Shown here piece by piece: positions 1 to 64,000 of a stretch of 64,000 nt of DNA (position 1 is its first letter; every line of letters begins with the position of its first letter). Below the pieces are notes generated by a model. That model saw only the letters and a list, made by a program, of their open reading frames with translations. It was not told the origin of the DNA and searched no databases. Origin of the DNA: Gigantopelta aegis (lineage: Eukaryota; Mollusca; Gastropoda; Neomphalida; Peltospiridae); assembly GCF_016097555.1 (NCBI RefSeq), contig NC_054706.1, forward strand, positions 78,859,353 through 78,923,352. The letters are read 5' to 3'. The position numbers were made by a program, and so were the translations under genes.

Positions 1-258
1 ATGGTGCAAGTGTAACATCCTCGTTGAACTGATTCCACGTGTAAGATCCTTGGTATACAAAACGCCATTTATAGAATTCACTTCTCGGAGTACATGTATG
101 TACATAGTTCGTGACGTTGTCATTTTGTTTGTGTTCTGAATGATTGAAGAAATTGTTTAGCTGTTCTTAATTAGTTTGTACATTATGGTGCTGGTGCGAA
201 AGTTTAACTTCTTTATTTTACATTCATCCATTTAAGCTCATTAAGATTTTCTTTAGAC

Positions 259-2745
259 GACTGAACTGAACTGAACTGAACTTTATTTACACTCTGGCCG
301 TAATTCAATGGCATATGAGGTACATTGTAAAAATATAGTTAAATAAATAAACGACAAGATGGCACATTCGTCATAATAATGTACATCAGATAAAACAAGT
401 GTATATGTATGGATTCATACTTGCATTTGAAGACATACATTGCATATACAAATAAAATGAAATTGTAAAAACAGATTTCAGCCCTGGGACTTAAGAATAT
501 GCATAATTTGTTTACAGAAAACTGCTAGCTTTCTGAGAACACCAGTTTTTTTACTGTCAAATAGCATTCTAAATTTATAAACATTTGGTCTAGACTGGCA
601 ACACTTTGGCAGAAGTCTTGTTCTTTCATCTTTAAAAAATGGACAACATTATATAAGGAAATTCATCACCAATTTTGTTATTTGTACACAAAAAGCATGT
701 TCTATTTGTTAAAGTTATTTTTTTACCATCTGCCTGTTTCAATGGGAAGATAATGATTTGAGAGTCGAAAATGTAATAGTGGTAACCGATATTTTTCTCT
801 AAATTGGTTAAATATGTCTCGAACACAATATTTGATTTAAACAGTCTGTAACAAGATGCTTTAGATGAATTAACAATTTCATTGTTCCATGTTTGTAAGA
901 ACTGATCCTGTAATCTTAAAAGAATTCTTTGTTTTAATAGATTTGCATCTGGTAGCTGATTATACTGTGCAGTTCATACATTACTATATCCAACGTCATC
1001 CAAAACAGATTTCATTAAACGTTAACCATTTATGATCACATATTCCATTTTTATAATCATTCAGCAATAATTTATATATCAAGAATGCTAACTTTGTGTG
1101 TTTTCCAATTATTAGTTTAAACCAAAAAGTTATCATTCTTAATTTGACATCAAGGGAGACTGGGTAACGCCCCAGTTCTCCATATAACATATTCACAGGC
1201 GTTGACTTCTTAAATGACAACAGAAACTTCATGAATTTATTTTGTAATGTTTCTAAATAAGACAAGTTTTCAAAACCCCAAATCTCGCAACCATATAACA
1301 AAATAGGTTGTACCATACAATCAAACAATTTCAAAAGGACTTGTACAGAAAGGTCATACCGTCTTCCTTGTTTTAGATAAAATACATGGCTTTTTCGGCT
1401 TGTGAAAACAAAGCTTTTCTAGTATTAGTAAACTTGTTAGACTTATGAAAAATTATTCCAAGGTACTTGTAGATCTCTACATTCTCTAAAATTATGTTTC
1501 CTAAATTAAATAGTTTTTTATAGTCCTTCTTGCTACCACCAAAAATTTAAACTTTAGTCTTCGTGCAATTGACAGTTAATTTCCATGTACTACAATACAC
1601 ATCAAAGACATCTAATAAATGTTGGTTATGATCATAATTGTCTGCGAGGAGTACCATGACATCGGCATATAATAAAACAAATAAAACAGTACACAAATGT
1701 AGCATATCGTCAGATATGGGTTTTTCAAGACTAAGTCCACTGCAGCCATGCGCTTTGAAAGTAACTTCAATGTCATTAAGAAATAATGAAAACAGAAGAG
1801 GTGATAAGTTTTCACCTTGTCTCACGCCTATACAACATGGAAAATAATCAGTATAAACACCTTGAACAGTCACACATGATTTAATATGTTGATACATACT
1901 GTGGATAACATTAAAACATTTACCTGTTATACCATTTTTCACTACTTTATCCCATAGTCCAACTCTCTACACAGAATCAAAAGCTTTTTTAAAGTCGATA
2001 AAAGTACAGTATAATTTTTTCTTTCTAGTTTGTAGCAGTTCAATAAGGCCATATAATGTAAAAATGTGGTCAGCTGTGGAATAGCCTTTTCTAAACCCGG
2101 CTTGAGCTTCAGATAATAGCTAATTTGTTTCTAGAAATAAAGTAATACGTTTATTTATAACAGCAGTAAACAACTATACAAGGCAACTAAGTAGGGTTAT
2201 AGGTCTGTAATTTTCTGGGTTATCTCTATCTCCATTTTTATAGATAGGCCTAATAATACCAACTAATCAGGACTCTGGAAAAATACCCTTATCAAAAACG
2301 ATATTAAAAAGTTTAACATATATATCAATCATAATATTAATTGTTTCTTTAATATATTCATTTATTATTCCATCTATTCCAGATGCTTTATTGTTTTTAA
2401 TATTTTTAACTATGATCAGTATTTCTTCTTTTGTTACCGGTGTTTTAACAATGGATCAGTTCCTTCGTTATCATTATTCGATGGTCCATCGTGTTCCTCC
2501 GTGTCGTTATTTGTGCTGTTGATATCTTTATAATATTCAAAACGTTTATCCAGTGAGGGTGTTTTTCCGTCAGTCGAGTTTTTTCGCAGAAGTTTCCAGA
2601 ACGATCGAGAATCATGTTTATGTAATTCTGTAAACCTTTTTTCCTTTCTCCATTTATATAAATTCGAATATTTTTAAATAGTGTTTTTATAACATTTGCT
2701 TGCATTTATAAGTCTCTCTTTATTTTCTTGTGTTTTTCTATTTAC
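259..2745 (-). mobile_element. LINE-A, degenerate non-LTR retrotransposon
   Basis: A reverse-strand non-LTR retrotransposon. Fragments of its reverse transcriptase read in several frames: an N-terminal RT part near 2445-2705, the catalytic region at 1547-1942 containing a GVRQGENLSPLLFSLFLND block and LLYADVMVLLAD, and the post-RT region at 996-1334 (LFDCMVQPILLYGCEIWG). Near 632-826 lies a C-terminal piece with a CFLC...IGDEF motif. The catalytic YADD is changed to YADV, and stops and frameshifts separate the pieces, so it is inactive. The 3' end carries a 5-bp tandem tail (CTGAA on the + strand, 259-282). The 5' edge is set where the reading passes into a different LINE. Clade is not certain; the layout fits the Jockey/CR1 side of the non-LTR tree. 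Confidence 0.8.
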
Positions 2746-2987
2746 ATGTATTTTTACCAACGTCAAGAATTAGTCTGGCTGCTTGATTTTGGAATTGTAA
2801 TTTATCAAGAGGTGTTTGTGGACATTGATCCCATACTGCTGAACAGTAATTAATATTAAGGAGGATAAATAAATTTTAATAAAATTGTCGTGAGTGTTCA
2901 TCAAGTTAGCATCAGGGTAGGATTTTTAAATACTAAGAAGAAGGGCTGTTTTTCATTGTAATATGTTTGATGTGGTCTTTCAAGCAA

Positions 2988-3619
2988 AAGGCTGGATCAA
3001 TGTATATACCAAGAAGAAAGGCTGGATCAGTGTATATACCAAAAAGAAAGGCTGGATCAGTGTATATACCAAAAATAAAAAGGCTGGATCAGTGTATATA
3101 CCAAGAAGAAAGGCTGGATCAGTGTATACACCAAGAAGAAAGGCTGGATCAGTGTATACACCAAGAAGAAAGGCTGGATCAGTGTATACACCAAGAAGAA
3201 AGGCTGGATCAGTGTATACACCAAGAAGAAAGGCTGGATCAGTGTATACACCAAGAAGAAAGGCTGGATCAGTGTATATACCAAGAAGAAAGGCTGGATC
3301 AGTGTATACACCAAGAAGAAAGGCTGGATCAGTGTATATACCAAGAAGAAAGGCTGGATCAGTGTATACACCAAGAAGAAAGGCTGGATCAGTGTATATA
3401 CCAAGAAGAAAGGCTGGATCAGTGTATACACCAAGAAGAAAGGCTGGATCAGTGTATATACCAAGAAGAAAGGCTGGATCAGTGTATACACCAAGAAGAA
3501 AGGCTGGATCAGTGTATATACCAAGAAGAAAGGCTGGATCAGTGTATATACCAAGAAGAAAGGCTGGATCAGTGTATACACCAAAAAGAAAGGCTGGATC
3601 AATGTATATACCAAGAAGC
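2988..3619. repeat. 30-bp minisatellite, about 21 copies, inside LINE-B
   Basis: Tandem 30-bp units such as AAGGCTGGATCAGTGTATAT followed by ACCAAGAAGA, about 21 copies with few variants. Thirty bases is ten codons, and on the LINE-B strand each unit reads LLGIYIDPAF or LLGVYTDPAF, the conserved segment just after the RT catalytic core. The array is in frame with LINE-B on both sides. The long ORFs on both strands are a by-product of the repeat and not host genes. Confidence 0.9.
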
Positions 3620-3671
3620 TTTTTTCAGAGGTGCTTTCTTTGATAATTAAAGCATTTATCTTGACAGTTAA

Positions 3672-4045
3672 AGGGGCATTCCTGAGTTTGCTGCAATTTT
3701 TAAGATGTTATCGACTAACAGAGACTTTTTAACGATTGTAATTACATATCAAATATATTTGTCTGCATAAAATATTAGTGGCTGTATATTAAACGTGTTT
3801 CTGATCGTTCTAATACTTGTACTAGGTTAAATTTCATTTTATTTCCTAAAATATAGTTTTTTCATACGAACGAAAATATTTAAGACAAAATCCAGTTTGG
3901 GCTTCTTACAACTATTAAGACGACCAGAAACACGTTGAATATACAGACACTAATATTCTAAACAAGAAAATATATTTAATATGAAAGTTTAATCGTAGAA
4001 ATATTTTATTAGTCGGAAACATCTTGCAAACTCAGGAATGTCCCT
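3672..4045. mobile_element. MITE with TTAA target duplication
   Basis: A 374-bp element with long inverted arms. It begins AGGGGCATTCCTGAGTTTGC and ends with the inverse of AGGGACATTCCTGAGTTTGC, flanked on both sides by TTAA (3668-3671 and 4046-4049). The inner arms also pair imperfectly. TTAA duplication with such ends fits a non-autonomous piggyBac or Kolobok-type element. It is inserted into LINE-B. Confidence 0.85.
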
Positions 4046-4332
4046 TTAAGACACTGTTATGCCTTTTACGGTTTTGAAGAGTCTTATGAGTTCCTAGTAA
4101 ATTATTTTCGTTTTTTTTATTCATTTAGTTTCCACAGGATCATTTGTCAGTCTCTATCAAATCTTGACTAATACGTTTTTCTAAAGTGAAGATCGTTTCC
4201 AGAACGAGTCAAGCTTAGATCATCAGCAAATAAATTGTATCTATATATAGAAGAAGACCATTAATGGAAATGGCAAATAACAGTGGACCTAACACTGATC
4301 ATTGTGGTACTCCGTGTGTTACATTCAAAGTT

Positions 4333-4440
4333 AAAGTTTGTTTTGTATAACGACACTACCAGAGCACATTGATTAATTAATCATCGGCTACTGGATGTCA
4401 AACATTTGGTCATTCTGACATATAGTCATCAGTGTAACCG
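4333..4440 (-). mobile_element. SINE 3' fragment
   Basis: Partial copy of the common SINE of this window, 3' half only, with the diagnostic blocks AACGACACTACCAGAGCACA and ATCATCGGCTACTGGATGTC. The tRNA-like head is missing. Confidence 0.7.
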
Positions 4441-4764
4441 GGTGTTTTAAACTACATTCACTACACACATACTATTTTATTACACTGTTCACATAGTTTT
4501 ATTCTGTCAGGTTAAACTTGTGCAGGCTTTCTTTGTTTTCCTGCTTTCTCTGGTTTTCTGGGCTTGGGTTGTGCTCACTGACAACTCATTTCTTGCAAGC
4601 CCATTGTCATTGTTTCTGTGTTCTCTTGGTCAGAAGCTTTATGACATTCAAGGATAACAGACCACTTTATGAGAAGACAAGCTTTTATACACAGCAACTA
4701 ACATTCACAGATAATTTTAAAGGTGCCACAATCATGTAGGTGACAACCAGCATTATGCGTCTGT

Positions 4765-4791
4765 AAAGACCCGACCCACAGTCGGGTCTTT
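4765..4791. other. Perfect 11-bp hairpin
   Basis: AAAGACCCGAC, a 5-base loop, then GTCGGGTCTTT. The inverted repeat is exact and followed by T/G-rich sequence. In this eukaryotic setting it is not a bacterial terminator; function unknown. Confidence 0.5.
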
Positions 4792-4952
4792 CTTTGTGTG
4801 TGTGTATTTGTATATACGTATGCTTGGAACCAGGGATCTTCATATCCCACCCGACTGATGATCGAGAATAAATCCTAAACCCCTGCCGAGTTGTTCGTGT
4901 TTTCCCTTCATACAACACATCGGTAACATCAGGAAGGAAATGGTTCATTTAA

Positions 4953-5405
4953 CGACGAACTCAACACATTTTATTTACGGCTATATGGCGTCAGACATAT
5001 GGTTAAGGATCACACAGACATTTGAGGAAGGAAACCCGCCGTCGCCACTTCATGGGCTACTCTTTTCGATTAGCAGCAAGGGATCTTTTATATGCACCAT
5101 CCCATAGACAGGATAGCACATACCACGGCATTTGATGTACCAGTCGTGGTACACTGGCTGGAGCAAAAAATAGCCCAATGGTATAGTCATCAGAGGAAAC
5201 CCATTAGTTTTTCCATTAGCTGCAATGGATCTTTTATATCCACTTTCCCACAGACAGGAAAACACATACCACGGCCTTTGACTATTTGTTGTGTACTGCT
5301 TGGATCGAAAAAAAAAACCAATCATTTGAATGGATCCACCGAGATGGTTCGATCCTGTGACGTAAGCACGACAGGCGAGTACTCATCCGACTGAGCTAAA
5401 TGTTC
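4953..5405 (-). mobile_element. Composite of two SINE copies
   Basis: The left part (4953-5180) is a SINE variant with an unusual 3' block (ATTTAACGACGAACTCAACA, TATGGCGTCAGACATATGG); it passes without a full head into a second copy (5180-5405) whose head at the right end keeps a B-box-like GGTTCGATCC on the reverse strand. Both share the core AAGGGATCTTTTATATGCAC. It is either two adjacent insertions or a template-switch chimera. Confidence 0.65.
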
Positions 5406-5439
5406 CGACTCTTTACCAGTAGCTACTACTTGTTATCTG

Positions 5440-5800
5440 CCAGTAATATAAAACCTAATCCATTTTACACAGCTGGGACTCCGTTTATAAATGTGGAGTT
5501 TTTGTAAAAAGTGTATCGTGGTTCAGAAGGTCAAAAGCCTGTGTAAAATCAGTTCGAGATGAAGAGACTGTGAGGCCTTTATCTATAAATGGTCGCCAGG
5601 TATTGACCACATTTAATAACGCAGTTTCACAACACTACCCAGGTCTGAAGTCTGACTGGGGAGGTTAAAGAGGATCACACTGTTCGAGACAGTTGTCTGT
5701 CGCTGAGTTAAGATGTCTTTCTTTGAGTTTTGAGAGTAATGGAATAATAGAGATGAGCCTGTAGTTTTCGGTAAGAAATTTATCTTCTTGGTTTGAGTTT
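5440..5800 (-). mobile_element. LINE-C, short RT fragment
   Basis: On the reverse strand this reads NYRLISIIPLLSKLKERHL, then a degenerate linker, then CCETALLNVVNTWRPFIDKG and DFTQAFDLLNHDTLFTK. These are fingers/palm motifs of a non-LTR RT (NYRPIS..P.LSK, FDLxKAFD). Only this internal part remains, with stops between the blocks. Confidence 0.7.
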
Positions 5801-5872
5801 GGACTGTTTTTACTCTGGAGTTACTCTGGTGGTCATGACGATCCACGATGATGACGAAGACAGATAGTGATG

Positions 5873-5972
<100 letters not shown>

Positions 5973-6039
5973 ATGTGTGTTTGTGCTCAGTTATTTTTCT
6001 CTGTTCTCTGTATTTTAACTTCATTTACTGTAAATCAAA

Positions 6040-7245
<1,206 letters not shown>

Positions 7246-7779
7246 CATAAGATATAGGGTGCTGTGTATTAATAAGTTGCCATATCGGGTAAAATCTGGG
7301 CACAGTAATCCAATCCTTATGGTATTCGAATACATTCCAACAACTAGTGTATATGTTGTTTTCCCCACAATTGTTTGAGATAATAGTAATCAATTAAACA
7401 CAACCAACTGAATACATGGATCTCATATATCATGATAGTAATCATTTTATTTCAGCTATTTGTAGCAGGATCATTTTGGATTTTTCAAAACAAAATTAAA
7501 CAAAGTTTTGTACGTTTAATGTGTAAATTATTGCATTTTCCATATAATGTAAGAAATGTTATTTTAGTTAAATATATAATTTTGTATTTAATGTATAAGA
7601 CATGTCTAACCGTCAGTCAAATATCCCGATATTGTCAAATATTTTAATCAAAATTTGAATAGTTTTACATTTTGTATCATTTTCAAACCGTTCACGTTTT
7701 TACCATATAAAAAGCACTTTCCACATAAAATCAACTGACAGTATTGAACGAGGATTAGACAAGATCACATACTGCTAAA

Positions 7780-8545
7780 TATTTGGGGTGAATATTGCGG
7801 TCAGTTTTACTATTGCAATTATATTGCGATAGTTAAAATACTATTGTGATAGTATTGCAATAGTGATAGTACTATTGCAATAGTATTGTGAATTCTTAAA
7901 TCGCATGATAACAGTAATAAATAGAACTATTTACCTGTCTTCCAATATGTATGCATTGATGTATGAATATCTACATATTGTATGTATGTCGAGGTTGACG
8001 ATTACATACATTGATATTAACGCACTGGCACCGGGGATAATTAAATCCTTTCTGGCCGTATATGGCATTGAATCGCCCGCAAATTGCAGACTTACCACGC
8101 TACGTTCTGATCTACTGAGGATGCAATAAAGGATAATTTTTAACTCAACTATATGTATGTGTGTATGTATGTATGTGTATGTATGTGTATATAAATATAT
8201 GTGTGTATGTGTATGTGTGTGTGTGTGTGCGCGTGCGCGCGCGTGTGTGTGTTGTGTTGTGTGTTCTGTGTTTTGTCTGTGTGAATGTGTGTGCGTATGT
8301 ACGCATGCTTGTGTTATGTATGTCTGTGTTTGTATATAGTTATTTATAATAATGTCACTAGGTAGTTAAATAATGCGTTGGTCGTAGACCATAATTCACT
8401 ATGCATACTATCGAAATTATCGATTGTTGAGGAAACAATTGCGATAGTTATCGATAGTTGAATTAACTATCGATGCATTGCTATCGAGGAACTGACTATC
8501 GCAGCATATCTATAGTTCGGTGTATTGTTACACCACTACTAAATA
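7780..8545 (+). mobile_element. hAT-like non-autonomous element, copy 1
   Basis: A dispersed repeat also present in opposite orientation at 19111-19515. The left part is rich in TATTGCAATAGT-type words after TGCGGTCAGTTTTACTATTG; the right part is rich in ATCGATAG-type words and ends GTTACACCACTA. Between them copy 1 carries a (TG)n stretch (8155-8335) and extra sequence missing from copy 2. The TAGTGGTGTA-type end is reminiscent of hAT elements. No transposase is seen. Confidence 0.55.
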
Positions 8546-8932
8546 TCGTCCTTTAATCGAGAACATTAATTTTAAACAAATGTAGTCTAACATTATTATT
8601 ATTATTATTATTATTATTTATTGAGTTGAGAGAAATGCTAAAAAATCTTTCTCACAAATGACTCACAAGGTGTGAATGTCCTTCGTATAATTATGGTGGC
8701 AACATGTGTTGCAGAGTTTGTATGATGTACACTGGATGTCCGACTTGGTGTCGGAATGCTAAACAACAAACACAAAATGATAAGAAATAACCAAAAACCC
8801 CGTAATTAAAAATTTCCACAATTAGGTAGGCAGCGATTGCGCAGAATTTATATAGATTGGTCTCTAATAGTTAGAGAGCGTTGATAACTGTTCAAATGTT
8901 CGTCTAGATATCTTACTGTCAGTGTCACGTAC
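8545..8932. other. Intergenic, no gene seen
   Basis: Contains a short (TTA)n run at about 8593-8620 and otherwise unremarkable AT-rich sequence directly left of the solo LTR. Confidence 0.5.
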
Positions 8933-9992
8933 TATTAACCAGGAGGAACAACAGAACTCGGAATAAATTTAAACACTAATTTATTTTAAAACAACATATG
9001 TATATATACATATAGAATCCCCACACACGCTTTCATACTTTCTTTCAACCACATACTCCACACACCATTCTCTCACCCCAACCCATAATACACAAAATAA
9101 TGAAAAAGAAACCAAATAAAACAATATTATGTCGTCACATAATATTGTTTATAAGTTAACCAATAAAGTTAAAAAATAAAATAATAATGTCTCATTTACC
9201 AAGTTAAATGAAATCATAAGTCATTTTACCACCATTACTTAGTCTGAATAAACAACAATATGTCTTAAATCACGATATCATTTAAATCACTATGTTTCAA
9301 CATCAGTTTCACCATGTTCTCATTCCACTAAGAAATACACCATGTTATCATTCCACTGAGAATCCACCATGTTCTCATTCCACCAAGACATCCACCATGT
9401 TCTCATTCCACCGAGAAATCCACCATGTTCTCATTCCACCGAGAAATCCACCATGTTTTCATTCCACTGAGAATCCACCATGTTCTCATTCCACTGAGAA
9501 TCCACCATGTTCTCATTCCACCAAGACATCCACCATGTTCTCATTCCACCGAGAAATCCACCATGTTCTCATTCCACCAAGAAATCCACCACAACCATAT
9601 CACGATCCACTTTCATTGGTAATATCAAGTGATAAAAAGCTCTTCTACCAGCTTTTCAAACACCATAGTTCTCTCTCTCTCAAAATGTTCAAGTCATTCA
9701 TAATATCAAATGCACTCCTTTTATTCCACAAAAACACTCACTCACCCAAGCTACACTGCTTTCACCGCACACCAAGCTATACCCCAATCTCTCCACTTTA
9801 ATTAAACACTCTACTCCTACATTGCTTAAAGTACACTAACAATGAACTGATAAGCTAACTAAATGCAATGTTCTGGCTTGCCCTTACCCAAAACACACAA
9901 ATAAAACCCAGTGACTCTGTAGCTCATTAATAAAATATACACAACCAATATATACACCAATATATATATATGCTTACCCTTGACTTGTGACA
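8933..9992 (-). mobile_element. Solo LTR with 5-bp target duplication
   Basis: A 1060-bp stretch starting TGTCAC and ending GTGACA, flanked by the direct repeat GTCAG (8928-8932 and 9993-9997). The TG...CA ends plus a 5-bp duplication are the signature of an LTR left by recombination between the two LTRs of a retrotransposon; no internal region is present. An AATAAA near 8980 on the reverse strand, close to the 3' end in that reading, suggests reverse orientation. The family is not determined. Confidence 0.75.
9308..9590. repeat. 28-bp minisatellite, about 10 copies, inside the solo LTR
   Basis: Units such as CCACCATGTTCTCATTCCAC plus CGAGAAAT, with variants (CTGAGAAT, CAAGACAT). The ORF across it is a repeat artefact. 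Confidence 0.85.
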
Positions 9993-10664
9993 GTCAGAGT
10001 AGCCCATGCGTAGAGTGGTGGCAGGTATTTTTGTTGTGGGTTTTTTTTTTTTTTGGTTGTTGTTTTTTGGTCTCATTATCTGTGTGATCTTGAACCATGT
10101 CTGACAACATTTATTAATCGTAGATAAAAATGTGTTTAGTGACGTTAATTAAAACATTTCATGACTATTCTTGCAGCATTTGTACGGATCAGAAACATAT
10201 GATTAATGCCATGTGTTAACTCTAAAATCATATTTATTTTAGACGACAACCCTTTTGTCGTTGGAAATTAAACAAAGTACAGCTTTTAACATTAAACGCA
10301 TCAGTAAATAGTTACCTTAAAAGGGCCTCATTAAGAAACTAATCGCCTATACAAATTACCTCCCTTCAAATGAAAGTTATTAACTGACGTTGGGCTGTTT
10401 GTTTGCACTTATCCAGTTCCCTTCATAGTAAAATGCGGAACGTAGGAAGTCCACGGTATATCGCTGTTGACATGAGTTCCTTAAAAGTTAAATTAAACAT
10501 TAATTTGTGAAGGAAAGAAAAGAACTATTCAATAGTAAGATCAAACATTTTATTTATACATACCTATATTTTGTGCAAAAACACTAAAATGTTGACAAGA
10601 TGATGTTGAATGTTCCAAAAGAACTGTCATAACATGATAACAGCTTTGAACTTTAGTTCAAAAA

Positions 10665-10848
10665 GTTAAAAGTTTTTTTGTTTAACGACACCACTAGAGC
10701 ACATTGATTGGTATAATATCCGCCTGGTCCCCTCCATTATTATTTTTAGTTACGGTTGAGGGTTGGGGTTAGGGCTGGGGTTAGAGCTAGGGTTGGGGTT
10801 AGGGTTGGAGTTAAGGTTAGGGGAAGGGGGGACCGGGCGGATATTTTT
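10665..10848. mobile_element. SINE tail followed by a small inverted-repeat element
   Basis: A SINE 3' end (TTTAACGACACCACTAGAGC) stops at about 10712. It is followed by a roughly 130-bp element with inverted ends, AATATCCGCCTGGTCCCC on the left and GGGGACCGGGCGGATATT on the right, around an interior of degenerate GGTTAGGG/GGTTGGGG words. Confidence 0.55.
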
Positions 10849-11343
10849 CCTAATAGGAGAAGCCATGTGTTTAGGGAAGTGACGTCACGTATCAGCATGC
10901 GCGCGCATCTGGTAGGCAGAAGTCTATCATAATGTCCATTAGTAACAAAGCGAACTAGCGTAGCGTGAATAGCAAAGAATGGCCAACACGTGCTTAAATT
11001 ACCGCTTGTAGCACGGGAACGCTATTCTACATAGCTCCTGTATGGAGGAGATACATGTACTCTTTCCACCCATAAAATATGACGATTGACCGAGTTCAAA
11101 ACTATAGCAAACTTCCTTTTTTTTTCTTTTTCTTTTCACCTGAATAAATATTTTTAGTCCATGTATTTTTAAAGCGTCTGGTCCATATTTCAAGTAAAGC
11201 ATTACAAACGAGCGCGCGCACACACAAATAAAACTAATAAAATAAAACGAGTAGCCTATATTTTTTATTTAAAACTGTTTAAAAGAAATAATTGGCCTAC
11301 ACTTTGTTAAAGGAAATTATTTCTTTAAACAATTTTAAATAAC

Positions 11344-11345
<2 letters not shown>

Positions 11346-11400
<55 letters not shown>

Positions 11401-11443
11401 CATATATATGTACATATAGATACATATATATGTACATATAGAT

Positions 11444-11481
<38 letters not shown>
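11346..11481. repeat. (TA)n-rich microsatellite
   Basis: Alternating TA with interspersed TACATATA words. The YI-rich peptides predicted here are artefacts. Confidence 0.9.
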
Positions 11482-11486
<5 letters not shown>

Positions 11487-11967
11487 CATTTGTTACAAAT
11501 GAACAACCAGTAGACAGTATATAGACAGTAGTTATATATATATATAACACATCAGACTTGTCTACTGGTTCATTTGTAAGGCTTTTCATGAACAATAAAT
11601 TTAAGCAAGTATCTTATTAGAAAACTTTACAAAAACTTTTAAAACTATTAATTTTATCAAGTCCTTTTTTATTCCTTAAACTTGTTGATATCGGATACAT
11701 ATTAACACATTGTATTAAAATGGAGGAACCTAAATTTAGTTTCCATACATGTTCCATGACCACACATACATTTCTCCCTCTAGCTACAGCGTCCCTTTTT
11801 AAATATTAGTACAGAACTTAGCCTTTTAAACCGGATACATCTCAAATTTAATTTACTTGGTCCCTCACCTTTGTGCTTTACATCTTCAGAACATTTTGTA
11901 GCATTATTTTTTATATATATATATACATAAAAATTGCCATTAATATTTTAATCGCCTAATCCCATGC

Positions 11968-12262
11968 AGGCCAGGACATAGTTTAATACGCAGTCGATCT
12001 AGGATTGATTCCTGTTGGTGGTCCTATAGGGCTATTTCTCATTCCAGCCAGTGCTCTACAACTGGTGTAACAAAGGCTACACTATTTATTATCCTGTCTG
12101 TGGGCTGATGCATATAAAAGATCCCTTATTGTTAATCGGAAAGAGTAATCCATTGTGTGACAGCAGCAGGTTTCCTCCCTAATATTATCTGTGTGATCCC
12201 TAAACATGTCGGACTCTATATATCCGTAATTAAAATGACTTGATTGCATTGTTAAATAAAAA
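11968..12262 (+). mobile_element. tRNA-headed SINE
   Basis: Head with degenerate A/B boxes (GGACATAGTTTAATACGCAG, GGATTGATTCC), then the shared core GGGCTATTTCTCATTCCAGC, ATCCTGTCTGTGGG, CATATAAAAGATCCCTT and a 3' part ending GTTAAATAAA. Confidence 0.75.
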
Positions 12263-12567
12263 GATTCCTTCCTTTCAAATCTAAAACAGTGTCAGTTACC
12301 TTTGACAAGAGGCACAGTTTCAAAGGCTATCACTTTCAACCTGATTAATAAACCAGTTAAAACAACAAATTACTGTAAATGGTAACAATACAATGTTTAA
12401 ATGTAAGACACACATTAACACAATGCAAATATCATTTGATCATTGGTTTATAATGATAATAGAAAAAGAAAATAATAAATATGTGTTGTCTATTGTTTCT
12501 CGATATAATTTTATTGATTTTGTAAAGTCTGTTTTTATTAGAAAATAGAGATCCTGGTAAAAAAAGA

Positions 12568-12692
12568 TTAAATCCAAGTGTTATCAATGTCATCATCACA
12601 TACTGGATAGCCCCAATAATATTGCACATGGTAGTTTGGAAAGTCAGTGAAAAAGGTTCTGGTATCCTTCTTATGCACAGAAACATGAGATA
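12568..12692 (-). CDS. Exon-like segment, possible terminal exon of an unknown gene
   Basis: On the reverse strand an acceptor-like GATTCTTTTCTACAG (ending at 12693) is followed by an open frame of about 41 codons to TAA at 12570-12568. It includes SHVSVHKKDTRTFFTDF and YHVQYYWGYPVCDDD, ending IDNTWI. The mix of aromatic, charged and acidic residues looks more like protein than chance AT-rich sequence. I do not recognise the family and cannot place upstream exons. It lies inside the putative inverted-repeat element, so it could also be a captured gene fragment. Confidence 0.3.
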
Positions 12693-12899
12693 CTGTAGAA
12701 AAGAATCGCTGAATCCAATACCAGTGTTCTCCTTAGCATCCCTTAATTCACCCTAAAACTTAAACGCCCTTAATTCATCGTGAAAGGCCCATTTTTCATC
12801 CAAGAGTTGCCGGTTCTCTTTTTGTCCACAAACAGGGATCACTGATACCTAGAAAAAAATAAGAAAGTTGGTAAATTTCTATGATATATAAGTATGAAA

Positions 12900-13930
12900 G
12901 TTTTATATTGTGTATATTGAATATTATTGAAATATTTGAATACACATAAATGTATTTGTGAAGACATATTGACATCTGTCACTGATGACAATAATACTTG
13001 TAAATACAATCAGCTCCCCTTTTCTTTCTTTATTTGCTGCAAACAAATTCAGATAACTTATATAATAAATGCATGTAACATAATTTATGTTTTTAATAAA
13101 ATATGGTGGCTATCACCAACTTGTGGATCAATATCCAGTTTTATTATTAGTATTTACTTATTTTTAATCCCAAACAAATGATTTAATACATTTGATATCC
13201 CACCCTGAAATGTTTATACCTTTTATTTTATTATTAAAAAATCAACTTACACATTACAAATACACCTGTGGATCACTTCTTCAATACAAAAAGTAAAACA
13301 TTATAATTAACATATAATATAATTAATAAATGGAAATATTTCAGAACCATTTTCATATGAAACAATATATATATGCTTGATTGTACACACACACACACAC
13401 ACACTCCCTGTTATTTAATTAAAAATATAAATACTCCAGCCACCTACATATTTTATGGCATAATACAATATAAAATATATTCAGTTTTTGTTTTACCCAC
13501 TATAATGGATCTGTCAATACAAACAAAAAGTTACATAAAACGTTGTTTGTCGATTGACTGGGTAGGCCTACTGTTCACAGGGCATCTTTGTTTCCATGTC
13601 AGTTTGGTGGGGGCTTTTATTTTTATTTTATTTTTTTTTATTATCTTTTCAATTTTCATTTCAATAAATACTGACGTGTATTAGTATTACGAATGAATAA
13701 CATACAACAAACCTTGTATAAAATGACGATCTCCGTTGTGGGATGGGCAAAGTTGATTGTTGTCAGATTTAACTGTTCAACGTTTCGCTTCCACTGTATT
13801 TGATGAAACTAATTTCATAATCCTTACTACAGTGACTTGTGCATCTAACAACAACGTATGAAATTACCATGACAAAATACCATTCATCAAAACTAGTCTA
13901 CACTGATTTAATTGACGGAAAAACATTCGA
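12900..13930. other. Intergenic AT-rich stretch, no gene seen
   Basis: Short (CA)n at 13385-13403; otherwise no coding signal or recognised repeat apart from the arm of the putative inverted-repeat element at the right end. Confidence 0.5.
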
Positions 13931-14139
13931 TTGTTCATTACTACTAATGCCAGTATTGTCAACTGGTTTCTTGCCTACCAGCGCTCGCGCGGTACCACGT
14001 GATCAAAACATGTGACGTCACTGTGGCTTCTCCTATAGTCAATAGTCAGAATAATGTTGTGGATGATACCTCAGTGACAGTCATCAAGCTTTGTCCTGAG
14101 ATACGGTAGACCATAGGATTTATCCATCTGAGTTGACAT

Positions 14140-14665
14140 ATTTAGTTGGGAGCAGGTCAACTTGTCCCAAAACCAACTTACCCCAGCGGTTGGTCAACTC
14201 GCTCCGCATTGTTTATTCAACTCACCTCAAAAAGTCACAAACTTGCCCTAGCGATTGGTCAACTCAACCCAGTGAATGGTCAACTTGCCCCACATGCCCT
14301 TTATTTTGTTCAAAATATAATATATTAGATTTGACGGAACTGCAATATATTTCATGCCAGAACATACTCTAAATGGGAGTTAGAGGTGTAAATTGTTACA
14401 GTAGTGAGAAGTGAACAATGATTAAACTACTGCTGTTTGCTGTAACCAGACTGCCACAGATAAGTTGGAGCTATTAAATATAAGTCAACCAACCCATGCA
14501 AGACTTAGGTGTTTGATGTATGTAAAACACTGGGACAAGTTGACCACACCCTGAGGCGAGTTGGGGGTAACTTTTTGGGGGTGAGTTGACTAAACAGTTT
14601 TCGGTGAGTTAACCAACCGCTGGGGCAAGTTAGTAGGGGGCGACTTGATCAGCAATCATTTTGTT
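14140..14665. mobile_element. Foldback (inverted-repeat) element 1
   Basis: The left arm has repeated words like CAACTTGCCCCAGCGGTTGG and GGTCAACTC; the right arm carries them inverted (CCAACCGCTGGGGCAAGTTA, GTGAGTTGACTAAACAG, GGACAAGTTGACC). Several short direct repeats sit within each arm. About 200 bp of unrelated sequence forms the loop. No ORF. Confidence 0.65.
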
Positions 14666-14699
14666 ATGTTTTGTTGATCGCCCCTAGCCCATGTATTCT

Positions 14700-15190
14700 G
14701 ACTGTAAGAGCGCAAGACGGACCTTTGGACAGTTATAATGCTCTCATTACCGTCAGAGGATAATATATATCAAAATTACACAATCTGGGCAAACCAAACA
14801 ATAGTCAAAGATACAACAACAACCCTATGTTTGACCTTAAATATCTTTACTTCATTTTTGAGTTTGCTGATAACACATTTTTTACATATTAATTACTAAT
14901 ACACACACTACAGGAAGTCCCCTGACAGCACCCCCTTTCAATAATGTGCTGGTTAAATACGTAGGTGCTGATGGGTTTCTTCCTGTAGTGTGTGTATTAG
15001 TGATTAATATCAATTAGAAAATGATAATGTAAAGGTATTTAATGTGAAACATAGGATTGTTGTTGTATTAGAGCGAGAATCTTTGACTACTATTTGGTCG
15101 GCTCAGATTGCACAGTTTTGATATACAGTTTTCTCTGGCTGTAATGAGAGCATCATAACTGTCCACATGTCCGTCTTGCTGTCCGCCTTA
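14700..15190. mobile_element. Foldback (inverted-repeat) element 2
   Basis: Two arms of about 200 bp pair around a centre near 14950. Left arm blocks: CAAGACGGACCTTTGGACAG, TAATGCTCTCATTAC, CAATAGTCAAAGAT, CCCTATGTTTGACCTTAAAT, ACTAATACACACACTACAGG. The right arm holds their inverses with scattered mismatches. The element ends about 260 bp upstream of the ECSIT start-codon exon. Confidence 0.8.
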
Positions 15191-15456
15191 CTCTCTTATG
15201 GTTGGAGTACACTGGCTAATTTTGTTATGTCCTGTTGGATCCAATCTTGTACTAGTGTCAGTTGGAAGGTAAAACCTATACTGTGTAGCGAAAGTGGGGT
15301 TTCTCCTCAAGATAATTTGGTAGCACATTGAAAAAACACCTAATATTTTAATACATGTACCGGTATCATTTGACACTAATGCAAATTATTTTTGTTGTTT
15401 AAAAATACTGGTACAACTTTGATTATGTCTTACTGTTTACTTTCAGATCTGTAATC

Positions 15457-16009
15457 ATGTCAACATTAAGGTTGCCTGCAAGAAGCAGTCTAAAGCTTAT
15501 TGGTCTTTGTCGAAAAGCTTCTGAAATGAAACAAACAGTAAAACAGTTTCATATATCCAGTTCACAGAATATTATATGTGATCAAAAATATCTGTGCCCT
15601 CACAACACTGAGACACTGACAGTACGGCAGTTTCATATTTCTGTGTCAAAGAGTAAACATGATTTAAAAACCCTCGATACTCAGAATACTCTGACAATAC
15701 GGTCATCTGAGCTGTTTGATGAAATTGTCAAGATGAGAGCAGCAGATATGATTGCGTTTCAGAAGGCTATCAAGATGTACATATCTAAAGAAAGTTTGTA
15801 CAGGAGAGGTCATGTGGAGTTCATATACGCTGCCTTGTCGCGCATGAAAGAGTTTGGTTGTCATCGAAATGTGGAAATGTACAAAAAAATCCTGGAGGTG
15901 TTTCCAGAAAAGAGGATGATACCGAAAGGTCCCTGGCAGGTGGAGATGATGCATTTCCCCCGACAACAACAGTGTGCAATAGATCTCATGGAACAGATGG
16001 AAGATAATG
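15457..16009 (+). CDS. ECSIT: ECSIT coding exon 1
   Basis: Opens after an acceptor at 15445-15446 (ACTTTCAG) with 5'UTR 15447-15456. It encodes the presequence and the first conserved domain and ends ...MEQMEDN plus one base, followed by donor GTAATT at 16010. Reading past this donor meets a stop at 16021. Confidence 0.95.
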
Positions 16010-19000
16010 GTAATTATCTCTAGATGTACAGTAGATCTCATGGAACAGATGGAAGATAATGGTAATTATCTCTAGATGTACAATAGATCTCATGGAACAG
16101 ATGGAAGACTGGTAATTATCTCTAGATGTACAGTAGATCTCCTGGAATAGATGGAAGACAATGGTAATTATCTCTAGATGTACAATAGATCTCATGGAAC
16201 AGATGGGAGACAATGGTAATTATCTCTAGATGTACAGTAAATCTCCTGGAACAGATGGAATGAATGAATGTTTAACGACACCCCAGCACAAAAAATACAT
16301 CGGCTATTGGGTGTCAAACTATGGTAATGCAAATAAATAAAATAAATCAACATCAATATAAAAATTCAAGACTTAAACAAAAACAGTGTAAAGAACTGTT
16401 TAAAAACACAAATATCACAGAATTTTACGGATACTGAATTTTACTCAAAACTTCAATTTTGTGCTGTATTGGCCATTCTCAAAGAGAATGTTGCACCACG
16501 GTGAGGTTACAGCACACGCAGGGGGAACAGATGGAAGACAATGGTAATTATCTCTAGATGTACAGTAGATCTCATGGAACAGATGGAAGACAATGGTAAT
16601 TATATCTAAATGTACAATAGATCTCATGGAACAGATGGAAGACAATGGTAATTATCTCTAGATGTACAGTAGATCTCATGGAACAGCTGGAAGACAATGG
16701 TAATTATATCTCGATGTACAGTAGATCTCATGGAACAAATGTAAGACAGTGGTAATTATCTCTAGATGTACAGTAGATCTCATGGAACAGATGGAAGACT
16801 ATGGTAATTATCTCTAGATGTACAGTAGATCTCCTGGAACAGATGGAAGACAATGGTAATTATCTCTAGATGTACAGTAGATCTCCTGGAACAGATGGAA
16901 GACAATGGTAATTATATCTCGATGTACAGTAGATCTCCTGGAACAGATGGAAGACAGTGGTAATTATCTCTAGACGTACGGTAGATCTCCTGGAACAGAT
17001 GGAAGACAATGGTAATTATCTCTAGATGTACAATAGATCTCCTGGAACAGATGGAAGACAATGGTAATTATCTCTAGACGTACAGTAGATCTCCTGGAAC
17101 AGATGGAAGACAATGGTAATTATCTCTAGATGTACAATAGATCTCATGGAACAGATGGAAGACTGGTAATTATCTCTAGATGTACAGTAGATCTCCTGGA
17201 ACAGATGGAAGACAATGGTAATTATCTCTAGATGTACAATAGATCTCATGGAACAGATGGGAGACAATGGAAAATATCTCTAGATGTACAGTAGATCTCC
17301 TGGAACAGATGGAAGACAATGGTAATTATCTCTAGATGTACAATAGATCTCATGGAACAGATGGGAGACAATGGAAAATATCTCTAGATGTACAGTAAAT
17401 CTCCTGGAACAGATGGAATGAATGAATGAATGTTTAACGACACCCCAGCACGAAAAATACATCGGCTATTGGGTGTCAAACTATGGTAATGCAAATAAAT
17501 AAAATAAATCAACGTCAATATAAAAATTCAAGACTTAAACAAAAACAGTGTAAAGAACTGTGCAAAAACACAAATATCACAGAATTTTACGGATACTGAA
17601 TTTTACTCAAAACTTCAATTTTGTGCTGTATTGGCCATTCTCAAAGAGAATGTTACACCCCTGCACCACGGTGAGGTTACAGCACACACGCAGGGGGAAC
17701 AGATGGAAGACAATGGTAATTATCTCTAGATGTACAGTAGATCTCATGGAACAGATGGAAGACAATGGTAATTATATCTAAATGTACAATAGATCTCATG
17801 GAACAGATGGAAGACAATGGTAATTATCTCTAGATGTACAGTAGATCTCATGGAACAGCTGGAAGACTATGGTAATTATATCTCGATGTACAGTAGATCT
17901 CATGGAACAAATGTAAGACAGTGGTAATTATCTCTAGATGTACAGTAGATCTCATGGAACAGATGGAAGACTATGGTAATTATCTCTAGATGTACAGTAG
18001 ATCTCCTGGAACAGATGGAAGACAATGGTAATTATCTCTAGATGTACAGTAGATCTCCTGGAACAGATGGAAGACAATGGTAATTATCTCTAGATGTACA
18101 GTAGATCTCCTGGAACAGATGGAAGACAATGGTAATTATATCTCGATGTACAGTGTCACACTCTGTCCAAACTGGCATCTCTGTAATCTGTATACAATCC
18201 ATCCTGTATTTCGTCAGTCCCCACTTGAATTCAGTTTAGACGGAATCCACTGTATATATACTTTAAATGTCATAGTACTATTCAGCATATGCAGATATAT
18301 ATGTACATACATCTGTAACCAGCCAACTGCTTTTTTTCACTTTAAAAAGCCTCAAACATGATATTCTAGCATCGGGAGAACACGAATCGTGGCAATGTTT
18401 TAGATTACACTCAGAATATGTAATTATGATTTCTGTAATAATCTGTTCATGTAGGTGTGATTCCGGACCATGATTTTGGTACAATTCTGAGAATCATCTT
18501 TGGACCTGATGCCCATGCTTTCCGAAAGTACCGGCGGATGATGTACTGGATGCCAAAGTTCAAGAATGCCAACCCGTACCCTGTTCCTTGGGAATTACCA
18601 GACGATTCAATAATGTTAGCCATGCTAGCTTTAAAACGGATGGCAGTTGACCGTGAGAACCAGATAAAGGTCTGGAAAGTAGGTGAAATCCTTTATGAGC
18701 AAGTGCTGATCAAAACCTGCCAGGGCTGTACAGTACTTGGTGGGGGATGTGGCATTTGCTGGCAGACACTGTATTACTGTGCCCCGAGTCTTGTTTAGTT
18801 ATTTTAAGACAAGTACAGCCCTGAAATTGTGAAAGTAGGTCATCATTTTAAATAACAGACCCTACTTTTTAAACATTACGGCATATTTTTCACTATTATA
18901 GTCATTATTGATAATTGTAATCAGACATGACTTCAACAATTGGTTTTTTTCTTAAACTGGTAGTTTTTGTTTGAAAATAAAATAAATACAATAATATTAT

Positions 19001-21505
19001 ATGTGCACTAACCCATGTACAAAATATATAAGTGCAATACACTAGTACGCTAGAAAAATATTGTAATACACATTGTTCAAAATGTATATTGCGGTATACC
19101 AGTTATTAGTGGTGTATCAATACATCGAACTATTGATGTTACGATATTCAGTGCCTCGATAGCAATTCATCGATAGTTGTTTCGATAGTATGCATAGTGA
19201 AATATGGTCTGACCAATGCATGATTTCACTACCGAGTGACATTATTATAAATAACTTGAGTACAAACACACACACACTCACACACACACACCACATACGT
19301 CACACACACACATTTTAGAATACTGAGGTAACTAGTTTTGCAAAATATTTGTTCATATCACTGTTATCAAGTGATTTAAGAATTCACAATTCTATTGCAA
19401 TGGTACACTAACTATTGCAATACTATTACAATAGTATTTTAATTATCGCAATACTATTGTAATAGTAAAACTGACCGCAGTAGTTAACCCTACCAGTTAT
19501 ACTGTGCATCTCTACTATAAATATTGGTTACTCTTTGAAGCAAGTTTTGAAATAATGATGTGGTAGACACTGAACCGTGAGCTTAATGTGTAGCTTAGTT
19601 GGTAGAGCTCTCGCTTGAGGTGTTTCATTCATAGGACCAAAACCCGCGTGGACCCATTCTCTGATTTGATTTGTTTCCTGTTCCAACGAGTGCTCTACAA
19701 CTGGTATGTCAACATCATGTTATGTGCTGTTATGTCTGTGTGAAAGTGCATATAAACGATCCCTTGCTGCGAATGGAAAACATTTTGATGTCCAATAGCC
19801 GATGATTAATAAATCAATGTGCTCTAGCGGTGTCATTGAAAACAAAACACATTAAATTTTTAATGTGTGCCAACTGTGTTAGCCAGCAAATAACTAATTT
19901 AATGTGTGCCAACTGTGTTAGCCAGCAAATAACTAATTTAATGTGTTCCAACTGTGTTAGCCAGCAAATAACTAATTTAATGTGTTCCAACTGTGTTAGC
20001 CAGCAAATAACTAATTTAATGTGTGCCAAGTTGTCGACAACTAAACATTCCTTTTCTTTTCCTCTTTGACTAGACCATGGAAGTGGAGACGGATCCAGTG
20101 GAAGTCACGTTCATAGCATCAGCACAGAGCCCCACCCAGAAGTCCCTGCTGAAACAGCACCCCGTGAAAACCCCCCTGTTTGTGGAGGGAGGTTACAACG
20201 TGTGGCTGAGAGATAAATACTTGACGTACTTCGTACTGCGCGCTGACCCCATGCCTTCCAAACACGTTCCCGTCAAAGACGATGATGAAGGTAAGTAAAT
20301 GAAGAGTTTTTGCCTATAAAATGTGTTGAGTGGGTCGTTAAATAAAACATTTCCTTCCTTCCTTTGTTTTTGTCTGTAGAGTCCGGTGCAGGATGTAGCT
20401 CGGTGGCAGAGTACTCTGCGGAGGTGCGGTGGGCTGCAGGATCATTCCCCCCAGACTTATTTTATTTTACCCCTAAAATACCGGAATTATTTCTCCTCTG
20501 TAACTCATGTTACAGATATTAAGATCTAAAAGCTAATCAATGCTAACTGATAGTTCATCCCAGCCTTCTACAAAAATGTTTTGGTTTGACGTAGGAAGAA
20601 AAATAAAAGTGTTTTGGAAATAACAAAAAATACTATATTTGTGTGCAATTTAGAAAACATTTGGCTCAGAAATATCTAACTTGTAGTAAATTCCATAGTA
20701 TAAAAAAAAGGTGTGGGAAGGACTATAGCAGCCTATTACTGGTTGTAAATTTATTTGTAACTCTGCTTTGTCACTGTTTGCATTTCTTAAACTTGTTATC
20801 TCCCTTTAACATAGAGGTCTCACAATGTTGTTGATGAAGCCTATATCCAGACTTTGAAAAAGGTTTTATAAGTATAAAGGCTGAGACCTGGTTAGGTCAA
20901 ATGGTTGCCAGACTTTAGTCTGTCCCACGGGGAATGCATTTTTTCATTCTATTGAATCTACTACAAGTTATTTATTTCTGAGCAGATTGTTTTTTAAAGT
21001 GCAAACATAAAATAATATTTTTTTGTTACTTCCAAAACACTTTCTTTTCTTCTTACGTCAAAGCAAACAGAAATTATTTACAAAACACATTTTGTAGGAT
21101 TGGACTATAGTTTTTACAGCCAAAGTTAAATGTAGGTCCCTGGTTTTACCAGTATTTTTTATTGTTTTGCCATTTTGTTGGTGTTTTTGTTGTTTTACCA
21201 GTGTTTTTGTTGTTTAGCAGGTGTTTTTCTTGTTTTCAGATCTGTTTAACTGGACTCTGTTTGAGAGCGAGGAGTCGACGGACATCGTCCCACGACCGAG
21301 TGTCCACGAGCAGGACGATGGCACGGTGTTAGCGATGTGCATTACCGGCACCGCCTCCAAGGATTCGCTCGTCACCTGGGTGCGGTACCTCCAGACCGAG
21401 AACCCCACCCTCGAACACACGCCCATTGTCTTCTCTCTCAGGTCCCCAGAATCACAAGTACTACTTCTGGAGAAAGAGAAGCCGAAAGGAGTCACCATCG
21501 GGTGA
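15457..21505 (+). CDS. ECSIT: ECSIT, mitochondrial complex I assembly and Toll-pathway adaptor
   Basis: Four coding exons join in phase: 15457-16009, 18455-18678, 20074-20290 and 21240-21505 (1260 nt, 419 codons plus TGA), against 431 residues in human ECSIT. ECSIT acts in the mitochondrial complex I assembly (MCIA) complex with NDUFAF1 and ACAD9, and as a TRAF6-binding adaptor in Toll signalling (family knowledge). The N-terminus (MSTLRLPARSSLKLIGLCRK) is basic and free of acidic residues, as for a mitochondrial presequence. Family blocks in order: RRGHVEFIYAALSRM, FPRQQQCAIDLMEQME, FKNANPYPVPWELPDD, TPLFVEGGYNVWLRDKY, VLAMCITGT and TENPTLEHTPIVFSLRS. An acceptor ends at 15446, eleven bases of 5'UTR precede the ATG, so at least one non-coding exon lies upstream. 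Intron 1 is filled by repeats derived from the exon 1 edge. Confidence 0.96.
16257..16525 (-). mobile_element. SINE-like insert in the array, copy 1
   Basis: Begins GAATGAATGTTTAACGACAC, continues CGGCTATTGGGTGTCAAAC and AAATAAATAAAATAAATCAA, and ends near TACAGCACACGCAGGGG. Its left end resembles the 3' end of the other SINEs in the window but the rest differs. Confidence 0.65.
17408..17698 (-). mobile_element. SINE-like insert in the array, copy 2
   Basis: Nearly identical to copy 1 about 1.17 kb to the left, with the same flanking repeat-unit variants, so it arose by duplication of the array block rather than by a second insertion. Confidence 0.75.
18455..18678 (+). CDS. ECSIT: ECSIT coding exon 2
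   Basis: Acceptor TTCATGTAG at 18454. It completes the split glycine codon and reads GVIPDHDFGTILRIIFG, the counterpart of human GVMPNKETEFLLIQIFG, through LAMLALKRM to VWK. Donor GTAGGT at 18679. Confidence 0.95.
18690..19100. other. ECSIT intron 2, left part
   Basis: AT-rich intron sequence with no repeat or exon signal seen. Confidence 0.5.
19111..19515 (-). mobile_element. hAT-like non-autonomous element, copy 2
   Basis: Reverse-orientation, shorter copy of the element at 7780-8545. It starts TAGTGGTGTATCAATACATC on this strand and ends near ACTGTGCATCTCTA, whose inverse TAGAGATGCACAGT is an imperfect match to the left end. It contains a (CA)n stretch at 19265-19312. Lies in ECSIT intron 2. 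Confidence 0.55.
19585..19845 (+). mobile_element. tRNA-headed SINE in ECSIT intron 2
   Basis: A-box-like TAGCTTAGTTGGTAGAGCTC, then the shared core CATATAAACGATCCCTTGCT and the 3' block GATTAATAAATCAATGTGCT, CTAGCGGTGTCATTGAAAAC. Confidence 0.8.
19853..20032. repeat. 39-bp minisatellite, about 4.5 copies
   Basis: Units TAATTTAATGTGTGCCAACT plus GTGTTAGCCAGCAAATAAC. It lies in ECSIT intron 2 and stops about 40 bp before the exon 3 acceptor. The unit contains no exon sequence. Confidence 0.9.
20074..20290 (+). CDS. ECSIT: ECSIT coding exon 3
   Basis: Acceptor CTCTTTGACTAG at 20073, phase 0. Reads TMEVETDPVEVTF, QSPTQKSLLKQHP, TPLFVEGGYNVWLRDKY and VLRADPMPSKHVP, matching the human region around VEGPFSLWLRNKCVYYHILR. 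Donor GTAAGT at 20291. Confidence 0.95.
20315..20455 (+). mobile_element. SINE fragments in ECSIT intron 3
   Basis: A 3' end (TGGGTCGTTAAATAAAACAT with TTCC repeats) followed by a head fragment (GCAGGATGTAGCTCGGTGGC). The rest of intron 3 to 21239 shows no feature. Confidence 0.5.
21240..21505 (+). CDS. ECSIT: ECSIT coding exon 4 (last)
   Basis: Acceptor TTCTTGTTTTCAG at 21239. Reads DLFNWTLFESEES, DGTVLAMCITGTASKDSL and NPTLEHTPIVFSLRSPES, ending GVTIG before TGA (21503-21505). The human counterpart continues longer in a low-complexity tail. Confidence 0.95.
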
Positions 21506-21707
21506 TCAGTTCAAGACTTGTAGAAATATATTATTATATTGTGTGGCAGGAAACCCACCCTTGAAGACATGCCCATCGTCTTCTCTCTCAGGTCCCCAGA
21601 ATCACAAATACTACAATGTACTTCTGGAGAAAGAGAAGCCGAAAGGAGTCACCATCGGGTGATCAGTTCAAGACTTGTAGAAATATATTATTATATTGTG
21701 TGGCAGG
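21401..21707 (+). repeat. Tandem duplication of the ECSIT 3' end
   Basis: The last ~100 coding bases, stop codon and ~45 bases of 3'UTR (21401-21550) are followed by a second copy (21551-21707). Copy 2 differs by a 7-base insertion after CACAAATACTAC and by some point changes. It lies wholly in the 3'UTR. Confidence 0.95.
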
Positions 21708-21729
21708 ATGTTGTATTTCTGTGGTGTAT

Positions 21730-21735
21730 AATAAA
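21730..21735 (+). promoter_or_regulatory. ECSIT polyadenylation signal
   Basis: AATAAA 225 bases after the stop codon, just past the duplicated 3' segment. Confidence 0.6.
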
Positions 21736-21764
21736 ACAAAAATGTATGTAAATATCAATTAAAG

Positions 21765-21860
21765 TTTACAAGTTTTGTTTAACAACACCACTGGAGCACA
21801 TCGATTAATTAATCATCGGCTATTGGATGTCAAACTTTTGGTAATTCTGACTCTTAGTCG
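21765..21860 (-). mobile_element. SINE 3' fragment
   Basis: TTTAACAACACCACTGGAGC, ATCATCGGCTATTGGATGTC and a TTTGGTAATTCTGAC block; head missing. Confidence 0.7.
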
Positions 21861-21861
21861 T

Positions 21862-21995
21862 AGATTTTAATATAGTGTGTAAAAAGCTGAAAGTATGATT
21901 TTAATATAGTGTGTAAAAAGCTGAAAGTATGATTTTAATATAGTGTGTAAAAAGCTGAAAGTATGATTTTAATATAGTGTGTAAAAAGCTAAAAC
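21862..21995. repeat. 34-bp minisatellite, 4 copies
   Basis: Units GATTTTAATATAGTGTGTAA plus AAAGCTGAAAGTAT, almost identical. Confidence 0.9.
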
Positions 21996-21999
21996 TTAT

Positions 22000-22540
22000 T
22001 TAAGCTTTTCTGATTTCAGATCTATTAACGTTTTTATTCGCAGTCAGTATGGATGCACAGGTGCAGATTCAAGGTGGGTGCAACCCTCTCAGAACTACGA
22101 AGTGGAGATGTTAACATTGAAAGTTATATTTATACTGTAATTCTGTTGGTGCCATTTTAAAGTTGCTCCTCTTCCTAGGATGTAGGATATGAATCATCAT
22201 CATCATAGCAGCAAGATCTGTGGCCCATTTAGGGCAAGATTTAGACTGGTTTTCGCAACTGATGTTAGATAATGTTACATGATAGAAGTAGTACCAGTCT
22301 AATTGCTCAGGAGGGCTCCCTTCTGAATACGCGACAATGTAATTCGACATACATTTGCTAATTTGAATTGGGCAGTCACAAGAAAGAAGCAATTGGTATC
22401 AAATGTGTTACTAGGCGTATCGTGTTGACACCACCTACTTGACAGGACTACCTTTGATAAAATACATACGCAACAGGTCTACTGAAGAAAAGCAGTCCCA
22501 CCATTTCTTGGACTCATTGAATGTATTAAATGTCTCAAGT
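22000..22540. other. Intergenic, no gene supported
   Basis: A TTTCAGATCTATTAACG at 22014 resembles a splice acceptor, but the following frame closes at once. No clear exon. Confidence 0.4.
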
Positions 22541-22549
22541 TAATATTTA

Positions 22550-22665
22550 CATAAATTATCTAAAACTGTCTTTTGGTTAAACATGTTGCTTTGCGAATGG
22601 TTTGTACACTCATGAAAAATGTGGACAATTGTGATTGACCCTTTAAGACTATTTTTAAAAGAACT
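22550..22665 (-). pseudogene. Diverged copy of the exon-like segment at 24.1 kb
   Basis: Read on the reverse strand, it matches the segment at 24030-24145 block by block (TTTTAAAAATAGTCTTAA, TGTCCACATTTTTCATGAGT, GTACAAACCATTCGCAAAGC) but has lost the open frame. Confidence 0.4.
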
Positions 22666-23922
22666 ACCCAGAACTGGTATATAACAATAATTAGGAAGTG
22701 GTATGTCATGTTCATCCTTGGAAAGATTCAGCAGGAGTAATCTATGTGGTGGAAACAGATTTCCACATCTAAACCAAGCGTTGCAAAGGTCAAAATATAT
22801 TGTTGGGGAAAAAACAGGGACCTCACTGACACCAACAGGAATGAGTGACTGCAACCAAAACCCTCGTCCAGTGTCAAGAAGTTAACGTGCTGCCGACAGT
22901 CAACCACACATTTCTGACATTATACGTCACACTGTCTTTGTATTTTATACAAACTTCACAATGCTTCAAGTGAATTAAGTTGGTGCTACTAATCATTTTG
23001 GCTTTTCTTAGTATACTATCTCAACATCTTTGAATGTAATATAATACTAATATACTAATATAAAGCAAGAACCAGCCAAATCATTTACTGTAAAATCCCT
23101 GTTGTGAATATTCCATGGTGTAGCACACTGGAACCCAGGTTGACTCTGTAGGCTAATTTTTAGACTTTCTTTCAATTTTGTGCTTTTCCCACATCTTGCG
23201 TTTTTACATAAATTATAAACGTTTGACTTCGTCAAAGTGTACTTTTAAGCCAACAGTAAATAATTCATGTTACGATGTCAAATTTGAAAAATCTTTCATC
23301 AATCCACTTTCCCCCCGAATGACTTGTGTGGAATAGTTTATACTTACACACAGAAACATGCCCAAACTCATGTTGGTTGAAATCGGGTCTTATGATCTAC
23401 ATTTAATAATAATATGATTTTGAACCAACTGAATCTCTTGGTACCAGGTCAGATTTCCAGCAGTATACACCATAAATTAATTAACATACAGCTCGCAGAC
23501 TAATGCTCAGTATTTAAAATACGATCATCATCATTAAATTACAAAATTCTTGATCATGCAATTTTTACAATAAAGAACAAACAAGTAACACTCATTAATA
23601 AATACATTTATGTTAACATTATTACAAGGTAATGTCACAGTTATATTAAAACCGATTTACAATCACAAAATTAAACATTTCAACAAATCTTTGTAACCCT
23701 GTTGCTACATTCTATAAAGAATACATTGCAGCTAATTGTAGTATCATCAATATTTTAATCTGAAATAGTTTTGCAACTGAATAGTACACATTTGTAAATT
23801 TATAAAAACATTTATTGCCAACTAAAACTTTTGATGAGAAATGAAATGCACAAATTTTAGTTTGGCAATAGAATTGCATAGTATTTCTGCAATTTAAAAT
23901 GGAGAGTTGTAAAAGTCCTTCA

Positions 23923-24140
23923 CAAAATAGATATGGGTGTTAGGTGGTAATATGCCAGTTCTTCCTGAGTAGGTCTCACCCTGTCAGAGGGCACATTTCT
24001 CTTCTTCTTTTTTAATATATACTGATCATCTTCGTCAGACTTTTGGCCCAAAATATGTTGCTTAGCGTATGGTTTGTACACTCGTAAAAATGTGGATGTT
24101 TGTGAACGGCCCATTAAGACTATTTTAAAAAGAACTACAA
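23923..24140 (-). CDS. Exon-like ORF of unknown function
   Basis: On the reverse strand an acceptor-like TTTTTAAAATAG is followed by an open frame that reads TFLRVYKPYAKQHILGQ, then an acidic DEDDQY, a basic LKKKKRNVPSDRVRP and TQEELAYYHLTPISIL, ending at TGA near 23923. The composition and ordered charge blocks look like a real C-terminus. I do not recognise the family. It lies downstream of FNIP on the same strand, so it could be the last exon of a separate gene, an alternative FNIP terminal exon, or a retrocopy. A degenerate copy sits 1.5 kb to the left. Confidence 0.35.
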
Positions 24141-24149
24141 TGAATTTCT

Positions 24150-24900
24150 AAAAACTGATTCAAGCAAAAAGTCTATTCAAGCATTGAAAATTTACCAGAA
24201 AACAAATTCTAGAGCAATGTTAATTCCATCAAGCAATGATTTCTACAAATATTTATTCTCCGATACAAGTGATAGCTGTGATACAGAGTAAATGGTTGAC
24301 AACCACTGCTTCCCTTGATCGTGTTGGTGTTAATGTTCTGTTGCTAGTCTGTGATTAACAAAAAGACATTTCTAAATTTTTCAACACATTTCCCCATGAT
24401 TGTCTTGGTGTTATTGTTCTGTTGTTGGTTAGTTTTGTGATTTTAACAAAAAACATTACTCTGTTTAACAATACATTAGAGGATGACATCAAATGTATTA
24501 TTTATCACAAGACATGCAATTACAAGGCATTATATATAGATACACATATATAAAAGATTCTGTGGGATCCGACGTGAAAGACATCATAAGAAAAGCTGTA
24601 CACCAAGTGCTATACCCAACCCTGTATGAATACGAATGTATTTAACATATGAAAGACTTGGCAAGTTAGGACACTCAGCTGCTGAATAATATTATTATTA
24701 ATCAATATTAAAGCAGCACAAAAAGAGACAAACAAAGTGTACAGTCTTGTCACAAACGCACAAAGTGTACAGTCTTGTCACTTGGTAGTTTTTTTACAGT
24801 ATGACAATGGTGAACAGTTCAACATAAACAAAATATATAGTTTAGGATTTATACAATGACAAATGAAATGAACTTGAAATATACATCTAACAAACTGCTT
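24150..24900. other. Intergenic, no gene seen
   Basis: AT-rich; a direct repeat of TGATTGTCTTGGTGTTATTG-like words at 24315-24425, and CACAAAGTGTACAGTCTTGT present twice at 24732-24780. Confidence 0.5.
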
Positions 24901-24904
24901 CTTA

Positions 24905-25065
24905 AGTTTAGTTTGTTTTGTTTAACGACACCACTAAATCACATTGATTTATTAATCATTGACTATTGGATGTCAAACATTTGGTAATCTTGACAAATAC
25001 ATGTAGTCTTGGAGAGGAAACCCGCTACATTTTTCAATTAATATAAAGAGATCTTTAAAGCCCTG
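24905..25065 (-). mobile_element. SINE 3' fragment
   Basis: GTTTAACGACACCACTAAAT, TATTGGATGTCAAACATTTG and GAGAGGAAACCCGCTACATT; truncated before the head. Confidence 0.7.
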
Positions 25066-25579
25066 TGATGTATGTATTATGGCAACGTCTGAACTGCAAA
25101 TGCTATAGTTTTGTGCAAAATGATCCATCTCCATCTGCAGTTTAGTGAGTTTATTCTAAATTTCATTTAAATAAAGCCCTATTGCGTAGATAACATTCAC
25201 TGGTATTTCCATATTAAGTGTTTTAACAATGACTGTTTTGGTAATGTGAAGAAATTAGATAATTTATTCATCTATTAATTCCTGAGTTGAATAGCAAACA
25301 AATAAGCACAGTGAATGTTTTGGTGACCATCAATAAATAAACACTAGTCTTGCAACTTTTCACAAAGTAATGTTACTGGCATATTGCATATTTCACAAAG
25401 ATTGCACAATACTTAAATGATGTTCATTCAGTTTCTGTGTTAAAATGATCAACTGTAATAAAATACATCCATATTAAAAGTTTAGCACCACCTTTCCAAG
25501 ATGAATATACATAGGTATTATCAGTAAACCTACAGATCAACAATTTATACATGGTTAATTCCAACCAACAAAAGCTCAA

Positions 25580-25915
25580 AGCCGTGTATTCCTATTACAC
25601 CATTAATGAGACCACACTCCCCTCGGGGTAATGTCTACTAGTTCCAAGCTCCATCTTCTTTGTGTTTGCTGACGGACTACACCTCGAGACTGTAAGGACA
25701 CCTCGAGTCTAAGGTTAGAGAGTATCTAACATTATTTGCTTTTGTCGAGAACATCCAGGGTGCCTCGCTCCAGGCCTGTAATGGTGGATGCACTTATGAA
25801 AGTTACTACCAACAGATTCTTCCTATTGTATTGTGTTTATAATTGCTGCAAGGACTTGGAACCTAATCCCAAATGAACATAACACGATATGGTGTCAGAA
25901 GTGGGATGTTACAAC
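25580..25915 (+). mobile_element. LTR retrotransposon fossil, LTR end with primer-binding-site-like sequence
   Basis: The segment ends ACATAACACGATA followed at once by TGGTGTCAGAAGTGGGAT, a sequence typical of the primer binding site next to the 5' LTR of Gypsy-type retrotransposons. A possible LTR start is the TGTATTCC at about 25585. No gag or pol follows, so it is a relic; its age cannot be judged without a second LTR. Confidence 0.4.
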
Positions 25916-26671
25916 CAACAAATGCCAGCTGTAGCAATGAACAATACCATCCTCTTCTCGAGTGTTGGCACTGTGATCCATGTAACGTCTCATAGCTGCT
26001 GTTGGCTAATATTGGTTAATCTGTTTTAACCTTGTATTTTCTGTGTTTTTAACACATCATTTCAGATCTTGCTGTAGAATGTTTAAGTTTCATCAAAAAC
26101 TGATGTAGTGACACTGATGTTATGTCATTAAAGGACAATACTATAACTGAATTATGGGTAGAACATTCTCACCAAGTATAGGCTAACATTTTGCAGAGGG
26201 GTAAAATATTGAAACGGAACCTACAACACTAGTTGCTATGGCTAAAGGTGATAAAACATTCTCACACATCCATTTGAGAGGTCAGTGTGTGACCTTCATA
26301 ATACAATATGACAATATCTTACATATGGCGACAGATTTAAAGATATTGCACCATGGTATGATGTCAATTCCTAACTATCCACTGAAATTAACACACATTG
26401 CCATTGACAATGCACACAGTAATTGTGCAAGCAGAGGTGTCATAAATACATTAACTTAAATAGCCATTTTAATGTTAAAAACTTTTAAACTATTCTTGAG
26501 GATAATGAAAAAAAAAAACTCCCATTGTCTGAATAAAGAACCTTAAATTAATAATGATCCTATTTGGCTACTCTGCACATATTGTACAATACAGCAGATT
26601 AGGGTCATGTTGTATAGCAGCAACAGGCAATTGTCCTGTGTCATTTTCTGCTAGTTTTTCATGTTAATTAT

Positions 26672-28113
26672 ATGGACTACAGCCGGACTGATTATCGAGA
26701 ACCACCCACGTTAAATAGATGGACTACAGGTGGACTGATTATCGAGAACCACCCACGTTAAATAGATGGACTACAGGTGGACTGATTATCGAGAACCACC
26801 CACGTTATATAGATGGGCTACAGGTGGACTGATTATCGAGAACCACCCACGTTATATAGATGGGCTACAGGTGGACTGATTATCGAGAACCACCCACGTT
26901 ATATAGATGGGCTACAGGTGGACTGATTATCGAGAACCACCCACGTTAAATAGATGGACTACAGCCGGACTGATTATCGAGAACCACCCACGTTATATAG
27001 ATGGACTACAGGTGGACTGATTATCGAGAACCACCCACGTTATATAGATGGGCTACAGGTGGACTGATTATCGAGAACCACCCACGTTATATAGATGGGC
27101 TACAGCCAGACTGATTATCGAGAACCACCCACATTAAATAGATGGACTACAGGTGGACTGATTATCGAGAACCACCCACGTTAAATAGATGGACTACAGG
27201 TGGACTGATTATCGAGAACCACCCACGTTAAATAGATGGACTACAGGTGGACTGATTATGGACTACAGGTGGACTGATTATTGAGAACCACCCACGTTAA
27301 ATAGATGGACTACAGCCGGACTGATTATCGAGAACCACCCACGTTATATAGATGGACTACAGGTGGACTGATTATCGAGAACCACCCACGTTATATAGAT
27401 GGGCTACAGGTGGACTGATTATCGAGAACCACCCACGTTATATAGATGGGCTACAGCCAGACTGATTATCGAGAACCACCCACATTAAATAGATGGACTA
27501 CAGGTGGACTGATTATCGAGAACCACCCACGTTAAATAGATGGACTACAGGTGGACTGATTATCGAGAACCACCCACGTTAAATAGATGGACTACAGGTG
27601 GACTGATTATCGAGAACCACCCACGTTAAATAGATGGACTACAGCCGGACTGATTATCGAGAACCACCCACATTAAATAGATGGACTACAGCCGGACTGA
27701 TTATCGAGAACCACCCACGTTAAATAGATGGACTACAGGTGGACTGATTATCGAGAACCACCCACGTTAAATAGATGGACTACAGGTGGACTGATTATCG
27801 AGAACCACCCACGTTAAATAGATGGATTACAGGTGGACTGATTATGGACTACAGGTGGACTGATTATTGAGAACCACCCACGTTAAATAGATGGACTACA
27901 GCTGGACTGATTATTGAGAACCACCCACGTTAAATAGATGGACTACAGCCGGACTGATTATCGAGAACCACCCATGTTAAATAGATGGACTACAGCCGGA
28001 CAGATTATCGAGAACCACCCACGTTAAATAGATGGACTACAGCCGGACTGATTATCGAGAACCACCCACGTTAAATAGATGGACTACAACCGGACTGATT
28101 ATCGAGAACCAGT
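26672..28113. repeat. 47-bp minisatellite, about 30 copies
   Basis: Unit GGACTACAGGTGGACTGATT ATCGAGAACCACCCACGTTA AATAGAT with variants (CAGCCGGAC, TATATAGATGGGC). A higher-order block of about 348 bp is visible: the same variant order occurs from about 26964 and again from about 27312. It lies between the 3' ends of ECSIT and FNIP. Confidence 0.95.
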
Positions 28114-28164
28114 GGTCCAGGCTCAGAGATGTGATACAGCTCCTGGTTTGTTGTCTGTGTTAAT

Positions 28165-28305
28165 GAGTAGTCGGCATGAATTCGGCATTCCTGAGTAGTC
28201 AGCATGAATTCGGCATTCCTGAGCAGTCAGCATGGATACCGCATTCCTGAGCAGTCAGCATGGATACCGCATTCCTGAGCAGTCAGCATGGATACCGCAT
28301 TCCGT
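28165..28305. repeat. 28-bp minisatellite, about 5 copies
   Basis: Units GAGCAGTCAGCATGGATACC plus GCATTCCT, the first copies diverged (GAATTCGGCATTCC). Confidence 0.9.
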
Positions 28306-28422
28306 AGGTTTATCACACTGACGAGAGGTTCAAGTGAAGAATGTACTATAAGATTTAAATTCATCACAACATGGTTGACCTCTTCTAGCTAACTGTGAAG
28401 CCAGGGTTTTCCCCATCTCAAT

Positions 28423-28492
28423 TTACAGATCTAGACTTGGGGAATGAGTTCCTGCAACTGCTAACAGCAGTGGTAAATCACTGGCTTCAAAT
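28423..28492 (-). CDS. FNIP: FNIP coding exon 20 (last)
   Basis: Acceptor TTACAG at 28493. Reads [20 protein letters not shown] then DL and TAA, the counterpart of human [20 protein letters not shown]. No AATAAA or ATTAAA is seen on this strand before the minisatellite at 28113. Confidence 0.95.
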
Positions 28493-31400
28493 CTGTAATG
28501 GATTAAAAACAAATTATTAACTTACAAATATATATTATACAACTCTTTGTATTCCACAACGTTTTTCAGTCTTGATATGCAGTTTCTCCAGAGAAAAACT
28601 TAAATTTGATAATTTGGTTAAACATTGAATATGTTTGGAACTGTTTTCAAGCTGACTACAATTAATTATGTTTTACTGCAATGGAATATATGTGCCAATA
28701 TATAAATGTAAAACCGTAAATCATGTGAACCAATACTTACCTCATAATTTGCATTTGATGTATGTGTGGTTTTTAGAGTGTTGTAAATAAAGAATAATAC
28801 ATGAGTGGCCATTAGATACCATTTATCTCACGACGAGTTGTTTTAAAATGTATCTAACAAGCAAAAGCGAGTTTGATACGTTTTTAAACAATGAGTTGTG
28901 AGATAAATGATATCTAACGGACACGAATGTATTATTGTATTTATCTTTTTTTACTAAAAGTTATTTACAGCCATTGCACTTGTAGCTAACTTACATGTCA
29001 CAGACACATGATTGTCAGGTTAACTATATGTCACAATGTAATTGATTTCCATCGCGTTGGATTTTTTATTGGACATTTGGCATCGGTGACCTGGTCATCA
29101 CCTAGGAGCAGCCAGTCTTATGTCTTGAAATTGTTAACACACATACATGTGTAAACAACAATGTGTTATCAAAAATAACACATGATGTTCTCACCAACGG
29201 GTGTGTAACAAAAGTATTACAATAACAAAACAACAACAAAATTAAAATTAAAAAGAAGGAAAAAAAAAGTCAAACAAAAGACCTTAAACAACAAAACCTT
29301 TTTTTAAGTGGGAAGACATTACTGAGTTTTTTTTACCATTTTTTTCTTCAAGGAGCCACAAAAAATATCCCTACATTGGTGATGACCTACCCCAGCATTG
29401 ACGTCAAGTCTTTCATATTCTTCACCTTGGAAGTCTTCAGATATTCTGCCACCATCTTGCTTTTGAAGTAGATTTCCTGCAGTCGATCTTCAAGATGCAT
29501 CAAGCACTACAGATAAATAATGTCACAAATAATATATTATATATATGTAAAAGTTATATGCAGTAATCATCGTAAACATTATATATGTAATGGTTATTAA
29601 TAGTAATTATACTGTTAATGTAATCAAATTTAAGGAGTAAGGAGAGAAAAATATAACAAATAAATAATCAAGAAATTTAAATGTATTTCTAAAATTGTTA
29701 ATGGTGGTAAACAAATAATATATTACATGGGTAGTTTGGACAAATGATATTATAAATAATGGTTAGAAAAATAATATTTCATATTACAGGACACTATAAT
29801 AGTAAGATGATGATAAATAATGGTTAGAAACAAATATATTACACAGGCAGTGGTTATAAACAGATGTTATGTAAATAATGGTTAGGAACAAATATATTAC
29901 ACAGGCAGTGGTCATAAACAGATGTTATGTAAATAATGGTTAGAAACAAATATATTACACAGGCAGTGGTCATAAACAGATGTTATGTAAATAATGGTTA
30001 GAAACAAATATATTACACAGGCAGTGGTCATAAACAGATGTTATGTAAATAATGGTTAGAAACAAATATATTACACAGGCAGTGGTCATAAACAGATGTT
30101 ATGTAAATAATGGTTAGAAAAATGATATTTCATATTATGTAATAGTTATAAATGCATATTAAAGCCAGTAATATTGAGAGTATAATTATAATCAAGAGCA
30201 TGGCATTTAATCAGTGACTAGTATTAATTTGGTGGTGGCATGACATGAAGGACGTCTTGACAGGTAAAATATCAAACTGGACATGCACAAATGTTTTTGG
30301 AAATACGTTTAATGTTCAACTCACAAACTCCGGACTCATCTTCAGTTTGCAGAGATCGAGCACGGATTCAACCAGGTTACAGACGAGTTGTGATGTTGTC
30401 CACGACATCCGTCCTGATGGCGACCGCTCCAGCAGATTGCTGTTGGCCACATCAACTGACCTGTAGTAGAAACAGAAGTTAAAGTTTGTTTAGTTTAATG
30501 ACACAACGTGAGTACTGATTTATTAATCATCGGCTAGTGGATGTTAAACATTTGGTAATTCTGACAGTCTCAGAGAGGAAACCCACTACATTTTTTCATT
30601 AGTAGCAAGGGATCTTTTATAAGCACCATCCCACACAGGATAGCACATACCACAGCCTTTGATATACCAGTCGTGTTGCACTGGCTGGAACAAGAAATAG
30701 CCTAATAAGCCCACCGATGGGAATCCTAGACCGACCGTACATCAAGCGAGTGCTTTACTACTGGGCTATATGGAAATACCAGGGATACAAATATTGAACC
30801 ACACCTCAGGACATTTTAATTGTATTTTTGAAATTTGGTCTACATAATGCTGCTGTCAAACAGCAACAAGAATCTTTTATATAAGCACTTTCCCAAAGAC
30901 AGGACAACACATACCAGAGCCTTTGAAATACTGGATGTGAGGCGCTGGTTGAGACAACCAACGGATTCACCTCAACCAAGCAACTTATATTACAAATACA
31001 ATTAATCGTTATCTGGTCATCATTTACAAGAGGAGTCCAGAAAAATATATGGTCATAAAGAAATTCACATTACCAAATTTCCCACATTTAAGTAATGGAG
31101 GGAAGTTAACCTATCTAATATGGTGAACACTCCCAAGTGCAAAATGGATGACAAATTAAAAACTTGTTAATGGAACTACAAAAAGTATTCGTTAGAAGAA
31201 CACTGAGGGATTTAACAAAATTGAAAATCATACCATGTATCGGTGTCTGCTACCACACAAACTGCTTCAGCAATTGGTTCATCAAGAACGGAATACTGAA
31301 ATAACAGATGGGTAGAAGGCATCAGTTTTATTGTTAATCATGTAAAAAACATCACTACATTCATTATGCAGAGCTGCCAACCCCTAGCCACAAGTGAGAG

Positions 31401-34400
31401 TAGCATTCATGACAAGCGTAGCAAATGATATTAGAGCGTAGCATGGTCGAATGTCATAAACAGCAGCAAAAGAAAACACCAAATAACTACGTCATAGTAA
31501 CTGCAAAAGACTTGGTTGTGCTATTTTTAGGACAGATAACGCTCGTCTTCGGTTAAGATATACGGACATACCCGAAATGTAATGAATGTTGTCAAATAAG
31601 TCAGGCGATTTGAACAGGATTATGAATGACTAGAATTTTGTTTTTAAAACAGCATCGAAATGCAATAAACCCAAAATTAACTGCTGTGCGATGATGTGAT
31701 CAGTACTAAATTTGAATGCTTATATTCTTATTTCAAGTTAAAATTAAAATTACTCTATTTCTAACTGGCATGCGTTCACATGCAATTTTCTATATACACG
31801 GCATGCAAGAGTAACACGACTAAAGAACAGTTCTTTGAAGGTTTTATAGTATGCGACACTGGGGCCGGCCTACAGTAAAACTACACGTCTGTTATAGAAT
31901 ACATCTTACTGTAACTCTTTTACAATGGTGCTTAATCCGCAAATTATACTTTGATATGTTGGAATAACAAAAAAAGAAAAAGCCACAGAAACGAGGAATT
32001 CAGTTTTTAGTTACTGTATTCGAAGATTACGTCCAATTTTTAGTATAAATGCCAGAAATCGCCCACTTTTCAACTGTACTTTATAGACCTATAATTTGTG
32101 ATAAACATGAAACGTATACGCTTGCCAAATAAAACATAATTCGTTAGTAGAAACTTTGGCCAAATACACTAATCATCCAGTTATATTTATCTGTTGCAAA
32201 AATTATTACTGGTTTTCATTAACGTATCATACTGGATTTTTTTTTAAACTGAGCATAGCAATTTGGGCATGAGCGTAGCAAATGTCGACTAAGCATAGCA
32301 AACTACGCCCAAAGCGTAGCAGTTGGCAGCTCTGATTATACCACTCCAAATCTAGGTCTGATTAAAATGGATTGTATTCTGCTTTTAACAAGAAACTGAC
32401 AATAATTTAAGTGTAGATTCGGTTAAATAGGGTAACAATCAATTATAAACCAGTGTCATTCAGTTAGAATACTCCATGGATAATAAATGCAAAGTTTCTG
32501 AAAACACTCTTCTCTTCGTTTACCTAAGATGATATTTGATATTCGTATTTATCTTCTCTTCATTTACCTGAGATGACATTTGAAGATCACTGAGCAGTTT
32601 TGGCCACAAGTTGACATCGGACGTCCCATGAAGGACAAAATTGGACATGTAGTGGTCTGAAAACTCCGCTAGTAGAGACCGCCCGAAGTTCCGGTCGTAC
32701 GACCTCACACTAGAATTCCATTCAGCACCATCACTGGTCATCCTGTTAAACAAACACCAATTCAGTAAACAGCCACGTCTTGTGAAAATAGTCAAATGTT
32801 CAAGTTAAAGTTTGTTTTTGTTTAACAAAACCACTAAAGCACATTGATTAATTAATCATCATCTATTGGATGTCAAACATTTGGTAATTCTGACATGTAG
32901 TCATCAGAGGAAACCCGCTACATTTTTTCTAATGCAGCAAGGGATCTTTTATATACACTTTCCCACAGACAGGAAAGCACATACAACAGCCTTTGTCCAG
33001 TTGTGGTGCACTGGTTGGAACGAGAAAAATCCCAATCAGTTGAATGAATCCACCAAGAAGGTTCAATCCTGCAACGCAAGCACTTCAAGCGAGCATTCAA
33101 CTGATTGAGCTAAATCCTGCCCCAGTGAAATAATAAGAACATACAGGTGAGTTACAAACCATCATTACACAAGATTTTTTGTCTGCCTCATTTATAATTT
33201 TTTATATTATTTATAAAACCTATAGTGTTAATTTTACATATCTGTGAAATGAAATCTATTCTATTCAGAATGCAAGATTATTAACAGTAAAAGATATTAC
33301 CCTGAATCAAATCAAACAGATGACTGTGGCTAAAACTTGTTTATTTTCTTTAGTTTAACACCACCACTAGAAAACTTTGATTAATTAATCATCAGCTATT
33401 GGATGTCACACATTTGGTAATTTTTGACACGTAGTCTTCCAAGGATACCTGCTACATTTTACCATTGGCAAGAATGCAGGGGTTGAAATTAAAAATTTTT
33501 TTACCACTATCTCAAAGGAATAGTGAATTTCAAAATACACTATTCCGTCTAAAAATGTACTATACCTTCAATTATTAATGTACCACAAGTTTTCCCGACT
33601 GTGCTACCTCGCCATGTACAACATTGTGTAATGAACAATTGTTTATATACCAGTTTATGCATTACTGCGTACTAGCTGGAATTACAAACTAACTCACTCC
33701 AAACATCAGTCTCGATCAACAGACGTTTATTTTGTACCGGTAAGTGCATGAGAAAGGTCTTAGTAGCGCGAGGATTTGTTCTGCAAAAAGATGTAACTGA
33801 AGAAAAAGTGTAAGTGGAATAGTCGCAGGCGATTTGCAGTATTCCGTGCTTTATTTTCACCTTCATGACGGAATATTGGAAAAATTGTTTTACTATTCCG
33901 TTTCGAAATTTACTATTTGCGGAATAGTATAAAATTCGACCCCTGGAACGGATCTTTCATATACACTTTTCTACAGAGAGACCAGTACAACCCATGGCCT
34001 TTGATATACCAGTTGTGAGGCAATGGTTAAACTGTTGACATGCAACACTTTCAATCAACATATACACCACAGATAATAATACTACAACCTCTCGATCTAA
34101 AAGTAAATGTTTGAAATTGGAGGTGTGTGTGTATTGATAGTTTCAACTAGCATACTTAATTACCCTAGTTCCATATAGGAATGGTCAGCACACATTTAGC
34201 GGCACCCAGTGCAAACTGATACAGTCATAGTACCTTGATATAAAATTACTACAATTTACTGGACCAATGAAACACTACTATGGGTATTTGATGCAATATT
34301 TAAAGTTAGGTGCACTTTCATCTTTTACCCAGCGAGATGCTACAGGTATTTGCTACTACACTGCTATGAAAAAAATGAAGCACTCACTCTGGCATGATGA

Positions 34401-37400
34401 TCTCCTGACAGTGTAGTACAGGATCAAGCATGTCCATGTCGATACTGCTCGCCGACGACAGATGTCGCCGTTTTCCTAGTTCTGTCGGTGTCACAGGTCT
34501 ACAAGAAAAACACCAAATTAACAAAACATTTTCATCCATGTAAAACATCATATGCAGGGACTTATCCACCATTTTTTATGGATTTGGGAAAATTAGAGTG
34601 AGTAAATCATACTGTTTAATTAATTAGAACACACATAATTAAATATATACATATTGTTTTTAACATAGAAATTGAGTGCCACATTCTTTTGGGAAGCGGC
34701 CTATGTTCAGATCAGAATGCCTGGATAAAGCCCAGAATGCCTGGATAAAGCCCCGGTATGTTGATATGTTTTATATTTAGACATCAGTTTATGTTTTTCT
34801 TTTTTAAAGGACAATGGTATGGTCTAAATAATATATTACCACATACCTGCATCTTCCTGGAGCCAAAGACGATGGTCTGGAATTCTGCCTCGAAATGGAT
34901 ATTTTCAACGGACTGTTTTGCAGTGAGGTAGCTGCCATTTTAGCTGAACCGACATCGCGTGCCCCATCACCACTCTCGTCGGATGGCTTCAGAGCATGAG
35001 GACTCGCCAGCGGGTGACTTATTACTCTCTCGTGTTCCGCAACATCGTCAATTGTTTTCGCTTCAATCCCATCCTCAAAATATTCCTCAAACATACTGCT
35101 GCTGCCTTCTGAGAGAAACATTTTACGCACATCACTAACTTTCATCTTTACATCAGAATCATCCACCGTCTCCAACTGCCTAGACAACATTGACGTTCCC
35201 TTTAACGAAGAATTTTGACCAGAATCGGAAGATGATTTATCTGGACTACTTAGTTGCACATTTTCACTCAATGATTTGTTCGTAATTAAATCTGCCGACT
35301 TCCGAACATGTTGTACATTTTCAACTTTTGCGCACTCAACAATCCTTTGAGCAGACAGCCGACATTTGAATTCAGATCTATCCGACTGAGAAGACGACGC
35401 ACCTTCTAAGTTACACTCTTCGTCTTTCATACTCACCATCTCTATACATCCTCCCAACCTGTTCACAGTCCTCTCAACCCTCTCTCCCACTTGGTTACCA
35501 CACCGATCACCCAGTTCCGTCTGGTACAACCGACTTCTCTCACCAACATCACATACGTCCCTGTCACCACACACTGGCGAAGTCGTTGAAGGGAAAAACC
35601 TGTCCCCTGAATTAGCCCCAGGTTCAATGGGAGTGGTGACTGCTGAAGACTTTTCACTTTGTAACGGCGCGTCGTTGAACGTCAGATCATTCATGAATGT
35701 TTCCAGAGATCCAGAGTCTCGTATTTCATGCACGTCACTACACCTAATGAAGTAACTGAGAATGTAGAGAAAGCGTTTCACAATGTCTTGCTTTTTGCCA
35801 ACCACAATAGTCCGAGCAATTTTGAGAGGGTTTCCAATAGCACCGTATAAATCTCTGAAATACAAAATTAAAGAAAATATCACAAACATACTCTCAGTAA
35901 CTGACAAGTTTGTTCTTTATTAGTATTAATTTTCAAGCAATCACTTCAGGGACATCAATTTAATACATGTACATACTGTACATCTGTCATTAATAAAAAC
36001 TATTAACACTGGTTGGATATAACTGGTTGTGTTGATCTTTTGACTCTTGAGAACACACATTCAGGGCTCACCTGTCCACTCCCATTTTAGCCAATTGCTC
36101 ATTTGTACACAAAATGGCTACAACATTTAATCTCTGGCCAATAAAATATTCTTTAAATTAACCACATCTGAATAATTTTCAAGGAAATACTCTACATATC
36201 TGAAAACTGACTAAAACAAAATTTGCTCCAGTGTGAGCCCTGCACATTTAAAAACTTTATAGACCCATGACGGACTACCTTCGTAAAATTTATAGCATCT
36301 CTTAGCCAATACTGCTCATCTTGGGCTATTAGCTGACTGCAAATTTTCACCCTGCTTAAGAACCTGTCAAAGTTAAAATTTTGTTTGGTTTAACGACACC
36401 TCTAGAGCACATTAATCATCGGCTATTGGATGTCAAGCACTTGGTAATTTTTACTTAATAGTCTTAGAAAGGAAACCTGTTACACTTTTCCATAAGTAGC
36501 AAGAGATTTTTTATATGCATCATCCCACAGACAGGATGGCACATACCACAGCCTTTGATATACGATGGATGGTGTACTGGCTGGAATGAGAAATAGCCCA
36601 ATGGGCCCACTAACAGGGATCGATCCTAGACCACCAACGATGCATCAGGTGAGCATTTTACCACTGAGGTATGTCCTGCCCCCCCCCCCCCCCAAGAACC
36701 CATCATATCTGTAACATAAATCAAAATAAAACCAATGTGAATGATGGAAAGAAGCCGAACAACTCACCCCAACTGGGCCCACAAAGGGTTATATGGATGG
36801 GTTCTCGCAAGGGCATCCAGCTGAGAAAACAAAAGGAGAGAAAATAAAAGCCTTGGAGAAAAATAAGAATTTAATGTTTCTAAATGACCAGTTGTTACTA
36901 GCAATTTTCATTATTTATGCCAGATGTCAACATTTATATATTTTATATGACAATGCAAGAATAAATACAATAAATGCATTTGGCGTGACATTCCATTCTC
37001 AGTCCATTTACTCTTTTCAGTTGAAAAATAAAATGCATAAATTTAGTCAAATTAAATCTAAATGCTACTATGTTGTACACATGGATATCCTGTTTTCATT
37101 TAGGAATTTATGTTACCGTTTAAAAAAAATATATTAGTAGCCTTGAGTCACTAACAAAACCTCAAATACCCATCATGTATGGGGATCACACATTACTCAC
37201 CCACTTAGCAGAATGTTTATCTAAATACGTTCTAGACGTAATTCCTCCAGCTGGTGTTACCGTGGCAACCCAGGCTAGATGATGCGTTAAGACAGCTGAG
37301 ATGAGAGTGCTTAAAAAACTGAAAGAGAAGAAACATTAGTGAAAATCTACTTAAAACATGTCTCTCACAAATGACAATCTGCATAACCCATTTATTCAAA

Positions 37401-40400
37401 ATTAGATACGCGAGAGCAAAGTGTGAACAAAATATTCGTTCTCACAATTTTCAGAGACCTAAACCCATTTCTGAGTTATTCAAAAACAGATTCAGATAAC
37501 ATATATATATAATTTTCACATAATCCATCATGACCATATAAATTTTGTCTTAATTTTAATACAAGAACGAAAAATGAGACTTGCATGAGTGATGCATGAA
37601 TCAAACAATCGTTCTCGCAATTTTCAGAGGACTGTAACAATCTGCTCCAATCCTTATCCAAAACATTGAATCAAAACATTTATAAATCAATAATCTTCAA
37701 AATATAAAATTAATATATTCAAATCCCTGTTTTCTTGTAAAGAATAAGCAAATTTGTTTCAATATTTAAAAAAAAACATATTTACCTGCAAGAACATTGA
37801 ATCAAAACGTTTATGCAGTCAATCAATATTCATTAATGTATCAATATATTCAAGTCCCCGTTTGCTACTTTTAAGAGTAAGGAAATTTGTCTTAATATTT
37901 TGAAAAATTAGTCCACCTTTTAGCTTTTATAATTATTTCCTACCTGCCTGTGATTATCCCAATTTATATCAGATATGCAGCCACATAAAGTAAAACATCA
38001 CAATAAAAAAAAAAAAACAACATGGAAGACGCCTGCCATATCGTTTACTCACAATTTAGTGCTTTTGTTGTCAAACTTGTCAGCGAGCACCCTGAATTCG
38101 TTGATAAACTTTTCACAGAAGATGTACCGGTGATTGCTGTATGACATCATGTTGAGCCAGACCGGCTCAGCGAGTCGCGGAGCCGTGTACAGATCATAGA
38201 CATCGTTTCGGAACAATTCCAATGCCTATGATAACAATAAATAAACTTAATTAAATATATATGGGAAAACAAATATATATAAGTATCATTCCTGAACACG
38301 CATATCTTATTTATGTGTTTGAAAATCAGTCACCAGAGATGAAAGTGGGTTACGAAAGGAAAGTAGGTAAAGTATTTTGAACGACTGATAATAAAACAAG
38401 CATTCTAAGAATACTGCTAAAGCAATTTAAATGTTCCCTGACCGGCCCAACAAATATTCTAACTCCTAAATTCAAGGGCCATAACTCTGTCAAAATGGGT
38501 AAATCGTCATGGAAGTTAAACTTGATATGTACGTAACAGTACATGATAAAGCTATACACAGAATGTCAGCTCAACATCTCAAGGCATTGTGAAAAAAACA
38601 TCTGGAATACCATGTGGGACAGATTGACGGACAGACAGACAGACAGACAGGATGGAGGTCAAACCTTTAGTCCCCTCCCTTTGGACTAGTAGGGGACTAA
38701 AAAGGGGGTTGGAGGGTGGGGGATCGACTTACAAAGAAAATCTACCTGTCAGTTTCTGAGACCTTTCTAGAAACCCAATAATTGCTTGAAAATGTCTGAG
38801 CTATTGGCAACTCAGTTTGAGGCAGCACAGTACTAATGAAAGCTAATCCATCTGTATCTGTCTGATGTAAAACAGTTACACGGGTTACGTACCTCCATGA
38901 CCATAGGAATAAATACTGGCAGCATAGTACTATTGAAAGCTAATCCATCTGTATCTGTCTGATGTAAAACAGCTAGGGTTACGTACCTCCATGACCATAG
39001 GAATAAATACTGGCAGCATAGTACTAATGAAAGCTAATCCATCTGTATCTGTCTGATGTAAAACAGCCAAGGGTTACGTACCTCCATGACTATAGGAATA
39101 AATACTGGCAGCATAGTACTAATGAAAGCTAATCCATCTGTATCTGTCTGATGTAAAACAGCAAGGGTTACGTACCTCCATGACCATAGGAATAAATACT
39201 GGCAGCATAGTACTAATGAAAGCTAATCCATCTGTATCTGTCTGATGTAAAACAGCCAAGGGTTACGTACCTCCATGACCATAGGAATAAATACTGGCAG
39301 CATAGTACTAATGAAAGCTAATCCATCTGTATCTGTCTGATGTAAAACATCTAAGGGTTACGTACCTCCATGACCATAGGAATAAATACTGGCAGCATAG
39401 TACTAATGAAAGCTAATCCATCTGTATCTGTTTGATGTAAAACAGCTAAGGGTTACGTACCTCCATTACTATAGGAATAAATACTGGCAGCATAGTACTA
39501 ATGAAAGCTAATCCATATGTATCTGTTTGATGTAAAACAGCTACGGGTTACGTACCTCCATGACCATAGGAATAAAGCGAGGCCGGTTGAAGAACCCTCG
39601 CTCTACAACTGCTCGTAGCTTCTCCACGTGACCCTCCAGTAGCGGGATGTGAGAGAAAAAGAAGTTCTGGAAAAACCTAAAACACAAGAATGTCAACAAT
39701 TAACATCAAATAACAGCCACAATTAAAACTGAATGTTTAGCTTTCAGAAATGAGTTCTGGAACAACCTAAAACGTAAGGATATCAACAATTAACATCAAA
39801 CAACAGCCTCAATTAAAACTGAATGTTTAGCTTTCAGAAAGAAGTTCTGCAACATCTAAAACACAATGATATCAACAATTAAAATCAAATAAAAGAAACG
39901 ACTAAACCTCTGAATAATTAGCTTTCAGAAAGAAGTTCTGGAAAAACCTAAAACACAACGATATCAACAACTAAACCAACCTGACAAAACCTGTAACTAA
40001 AAGAAAGTAAATTGCTACTGTGTAACTCTGACAAGCTACAATGACAAATGAGATAAATAGAAAAGGGTCTCCAATTTCAACTCATCTAAGACTCTCATGA
40101 ACTGTATGCATTAATACCAGCATCTAGTTATAAGGCCAAATATATTACACTTTATGCATGGGGGAGTTTGGTAGATTAGTATCATATGAAGTGTGAGAGT
40201 TTTACAGTCAGATCTGATCCGCAAATTGTGAAGGCATTTAAATGTAAAAAACATTTTTAAAGCTGCCACAAAACATTTCTGGGTTACAGTACCATGACAT
40301 GTTGAGTTATCGATTAATTGTTCACATCCCTAGTGTTTACTATGTAATAAATGTACTAAGTAAAGGGATACATAGAGATTATTATACAAGTGTCAGGATT

Positions 40401-41273
40401 CTTGTATTGCCCAAGCGAGAGTGAGGGTAATTCATGGATCCTGACATGAGTTTCTTAAAATCAGTACGACTCACACGCAAGTGTAATAATTTCTTTATTA
40501 TCCATATTATTATTGTTATTTTTTAATGAATAATAAGGACAATCTTAAAAGTGCTTCAACCAGAACTAGTAGATGACAAAATGATGTAAAATTTCACATT
40601 CAGTCTGGGCTAGCAACGTCATGTTATGATGTCATTTCCCAAAATTGTGTCATTACACTTGTTATTACACATGTGCTTCATATGGTTTTTATTAACATGG
40701 TTATGTTGAACCATGTGGATAATAATGCTTGTTACATCAGTATGAGAGTGGACATCTGGAGTTCCTACGACAAACTTCAAATTCTAAAACACCATTAGTA
40801 ATGCTAGGTTCCAACTGTCAACTGTCACGCTGTCAAGCTGACCAACTCACCGGTTACAGACTTACGATGGATGCACTCAGATTAACAACTAATGGGTTAT
40901 ACAATGAAAATCGAGTAGTAAGAGCACTCAGATTAGCAACTGGACAATCGTAGAAGTCGTGACAGGAGAAAGTTGATCAACATTCTGCTGGCAGTTGGTA
41001 GTATAACATTAAATGTCGACATTCTAAGTAAAGACTCACTCATTGGTCTGATCGTGCGAGTCATCACCATAACCAAACAGGATTCCAAGAGCTAGTTTGC
41101 TACGACGCTTCTGGGCATAGGAACTCTGGAAAGTTCAAACAGAAAAAAATATGTTAAAAAGCCTTGAAAATTTTCATAAACTATTTATGGGTTAAGTTTT
41201 GTTTTTGCCTGACCTATCATAACTATGTAAATGGTGTCCTAAATTTAATGCATGAATGACGAGACAGAGACAC

Positions 41274-41350
<77 letters not shown>

Positions 41351-44300
41351 GAGCGAGAGAGAGAGCGAGCGAGTCCCTCAAAACCAGATATTTTTTACGG
41401 TTCCTTTTTAATTAACTATACAGAACATAACCTCTCTAAACTGGATACCTCTTAATACTGGACTTTTATTTGGTCCAGTGGGTGTCTGATTTAAAGGGAT
41501 TTCATTGAAAATAATTTAAAAATAAATATAATATAGTTGATGCACCAAACTGTACAGTTAAACTTTGTGTTGTTTAACGACACCACTAGAGTACATTGAT
41601 TTATTAATTGGCTATTGGATGTCAAACATTCGATCATTCTGACACATAGTCTTAGAGAGGAAACCCACTACATTTTTTCATTAGTAGCAAGGGATCTTTT
41701 ATATGCCAATACACATACCACGGTCTTTGATATACCAGACATGGTACATATGCTGGAAAGAGAAATGGCCCAATGCCCACCAAAGGGAATCAATCTCAGA
41801 CTGACCGCGCATCAGACAAGCACTTTACCAATGGGCTACGTCCTGTCCTGTTTAATGATACCACTAGAGCACATTGATTAATTGGATCTCAAACATTTGG
41901 TAATTCTGACTCGTAGTCATCAGAGGAAACCTGCTACATTTTTCCATTAGCAGCAAGGGGTCTTTTAATTTAAATTCACTTTTATATGTTGTGTACAGTA
42001 TAAAGACCATGAAACCATGTCATGTGACCAACCTCTTGACTAAGAAGCTGCTCCTGAGAGCTCCACTTGCGACTCTGTAGCGATGTCGTCTGCGTCCTCA
42101 TCCACCGCCGGTGCAGGCTGTTGTAGCTGCTCACACTGTTGCCACTTGGAGACGGGAAGTGGGTCTGGAAACTGCCACTAGACGTAACTATGGAAACAGA
42201 AAACATTTTCTTGAAAACATGTCCAAGTCTGCGATAAGATGATAAATGGAGCCATGAGCTACAATTCTAGGGGGTTTCAGGGTTTGCTGTTGTTATTGTT
42301 GTTGTTATTGTTGTTGTTTTTGTTGTTGTTTGGTTTTTGCTGTTTGGGTGGTTGGGGATTTTGGTATATTCAATACTAGTGATCTCTAATGTTAATAAGC
42401 CAAGTTGTAGATAAAAACCCTTACATGAATTGAGACCACTTTCATCATCCGTGGATTCACTGTAGCTGCTAGATGGGGTTGGGACAGCAACTGGTATGCT
42501 CTTTCCTGGAAACACAAATTACTTTTATTACTATGCAGTTAGCAAATAATAAACAGTAAACATTTATATCTGATAGCCAGGTCAAACAACTGAATTTAGA
42601 ACTTCTATGCTAAAACACCCAACAAGACAAACTTATTTAACCTGAACTTATAATTTACACCGGAAAGTATAACCCAAACTAAACTTTTGGCCCACTAAAT
42701 GTTTTATTTTTGAAAACTTAGATAAGTTTTGTTCGACCACCACAAGATTTTTTTAGAATTTTTTTTTAGATTTAGCTGTTTTAACATGAATATATTAAAT
42801 AAATGCTTAATGACAACTATTGCAAAAATATCAAAACTTTAACAAATATAATTATATCATAAATTAGGTCCAGTAATTGTATCAATGATTATATGTCCCT
42901 GTAATTGGGTACAAAATGGCTCATATTGAACTGACCATATCCGGTGTCCCAGTTCTCCTGAGTTTCCACAGATAGGTGTTTAGGAATGGAGAAATCCAGC
43001 GGCTGACTGGAAACACTGGACGAATCGGAGTCCAAATCTCTGAAACACAACGTTAAAGTTTCAAATTAACAATCCATGTTCACACTAAAACTAATAAAAG
43101 GCTAAAATTCAGGATAAATGAATATTTAACCTGTTTACTGGTCCATTAATTTCACGTACTGCCAATTCCCAGTCCAATCACTTGTATAATTAGTGCATTA
43201 AACACAGCTGTAAGCATAGACCTATCTATAAGAAAGTGCTGCTAAATCATAAGAAACACCTATTTCTTAACAGGTTAATTCTCTAACATATCAACCCCTG
43301 CAATTGCCTTTGGCAATCGGCAATGCTGTGGAGATTGCTGTGGTGTTTTTAATTGTCTATGGGACTTTTTTTTCATGGCATGATTTTTGACGTAAGACAT
43401 TTTCTTAATTGCAAGTGTTGCCTTTTGCACCAGATGTCAAAATTACTGAGTTTTAAACCTACATGTTTTCATTCTGGCTATAACAAGATAAACGGATAAC
43501 TACTAACATCAAAACTTATACATGTTCTCGTTTTGGCTATTACAAGATAAACTGATAACTACTGATATCAAAACTTACACACGTTCTCGTTTTAGCTATT
43601 ACAAAATAAACTGATAACTACTGATATCAAAACTTACACACGTTCTCGTTTTGGCTATTACAAAATAAACTGATAACTACTGATATCAAAACTTTCACAC
43701 GTTTTCGTTTTGGCTATTACAAGATAAACTGATAACTACTGATATCAAAACTCACACGTTTTCGTTTTGGCTATAACTACTAACATCAAAACTTACACAC
43801 GTTTTCGTTTTGGCTATTACAAGATAAACTGATAACTACTGACATCAAAACTTACACATGTTTTCATTTTGGCTATTACAAGATAAACTGATAACTACTA
43901 ACATCAAAACTTACACACGTTTTCATTTTGGCTATTACAAGATAAACTGATAACTACTGACATCAAAACTTACACATGTTTTCATTTTGGCTATTACAAG
44001 ATAAACTGATAACTACTAACATCAAAACTTACACACGTTTTCATTTTGGCTATTACAAGATAAACTGATAACTACTGACATCAAAACTTACACACGTTTT
44101 CGTTTTGGCTATTACAAGATAAACTGATAACTACTCATATCAAAACTCACACGTTTTCGTTTTGGCTATTACAAGATAAACTGATAACTACTCATATCAA
44201 AACTCACACGTTTTCGTTTTGGCTATTACAAGATAAACTGATAACTACTCATATCAAAACTCACACGTTTTCGTTTTGGCTATTACAAGATAAACTGATA

Positions 44301-47300
44301 ACTACTCATATCAAAACTCACACACGTTCTCGTTTTGGCTATAACAAAATAAACTGACAACTACTCATATCAAAACTCACACACGTTCTCGTTTACACTA
44401 CTACAAAATAAACTGATAACTACTGATACCAAAACTCACACACATTTTCGTTTTGGCTACTACAAAATAAACGGATAACTACTAATATCAAAACTCACAC
44501 AAGTTCTCGTTTTGGCTATTATAAAATAAACTGATAACTACTGATATCAAAACTCACACACGTTCTTGTTTAAGCTACTACAAAATAAACTGATAACTAC
44601 TAATATCAAAACTCACACAAGTTCTTGTTTTGGCTACTACAAGAAAAAACAAAAACTACCAATATCAAAACTCACAAAGGTTCTCGTTTGGGCTTTTCTG
44701 GGTAGAAAATCTTACTCAGCATAATCTGTGGTGGCGATCTGAAATTAAATACATGAAAGTTATTTTTAAAATTCATGTACAGATATCATCATCTTAACGT
44801 GACACAAATAATTAAGTTAGTTTCATTTAATGTAATTCTAATAAAATTATTTTTAAATTCATGTACAGATATCTTAACGTGACACAAATAGCTAATTAAG
44901 TTAGTTTCATTTAATGTAATTCTAATATAATTATTTTTAAAATTCATGTACAGATATCTTAACATGAGACAAATAGCTAATTAAGTTAGTTTCATTTAAT
45001 GTAATTCTAATAAAATTATTTTTAAAATTCATGTACAGATATCATCATCTTAACGTGACACAAATAGCTAATTAAGTTAGTTTCATTTAATGTAATTCTA
45101 ATAAAATTATTTTTAAAATTCATGTACAGATATCATCATCTTAACGTGACACAAATAGCTAATTAAGTTAGTTTCATTTAATGTAATTCTAATAAAGTTA
45201 TTTTTAAAATTCATGTACAGATATCTTAACGTGACACAAATAGCTAATTAAGTTAGTTTCATTTAATGTAATTCTAATAAAATTATTTTTAAAATTCATG
45301 TACAGATATCATCATCTTAACGTGACACAAATAGCTAATTAAGTTAGTTTCATTTAATGTAATTCTAATAAAATTATTTTTAAAATTCATGTACAGATAT
45401 CATCATCTTAACGTGAGACAAATAGCTAATTAAGTTAGTTTCATTTAATGTAATTCTAATAAAATGTTGGAATACAAATGTCCATAAAAATAATGTACTA
45501 CAATAAATTTCTGATTCATAAATAGCTTCGTAGAAATACACAAACATACCAACACTTGAAAAGTTATTACTTGCAGAATACACCAAGATTAAATTTATCT
45601 CTTTTTAAGTTATTGTAAGAAATAAAAAATTCAGATAGCAACTTGTTTTTCATTACAAAAACCCTCATCCATTTGTAACTGCAAAATACTGTAGATCCTG
45701 AAATTAATGTGATCATAATATTAATGCGAAAAACGCGACTTAGTGTTATTTGCATTAATAATATTATGCATTTATTTCTATGTTTTGTCTATGTGTCCCA
45801 TGTTATTAAAACCCAACCCCCCCAAAATTAATATATTTATAAAACAGAACTGGAGCACAATTCATCATAGATTAGACAGACTAACTGTCCAATAGTCCAG
45901 CAAACTGCCAGCCACATGTGACGATTGAAGGGTCTGTGGCATGGCCACTCTGTCAAAAGCCGACACATTCCATCATGCGTGAATGGGTTTTAGCATGCCA
46001 ATATTGCGGTCAATCTTTTCTTTGTCTTTACTGTTCAAGTTCCCTGCAACTGTGTTGGCATAGTTGTAATGGTACATGTATGCTAATGTTTAGCCAGATT
46101 TATGTAACTATACATGTTACGTAAATGATTGCTGCAAAAATATGCTTTGAGCTGATTTCACCAAAAATACTAGGGACTGAACAGGTTAACTGATGTGTTG
46201 TACACAGACATGTTAGTAAGTTGATCTTACTGAAAACAGCTGCAACTTGGATTTAACCAAAAAGTACACAAACGTGTGGTGTTAGGAAAATTAATATTTC
46301 AAAGAGAGGCCACTCGCATTAATTTCATGTCGCAGTCTGCCCACCATCACTCGCATTAATTAAGGGACGTGTTACTTTCAGGATCTACAGTATATAAATA
46401 AGCCTAGTTATAGAACAATAACAAACAATGACCAGAGTGTTTACCCAGATTTTGGTAATCAGTTTACCTGATGAAGTGAACTTTAAGAGTTAACCCTTTG
46501 TATGCCATGCCGACAGAGCCAAGCATCATTTCTTCTAGCATCTGGTTATCACTGCTCAGTTTCTTAAACTACAAAGACAAACATTACGACTTAAAAATGT
46601 CTATTTCTCAGAATTAGTAACAGAGCTCACATACGCCAATCTTAAGACTACCTACAGCAATTTTAAACAGTATGTTTTACAACAAACAAACATAAAATTA
46701 AAACAAAAAATTACCCCCCCCCCCCCCCCCCCTTCAAATGACAGCAATACCTTTTATCCAATGGCAAAAAGCTGCCATCACTAACACCCTTAATCTACGG
46801 GAATTGATATCAGAGCTATGGCAACTGACATCGGTGTCGCCGATAAGTTTGAGCCCTGTCGTAATCTCAGTATTATTATACTTACAGAGTGCATCCACTT
46901 TTCTGATATAACGGTACCTTGTACAACGCACATACACAATTATTAAATTGAATAACACATATATACACTGTAAAAATTATATGATAAATTATTTACCAGT
47001 AGCTTGGTTAAAAACTGATTTCATCTAATCAAAAGAAGAGCTAAGTACTTGTAAATGAATATTAAACCTGGTATTTGGGACATGTCTTCTATGAGGATGA
47101 AGAACCAGGCTAAATAAAAATATGTATGTAAAAGTAAATGAATATTAAACCTGGTATTTGGGACATGTCTTCTATGAGGATGAAGAACCAGGCTAAATAA
47201 AAATATGTATGTAAAAGTAAATGAATATTAAACCTGGTATTTGGGACATGTCTTCTGTGATGATGAGCTGCTTCCGTCCAGATTGGATTTACCAAGCGGT

Positions 47301-50300
47301 GGCCGCAAGTTGGTCGCACTTTTTGCTCCACCAGGCTTTTGGGGACTCTACACACACAACAAATAGACTCATTGTAATTACTCTTCATTCAATTTTCAAA
47401 TATATGCTTAAAGCACTATAATTTGTGAAAAGAGAAAACATTAATAATTGTAGATAAAGACAATCAACGTTGGGGTGAGATGTAGCTCAGTGGGCCCATT
47501 GGGCTATTTATTATTCAAGCCAGTGCACCAAAGGCTGTGGTACATGATGATACAATTTAACTATCATATGATTACAAAATGCATTTCATACCAGATATTA
47601 TTGCTCACAAACACAAATGTCCTAAAAGGAAGCACAAACTATATAAAAAAAATTAATAATAATAAATGAAAATTAAAAACACAATGGTAAAACACTACAT
47701 TTGTCTACGATTAAAATCTGTGATTGATAACCAAATTCAAATCCAAATGTTTTTCCATGCCCACATCCAGTAGGTTCAGGCATGTCCACCATGGGTCCGG
47801 TGTGACCGGTGGCCTGATCCAGGCATGTCCACCCTGGGTCCGGTGTGACCGGTGGCCTGATTCAGGCATGTCCACCCTGGGCCCAATGTGACCGGTGGCC
47901 TGATCCAGGCATGTCCACCCTGGGTCCGGTGTGACCGGTGGCCTGATTCAGGCATGTCCACCCTGGGTCCGGTGTGACCGGTGGCCTGATTCAGGCATGT
48001 CCACCCTGGGTCCGGTGGCCTGATTCAGGCATGTCCACCCTGGGTCCGGTGTGACCGGTGGCCTGATTCAGGCATGTCCACTCTGGGTCCGGTGTGACCG
48101 GTGGCCTGATTCAGGCATGTCCACCATGGGTCTGGTGTGACCGGTGGCCTGATCCAGGCATGTCCACCATGGGTCCGGTGTGACCGGTGGCCTGATCCAG
48201 GCATGTCCACCATGGGTCCGGTGTGACCGGTGGCCTGATCCAGGGTGACCGGTGGCCTGATCCAGGCATGTTCACCCTGGGTCCGGTGTGACCGGTGGCC
48301 TGATCCAGGCATGTCCACCCTGGGTCCGGTGTGACCGGTGGCCTAATCCAGGCATGTCCACCCTGGGTCCGGTGTGACCGGTGGCCTGATCCAGGCATGT
48401 CCACCATGGGTCTGGTGTGACCGGTGGCCTGATCCAGGGTGACCGGTGGCCTGATCCAGGCATGTTCACCCTGGGTCCGGTGTGACCTGTGGCCTGATCC
48501 AGGCATGTCCACCCTGGGTCCGGTGTGACCGGTGGCCTAATCCAGGCATGTCCACCCTGGGTCCGGTGTGACCGGTGGCCTGATCCAGGCATGTCCACCA
48601 TGGGTCCGGTGTGACCGGTGGCCTGATCCAGGGTGACCGGTGGCCTGATCCAGGCATGTTCACCCTGGGTCCGGTGTGACCGGTGGCCTGATCCAGGCAT
48701 GTTCACCCTGGGTCCGGTGTGACCGGTGGCCTGATCCAGGCATGTCCACCCTGGGTCCGGTGTGACCGGTGGCCTAATCCAGGCATGTCCACCCTGGGTC
48801 CGGTGGCCTGATTCAGGCATGTCCACCCTGGGTCCGGTGTGACCGGTGGCCTGATCCAGGCATGTCCACCATGGGTCCGGTGTGACCGGTGGCCTGATCC
48901 AGGCATGTCCACCCTGGGTCCGGTGTGACCGGTGGCCTGATCCAGGCATGTCCACCCTGGGTCCGGTGTGACCGGTGGCCTGATCCAGGCATGTCCACCC
49001 TGGGTCCGGTGTGACCGGTGGCCTGATCCAGGGCAGATTGATAACCATATCTGTCTTTTTAACTACATCACTTACCCGTTCAAAAGAGTCCTCATCCACC
49101 TTCCTAATGGCATCCGAGTCAAACATGGGGGTGCGTCCTTTGTCATGGTCAGCGTATATCACCAAACGGATTTTATTACGATCAAGTTTGGGACGTGATC
49201 TGAAAATAAACAAAAAGGAAAAATTATTTTAAAAAGAAAGCAAATATAAAAGAAAAAGAGTAAGTTTTCCACAAAAATCCATGTGGATTCTCACAGAAAC
49301 AGTCTGCGAGCACCATCTAAATCCAAACTTAACAGTATTTGTACAGAACTAATGCTATGAAAAGTGTCTGTATATAATCCCTATGGTCTGCATTTACTGG
49401 AATCCCTTGTGGTGCCCAGTAACAGTGCACAGGACTCATTGGGTTCCTAGCTTTATTCACCCCAGGTATCCTATTCCACATAGTTAATACAATATGTATT
49501 GCATTTTCATGGTATTCGTTTAATTTAACTTTATTTTTGTGCTTATATCCAAGATTTAAGGTTCAAGCATGCTGCCCTGGGTACACACCAGCTCTTTGGA
49601 CTACCTGTCCAGTGGGTTATGGTGAATTGTTACATGTAGTGAGAGAGGTCGGTGCATACCTTCCCACTGAGTCATTATAAGTCATCTGGGTAAAAGCTGC
49701 AACTCCTGCAATTACCCACAACAATCGGCAATGCCGTGGAGTTTTTAATTCTCCGCAGAACTTTTTTGCCTAGGACTATAATCATGGGTTTTTTTTTCAA
49801 CAACATGTTTTTTTGCCGATGAGCTGCAACCTCTGCAATTGCTCACGGCAATCAGCAATGCCGTGGAGTTTTTAATTCTCCACTGAACTTTTTTGCCTAG
49901 GACTATAATCATGGGTTTTTTAAATGGCATGTCTTTTTTGCTGTGGACATTTTCTTATTTGCAGCGGTTGGAGCTGGTACAAGGATACCATGGTGGAAAT
50001 GAATAATTTAACAGAATTAGGACTATGGTAATAAACATACTTCCGTTCTATCACCGTAACAGATATGTAACCTGAACGGCCATCTTACGTCAAGTCCTGA
50101 ATGCAGTGAATTTTATAATAATAGTTTTTGGCATGAGTCCTTTTGTAGATGGTTTTTCTGACACTCGTCTCAAGAAAATCAATCTTTGGAGCGAGCTCCA
50201 TGGATTGATTTTCTTGAGACGAGTGTCAGAAAAACCATATACAAAAGGACGAGTGCCAGAAATATTTTCTAGCACAACCTGTCTTATAAATTTTATTATT

Positions 50301-53300
50301 AATTTAGTCTAACTATACTGTAAGTCTCTTCATTTTATTTTTGTAACGTGACGTCACCTCTAAGCTGACACCCATGTTACGTCACGAGTGTGAAAGCATA
50401 CAGTGGTGTCGAGAAGACCTACTCATATTATGTGACGTCATATACTACTTTGTTTAAAAAATGACGTAATCAACCGGTAGCAACTGCCGTGTACATCCTA
50501 ATATTAACCAATGAAAAGGGCGGATTAGCGTCTACACACATGTGGTAGACGGTTTTTCTACCACCCCTTTCTACGATGTCATTGTGCTAGAAATGGAATT
50601 TCTGTAATTGATAATGGAAACAGACCACTAAAAATGAAAAAAACGCGATATACTATTAAGCAGGAGCTTGTCCCTCTTTCTTTGCGTAATCCATATTTTA
50701 TTCACACAATCAATTTTGACTATCAATTACATGCTTACAACAGGTCACTTGCATATTTACTTTCAATTCTCAAAAGACCTCTTGAAAAAAACAACACTGG
50801 ATTACAAATGTTCATTTTAACAACAAACTGAAGAAAAACAAAAACTTTCATTTTACGTTACAAATGAAACACTTTCAAAATCAGCCATTAGAAGGTATCA
50901 AACATCTGTGACACGTGGCCGAGTATGTTACAAAAGAAATCCATCTGACACCAAGTGGTTTACTGCACCAGTTAAAACAGTGACCTACAAACACTTAGGT
51001 TAATGGGTCCTATGAGAGTAAACATATTTCTACCACACAGAACAACACATACTATACCAGAGTTCAATTTCATTGTGGGGGGGGGGGGGGGGGCACGGCC
51101 TATATGGTTTAATAACAAGAAGACAGTGACTTGGACATAGTCATCAATATCCACTCATTTGGCTGGTAACAAAAGATATATTTTAAATGAAAACTCCCTC
51201 ATAGCAAAGGTATTTTAAAATTACTAGATCAGGGTTGAAAATTAACATGAAAACTATGGTCACCAGTAGGGCCAGTTGAATAAAAATCTTACTGGCCCTG
51301 CTCAAATTGAATTTGTCCTCAAAATTATCACAGCAAAAGGCCACTAGATAAATGTGTGTAAAACGTTTCATGAAGTTATTTTAAAAGGTTCAGACTAATT
51401 GTTGGCTATTTGTAGAAACAAAAAATATAGTTAAAGTTTGTTTTGTTTAACGACACCACTAGAGCACACTGAGTTATTAATCACCGTCTAGTGGATGTCA
51501 AACATATCGTAATTTCGACAAATAGTCTTAGAAAGGAAAACCACTACATTTTTCCATTAGTACCAAGGGGTCTTTTTATATGCATCATCCCACAGACAGG
51601 ATAACACATACCATGGCCTGTGATATACCAATTGTGGTGCACTGGCTGGAACAAGAAATAGCCCAATTTTGGCCCACCAATGGGGATCGATCCTAAACGG
51701 ACTGTGCATCAAGTGAGTGCTTTATCACTGAGCTACGTCCCGCTCCTGAAAAACTGTAGAAAAGGAAAACTCCAAAAAGCCTTCCTAGACGACTAGAATA
51801 ATGTGTACAAAGTTTCAACAAGATAGCTTTAACAGTTTTCGAGTTGTACTCTGGAAACTTTACCAAACAGACAGAAACACTGGTTGGAATGGGAAACATC
51901 CAAGGCACAGCTTTCCATAATATCAATCGTTAACAGTAACAAGATGCAGGGGGGGGGGGGGGCAGTTCCTACCAATTCTCGCTACAAAATATTTCTTATT
52001 CACCCTAAAAACCTTGTCGATGCATCCCAATACTGACGACTTGTGCTTACCGAGTGTGAATTTTTTAGACACAATCTTGGCAAGCTTTAGTTTAATTAAT
52101 AATGAAGTATTTCTTAAATGTTGTCATTATTAACTTTACTTCAAAACAAGTTCTGCATTTTGTAAAACATATTTTTCGTGTTTTAAGTTCTTCGTATTTT
52201 CATGAATTAAATTGTATTTTTGTTAAATGGTTTAGTAATATTGTCATAATAAAATATGTATTTGGTGGCAAAATAATCAAACTAGTAGTACTAAGTAGGG
52301 TTGATATGACACGAGATAAAATGTTTGTTATCACTAAAAATGCGGATCAGGCCTGCTACTCGTGATCATCACGTATATACTGTTTTACAGAGTATTCCTG
52401 CGCTTTCTTACTCTAACTCTACTTCAACAATTAAGCCATTCCTGCAGCATTTTGCATCATTGGAATTGTGTGCGTTATTGAATGGTGGGGTTGTTTGTTA
52501 AGAATTATGTATCCTTTTAAAAACAATATCTTGTAATATTACTCATGTTTAATTTGTTCGATCTCCTACACAGAGGTTAAGCAGTCGTTAAAAATTTGTG
52601 CTGAATAATGTTGGCTAAAGTATGTCACAATCTGGGAATGGATGATGCAGCCATTGAAACGGGTATTACATAAATGGCACAAGACATGTGAAAGGCCACA
52701 AACTACACCAACAACCATCCAGTTCATCAACGTATTATGACTTTGACAGCCCAAGCGAAGATGAGCTGCATATAAATAATGTTAAAAAAGGAATAAAACT
52801 AAACTGGTAAGTAATGATGATAATAAAACATTTTAAATTCCATTTTAATGACAGTTCAAAATTATATTCATAAAACTGTTATGAAATATGTGGGCAACCT
52901 AGAGATGATGTTGGGCAACCAAACTTCAGCTACTGGTACTGGGCAACAATCACAATTTCACATTTGTGCACCCCAGAGATGGGATAGTACATTATCACAA
53001 CTTTTCACATACCTGTTGTGGAGTGGTTGGACACACAATGTGGTCAGAAAATAATCTCTGTCAGCATGACAACATCTGCTTAATATATACAGTGACAACT
53101 TACCAAAAATAATATTTTGTTGATTTGCAGATTAGGGGTTAACGATATACTCAAATATTCGGAGTATCATAGTTGCATTTGTATTCGTCACTAGCCAAAC
53201 CAAATACACATATATATATATATATGTAATGCTAACTGTACAATTTATGTTTCTAATTCACATTAACCAAAACGCAATACTGTTTTGATTGTTTTGATAA

Positions 53301-56300
53301 CATCCAGACCTGTTTTGTATCAGATCAAATACATAGTCCGATCCATTTTTGTTCAACGCATTGTACTGGCGTCCTAATACATGAATCTTGATTTTACTTC
53401 TGCCAAAATACTGTATGACGTTGCATATAGCAGGGCTTCTAGAATTTTTATAAAATCCACTAACCATGGTATCAATGATTTTACAAATTTTCTAGCCATG
53501 ATTAAAAATTCACTAGCCCTACTTTACTTTAAGTTAATGCAATTTTACTAATTAATAGTAATAATCAGATATATAAAGAGGGAGATAGACCTTAAAAACA
53601 CTAACATTGGGTGGTGGTAGGGACAGGATATTCATATTTACAAAACAGACTTAACTGCAGAATTTAACACAAAACATTCACGAGCCATCGGGCATGGCAA
53701 TATTAGTTATTCGGTAGCCCACCATTGAATATCACTAGCCATGGGAGTGGGGCTACCATAATCTAGAAGCCCTGTCTGGCATTACAATAGTAGTTATTCA
53801 CTAGCCCACCATTGAATATCACTAGCCATGGGAGTGGGGCTACCATAATCTAGAAGCCCTGTCTGGCATTACAATAGTAGTTATTCACTAGCCCACCATT
53901 GAATATCACTAGCCATGGGAGTGGGGCTACCATAATCTAGAAGCCCTGTCTGACATTACAATAGTAGTTATTCACTAGCCCACCATTGAATATCACTAGC
54001 CATGGGAGTGGGGCTACCATAATCTAGAAGCCGTGTCTGGCATTGCAATAGTAGTTATTCACTAGCCCACCATTGAATATCACTAGCCATGGGAGTGGGG
54101 CTACCATAATCTAGGGCTACCATAATCTAGAAGCCGTGTCTGGCATTGCAATAGTAGTTATTCACTAGCCCACCATTGAATATCACTAGCCATGGGAGTG
54201 GGGCTACCATAATCTAGAAGCCGTGTCTGGCATTGCAATAGTAGTTATTCACTAGCCCACCATTGAATATCACTAGCCATGGGAGTGGGGCTACCATAAT
54301 CTAGAAGCCCTGTCTGGCATGGCAATAGTAGTTATTCACTAGCCCACCATTGAATATCACTAGCCATGGGAGTGGGGCTACCATAATCTAGAAGCCCTGT
54401 CTGGTATGGCAATAGTAGTTATTCACTAGCCCACCATTGAATATCACTAGCCATGGGAGTGGGGCTACCATAATCTAGAAGCCCTGTCTGGCATTACAAT
54501 AGTAGTTATTCACTAGCCCACCATTGAATATCACTAGCCATGGGAGTGGGGCTACCATAATCTAGAAGCCCTGTCTGGCATTACAATAGTAGTTATTCAC
54601 TAGCCCACCATTGAATATCACTAGCCATGGGAGTGGGGCTACCATAATCTAGAAGCCCTGTCTGGTATTACAATAGTAGTTATTCACTAGCCCACCATTG
54701 AATATCACTAGCCATGGGAGTGGGGCTACCATAATCTAGAAGCCGTGTCTGGCATGGCAATAGTAGTTATTCACTAGCCCACCATTGAATATCACTAGCC
54801 ATGGGAGTGGGGCTACCATAATCTAGAAGCCGTGTCTGGCATGGCAATAGTAGTTATTCACTAGCCCACCATTGAATATCACTAGCCATGGGAGTGGGGC
54901 TACCATAATCTAGAAGCCCTGTCTGGCATTACAATAGTAGTTATTCACTAGCCCACCATTGAATATCACTAGCCATGGGAGTGGGGCTACCATAATCTAG
55001 AAGCCCTGTCTGGCATTACAATAGTAGTTATTCACTAGCCCACCATTGAATATCACTAGCCATGGGAGTGGGGCTACCATAATCTAGAAGCCCTGTCTGG
55101 CATTACAATAGTAGTTATTCACTAGCCCACCATTGAATATCACTAGCCATGGGAGTGGGGCTACCATAATCTAGAAGCCCTGTCTGGCATTACAATAGTA
55201 GTTATTCACTAGCCCACCATTGAATATCACTAGCCATGGGAGTGGGGCTACCATAATCTAGAAGCCGTGATATAGTCTCATTCAACAAACCTTACGAGTT
55301 ACGTTCCTAGCGTGAGTCACAGTTAGCGTACATTGTTAGTGTATGCCATGTAACTTCAATATGCAAGCGTCTAAACAGCTGAATAAAGCAAAATGAATTT
55401 GTACAATTCTTAATGAAAAATACAAATATGGCAATATATGGTTTTAAATTGATTAACACATATCAAAAAAAACAAAACAAAAAACGACCTTAAACAGTTG
55501 CTCTTTCCTGTGAATATGTGGACATGTTATAGTGTTACTAAAAAATAACGTGAAAACTGACTAGACAATAGACACCCATGATTAATCAGTTTTACTTTAA
55601 ATAAATAAATAAATAAATACTGTTATTCCTTTCTGCAGAAACCTTTTCACTTTTGTATTCATGGACCTGAATATATATTCATATTCGTCACCTTATATTC
55701 ATGTTATCAGGTAATAGGATTTCAAATTTCATGATAAACACTATTTTGGGTTCCGTGCCTTGTGATCATGGAAACCCATCGGAAACTGTTTTTAGGTTCC
55801 GTTGAATAGTCGTACTCAATATAATAATCATGGGAAATTAAATTATGGTTCCATGATTTTAACAACACAGTACAGGAAACAATTGTTTTCATGAAATCTG
55901 ATGGCCTGTGATATGTATATTTGTCACCATGTGTATTCATTATACCCCTAGTGCAGATATCTTTTGTTGTACCAGTGAAATATGTAATTTTACCTCATGC
56001 CCTACCCCAGCACATCTAAATATTCTCTTGGCCACTCTTACCATAATCTTGTTACTGCCCGACCAGTATAAAATTTTCACAATCGGATTAGCAATGTGTC
56101 ATATTTTAAAGTTCATTGCAATGCTACTACAGATACATGTAATTTGTGAATCAATCCAGCTTAAGGTATATGCAGTGTTCTCGCTGCTCCATTTAAGCAG
56201 GGCGGCCCGCCCCGATATTCCATTTTGCCGATCTCCTTTCACGTTCTCCGCCCTCCTTTATTTTTCTGCGCCCCTCTTTATTTTCCAGTACCATACTATA

Positions 56301-59300
56301 TTTTCCAGCACATATCTCCGCTATTTCCAAATGCACACTTTTTTCCACATAAAAACAACAACAACGATCAGTCTGCACACTGGACATCAAAGGAAACAAG
56401 CCACATTGTGTACGAAAAAGCAACTGACAAACATTTATGACAGTTACCGTAATGTAATTTAACAGTATTTTTAACAGCCTCTATTTTGATCCATTTGTAT
56501 GTTTAATTTGAGCAATGAGAACATTTTTATTTTTTTACCCATTCGGCAATCTCCGATTGAAAAAAACTCAACTTATTTTGCGTCAAATTTAGCATGTGAT
56601 CAGAACAGTCATTCTGTCTTTTGTCTCATATTTTGTCCTCAGTTGCAGATATAATTGGTTGTAACTGATGATTTTTACTTTCTGTTTATTCAGCAGTTCT
56701 TTATAAAATATTGTAAACTTTTCATTTTGGGGGATGTGAACGCTTATAAAAACAACGGAAGTGCCAAATAATATATACACTGCTTTTAAAAACGAAACTA
56801 CTTTTTATCAATTGGCGATATTTTATCACAGCAATCGATTCATTCGATGAAGATGGGGCAAAAAATGTATCCGACATTAGGGGATCACTTTACAAACATC
56901 TTTATTGTTTTTCGTATATCTTGAAATCTTTATTAAAAATAATATTAAAACTGATTGGTTCAGCAAAACTGGAACTGCCCATTAATGTCATCTTCGGTTC
57001 AATTAAAAGACGAGTCTACTTGTATTTCGTATTTATAAACCTTTTTGTAGGCAAAGTATGTCTTTTCACAAAGTCTACCAACACGCAACAATATGGTAAC
57101 CAAGCTCCCCCCCCCCCCCCCTTTTTTTTTTTTTGCTTTTCATTTATTGTTTGTTTTTTTAAGGGTGTGATGCTGAGCAGCTGCCTTCCTTTAATTTTCA
57201 CCCAGCGAGAACACTGACATGTATCAAACATATGTACCTGACAGTATACAACTTCAGAAAGTGAGTTATATATAAAATTTAAATAATGAATAGAACTGAT
57301 TCTGACTTGACATCATAAAAATTATTGGTATGGTGTGGGGGGAATTATAAATTAATGCATGCAATAAGACAATAATTTAAACTATTTCTTTTCATGGCGT
57401 AATCACTGAATGGTCAGTTTGTTCCTGGCCAGCAGAGCAATGGATTATTCAGATTCTGTCTGTTTATCACATGAAGAGGTTTAAAGTCTTGTGAACTGTA
57501 CATGACCTACACACCTGTATTATACATGTGATGTACTCGTGTAGTGCACACATAATATACCTGATATATCACATGACCAGATGTGTGGTATGACTGAGTG
57601 GTGCGTGTAACACTATATATGATATCAACATAGTGTAAGTCTGTGCTAGTTCAAATACATATATATGCAGTTTTCTAGGCTATTAAGTATATATATATAT
57701 ATATAATGCACACAAGCAGGGTTCAAAATTAACATGAAAACCAAGGTCGCCAGCAGGGCCAGTTGAAGAAAAATCTTACTGGCCCTTCTCAGATTCAACT
57801 AGCCCTCCAATTATCACATTGGAATTTAACTGCACAGCTAAAATTAAAACTAGTGTGTTTTTTGTTGAATAATAAATGTTTGCGTTAAAGAAAATCGATG
57901 AATTGACATTTAACTTCATAATGAATAAAGTAAAACTTTATATAAAAACATATCATTAAGTATTAAGCCCATACCAACTCAAATAAAAATGAAAAAAATG
58001 AAAAAGAAATCCAGTATAAACAAACATGTTTCTTTACAAAGTACCATTAAATTAAACATATTAAATTTCATTTTTAATATAGCGTAAAAGATAATGCAGT
58101 ACAAACAGACTAAAGGTAGAACTGTGCGTGCTTTAGTAAACTAGTCTGGGAGTGGCCGTCATCTTTGTGGCGATGCAAGAGGGATAGAATAAATCTTGTG
58201 CTGATGCAAGAGGGGTGAAATTCCCAGCAAATGATTTTCTCAGGAGTGGCTGTTCTCCTAGACAGAGATCCATGAGATCATCCACTATTTTGCCAAATTA
58301 CCATTCGACTATAATTTCGCAGAGATACGGCCCTGATCATATATTACAGTTGTGTCATTCAGATTACCTTGGATGTTCCATCAATTGCCTTGAAACTCTT
58401 ATCACAAAAAAGAGGTAACCTATGCAGTTTGATTGTAATTTGTGAAGAATTTGTTTTAATTTACACTGCACTTTTACCCCCAATAAAATGTTATTTGAGA
58501 TGGTATGGGTTTATAAAACTTAATAAATTAATATGCTTTTATATGAATTTTATCTGTATTCATTATGTTGGCGCTGTCAAAATATAGAACATGTTCTATG
58601 TCTTCTGATCTGTAGTTTGCGCCAACTTAGACGCGGTGTCTTTTGTCACATTCGATTCAGTATCAGTGTTTCTTTTTTAACTAGTATCATACTCGCCAGA
58701 CAATAAAATCGATGGTCGCCCAACGGACTACCTTTCTAAAATTCTTAGTCACCCGTAGCTAATAAAGGTCGCCATGGGCGACCAGACGACTGCTAATTTT
58801 CAACCCTGCACAAGTTAACAATATCGCCTGAATAATAGTTTCTGGCATGAGTCCTTTTGTAGATGGTTTTTCTTAAAAAGTGTCAGAAAAAACATCTACG
58901 AAAGGACGAATACCAGAAATATTTTCTAATTCAGTCTTATAATTTTAGTATAATTATTATAAAATTCACTGCATTTTATTCTTATTCTTTAATGTCACAT
59001 AGATGTTACAGAATGATGTACTTGACAGGTATAAAGATGAGGAAACTTACATGTAATAAACATCCACACGTTATCAGAAAATTATGGAATAATTTAATCT
59101 AATTACAGATTAACATTTCAGTGGTTTTGAGGTGAAATGTTTTGAGGTCAGGTTGTTTATTATAAATTTAGGCTTTTTTATTTAGGGCACAACATTTATT
59201 GCCTCAATTTTGGTGTAATTTAAAGCCTTGACATTTAATATTACATATTTTATAACAGTGGATTATTCACAGATTTTTGGATACACAATCAGAAAGAAGA

Positions 59301-60394
59301 AGGAAATGGTTTAAATAACAACACACTCAACAAATTTTATTTAAGGTAATATGGTGTCGGACATATGGTTATTGGAACACACAGATATTGAGGGAGGAAA
59401 CGGCTGTCGCAACTTCATGGGCTACTCTTTTCGATTAACAGCAAGGGATCTTTTATATGCACCATCCCACAGACAGGATAGCATATATCACAGCCTTTGA
59501 TGTAACAGTCGTGTTGCACTGGCTGAAGCGAGAAATAGCCCAATGGGTCGGTGCACAATCAAAAGCTGACCCAGAGGCTTCATTGCTGCTGGACCGGCCT
59601 CAGTGGCGTCGTGGTTAGGCCATCTGTCTACAGGCTGGTAGGTACTGGGTTCAGATCCCAGTCGAGGCATGGGATTTTTAATCCAGATACTGAGTGAGTG
59701 CTCCGCAATGCTTAATGGGTAGGTGTACACCACTTGCACCGACCTATGATCTATAACTGGTTCAACAAAGGCCATGGTTTGTGCTATCCTGCCTGTGGGA
59801 AGCGCAAATAAAAGATCCCTATCTGCCTGTCGTACAAGAGTAATCTATGTGGCGACAGTGGGTTTCCTCTAAAAAAAAACAGTGTCAAAATGACCATATG
59901 TTTGACGTCGAATAGCTGATAAGATAAAAAATCAATGTGGTCTAGTAGCATCGTTAAATAAAACAAACTTTTTCATTGCTGCTGGAGTGCTCAAGAATGC
60001 ATTGCAACCAAGCCTCAGGTTTCCATACAAAAATTGGCCAGAGTGTTCAGCCCCAAAACCACCCTGAATCCGCATCTGTACTGTACAAACTACCCAACAG
60101 TAATAACTTGGGATTATGATAGTTAAAATTAATCACCAATTATTGATTTCAGTTTTTAAATTAGTGTTTTTAAAATAATGTCAGCAAATGGAAAATGGTT
60201 TCAAAACAGGAATGAGATGATTAACGATAATCTTTGCAATTATCAACTGACACTGAAGAAAAAAAGATTGTAATGATAAATTCTCACCTGCGATGAGTAT
60301 TAATGGTCAAAGAACCAATGTCATTTTCAACTTTGTAGTCATTAAAAAGTAACAGCGGATGGTGCTGAATATAATCAAAAAAATTTAACTTCAT
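28423..60394 (-). CDS. FNIP: FNIP, folliculin-interacting protein (FNIP1/FNIP2 orthologue)
   Basis: Twenty coding exons in consistent phase give 1025 residues (human FNIP1 1166, FNIP2 1114). FNIP binds folliculin; the complex acts at lysosomes as GTPase activator for RagC/D and so controls mTORC1 handling of TFEB/TFE3, contacts AMPK, and acts as an HSP90 co-chaperone (family knowledge). Visible blocks in order: [12 protein letters not shown] (N-terminal longin part), [138 protein letters not shown], a long variable Ser-rich region with [63 protein letters not shown] and the C-terminal [15 protein letters not shown]. Start ATG at 60394-60392, stop TAA at 28425-28423. The short first exon is poorly conserved, so the start is less certain than the rest. 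Confidence 0.97.
28790..29130. mobile_element. Foldback-type repeat, copy A
   Basis: Left arm GTGGCCATTAGATACCATTT, ATCTCACGACGAGTTGTTTT; right arm TTTTTAAACAATGAGTTGTG, AGATAAATGATATCTAACGG in inverse order. A downstream block GTGACCTGGTCATCACCTAG is shared with copy B at 61862-62555. It lies in the last FNIP intron. Confidence 0.65.
29391..29506 (-). CDS. FNIP: FNIP coding exon 19
   Basis: Reads [38 protein letters not shown] plus GG. The exon ends at donor GTAGGT; unspliced reading would hit TAG directly, but the conserved C-terminus lies in the next exon. Confidence 0.96.
29813..30122. repeat. 58-bp minisatellite, about 5 copies
   Basis: Units AAATAATGGTTAGAAACAAA TATATTACACAGGCAGTGGT CATAAACAGATGTTATGT, almost identical, in FNIP intron 18. 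Confidence 0.92.
30325..30460 (-). CDS. FNIP: FNIP coding exon 18
   Basis: Reads [39 protein letters not shown] then KMSPEF; human [20 protein letters not shown] SPNF. Donor GTGAGT. Confidence 0.97.
30483..30775 (-). mobile_element. SINE, near full length
   Basis: From the 3' end (TTTAGTTTAATGACACAACG) through GAGAGGAAACCCACTACATT and AAGGGATCTTTTATAAGCAC to a degenerate tRNA-like head at the right. Confidence 0.8.
30860..30990 (-). mobile_element. SINE fragment
   Basis: Core only: AAGAATCTTTTATATAAGCA, GACAGGACAACACATACCAG, AGGCGCTGGTTGAGAC. Confidence 0.55.
31234..31295 (-). CDS. FNIP: FNIP coding exon 17
   Basis: Reads [20 protein letters not shown] plus TG; human [19 protein letters not shown]. 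Donor GTATGA. Confidence 0.97.
31369..32334. mobile_element. Non-autonomous DNA transposon with 6-bp target duplication
   Basis: Ends CAGAGCTGCCAAC on the left and its inverse GTTGGCAGCTCTG on the right. Flanks are ATTATG (31363-31368) and ATTATA (32335-32340), a 6-bp duplication with one change. Subterminal GCGTAGCA words recur near both ends. No ORF. The CAG start and short duplication fit the hAT superfamily with 6-bp target sites. In FNIP intron 16. Confidence 0.75.
32513..32580. repeat. Duplicated donor region of FNIP exon 16
   Basis: CTTCTCTTCATTTACCTGAG ATGACATTTGA at the true exon end has a second copy CTTCTCTTCGTTTACCTAAG ATGATATTTGA about 40 bp to the left (downstream in the gene). 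Confidence 0.8.
32568..32742 (-). CDS. FNIP: FNIP coding exon 16
   Basis: Reads [40 protein letters not shown] then [17 protein letters not shown]; human [20 protein letters not shown]. Donor GTAAAT. A second copy of the donor region lies 40 bp further on. Confidence 0.97.
32803..33123 (-). mobile_element. SINE, near full length
   Basis: 3' end TTTAACAAAACCACTAAAGC, core AAGGGATCTTTTATATACAC, head at the right with AGCTCAATCAGTTGAATGC on the reverse strand (A box) and a GGATTGAACC-like B box. Confidence 0.8.
33338..34050 (-). mobile_element. SINE split by a DNA transposon
   Basis: The SINE 3' half (33338-33476) and its core/head (33946-34050) are separated by the element at 33477-33945 within the AGCAAGGGATCTTT core. 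Confidence 0.75.
33477..33945. mobile_element. Non-autonomous DNA transposon inside a SINE
   Basis: Left end CAGGGGTTGAAATT, right end inverse CAGGGGTCGAATTT. Flanks GAATG and GAACG, a 5-bp duplication with one change. Interior rich in GGAATAGT words on both strands. hAT-type by ends; no ORF. Confidence 0.7.
34388..34498 (-). CDS. FNIP: FNIP coding exon 15
   Basis: Reads [20 protein letters not shown] then [16 protein letters not shown]. Variable in the family; phases and splice sites (TTCTTGTAG, GTGAGT) fit. Confidence 0.92.
34847..35854 (-). CDS. FNIP: FNIP coding exon 14 (large)
   Basis: Begins [40 protein letters not shown], then a ~270-residue Ser/Asp-rich disordered stretch, the conserved [17 protein letters not shown] (human FDEYFNDDSIETRTIDDV) and a final [17 protein letters not shown]. 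Donor GTATGT. Confidence 0.98.
36368..36690 (-). mobile_element. SINE, near full length
   Basis: 3' end TTTAACGACACCTCTAGAGC, core and a head at the right ending at a C-tract (36681-36694). In FNIP intron 13. Confidence 0.8.
36768..36820 (-). CDS. FNIP: FNIP coding exon 13
   Basis: Fifty-three bases, [17 protein letters not shown] plus GG; human [17 protein letters not shown]. Donor GTGAGT. Confidence 0.97.
37201..37318 (-). CDS. FNIP: FNIP coding exon 12
   Basis: Reads [20 protein letters not shown] then [19 protein letters not shown]; human [20 protein letters not shown]. Donor GTGAGT. Confidence 0.97.
37655..37905. repeat. Diverged ~135-bp tandem duplication in FNIP intron 11
   Basis: CATTGAATCAAAACATTTAT... 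and CATTGAATCAAAACGTTTAT... start two copies that both contain AATATATTCAAATCCC/AATATATTCAAGTCCC. Confidence 0.6.
38053..38225 (-). CDS. FNIP: FNIP coding exon 11
   Basis: Reads [40 protein letters not shown] and [17 protein letters not shown]; human [20 protein letters not shown]. Donor GTGAGT. Confidence 0.97.
38815..39556. repeat. ~95-bp array seeded by the FNIP exon 10 donor, seven extra copies
   Basis: Each unit contains GTTACGTACCTCCATGACCA TAGGAATAAA, which on the gene strand is the last ~20 coding bases of exon 10 (TTTATTCCTATGGTCATGGA) followed by donor GTACGTAAC. The true junction at 39555 is the rightmost copy; seven copies lie in the intron. Confidence 0.95.
39556..39676 (-). CDS. 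FNIP: FNIP coding exon 10
   Basis: Reads [20 protein letters not shown] then [20 protein letters not shown]; human NEFFFSHFPLFESHMNKL. The acceptor is the TTTTAG at 39677; the AG ten bases inside the exon would break the frame. Donor GTACGT at 39555. Both of its edges are copied into tandem arrays on the two sides. Confidence 0.95.
39665..39965. repeat. ~92-bp array seeded by the FNIP exon 10 acceptor, three extra copies
   Basis: The acceptor-side sequence AGAAGTTCTGGAAAAACCTA AAACAC (gene strand: TTTTAG followed by GTTTTTCCAGAACTTCTT of the exon) recurs at about 39750, 39840 and 39930 with the same intronic spacer. Confidence 0.9.
39970..41030. other. FNIP intron 9, no recognised feature
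   Basis: AT-rich; an inverted GTCAGGATTC/GATCCTGAC pair at about 40392-40445, no coding signal. Confidence 0.4.
41040..41125 (-). CDS. FNIP: FNIP coding exon 9
   Basis: Reads [20 protein letters not shown] then DDSHDQTN; human RKKKIAIGVIFSLSKDEDE. Donor GTGAGT at 41039. Confidence 0.95.
41277..41372. repeat. (GA)n microsatellite
   Basis: GA repeats with a few GC interruptions. Confidence 0.95.
41556..41970 (-). mobile_element. SINE followed by a SINE 3' fragment
   Basis: Near full-length copy 41556-41850 with head at the right (TGGGCTACGTCCTGTCC), directly followed by the 3' part of another copy (TTTAATGATACCACTAGAGC to AGCAAGGGGTCTTTT). Confidence 0.8.
42033..42187 (-). CDS. FNIP: FNIP coding exon 8
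   Basis: Reads [40 protein letters not shown] and [11 protein letters not shown]; human PFPSPNSS...YQRRWRRSQTTSLE. Donor GTTGGT. Confidence 0.96.
42425..42505 (-). CDS. FNIP: FNIP coding exon 7
   Basis: Reads [20 protein letters not shown] and DESGLNS. Acceptor TTTCCAG, donor GTAAGG; phases fit both neighbours. Confidence 0.9.
42936..43039 (-). CDS. FNIP: FNIP coding exon 6
   Basis: Reads [18 protein letters not shown] and [16 protein letters not shown]; a variable serine-rich stretch in the family. Donor GTCAGT. Confidence 0.9.
43290..43440. repeat. Dispersed repeat related to 49.7 kb
   Basis: CAACCCCTGCAATTGCCTTT and GGCAATCGGCAATGCTGTGG match the tandem copies at 49690-49930. Confidence 0.5.
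43465..44675. repeat. ~58-bp array seeded by the FNIP exon 5 donor, about 21 copies
   Basis: Units such as CAAAACTCACACACGTTCTC GTTTTGGCTATTACAAAATA AACTGATAACTACTGATAT. On the gene strand each carries AGCCAAAACGAGAAC, close to the exon 5 end AGCCCAAACGAGAACC, then GTGTGTGAGTTTTG, close to the true donor GTGAGTTTTG. The array runs right up to the exon. Confidence 0.9.
44676..44738 (-). CDS. FNIP: FNIP coding exon 5
   Basis: Short exon of 63 bases, [20 protein letters not shown] plus PL split across the junction; human IRSPPQLMLSKVF. Donor GTGAGT at 44675. Its 3' edge recurs through the array at 43465-44675, and a second array abuts its acceptor side. Confidence 0.95.
44755..45465. repeat. 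~93-bp minisatellite, about 8 copies, on the acceptor side of FNIP exon 5
   Basis: Units containing TTATTTTTAAAATTCATGTA CAGATATCATCATCTTAACG TGACACAAATAGCTAATTAA. It begins about 20 bp upstream of the exon 5 acceptor in gene orientation. No exon sequence is included. Confidence 0.93.
45689..46390. mobile_element. Tc1/mariner-like non-autonomous element
   Basis: Inverted ends CTGTAGATCCTGAAA on the left and TTTCAGGATCTACAG on the right, flanked by TA on both sides (45687-45688, 46391-46392). Inside, subterminal ATTAATGYGA words recur. No transposase. In FNIP intron 4. Confidence 0.75.
46468..46568 (-). CDS. FNIP: FNIP coding exon 4
   Basis: Reads [20 protein letters not shown] and [13 protein letters not shown], matching human [20 protein letters not shown]. 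Donor GTAAAC. Confidence 0.97.
46714..46732. repeat. C homopolymer
   Basis: About 19 consecutive C; length likely uncertain in any assembly. Confidence 0.9.
47045..47245. repeat. ~83-bp duplication seeded by the FNIP exon 3 donor, two extra copies
   Basis: AAATGAATATTAAACCTGGT ATTTGGGACATGTCTTCT occurs at about 47053 and 47136 and again at the true exon end (47219-47256). On the gene strand this is AGAAGACATGTCCCAAATAC CAG followed by donor GTTTAATATTC. Confidence 0.95.
47234..47347 (-). CDS. FNIP: FNIP coding exon 3
   Basis: Acceptor TTGTGTGTGTAG, phase 0, reads [14 protein letters not shown] and [15 protein letters not shown] (human KPGGDSSSSLD...DQCLKYQ). Donor GTTTAA is weak-looking. 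The exon end is duplicated twice in the intron that follows. Confidence 0.93.
47474..47545 (+). mobile_element. SINE head fragment
   Basis: GAGATGTAGCTCAGTGGGCC then CATTGGGCTATTTATTATTC; 5' end only. Confidence 0.6.
47776..49034. repeat. 43-bp GC-rich minisatellite, about 29 copies
   Basis: Units CCGGTGTGACCGGTGGCCTG ATCCAGGCATGTCCACCCTG GGT with 16-bp deletion variants. It begins about 40 bp inside FNIP intron 2. The GC content stands out from the AT-rich surroundings. The long reverse-strand ORF that continues exon 2 into the array is an artefact. Confidence 0.95.
49076..49199 (-). CDS. FNIP: FNIP coding exon 2
   Basis: Acceptor TTTATTTTCAG, reads [19 protein letters not shown] through [16 protein letters not shown]; counterpart of human EFDPSQIRLIVYQDCE. 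Donor GTAAGT at 49075. The minisatellite begins 40 bp into the intron. Confidence 0.97.
49540..49680 (-). mobile_element. Fragment of the SINE family also seen at 62.1 kb
   Basis: GTGCTTATATCCAAGATTTA, AAGCATGCTGCCCTGGGTAC and GAGGTCGGTGCATACCTTCC correspond to blocks in the copy at 62090-62356. Confidence 0.5.
49690..49930. repeat. ~120-bp repeat, two tandem copies
   Basis: Both copies contain GCAATGCCGTGGAGTTTTTA and CCTAGGACTATAATCATGGG. Confidence 0.7.
50113..50280. mobile_element. Near-perfect palindrome, MITE copy 1
   Basis: Arms of about 70 bp, GAGTCCTTTTGTAGATGGTT, TTTCTGACACTCGTCTCAAG, AAAATCAATC, pair almost without mismatch around a short centre (GGAGCGAGCTCC). Transcribed from the FNIP strand it would form a long stable hairpin. 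A shorter relative lies at 58828-58935; both are in FNIP intron 1. Confidence 0.85.
50340..50600. other. CRE-rich stretch in FNIP intron 1
   Basis: Contains CGTGACGTCACC (50345), TGTTACGTCACGAG (50371), TGTGACGTCATA (50440) and ATGACGTAATC, i.e. several TGACGTCA/TTACGTCA words within about 120 bp. It could be enhancer sequence or an unrecognised repeat. Confidence 0.35.
51077..51094. repeat. G homopolymer
   Basis: About 18 G; another G-tract lies at 51949-51962. Confidence 0.9.
51230..51400. mobile_element. Left-end fragment of the 57.7-kb transposon family
   Basis: CAGGGTTGAAAATTAACATG, GGGCCAGTTGAATAAAAATC and TTACTGGCCCTGCTCA match the start of the element at 57717. The right end is missing. 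Confidence 0.7.
51429..51748 (-). mobile_element. SINE, full length
   Basis: 3' end TTTAACGACACCACTAGAGC; head on the reverse strand GCGGGACGTAGCTCAGTGAT (A box) and GGATCGATCC (B box). One of the best preserved copies. Confidence 0.88.
51960..53420. other. FNIP intron 1, no recognised feature
   Basis: AT-rich sequence without coding signal or clear repeats. Confidence 0.5.
53431..55269. mobile_element. DNA transposon swollen by an internal 87-bp minisatellite
   Basis: Left end CAGGGCTTCTAGAATTTTTA; right end, read inverted, CACGGCTTCTAGATTATGG. The direct repeat ATATAG flanks both sides (53425-53430 and 55270-55275). From about 53700 to the right end the subterminal region is repeated about 18 times (TTATTCACTAGCCCACCATT, GAATATCACTAGCCATGGGA, GTGGGGCTACCATAATCTAG). 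Each unit ends in a copy of the terminal AATCTAGAAGCC. In FNIP intron 1. Confidence 0.82.
55280..56165. other. FNIP intron 1, no recognised feature
   Basis: A short (AAAT)n run near 55598-55618; the ORFs here have no recognisable domain. Confidence 0.4.
56173..57216. mobile_element. Non-autonomous DNA transposon, hAT-type ends
   Basis: Ends CAGTGTTCTCGCTG and the exact inverse CAGCGAGAACACTG. Flanks ATATG and ACATG. Contains a C-tract plus T-tract at 57107-57135. Several open frames inside but none with a recognisable transposase. Confidence 0.75.
57717..58808. mobile_element. Non-autonomous DNA transposon with 6-bp target duplication
   Basis: Left end CAGGGTTCAAAATTAACATG, right end inverse CAGGGTTGAAAATTAGCAGT. 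The direct repeat CACAAG flanks both sides exactly (57711-57716 and 58809-58814). GGTCGCC words are subterminal at both ends. Related left end at 51230. Confidence 0.85.
58828..58935. mobile_element. Palindromic MITE copy 2
   Basis: AATAGTTTCTGGCATGAGTC, CTTTTGTAGATGGTTTTTCT then inverted arm AGAAAAAACATCTACGAAAG; a shorter relative of the palindrome at 50113. Confidence 0.75.
59306..59578 (-). mobile_element. SINE, variant 3' end
   Basis: TTTAAATAACAACACACTCA, TATGGTGTCGGACATATGGT, then the shared core AAGGGATCTTTTATATGCAC; same variant as at 4953. Another SINE is inserted at its right edge. Confidence 0.75.
59593..59971 (+). mobile_element. Second SINE type with a 14-bp target duplication
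   Basis: Head GGCGTCGTGGTTAGGCCATC with B-box-like GGTTCAGATCCC; 3' end GTTAAATAAAACAAACTTT. Flanked exactly by TTCATTGCTGCTGG (59579-59592 and 59972-59985). The tRNA head differs from the common SINE while the core and tail are related. Confidence 0.88.
60000..60285. other. FNIP intron 1, start
   Basis: No repeat recognised; ends at the exon 1 donor. Confidence 0.4.
60288..60394 (-). CDS. FNIP: FNIP coding exon 1
   Basis: Begins [20 protein letters not shown] and ends INTHR plus two bases before donor GTGAGA (60287). The phase matches exon 2 exactly. The sequence is not alignable by eye to the human N-terminus. A 5'UTR exon further upstream is possible. Confidence 0.75.
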
Positions 60395-60523
60395 CTTAAA
60401 TGTTGTTATGCTGTCATGTTGAAGATGAGGGAACTTCCATGTAGTAAACTGCACACTGATACCGCCACTGGTATCGTAATACGTGAGTCATTATCCGTGT
60501 GTAGGGTCATGTGCCTAGTGAGG

Positions 60524-60529
60524 CACGTG
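60524..60529. promoter_or_regulatory. CACGTG E-box upstream of FNIP
   Basis: AGGCACGTGAGC, 130 bases upstream of the FNIP start codon. The core and the flanking GA match the CLEAR-type site bound by TFEB/TFE3/MITF. Confidence 0.45.
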
Positions 60530-60652
60530 AGCTGTAACTGAAGCCATCGCCAGTGGAGGCGTTAGTGTCACACACGGAAGACTTATTACGCCGTGAATAC
60601 ACTGTCAATACATGTACTACGCCGTCACCGTGCAGTTGATCCTTAGCATAAC

Positions 60653-60658
60653 CACGTG
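60653..60658. promoter_or_regulatory. Second CACGTG E-box upstream of FNIP
   Basis: ACCACGTGACGCC, about 260 bases upstream of the start codon. CACGTGAC is the right half of the CLEAR consensus. Confidence 0.45.
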
Positions 60659-61352
60659 ACGCCATTGAACAAAAAGATAAGCCTATTATTATGATAAGGG
60701 CTCTTCCGCAGAAGAATGAAATGGATTTTTACCTTATTTTATGTTATTCCCATTTATAGAATACTTAATAACGTTATTTGGGATATTGTCGAAATTGTTC
60801 TTCATAAATATACTGAAGTGGAATAAAAACCAAGACGAAACATTGACCGGAAGTCTTGTTTTTGTTTACAAACATTCTCTGGAAATCGGCGTTACACTCG
60901 TGACCTACATATCGTTCTTCGTTTCTGGGAGGTTAAATAAATAAAACTATCTTTTACAAACAATATTTGTCGAAAAATTATATACTTACTGACTATTTGA
61001 ATCTGGTGATGGCCATTTTGAAGCTGTGTTTTTATACTGCTTTCTCTGTTGAAAAATCCGCTGAAATAAAGCCATATCGACTCCATGCAGGAATCATAGT
61101 CACGCGCCTGTCGAATGAAACATTTTTACAAACTGTTATTTCATTGGTTGTTGAAACCGGATTTTCCAAATTCGGCAGCTATAAACGTAGTATTACGATA
61201 TCAGGTATGAGGAAATACTAGGCCTAGTACCACACACTTTTAAAATAAGACAACTATTTTAAACTTGAACGACTCATCGACTGTGTTGTCATTAGGCCAC
61301 GGAAAAAGGGTGGTGTCTGGGGACACATTGATCTCCGTGACGTAACGTAGTG

Positions 61353-61862
61353 GCGCGGGATCTAGCTCAGTCGGGGGCGGGATGTAGTCCAGTGGTAAAG
61401 CGCTCGCTTTGATGCGCGGTCGATCCCCGTCGGTGGGCCTATTGGGCTATTTCTCGCTCCAGTCAGTGCGCCTCGGCTGGTATATCAAAGGCCGTGTTAT
61501 GTGCTATCCCGTCTATGAGATGGTGCATATAAAAGATTCCTTGCTTAGTTGCTACAAATAGAAAAATGTAGCGGGTTTATTTTCTTTAGCGGGTTTAATA
61601 AATCAATGTGCTCTAGTGGTGTCGTTAAACAACAAAAAAATAGCTCAGCGCTTGCCTTAGATGTGTAATGCATTGTACGATTGAACCACCACAGTAGACT
61701 TCATCTCTGATTGAGGTTTTCCACTTAACCAACTAAATTTCACCACGACTGATCTCAAAGGCCGTGGTATGTGCTGTCCTGTGTTTGAAAAGAGCATGGG
61801 AAATTATAATAAATCAATATACTCTAGTTGTCATGTTACCTAGATAGTTTTTATATTGTGGC
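61353..61862 (+). mobile_element. Outer SINE interrupted by another SINE
   Basis: The head GCGGGATCTAGCTCAG stops at 61370 and resumes at 61641 (TAGCTCAGCGCTTGCCTTAG), continuing to AGGCCGTGGTATGTGCTGTC and AATAAATCAATATACTCTAG. The break falls in the A box. Confidence 0.8.
61371..61640 (+). mobile_element. Inner SINE, full length, with 8-bp target duplication
   Basis: Head GGCGGGATGTAGTCCAGTGG with B-box GGTCGATCC, core CATATAAAAGATTCCTTGCT, tail GTCGTTAAACAACAAAAAAA. TAGCTCAG flanks both sides (61363-61370 and 61641-61648). Confidence 0.88.
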
Positions 61863-62555
61863 TAATTGTTTATTCAACCAATGAAAATACGCAAATCGTT
61901 ATATAAATTTAATACCATTTATCTTTCAACGAGTTGTTTCAAAATGTATTTAATGAGCGAAAGCGAGTTGGATACGTTTTTAAACAACGAACTGCAAGAT
62001 AAAATGGTATGTATATATAACGGACACGACTGTAACACTCCTTGTGTAGTACCACATATTCTTTCTTTTTTTCACATCCTCAAAAAACTGATTTTTTTTC
62101 TTTCTTTCTTTCTTATTTGATTTTCGTGTTTATATCCAATTAAGATGCAAGCACGCTGTCCTGGGCACACACCTGAGCTATCTGTCCAGGACAGTGGGTT
62201 AGTGGTTAGTGAGAAAGAAGAGAGTGTAGTGGTCTGACACCTACCCATTGAGTTGTTAAAACTCGCTCTGGTTGGGAGCCGGTACCGGGCTGCGAACCCT
62301 GTACCTACCAGCCTTATGTCCGATGGCTTAACCACGACACCACCGAGGCCAGTTACAAAAACTATTTACGGCCTTTGCGTTTCCAATTAACTCGTGCGTC
62401 CTTGGGTAATCAGGTAATTTCAGGTTATTAGGCTACTAGTATTTACGTCAAAGAGTAATCAGTTTTGACCATGAGTGCGTTTTTCATTGGATGGTATATG
62501 GTGTGGTGACCGGGTCATCACCTAGGAACACCCAATTGTATGTCTAAATTTAAAT
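61862..62555. mobile_element. Foldback-type repeat, copy B, split by a SINE
   Basis: AATACCATTTATCTTTCAAC, GAGTTGTTTCAAAATGTATT, GCGAAAGCGAGTTGGATACG and GTGACCGGGTCATCACCTAG correspond in order to copy A (28790-29130). Confidence 0.65.
62090..62356 (-). mobile_element. SINE with 7-bp target duplication
   Basis: Head on the reverse strand GGTGTCGTGGTTAAGCCATC with GGGTTCGCAGCCC; flanked by AAAAACT (62083-62089 and 62357-62363). Related to the fragment at 49540. Confidence 0.8.
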
Positions 62556-62652
62556 CGCTATCGCACTGTCACAGGGATTCTATAATACCCGTAACTGAAT
62601 GAAACACGATTGTCCAAATATCTCCCCTAACTGTATATATATTAGATCTCTC

Positions 62653-63648
62653 TGTAACGGGCGGTTATACCCGCTTGTGGCTCGTCTAGGTATGATCAGA
62701 GATAAGATCTTATATAAAGTATATATTATTATAGCACGTTTAGTTCACTAGAAAACACAACAAAAACACAATACATTTTGGAATCTGTATTAACCTACGC
62801 TGACAAATGTACTGCCGCAGTAGTTAATTAACAACAAATAATACAACCCAGAACTGATCACTTAATTAGTTAATCTCTAGGTGTCTAGTTTACACAATAT
62901 GCTAATCACTTCACCGTGACACAACACTCACACGTGTGATAATTGAGAAACGCTTCCAGGAGAACTTAATTAATAAAGGAATTACAACTCTATTCCTAAC
63001 TGGTTAATTTTTAATTAACCCTAACTACTCATTCAATAACCTTGTAATACAGAATTAATACTGGTACCTATCACAATAAAAATAATAACCTACAGTTTAC
63101 CTAGGTCCTCTAGGATGACTGGCTAAGCTTTATATATATTGGTATAATATAGTATTAAAATATTTAAAGTCACATCAATCACATCAAGGTTATACAACAG
63201 AGCAGAAATGATATTTACCAAGCCCAAACGGACGAACGTTCCCTGGAAGCCTTCCTATGTTTCTCCCCGATATCTCTAAAACCCTAGCTATTTATTCAAA
63301 ACTCTCAGAGACAGCGAATATCGCCTGGAGGTACAAGGCGGTACCTCACGTATCATGTGGATTCTCCACAGCCACCACGCCGGCATATTTTTCTCTGATC
63401 GTCAGACTGGCTGTCGCCATTCCGCGAGCAATCCCCTGGTCATAAACAGCACTAGCGGAGTTATTAAGTAACTACTGGCCACATGGCCTCCACAACCGGA
63501 CTAAGTGCATATTGGAATGCACGGTCGCGCGAAGGTATTACGTAACAAAGTTGCCCACCTGGGCTAAGTGCATTTGGAACTGCACACGGCCTCTAAAACA
63601 ATTAATATCGCCACAGGCGAAAAGAAATTAAGAGCATGTACCGTCACA
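62653..63648 (-). mobile_element. 3' LTR of a reverse-strand LTR retrotransposon
   Basis: About 1.0 kb running from TGTAACGG to CCGTCACA, so the ends are near-perfect inverted repeats (TGTAACGG / TGTGACGG). Directly inside it lies a purine tract on the element's strand (GAGGTGGGGGTG, 63649-63660), as expected for the polypurine tract before a 3' LTR. The rest of the element runs off the right edge, so whether it is whole cannot be told. Confidence 0.7.
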
Positions 63649-63870
63649 CACCCCCACCTCAAAAAGGATATTTCCTCTACTCTAGGAATAGGGAAATATA
63701 CTACATTAAAACAAAAAGGTGCGTTAACCGACGCATACGGGCATTTATAACACATGTAATAATAAGGTGACTACCAGTAATCACACTGAGTCTCTGAGTC
63801 CCTGGTATACAAATATAATATATATAAAAACAAAACATAAATCAAGAATGTCAACACATTATCATAACGT

Positions 63871-64000
63871 TCAACTTCGGGACAGGGCATCAGCGATTAC
63901 ATTAGATGTGCCCTTGATATGTTCAATGGTAATTGGGTATTCCTGCAGAAGAAGACTCCATCTCAAAACTCTCTGGTTGGTGGCTTTCATTCTGTGAACG
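63871..64000 (-). mobile_element. pol gene end (RNase H) of the same LTR retrotransposon
   Basis: On the reverse strand it reads NQRVLRWSLLLQEYPITIEH then IKGTSNVIADALSRS, the C-terminal end of a Ty3/Gypsy-type RNase H with its ADALSR signature. The frame ends about 210 bp before the polypurine tract, and no integrase lies between it and the LTR. Confidence 0.8.

Follow-up and report, generated by a model that had tools for sequence, protein, structure and literature searches.

The window, the whole 64-kb stretch of Gigantopelta aegis DNA that was analysed, carries two genes. Their names, ECSIT and FNIP, are those given from sequence alone in the initial annotation. The ECSIT model consisted of four exons on the forward strand (15447–16009, 18455–18678, 20074–20290, and 21240–21505), and the FNIP model consisted of exons 2–20 on the reverse strand, from 49199 down to 28423. 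Both models were stop-free. Of the 24 coding exons counted in the initial annotation, 23 were modelled; the 24th is presumably FNIP exon 1, which lies outside the models. The exons concerned and the repeats at their borders are listed in Table 1. A 47-bp array (26663–28111) and a 28-bp array (28164–28303) lay just past the FNIP stop codon and probably belong to the 3′ UTR or adjoin it. Large arrays were also found by TRF outside both genes, at 2987–3618 (30 bp), 9310–9591 (28 bp), and 53691–55266 (87 bp).

Table 1. Exons and tandem repeats at exon borders in the window.
Feature	Position	Strand	Basis
First coding exon of ECSIT (start codon ATG, 15457; donor follows 16009)	15447..16009	+	stop-free model
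52-bp array, ~41 TRF copies, starts within ECSIT exon 1, carries the donor	15973..18154	+	TRF; 40/40 at offset 52
Repeat-like insert within the ECSIT array	16256..16520		second copy 17420–17687, 95.5% identical
Two-copy duplication (157 bp) taking in the end of the ECSIT coding region, the stop codon, and bases after it	21400..21708	+	TRF; 40/40 at offset 157
FNIP exon 3	47234..47347	-	gene model
83-bp array, 2.6 copies, across FNIP exon 3 donor	47051..47266	-	TRF; junction test
FNIP exon 5	44676..44738	-	gene model
59-bp array, 21 copies, across FNIP exon 5 donor	43461..44694	-	TRF; 35/40
91-bp array, stops 18 bp before FNIP exon 5 acceptor, acceptor excluded	44756..45465	-	TRF
FNIP exon 10, arrays on either side	39556..39676	-	gene model
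95-bp array, 8 copies, across FNIP exon 10 donor	38821..39576	-	TRF; junction test
90-bp array, 3.5 copies, across FNIP exon 10 acceptor	39658..39974	-	TRF; 36/40
FNIP exon 16	32568..32742	-	gene model
Two-copy duplication, offset 44, across FNIP exon 16 donor, weak	32508..32583	-	30/40; 29/32
43-bp array beginning 43 bp into the intron that follows FNIP exon 2, donor excluded	47777..49032	-	TRF

The copying of exon borders was investigated with a 40-mer placed across each junction. A copy was accepted at a distance of up to 3 kb when at least 30 of 40 positions were identical, with at least 14 of 20 in each half. Duplicated donors were found at 5 of 21 sites, and these were the five listed in the initial annotation (ECSIT exon 1 and FNIP exons 3, 5, 10, and 16). 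The one duplicated acceptor that it had named was confirmed as well, at FNIP exon 10 only (1 of 23; 36/40). Sequence inspection showed that the final copy of this acceptor array runs on into the exon. The reported duplication of the end of the last ECSIT exon was also recovered, with 40/40 identities at offset 157 and the stop codon included; one of the two stop codons tested, that of ECSIT, was duplicated. The weakest junction match was that of the FNIP 16 donor, with two copies and 30/40 identities, and this pair was absent from the TRF list and was found by self-comparison. At the other donors, the TRF units were 52, 83, 59, and 95 bp; the FNIP 10 acceptor array had a 90-bp unit, and the duplication at the ECSIT stop codon one of 157 bp. 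The 52-, 83-, 59-, 95-, and 90-bp arrays are minisatellites, with head-to-tail copies of a unit of roughly 10–100 bp.

The insert in the ECSIT array was present twice (95.5% identical), and the units following it were 98–100% identical at an offset of 1172 bp. The array therefore first grew, then took up the insert, and later underwent a block duplication. The insert had partial matches at 36388–36448 and 21814–21845, looking like a mobile-element remnant that was duplicated along with the array.

An independent sample was taken from the 1.149-Gb assembly. Exons were located by HMM, with 124 matches for kinesin and 80 for the myosin head, and were fetched without regard to repeats. The sample comprised 60 loci with 1.5-kb flanks, 50 loci with 0.5–0.6-kb flanks, and 34 donor windows of 360–400 bp, the last fetched only after the donor excess had been noticed. 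Before counting, twelve of the first 60 loci were removed because their contigs, with numbers above 600, possibly come from other organisms. Splice sites were predicted with a weight matrix built from the window and later widened with the sample. Sites scoring below 4 were dropped, which left 83 donors and 92 acceptors of 99 exons and 30 of the 34 fresh donors. One exon among the fresh windows (L152) was a UCH exon and gave no donor. The scope of the counts is two gene families (kinesin and myosin), predicted splice sites, and one assembly, with several array callers compared. Contigs of G000 with numbers above 600 (for example C2231, C964, C1254, and C644) gave matches to kinesin, myosin, and UCH, and several of these matches held many stops; pseudogenes, genes with short introns, or a different organism in the assembly are possible sources.

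Among the called sites of the sampled kinesin and myosin exons, 9/113 donors lay in arrays (95% interval 0.037–0.146), and 1/92 acceptors did so (0.0003–0.059), the one being L043 (55/68). About one in twelve sampled 5′ splice sites heads an array of its own copies reaching into the intron, and exon starts in the sample were copied very rarely. With the window added, the counts were 14/134 donors and 2/115 acceptors. Fisher's test of donors against acceptors gave 0.025 for the sample alone and 0.008 with the window. Arrays were found at 5 of the 30 fresh donors, with units of 105 bp (L129), 20 bp (L131), about 55 bp (L134), 70 bp (L141), and 85 bp (L149). The L129 and L131 loci are separated by about 40 kb on a single contig and possibly belong to one gene. 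The donor called at L141 was probably placed about 30 bp downstream of the real one, either position being inside the array. Two further candidates were set aside. The L102 donor (30/40, offset 255) looks like a chance match; it is inside the 10/104 of the position count below and outside the 9/113. The L014 donor (38/47, offset 213) was counted only in the one-unit count at threshold 20 and is outside the nine. In the FNIP span (28423–49199), 4/18 donors were duplicated, compared with 9/113 sampled elsewhere, and regional clustering is possible.

The strength of the donor excess hinges on the null and the array caller. When coverage was compared by position in the window and 98 loci, 10/104 donors lay in duplicated sequence, with no excess over the 0.077–0.125 found 30–400 bp downstream. 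On the acceptor side, coverage was 0.10–0.12 at −100 to −150, 4/115 at −50, and 1/115 at the acceptor. In the samples alone, donors gave 2/40 with a flank rate of 0.145 and 3/43 with a flank rate of 0.058; acceptors gave 0/46 and 0/46 with the same flank rates. Seen this way, donors do not stand out, and acceptors are depleted. This null was first taken as refuting the initial annotation. It is biased because an array of n copies gives n units of intron positions and one exon-joined donor, and it was dropped as the sole test since multi-copy arrays inflate intron coverage.

When each array was counted once, about 2 of 113 donors were expected and 9 were seen. The expected number was 1.76 with collapsed introns, 1.35 with cross-locus-repeat-free rates, and 1.96 with GC-matched rates (P = 7e-5, 1e-5, and 2e-4, respectively); by the latter two rates, neither cross-locus repeats nor local GC explains the excess at these 113 donors. 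One-unit coverage was 9/104 at the donor, compared with 0.013 at 110–200 bp and 0.025 at 210–400 bp. At three thresholds, the one-unit count in the sample was 4–5 donor arrays with 1.36–1.50 expected and 1 acceptor array with 1.72–1.88 expected. In the window, with one caller and three thresholds, it was 4–5 donor arrays with 0.87–0.93 expected and 1 acceptor array with 0.96–1.04 expected. The first 83 donors alone gave 4 with 1.18 expected by circular shift (P = 0.028). The excess was weaker in a test free of donor calls, which gave 3/99 and 4/34 at HMM exon ends (control rate 0.019) and 2/99 at HMM exon starts (control rate 0.0126). With TRF arrays in the sample, the excess was not clear, at 3/83 donors with 1.92 expected; acceptors were at 0/92 with 2.43 expected. 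An interval caller (sample donors 9 with 3.44 expected; acceptors 3 with 3.95 expected) was dropped, as it counts junctions between two spaced copies. A local first-unit control was not used for the fresh windows, which are too short to show array starts far downstream.

In the window, 16 arrays lay in gene spans and 6 straddled junctions, a count that leans upward because the FNIP 16 pair was added by hand to the list of 16. The expected number was 1.36–2.34 with one unit per array (P = 0.0009–0.02) and 6.17 with placement of whole arrays. Because the window was chosen for its striking look, P values from it do not count as independent evidence. The initial annotation had argued that random minisatellites should rarely straddle a junction. 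Its expectation that junction arrays exceed the intron minisatellite density failed by position and stood for donors in the one-unit count.

Copying of sampled donors is probably several times above chance. A non-random process behind the donor arrays, as had been proposed, is likely because the independent sample gave 9/113 with about 2 expected and the fresh windows gave 5/30. The initial interpretation was supported in part. The process is not aimed at splice sites as such because acceptors were without excess (1/92) and array edges crowd the intron side of acceptors too. With edge-distance bins set after the counts were seen, array 5′ edges between −60 and +40 of donors numbered 10 with 2.20 expected in the first 83 donors and 7 with 0.80 expected in the fresh 30; array 3′ edges at −10 to +90 upstream of the 92 acceptors numbered 8 with 2.45 expected, and one edge only lay beyond the acceptor border, further inside the exon. 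Arrays crowd both exon borders, yet cross chiefly the donor.

The array copies derive from the coding end of their own exon, both in the junction test and in the sampled arrays. The exon-joined copy was the first copy in all nine donor arrays checked (the five of the window, L041, L044, L092, and L112). Counted with this first copy, GT was kept in 27/29 copies at ECSIT 1, 3/3 at FNIP 3, 18/20 at FNIP 5, 8/8 at FNIP 10, and 2/2 at FNIP 16, and in 3/4 at L041, 9/9 at L044, 2/2 at L092, and 3/3 at L112. Downstream donor copies mostly scored like the exon-joined one, with exceptions such as FNIP 16 (9.5 vs. 3.6). The functional donors of the arrays scored 3.6–11.2, so weak and strong donors were both duplicated. 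The donor was invariant across copies in FNIP 10 and L044. In ECSIT 1, its variability was 0.024, compared with 0.030 in the exon flank and 0.036 in the intron flank, so the donor was hardly more conserved. Read-through past the donor met a stop within 1–12 nt, ahead of the next copy, in ECSIT 1 and FNIP 3, 5, and 10. In FNIP 16, the stop came about 45 nt on, beside the second copy, whose offset of 44 nt would put the reading frame out. Two sampled myosin arrays stood out. At L044 (G000:C8, myosin head exon), an 80-bp array with nine donor copies of identical strong score follows a conserved exon. At L149 (G000:C1:27053170-27053530), the GT of the exon-joined donor is replaced by AT in the downstream copies, as though decoys had been inactivated.

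Several explanations of the donor arrays were compared. Chance, in a minisatellite-rich genome with a window picked as striking, would agree with intron positions lying in duplicated sequence as often as donors, with the 6.17 straddling arrays predicted by whole-array placement, and with the TRF counts that were not clearly in excess (3 vs. 1.92). It is nevertheless quite unlikely: copy number explains the position null, the one-unit nulls gave P of about 1e-5 to 2e-4 for exons chosen blind to arrays, and the fresh windows repeated the excess. The insertion of dispersed intron-like elements at junctions, either introners or a satellite, has nothing in its favour save the repeated junction, and is extremely improbable. 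The arrays copy the coding end of their own exon, and a unit present at many unlinked loci was not found for ECSIT exon 1 (25 genome matches) or the FNIP 10 unit (8), all matches lying at the own locus in a search that skips very common words. For these two, the array units appear private to their own locus. Selection for redundancy, with extra donor copies aiding exon definition or backing up the 5′ splice site, would fit the keeping of GT in the four arrays of at least eight copies (27/29, 18/20, 8/8, and 9/9). The ECSIT 1 donor is barely more conserved than its flanks, though the FNIP 10 and L044 donors are invariant; the L149 copies have lost GT, and strong donors were duplicated as well as weak ones. 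This explanation is considered very unlikely.

The tandem duplication might be triggered by damage focused at the 5′ splice site (R-loop, stalled fork, or repaired break), an idea of the initial annotation and a tentative possibility that we regard as rather unlikely. The excess was sharpest at donors, both in one-unit coverage and in the fresh windows (5/30), and was not accounted for by local GC or cross-locus repeats. The median best-run identity was 0.93 in donor arrays (n = 9) and 0.94 in other arrays (n = 78). Donor arrays thus look no older than others, which fits more births over longer survival. However, the crowding of edges on the acceptor intron side (8 vs. 2.45) means that the effect is not confined to donors, and the exon-side ends of the matched runs in nine donor cases were scattered from 16 to 79 bp within the exon, with no common start evident. 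It is somewhat less probable still that donors are duplication hot spots of this lineage, where a donor-centred lesion seeds arrays at about 8% of introns, introns grow, and acceptor duplications are purged. If true, donor hot spots would be a genome-wide process tying transcription or splicing to minisatellite birth.

The best reading is that ordinary local tandem duplications gather at exon borders, and that copying a donor is harmless and copying an acceptor harmful. We hold this combination of a general exon-border effect and unequal splice-site tolerance with about even confidence. The arrays would be locally born minisatellites, arising from a short tandem duplication near an exon border with a unit of about 20–110 bp. 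The duplication would grow into the intron by slippage, as we infer, or by unequal exchange. Arrays appear to be several times denser beside exon borders than in intron interiors in this genome. Border arrays likely survive where intron deletions that erase arrays cannot extend past the exon; alternatively, a higher birth rate at exon edges would have the same appearance. Sheltering would predict older arrays, whereas donor arrays look no older; expansion resets identity. A duplicated donor would be tolerated, the exon-joined copy staying put and the remaining copies becoming intron, and the first donor is probably the one used in transcripts. A duplicated acceptor would set competing AGs upstream and would mostly be removed by selection. 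Since acceptors were near the one-unit expectation (1 vs. 1.7–1.9) and not clearly below it, selection at acceptors shows mainly by contrast with the crowded intron flank.

Single cases of junction-copying repeats are already known. The minisatellite of human IFI6 reportedly concerns one gene, with a short unit and several donors used, unlike the present arrays, which lie in several genes, have units of 20–110 bp, and carry donors predicted from DNA alone. Each unit carries a 5′ splice site in the window arrays, as in the IFI6 type, and L149 is the counter-case. The interferon-induced IFI6 (6-16) gene reportedly contains a minisatellite that provides multiple splice donors (Turri, Cuin and Porter 1995), and the likeness is that one minisatellite supplies several 5′ splice sites in a transcript. 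Minisatellite variation at exon–intron boundaries is shared with human segmental duplications, for which internal tandem repeats at these boundaries and 27 intron modifications after manual inspection are reported (PMC2812944); those are primate-specific paralogs, whereas conserved kinesin and myosin genes, ECSIT, and FNIP are concerned here. In potato RdRp, a tandem duplication likewise spans the intron–exon boundary, and an intron was gained through duplication across the acceptor (PMC4974935). In potato, the new intron came from the duplicated acceptor region; in the present genes it is donors that are copied, and the models need no extra intron. The C. elegans minisatellite CeRep25B also lies within introns flanking exons and is over-represented near alternative splicing regions (PMC4039745). 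It is a dispersed family near multiple splicing decisions, whereas the present arrays are built from the exon's own junction. The rate and the asymmetry were not met in the literature searched; in the titles and abstract starts of one library of open literature, no report of a genome-wide donor–acceptor asymmetry of tandem arrays was found.

If the pattern is genome-wide, roughly one intron in twelve opens with an array of donor copies. Such arrays would offer a natural test of spliceosomal choice among near-equal 5′ splice sites; they would also make introns grow and put gene annotation at risk. The asymmetry would gauge how unequally the duplication of either splice site is tolerated, and the pattern would tell whether minisatellites are sheltered at exon borders or born there.
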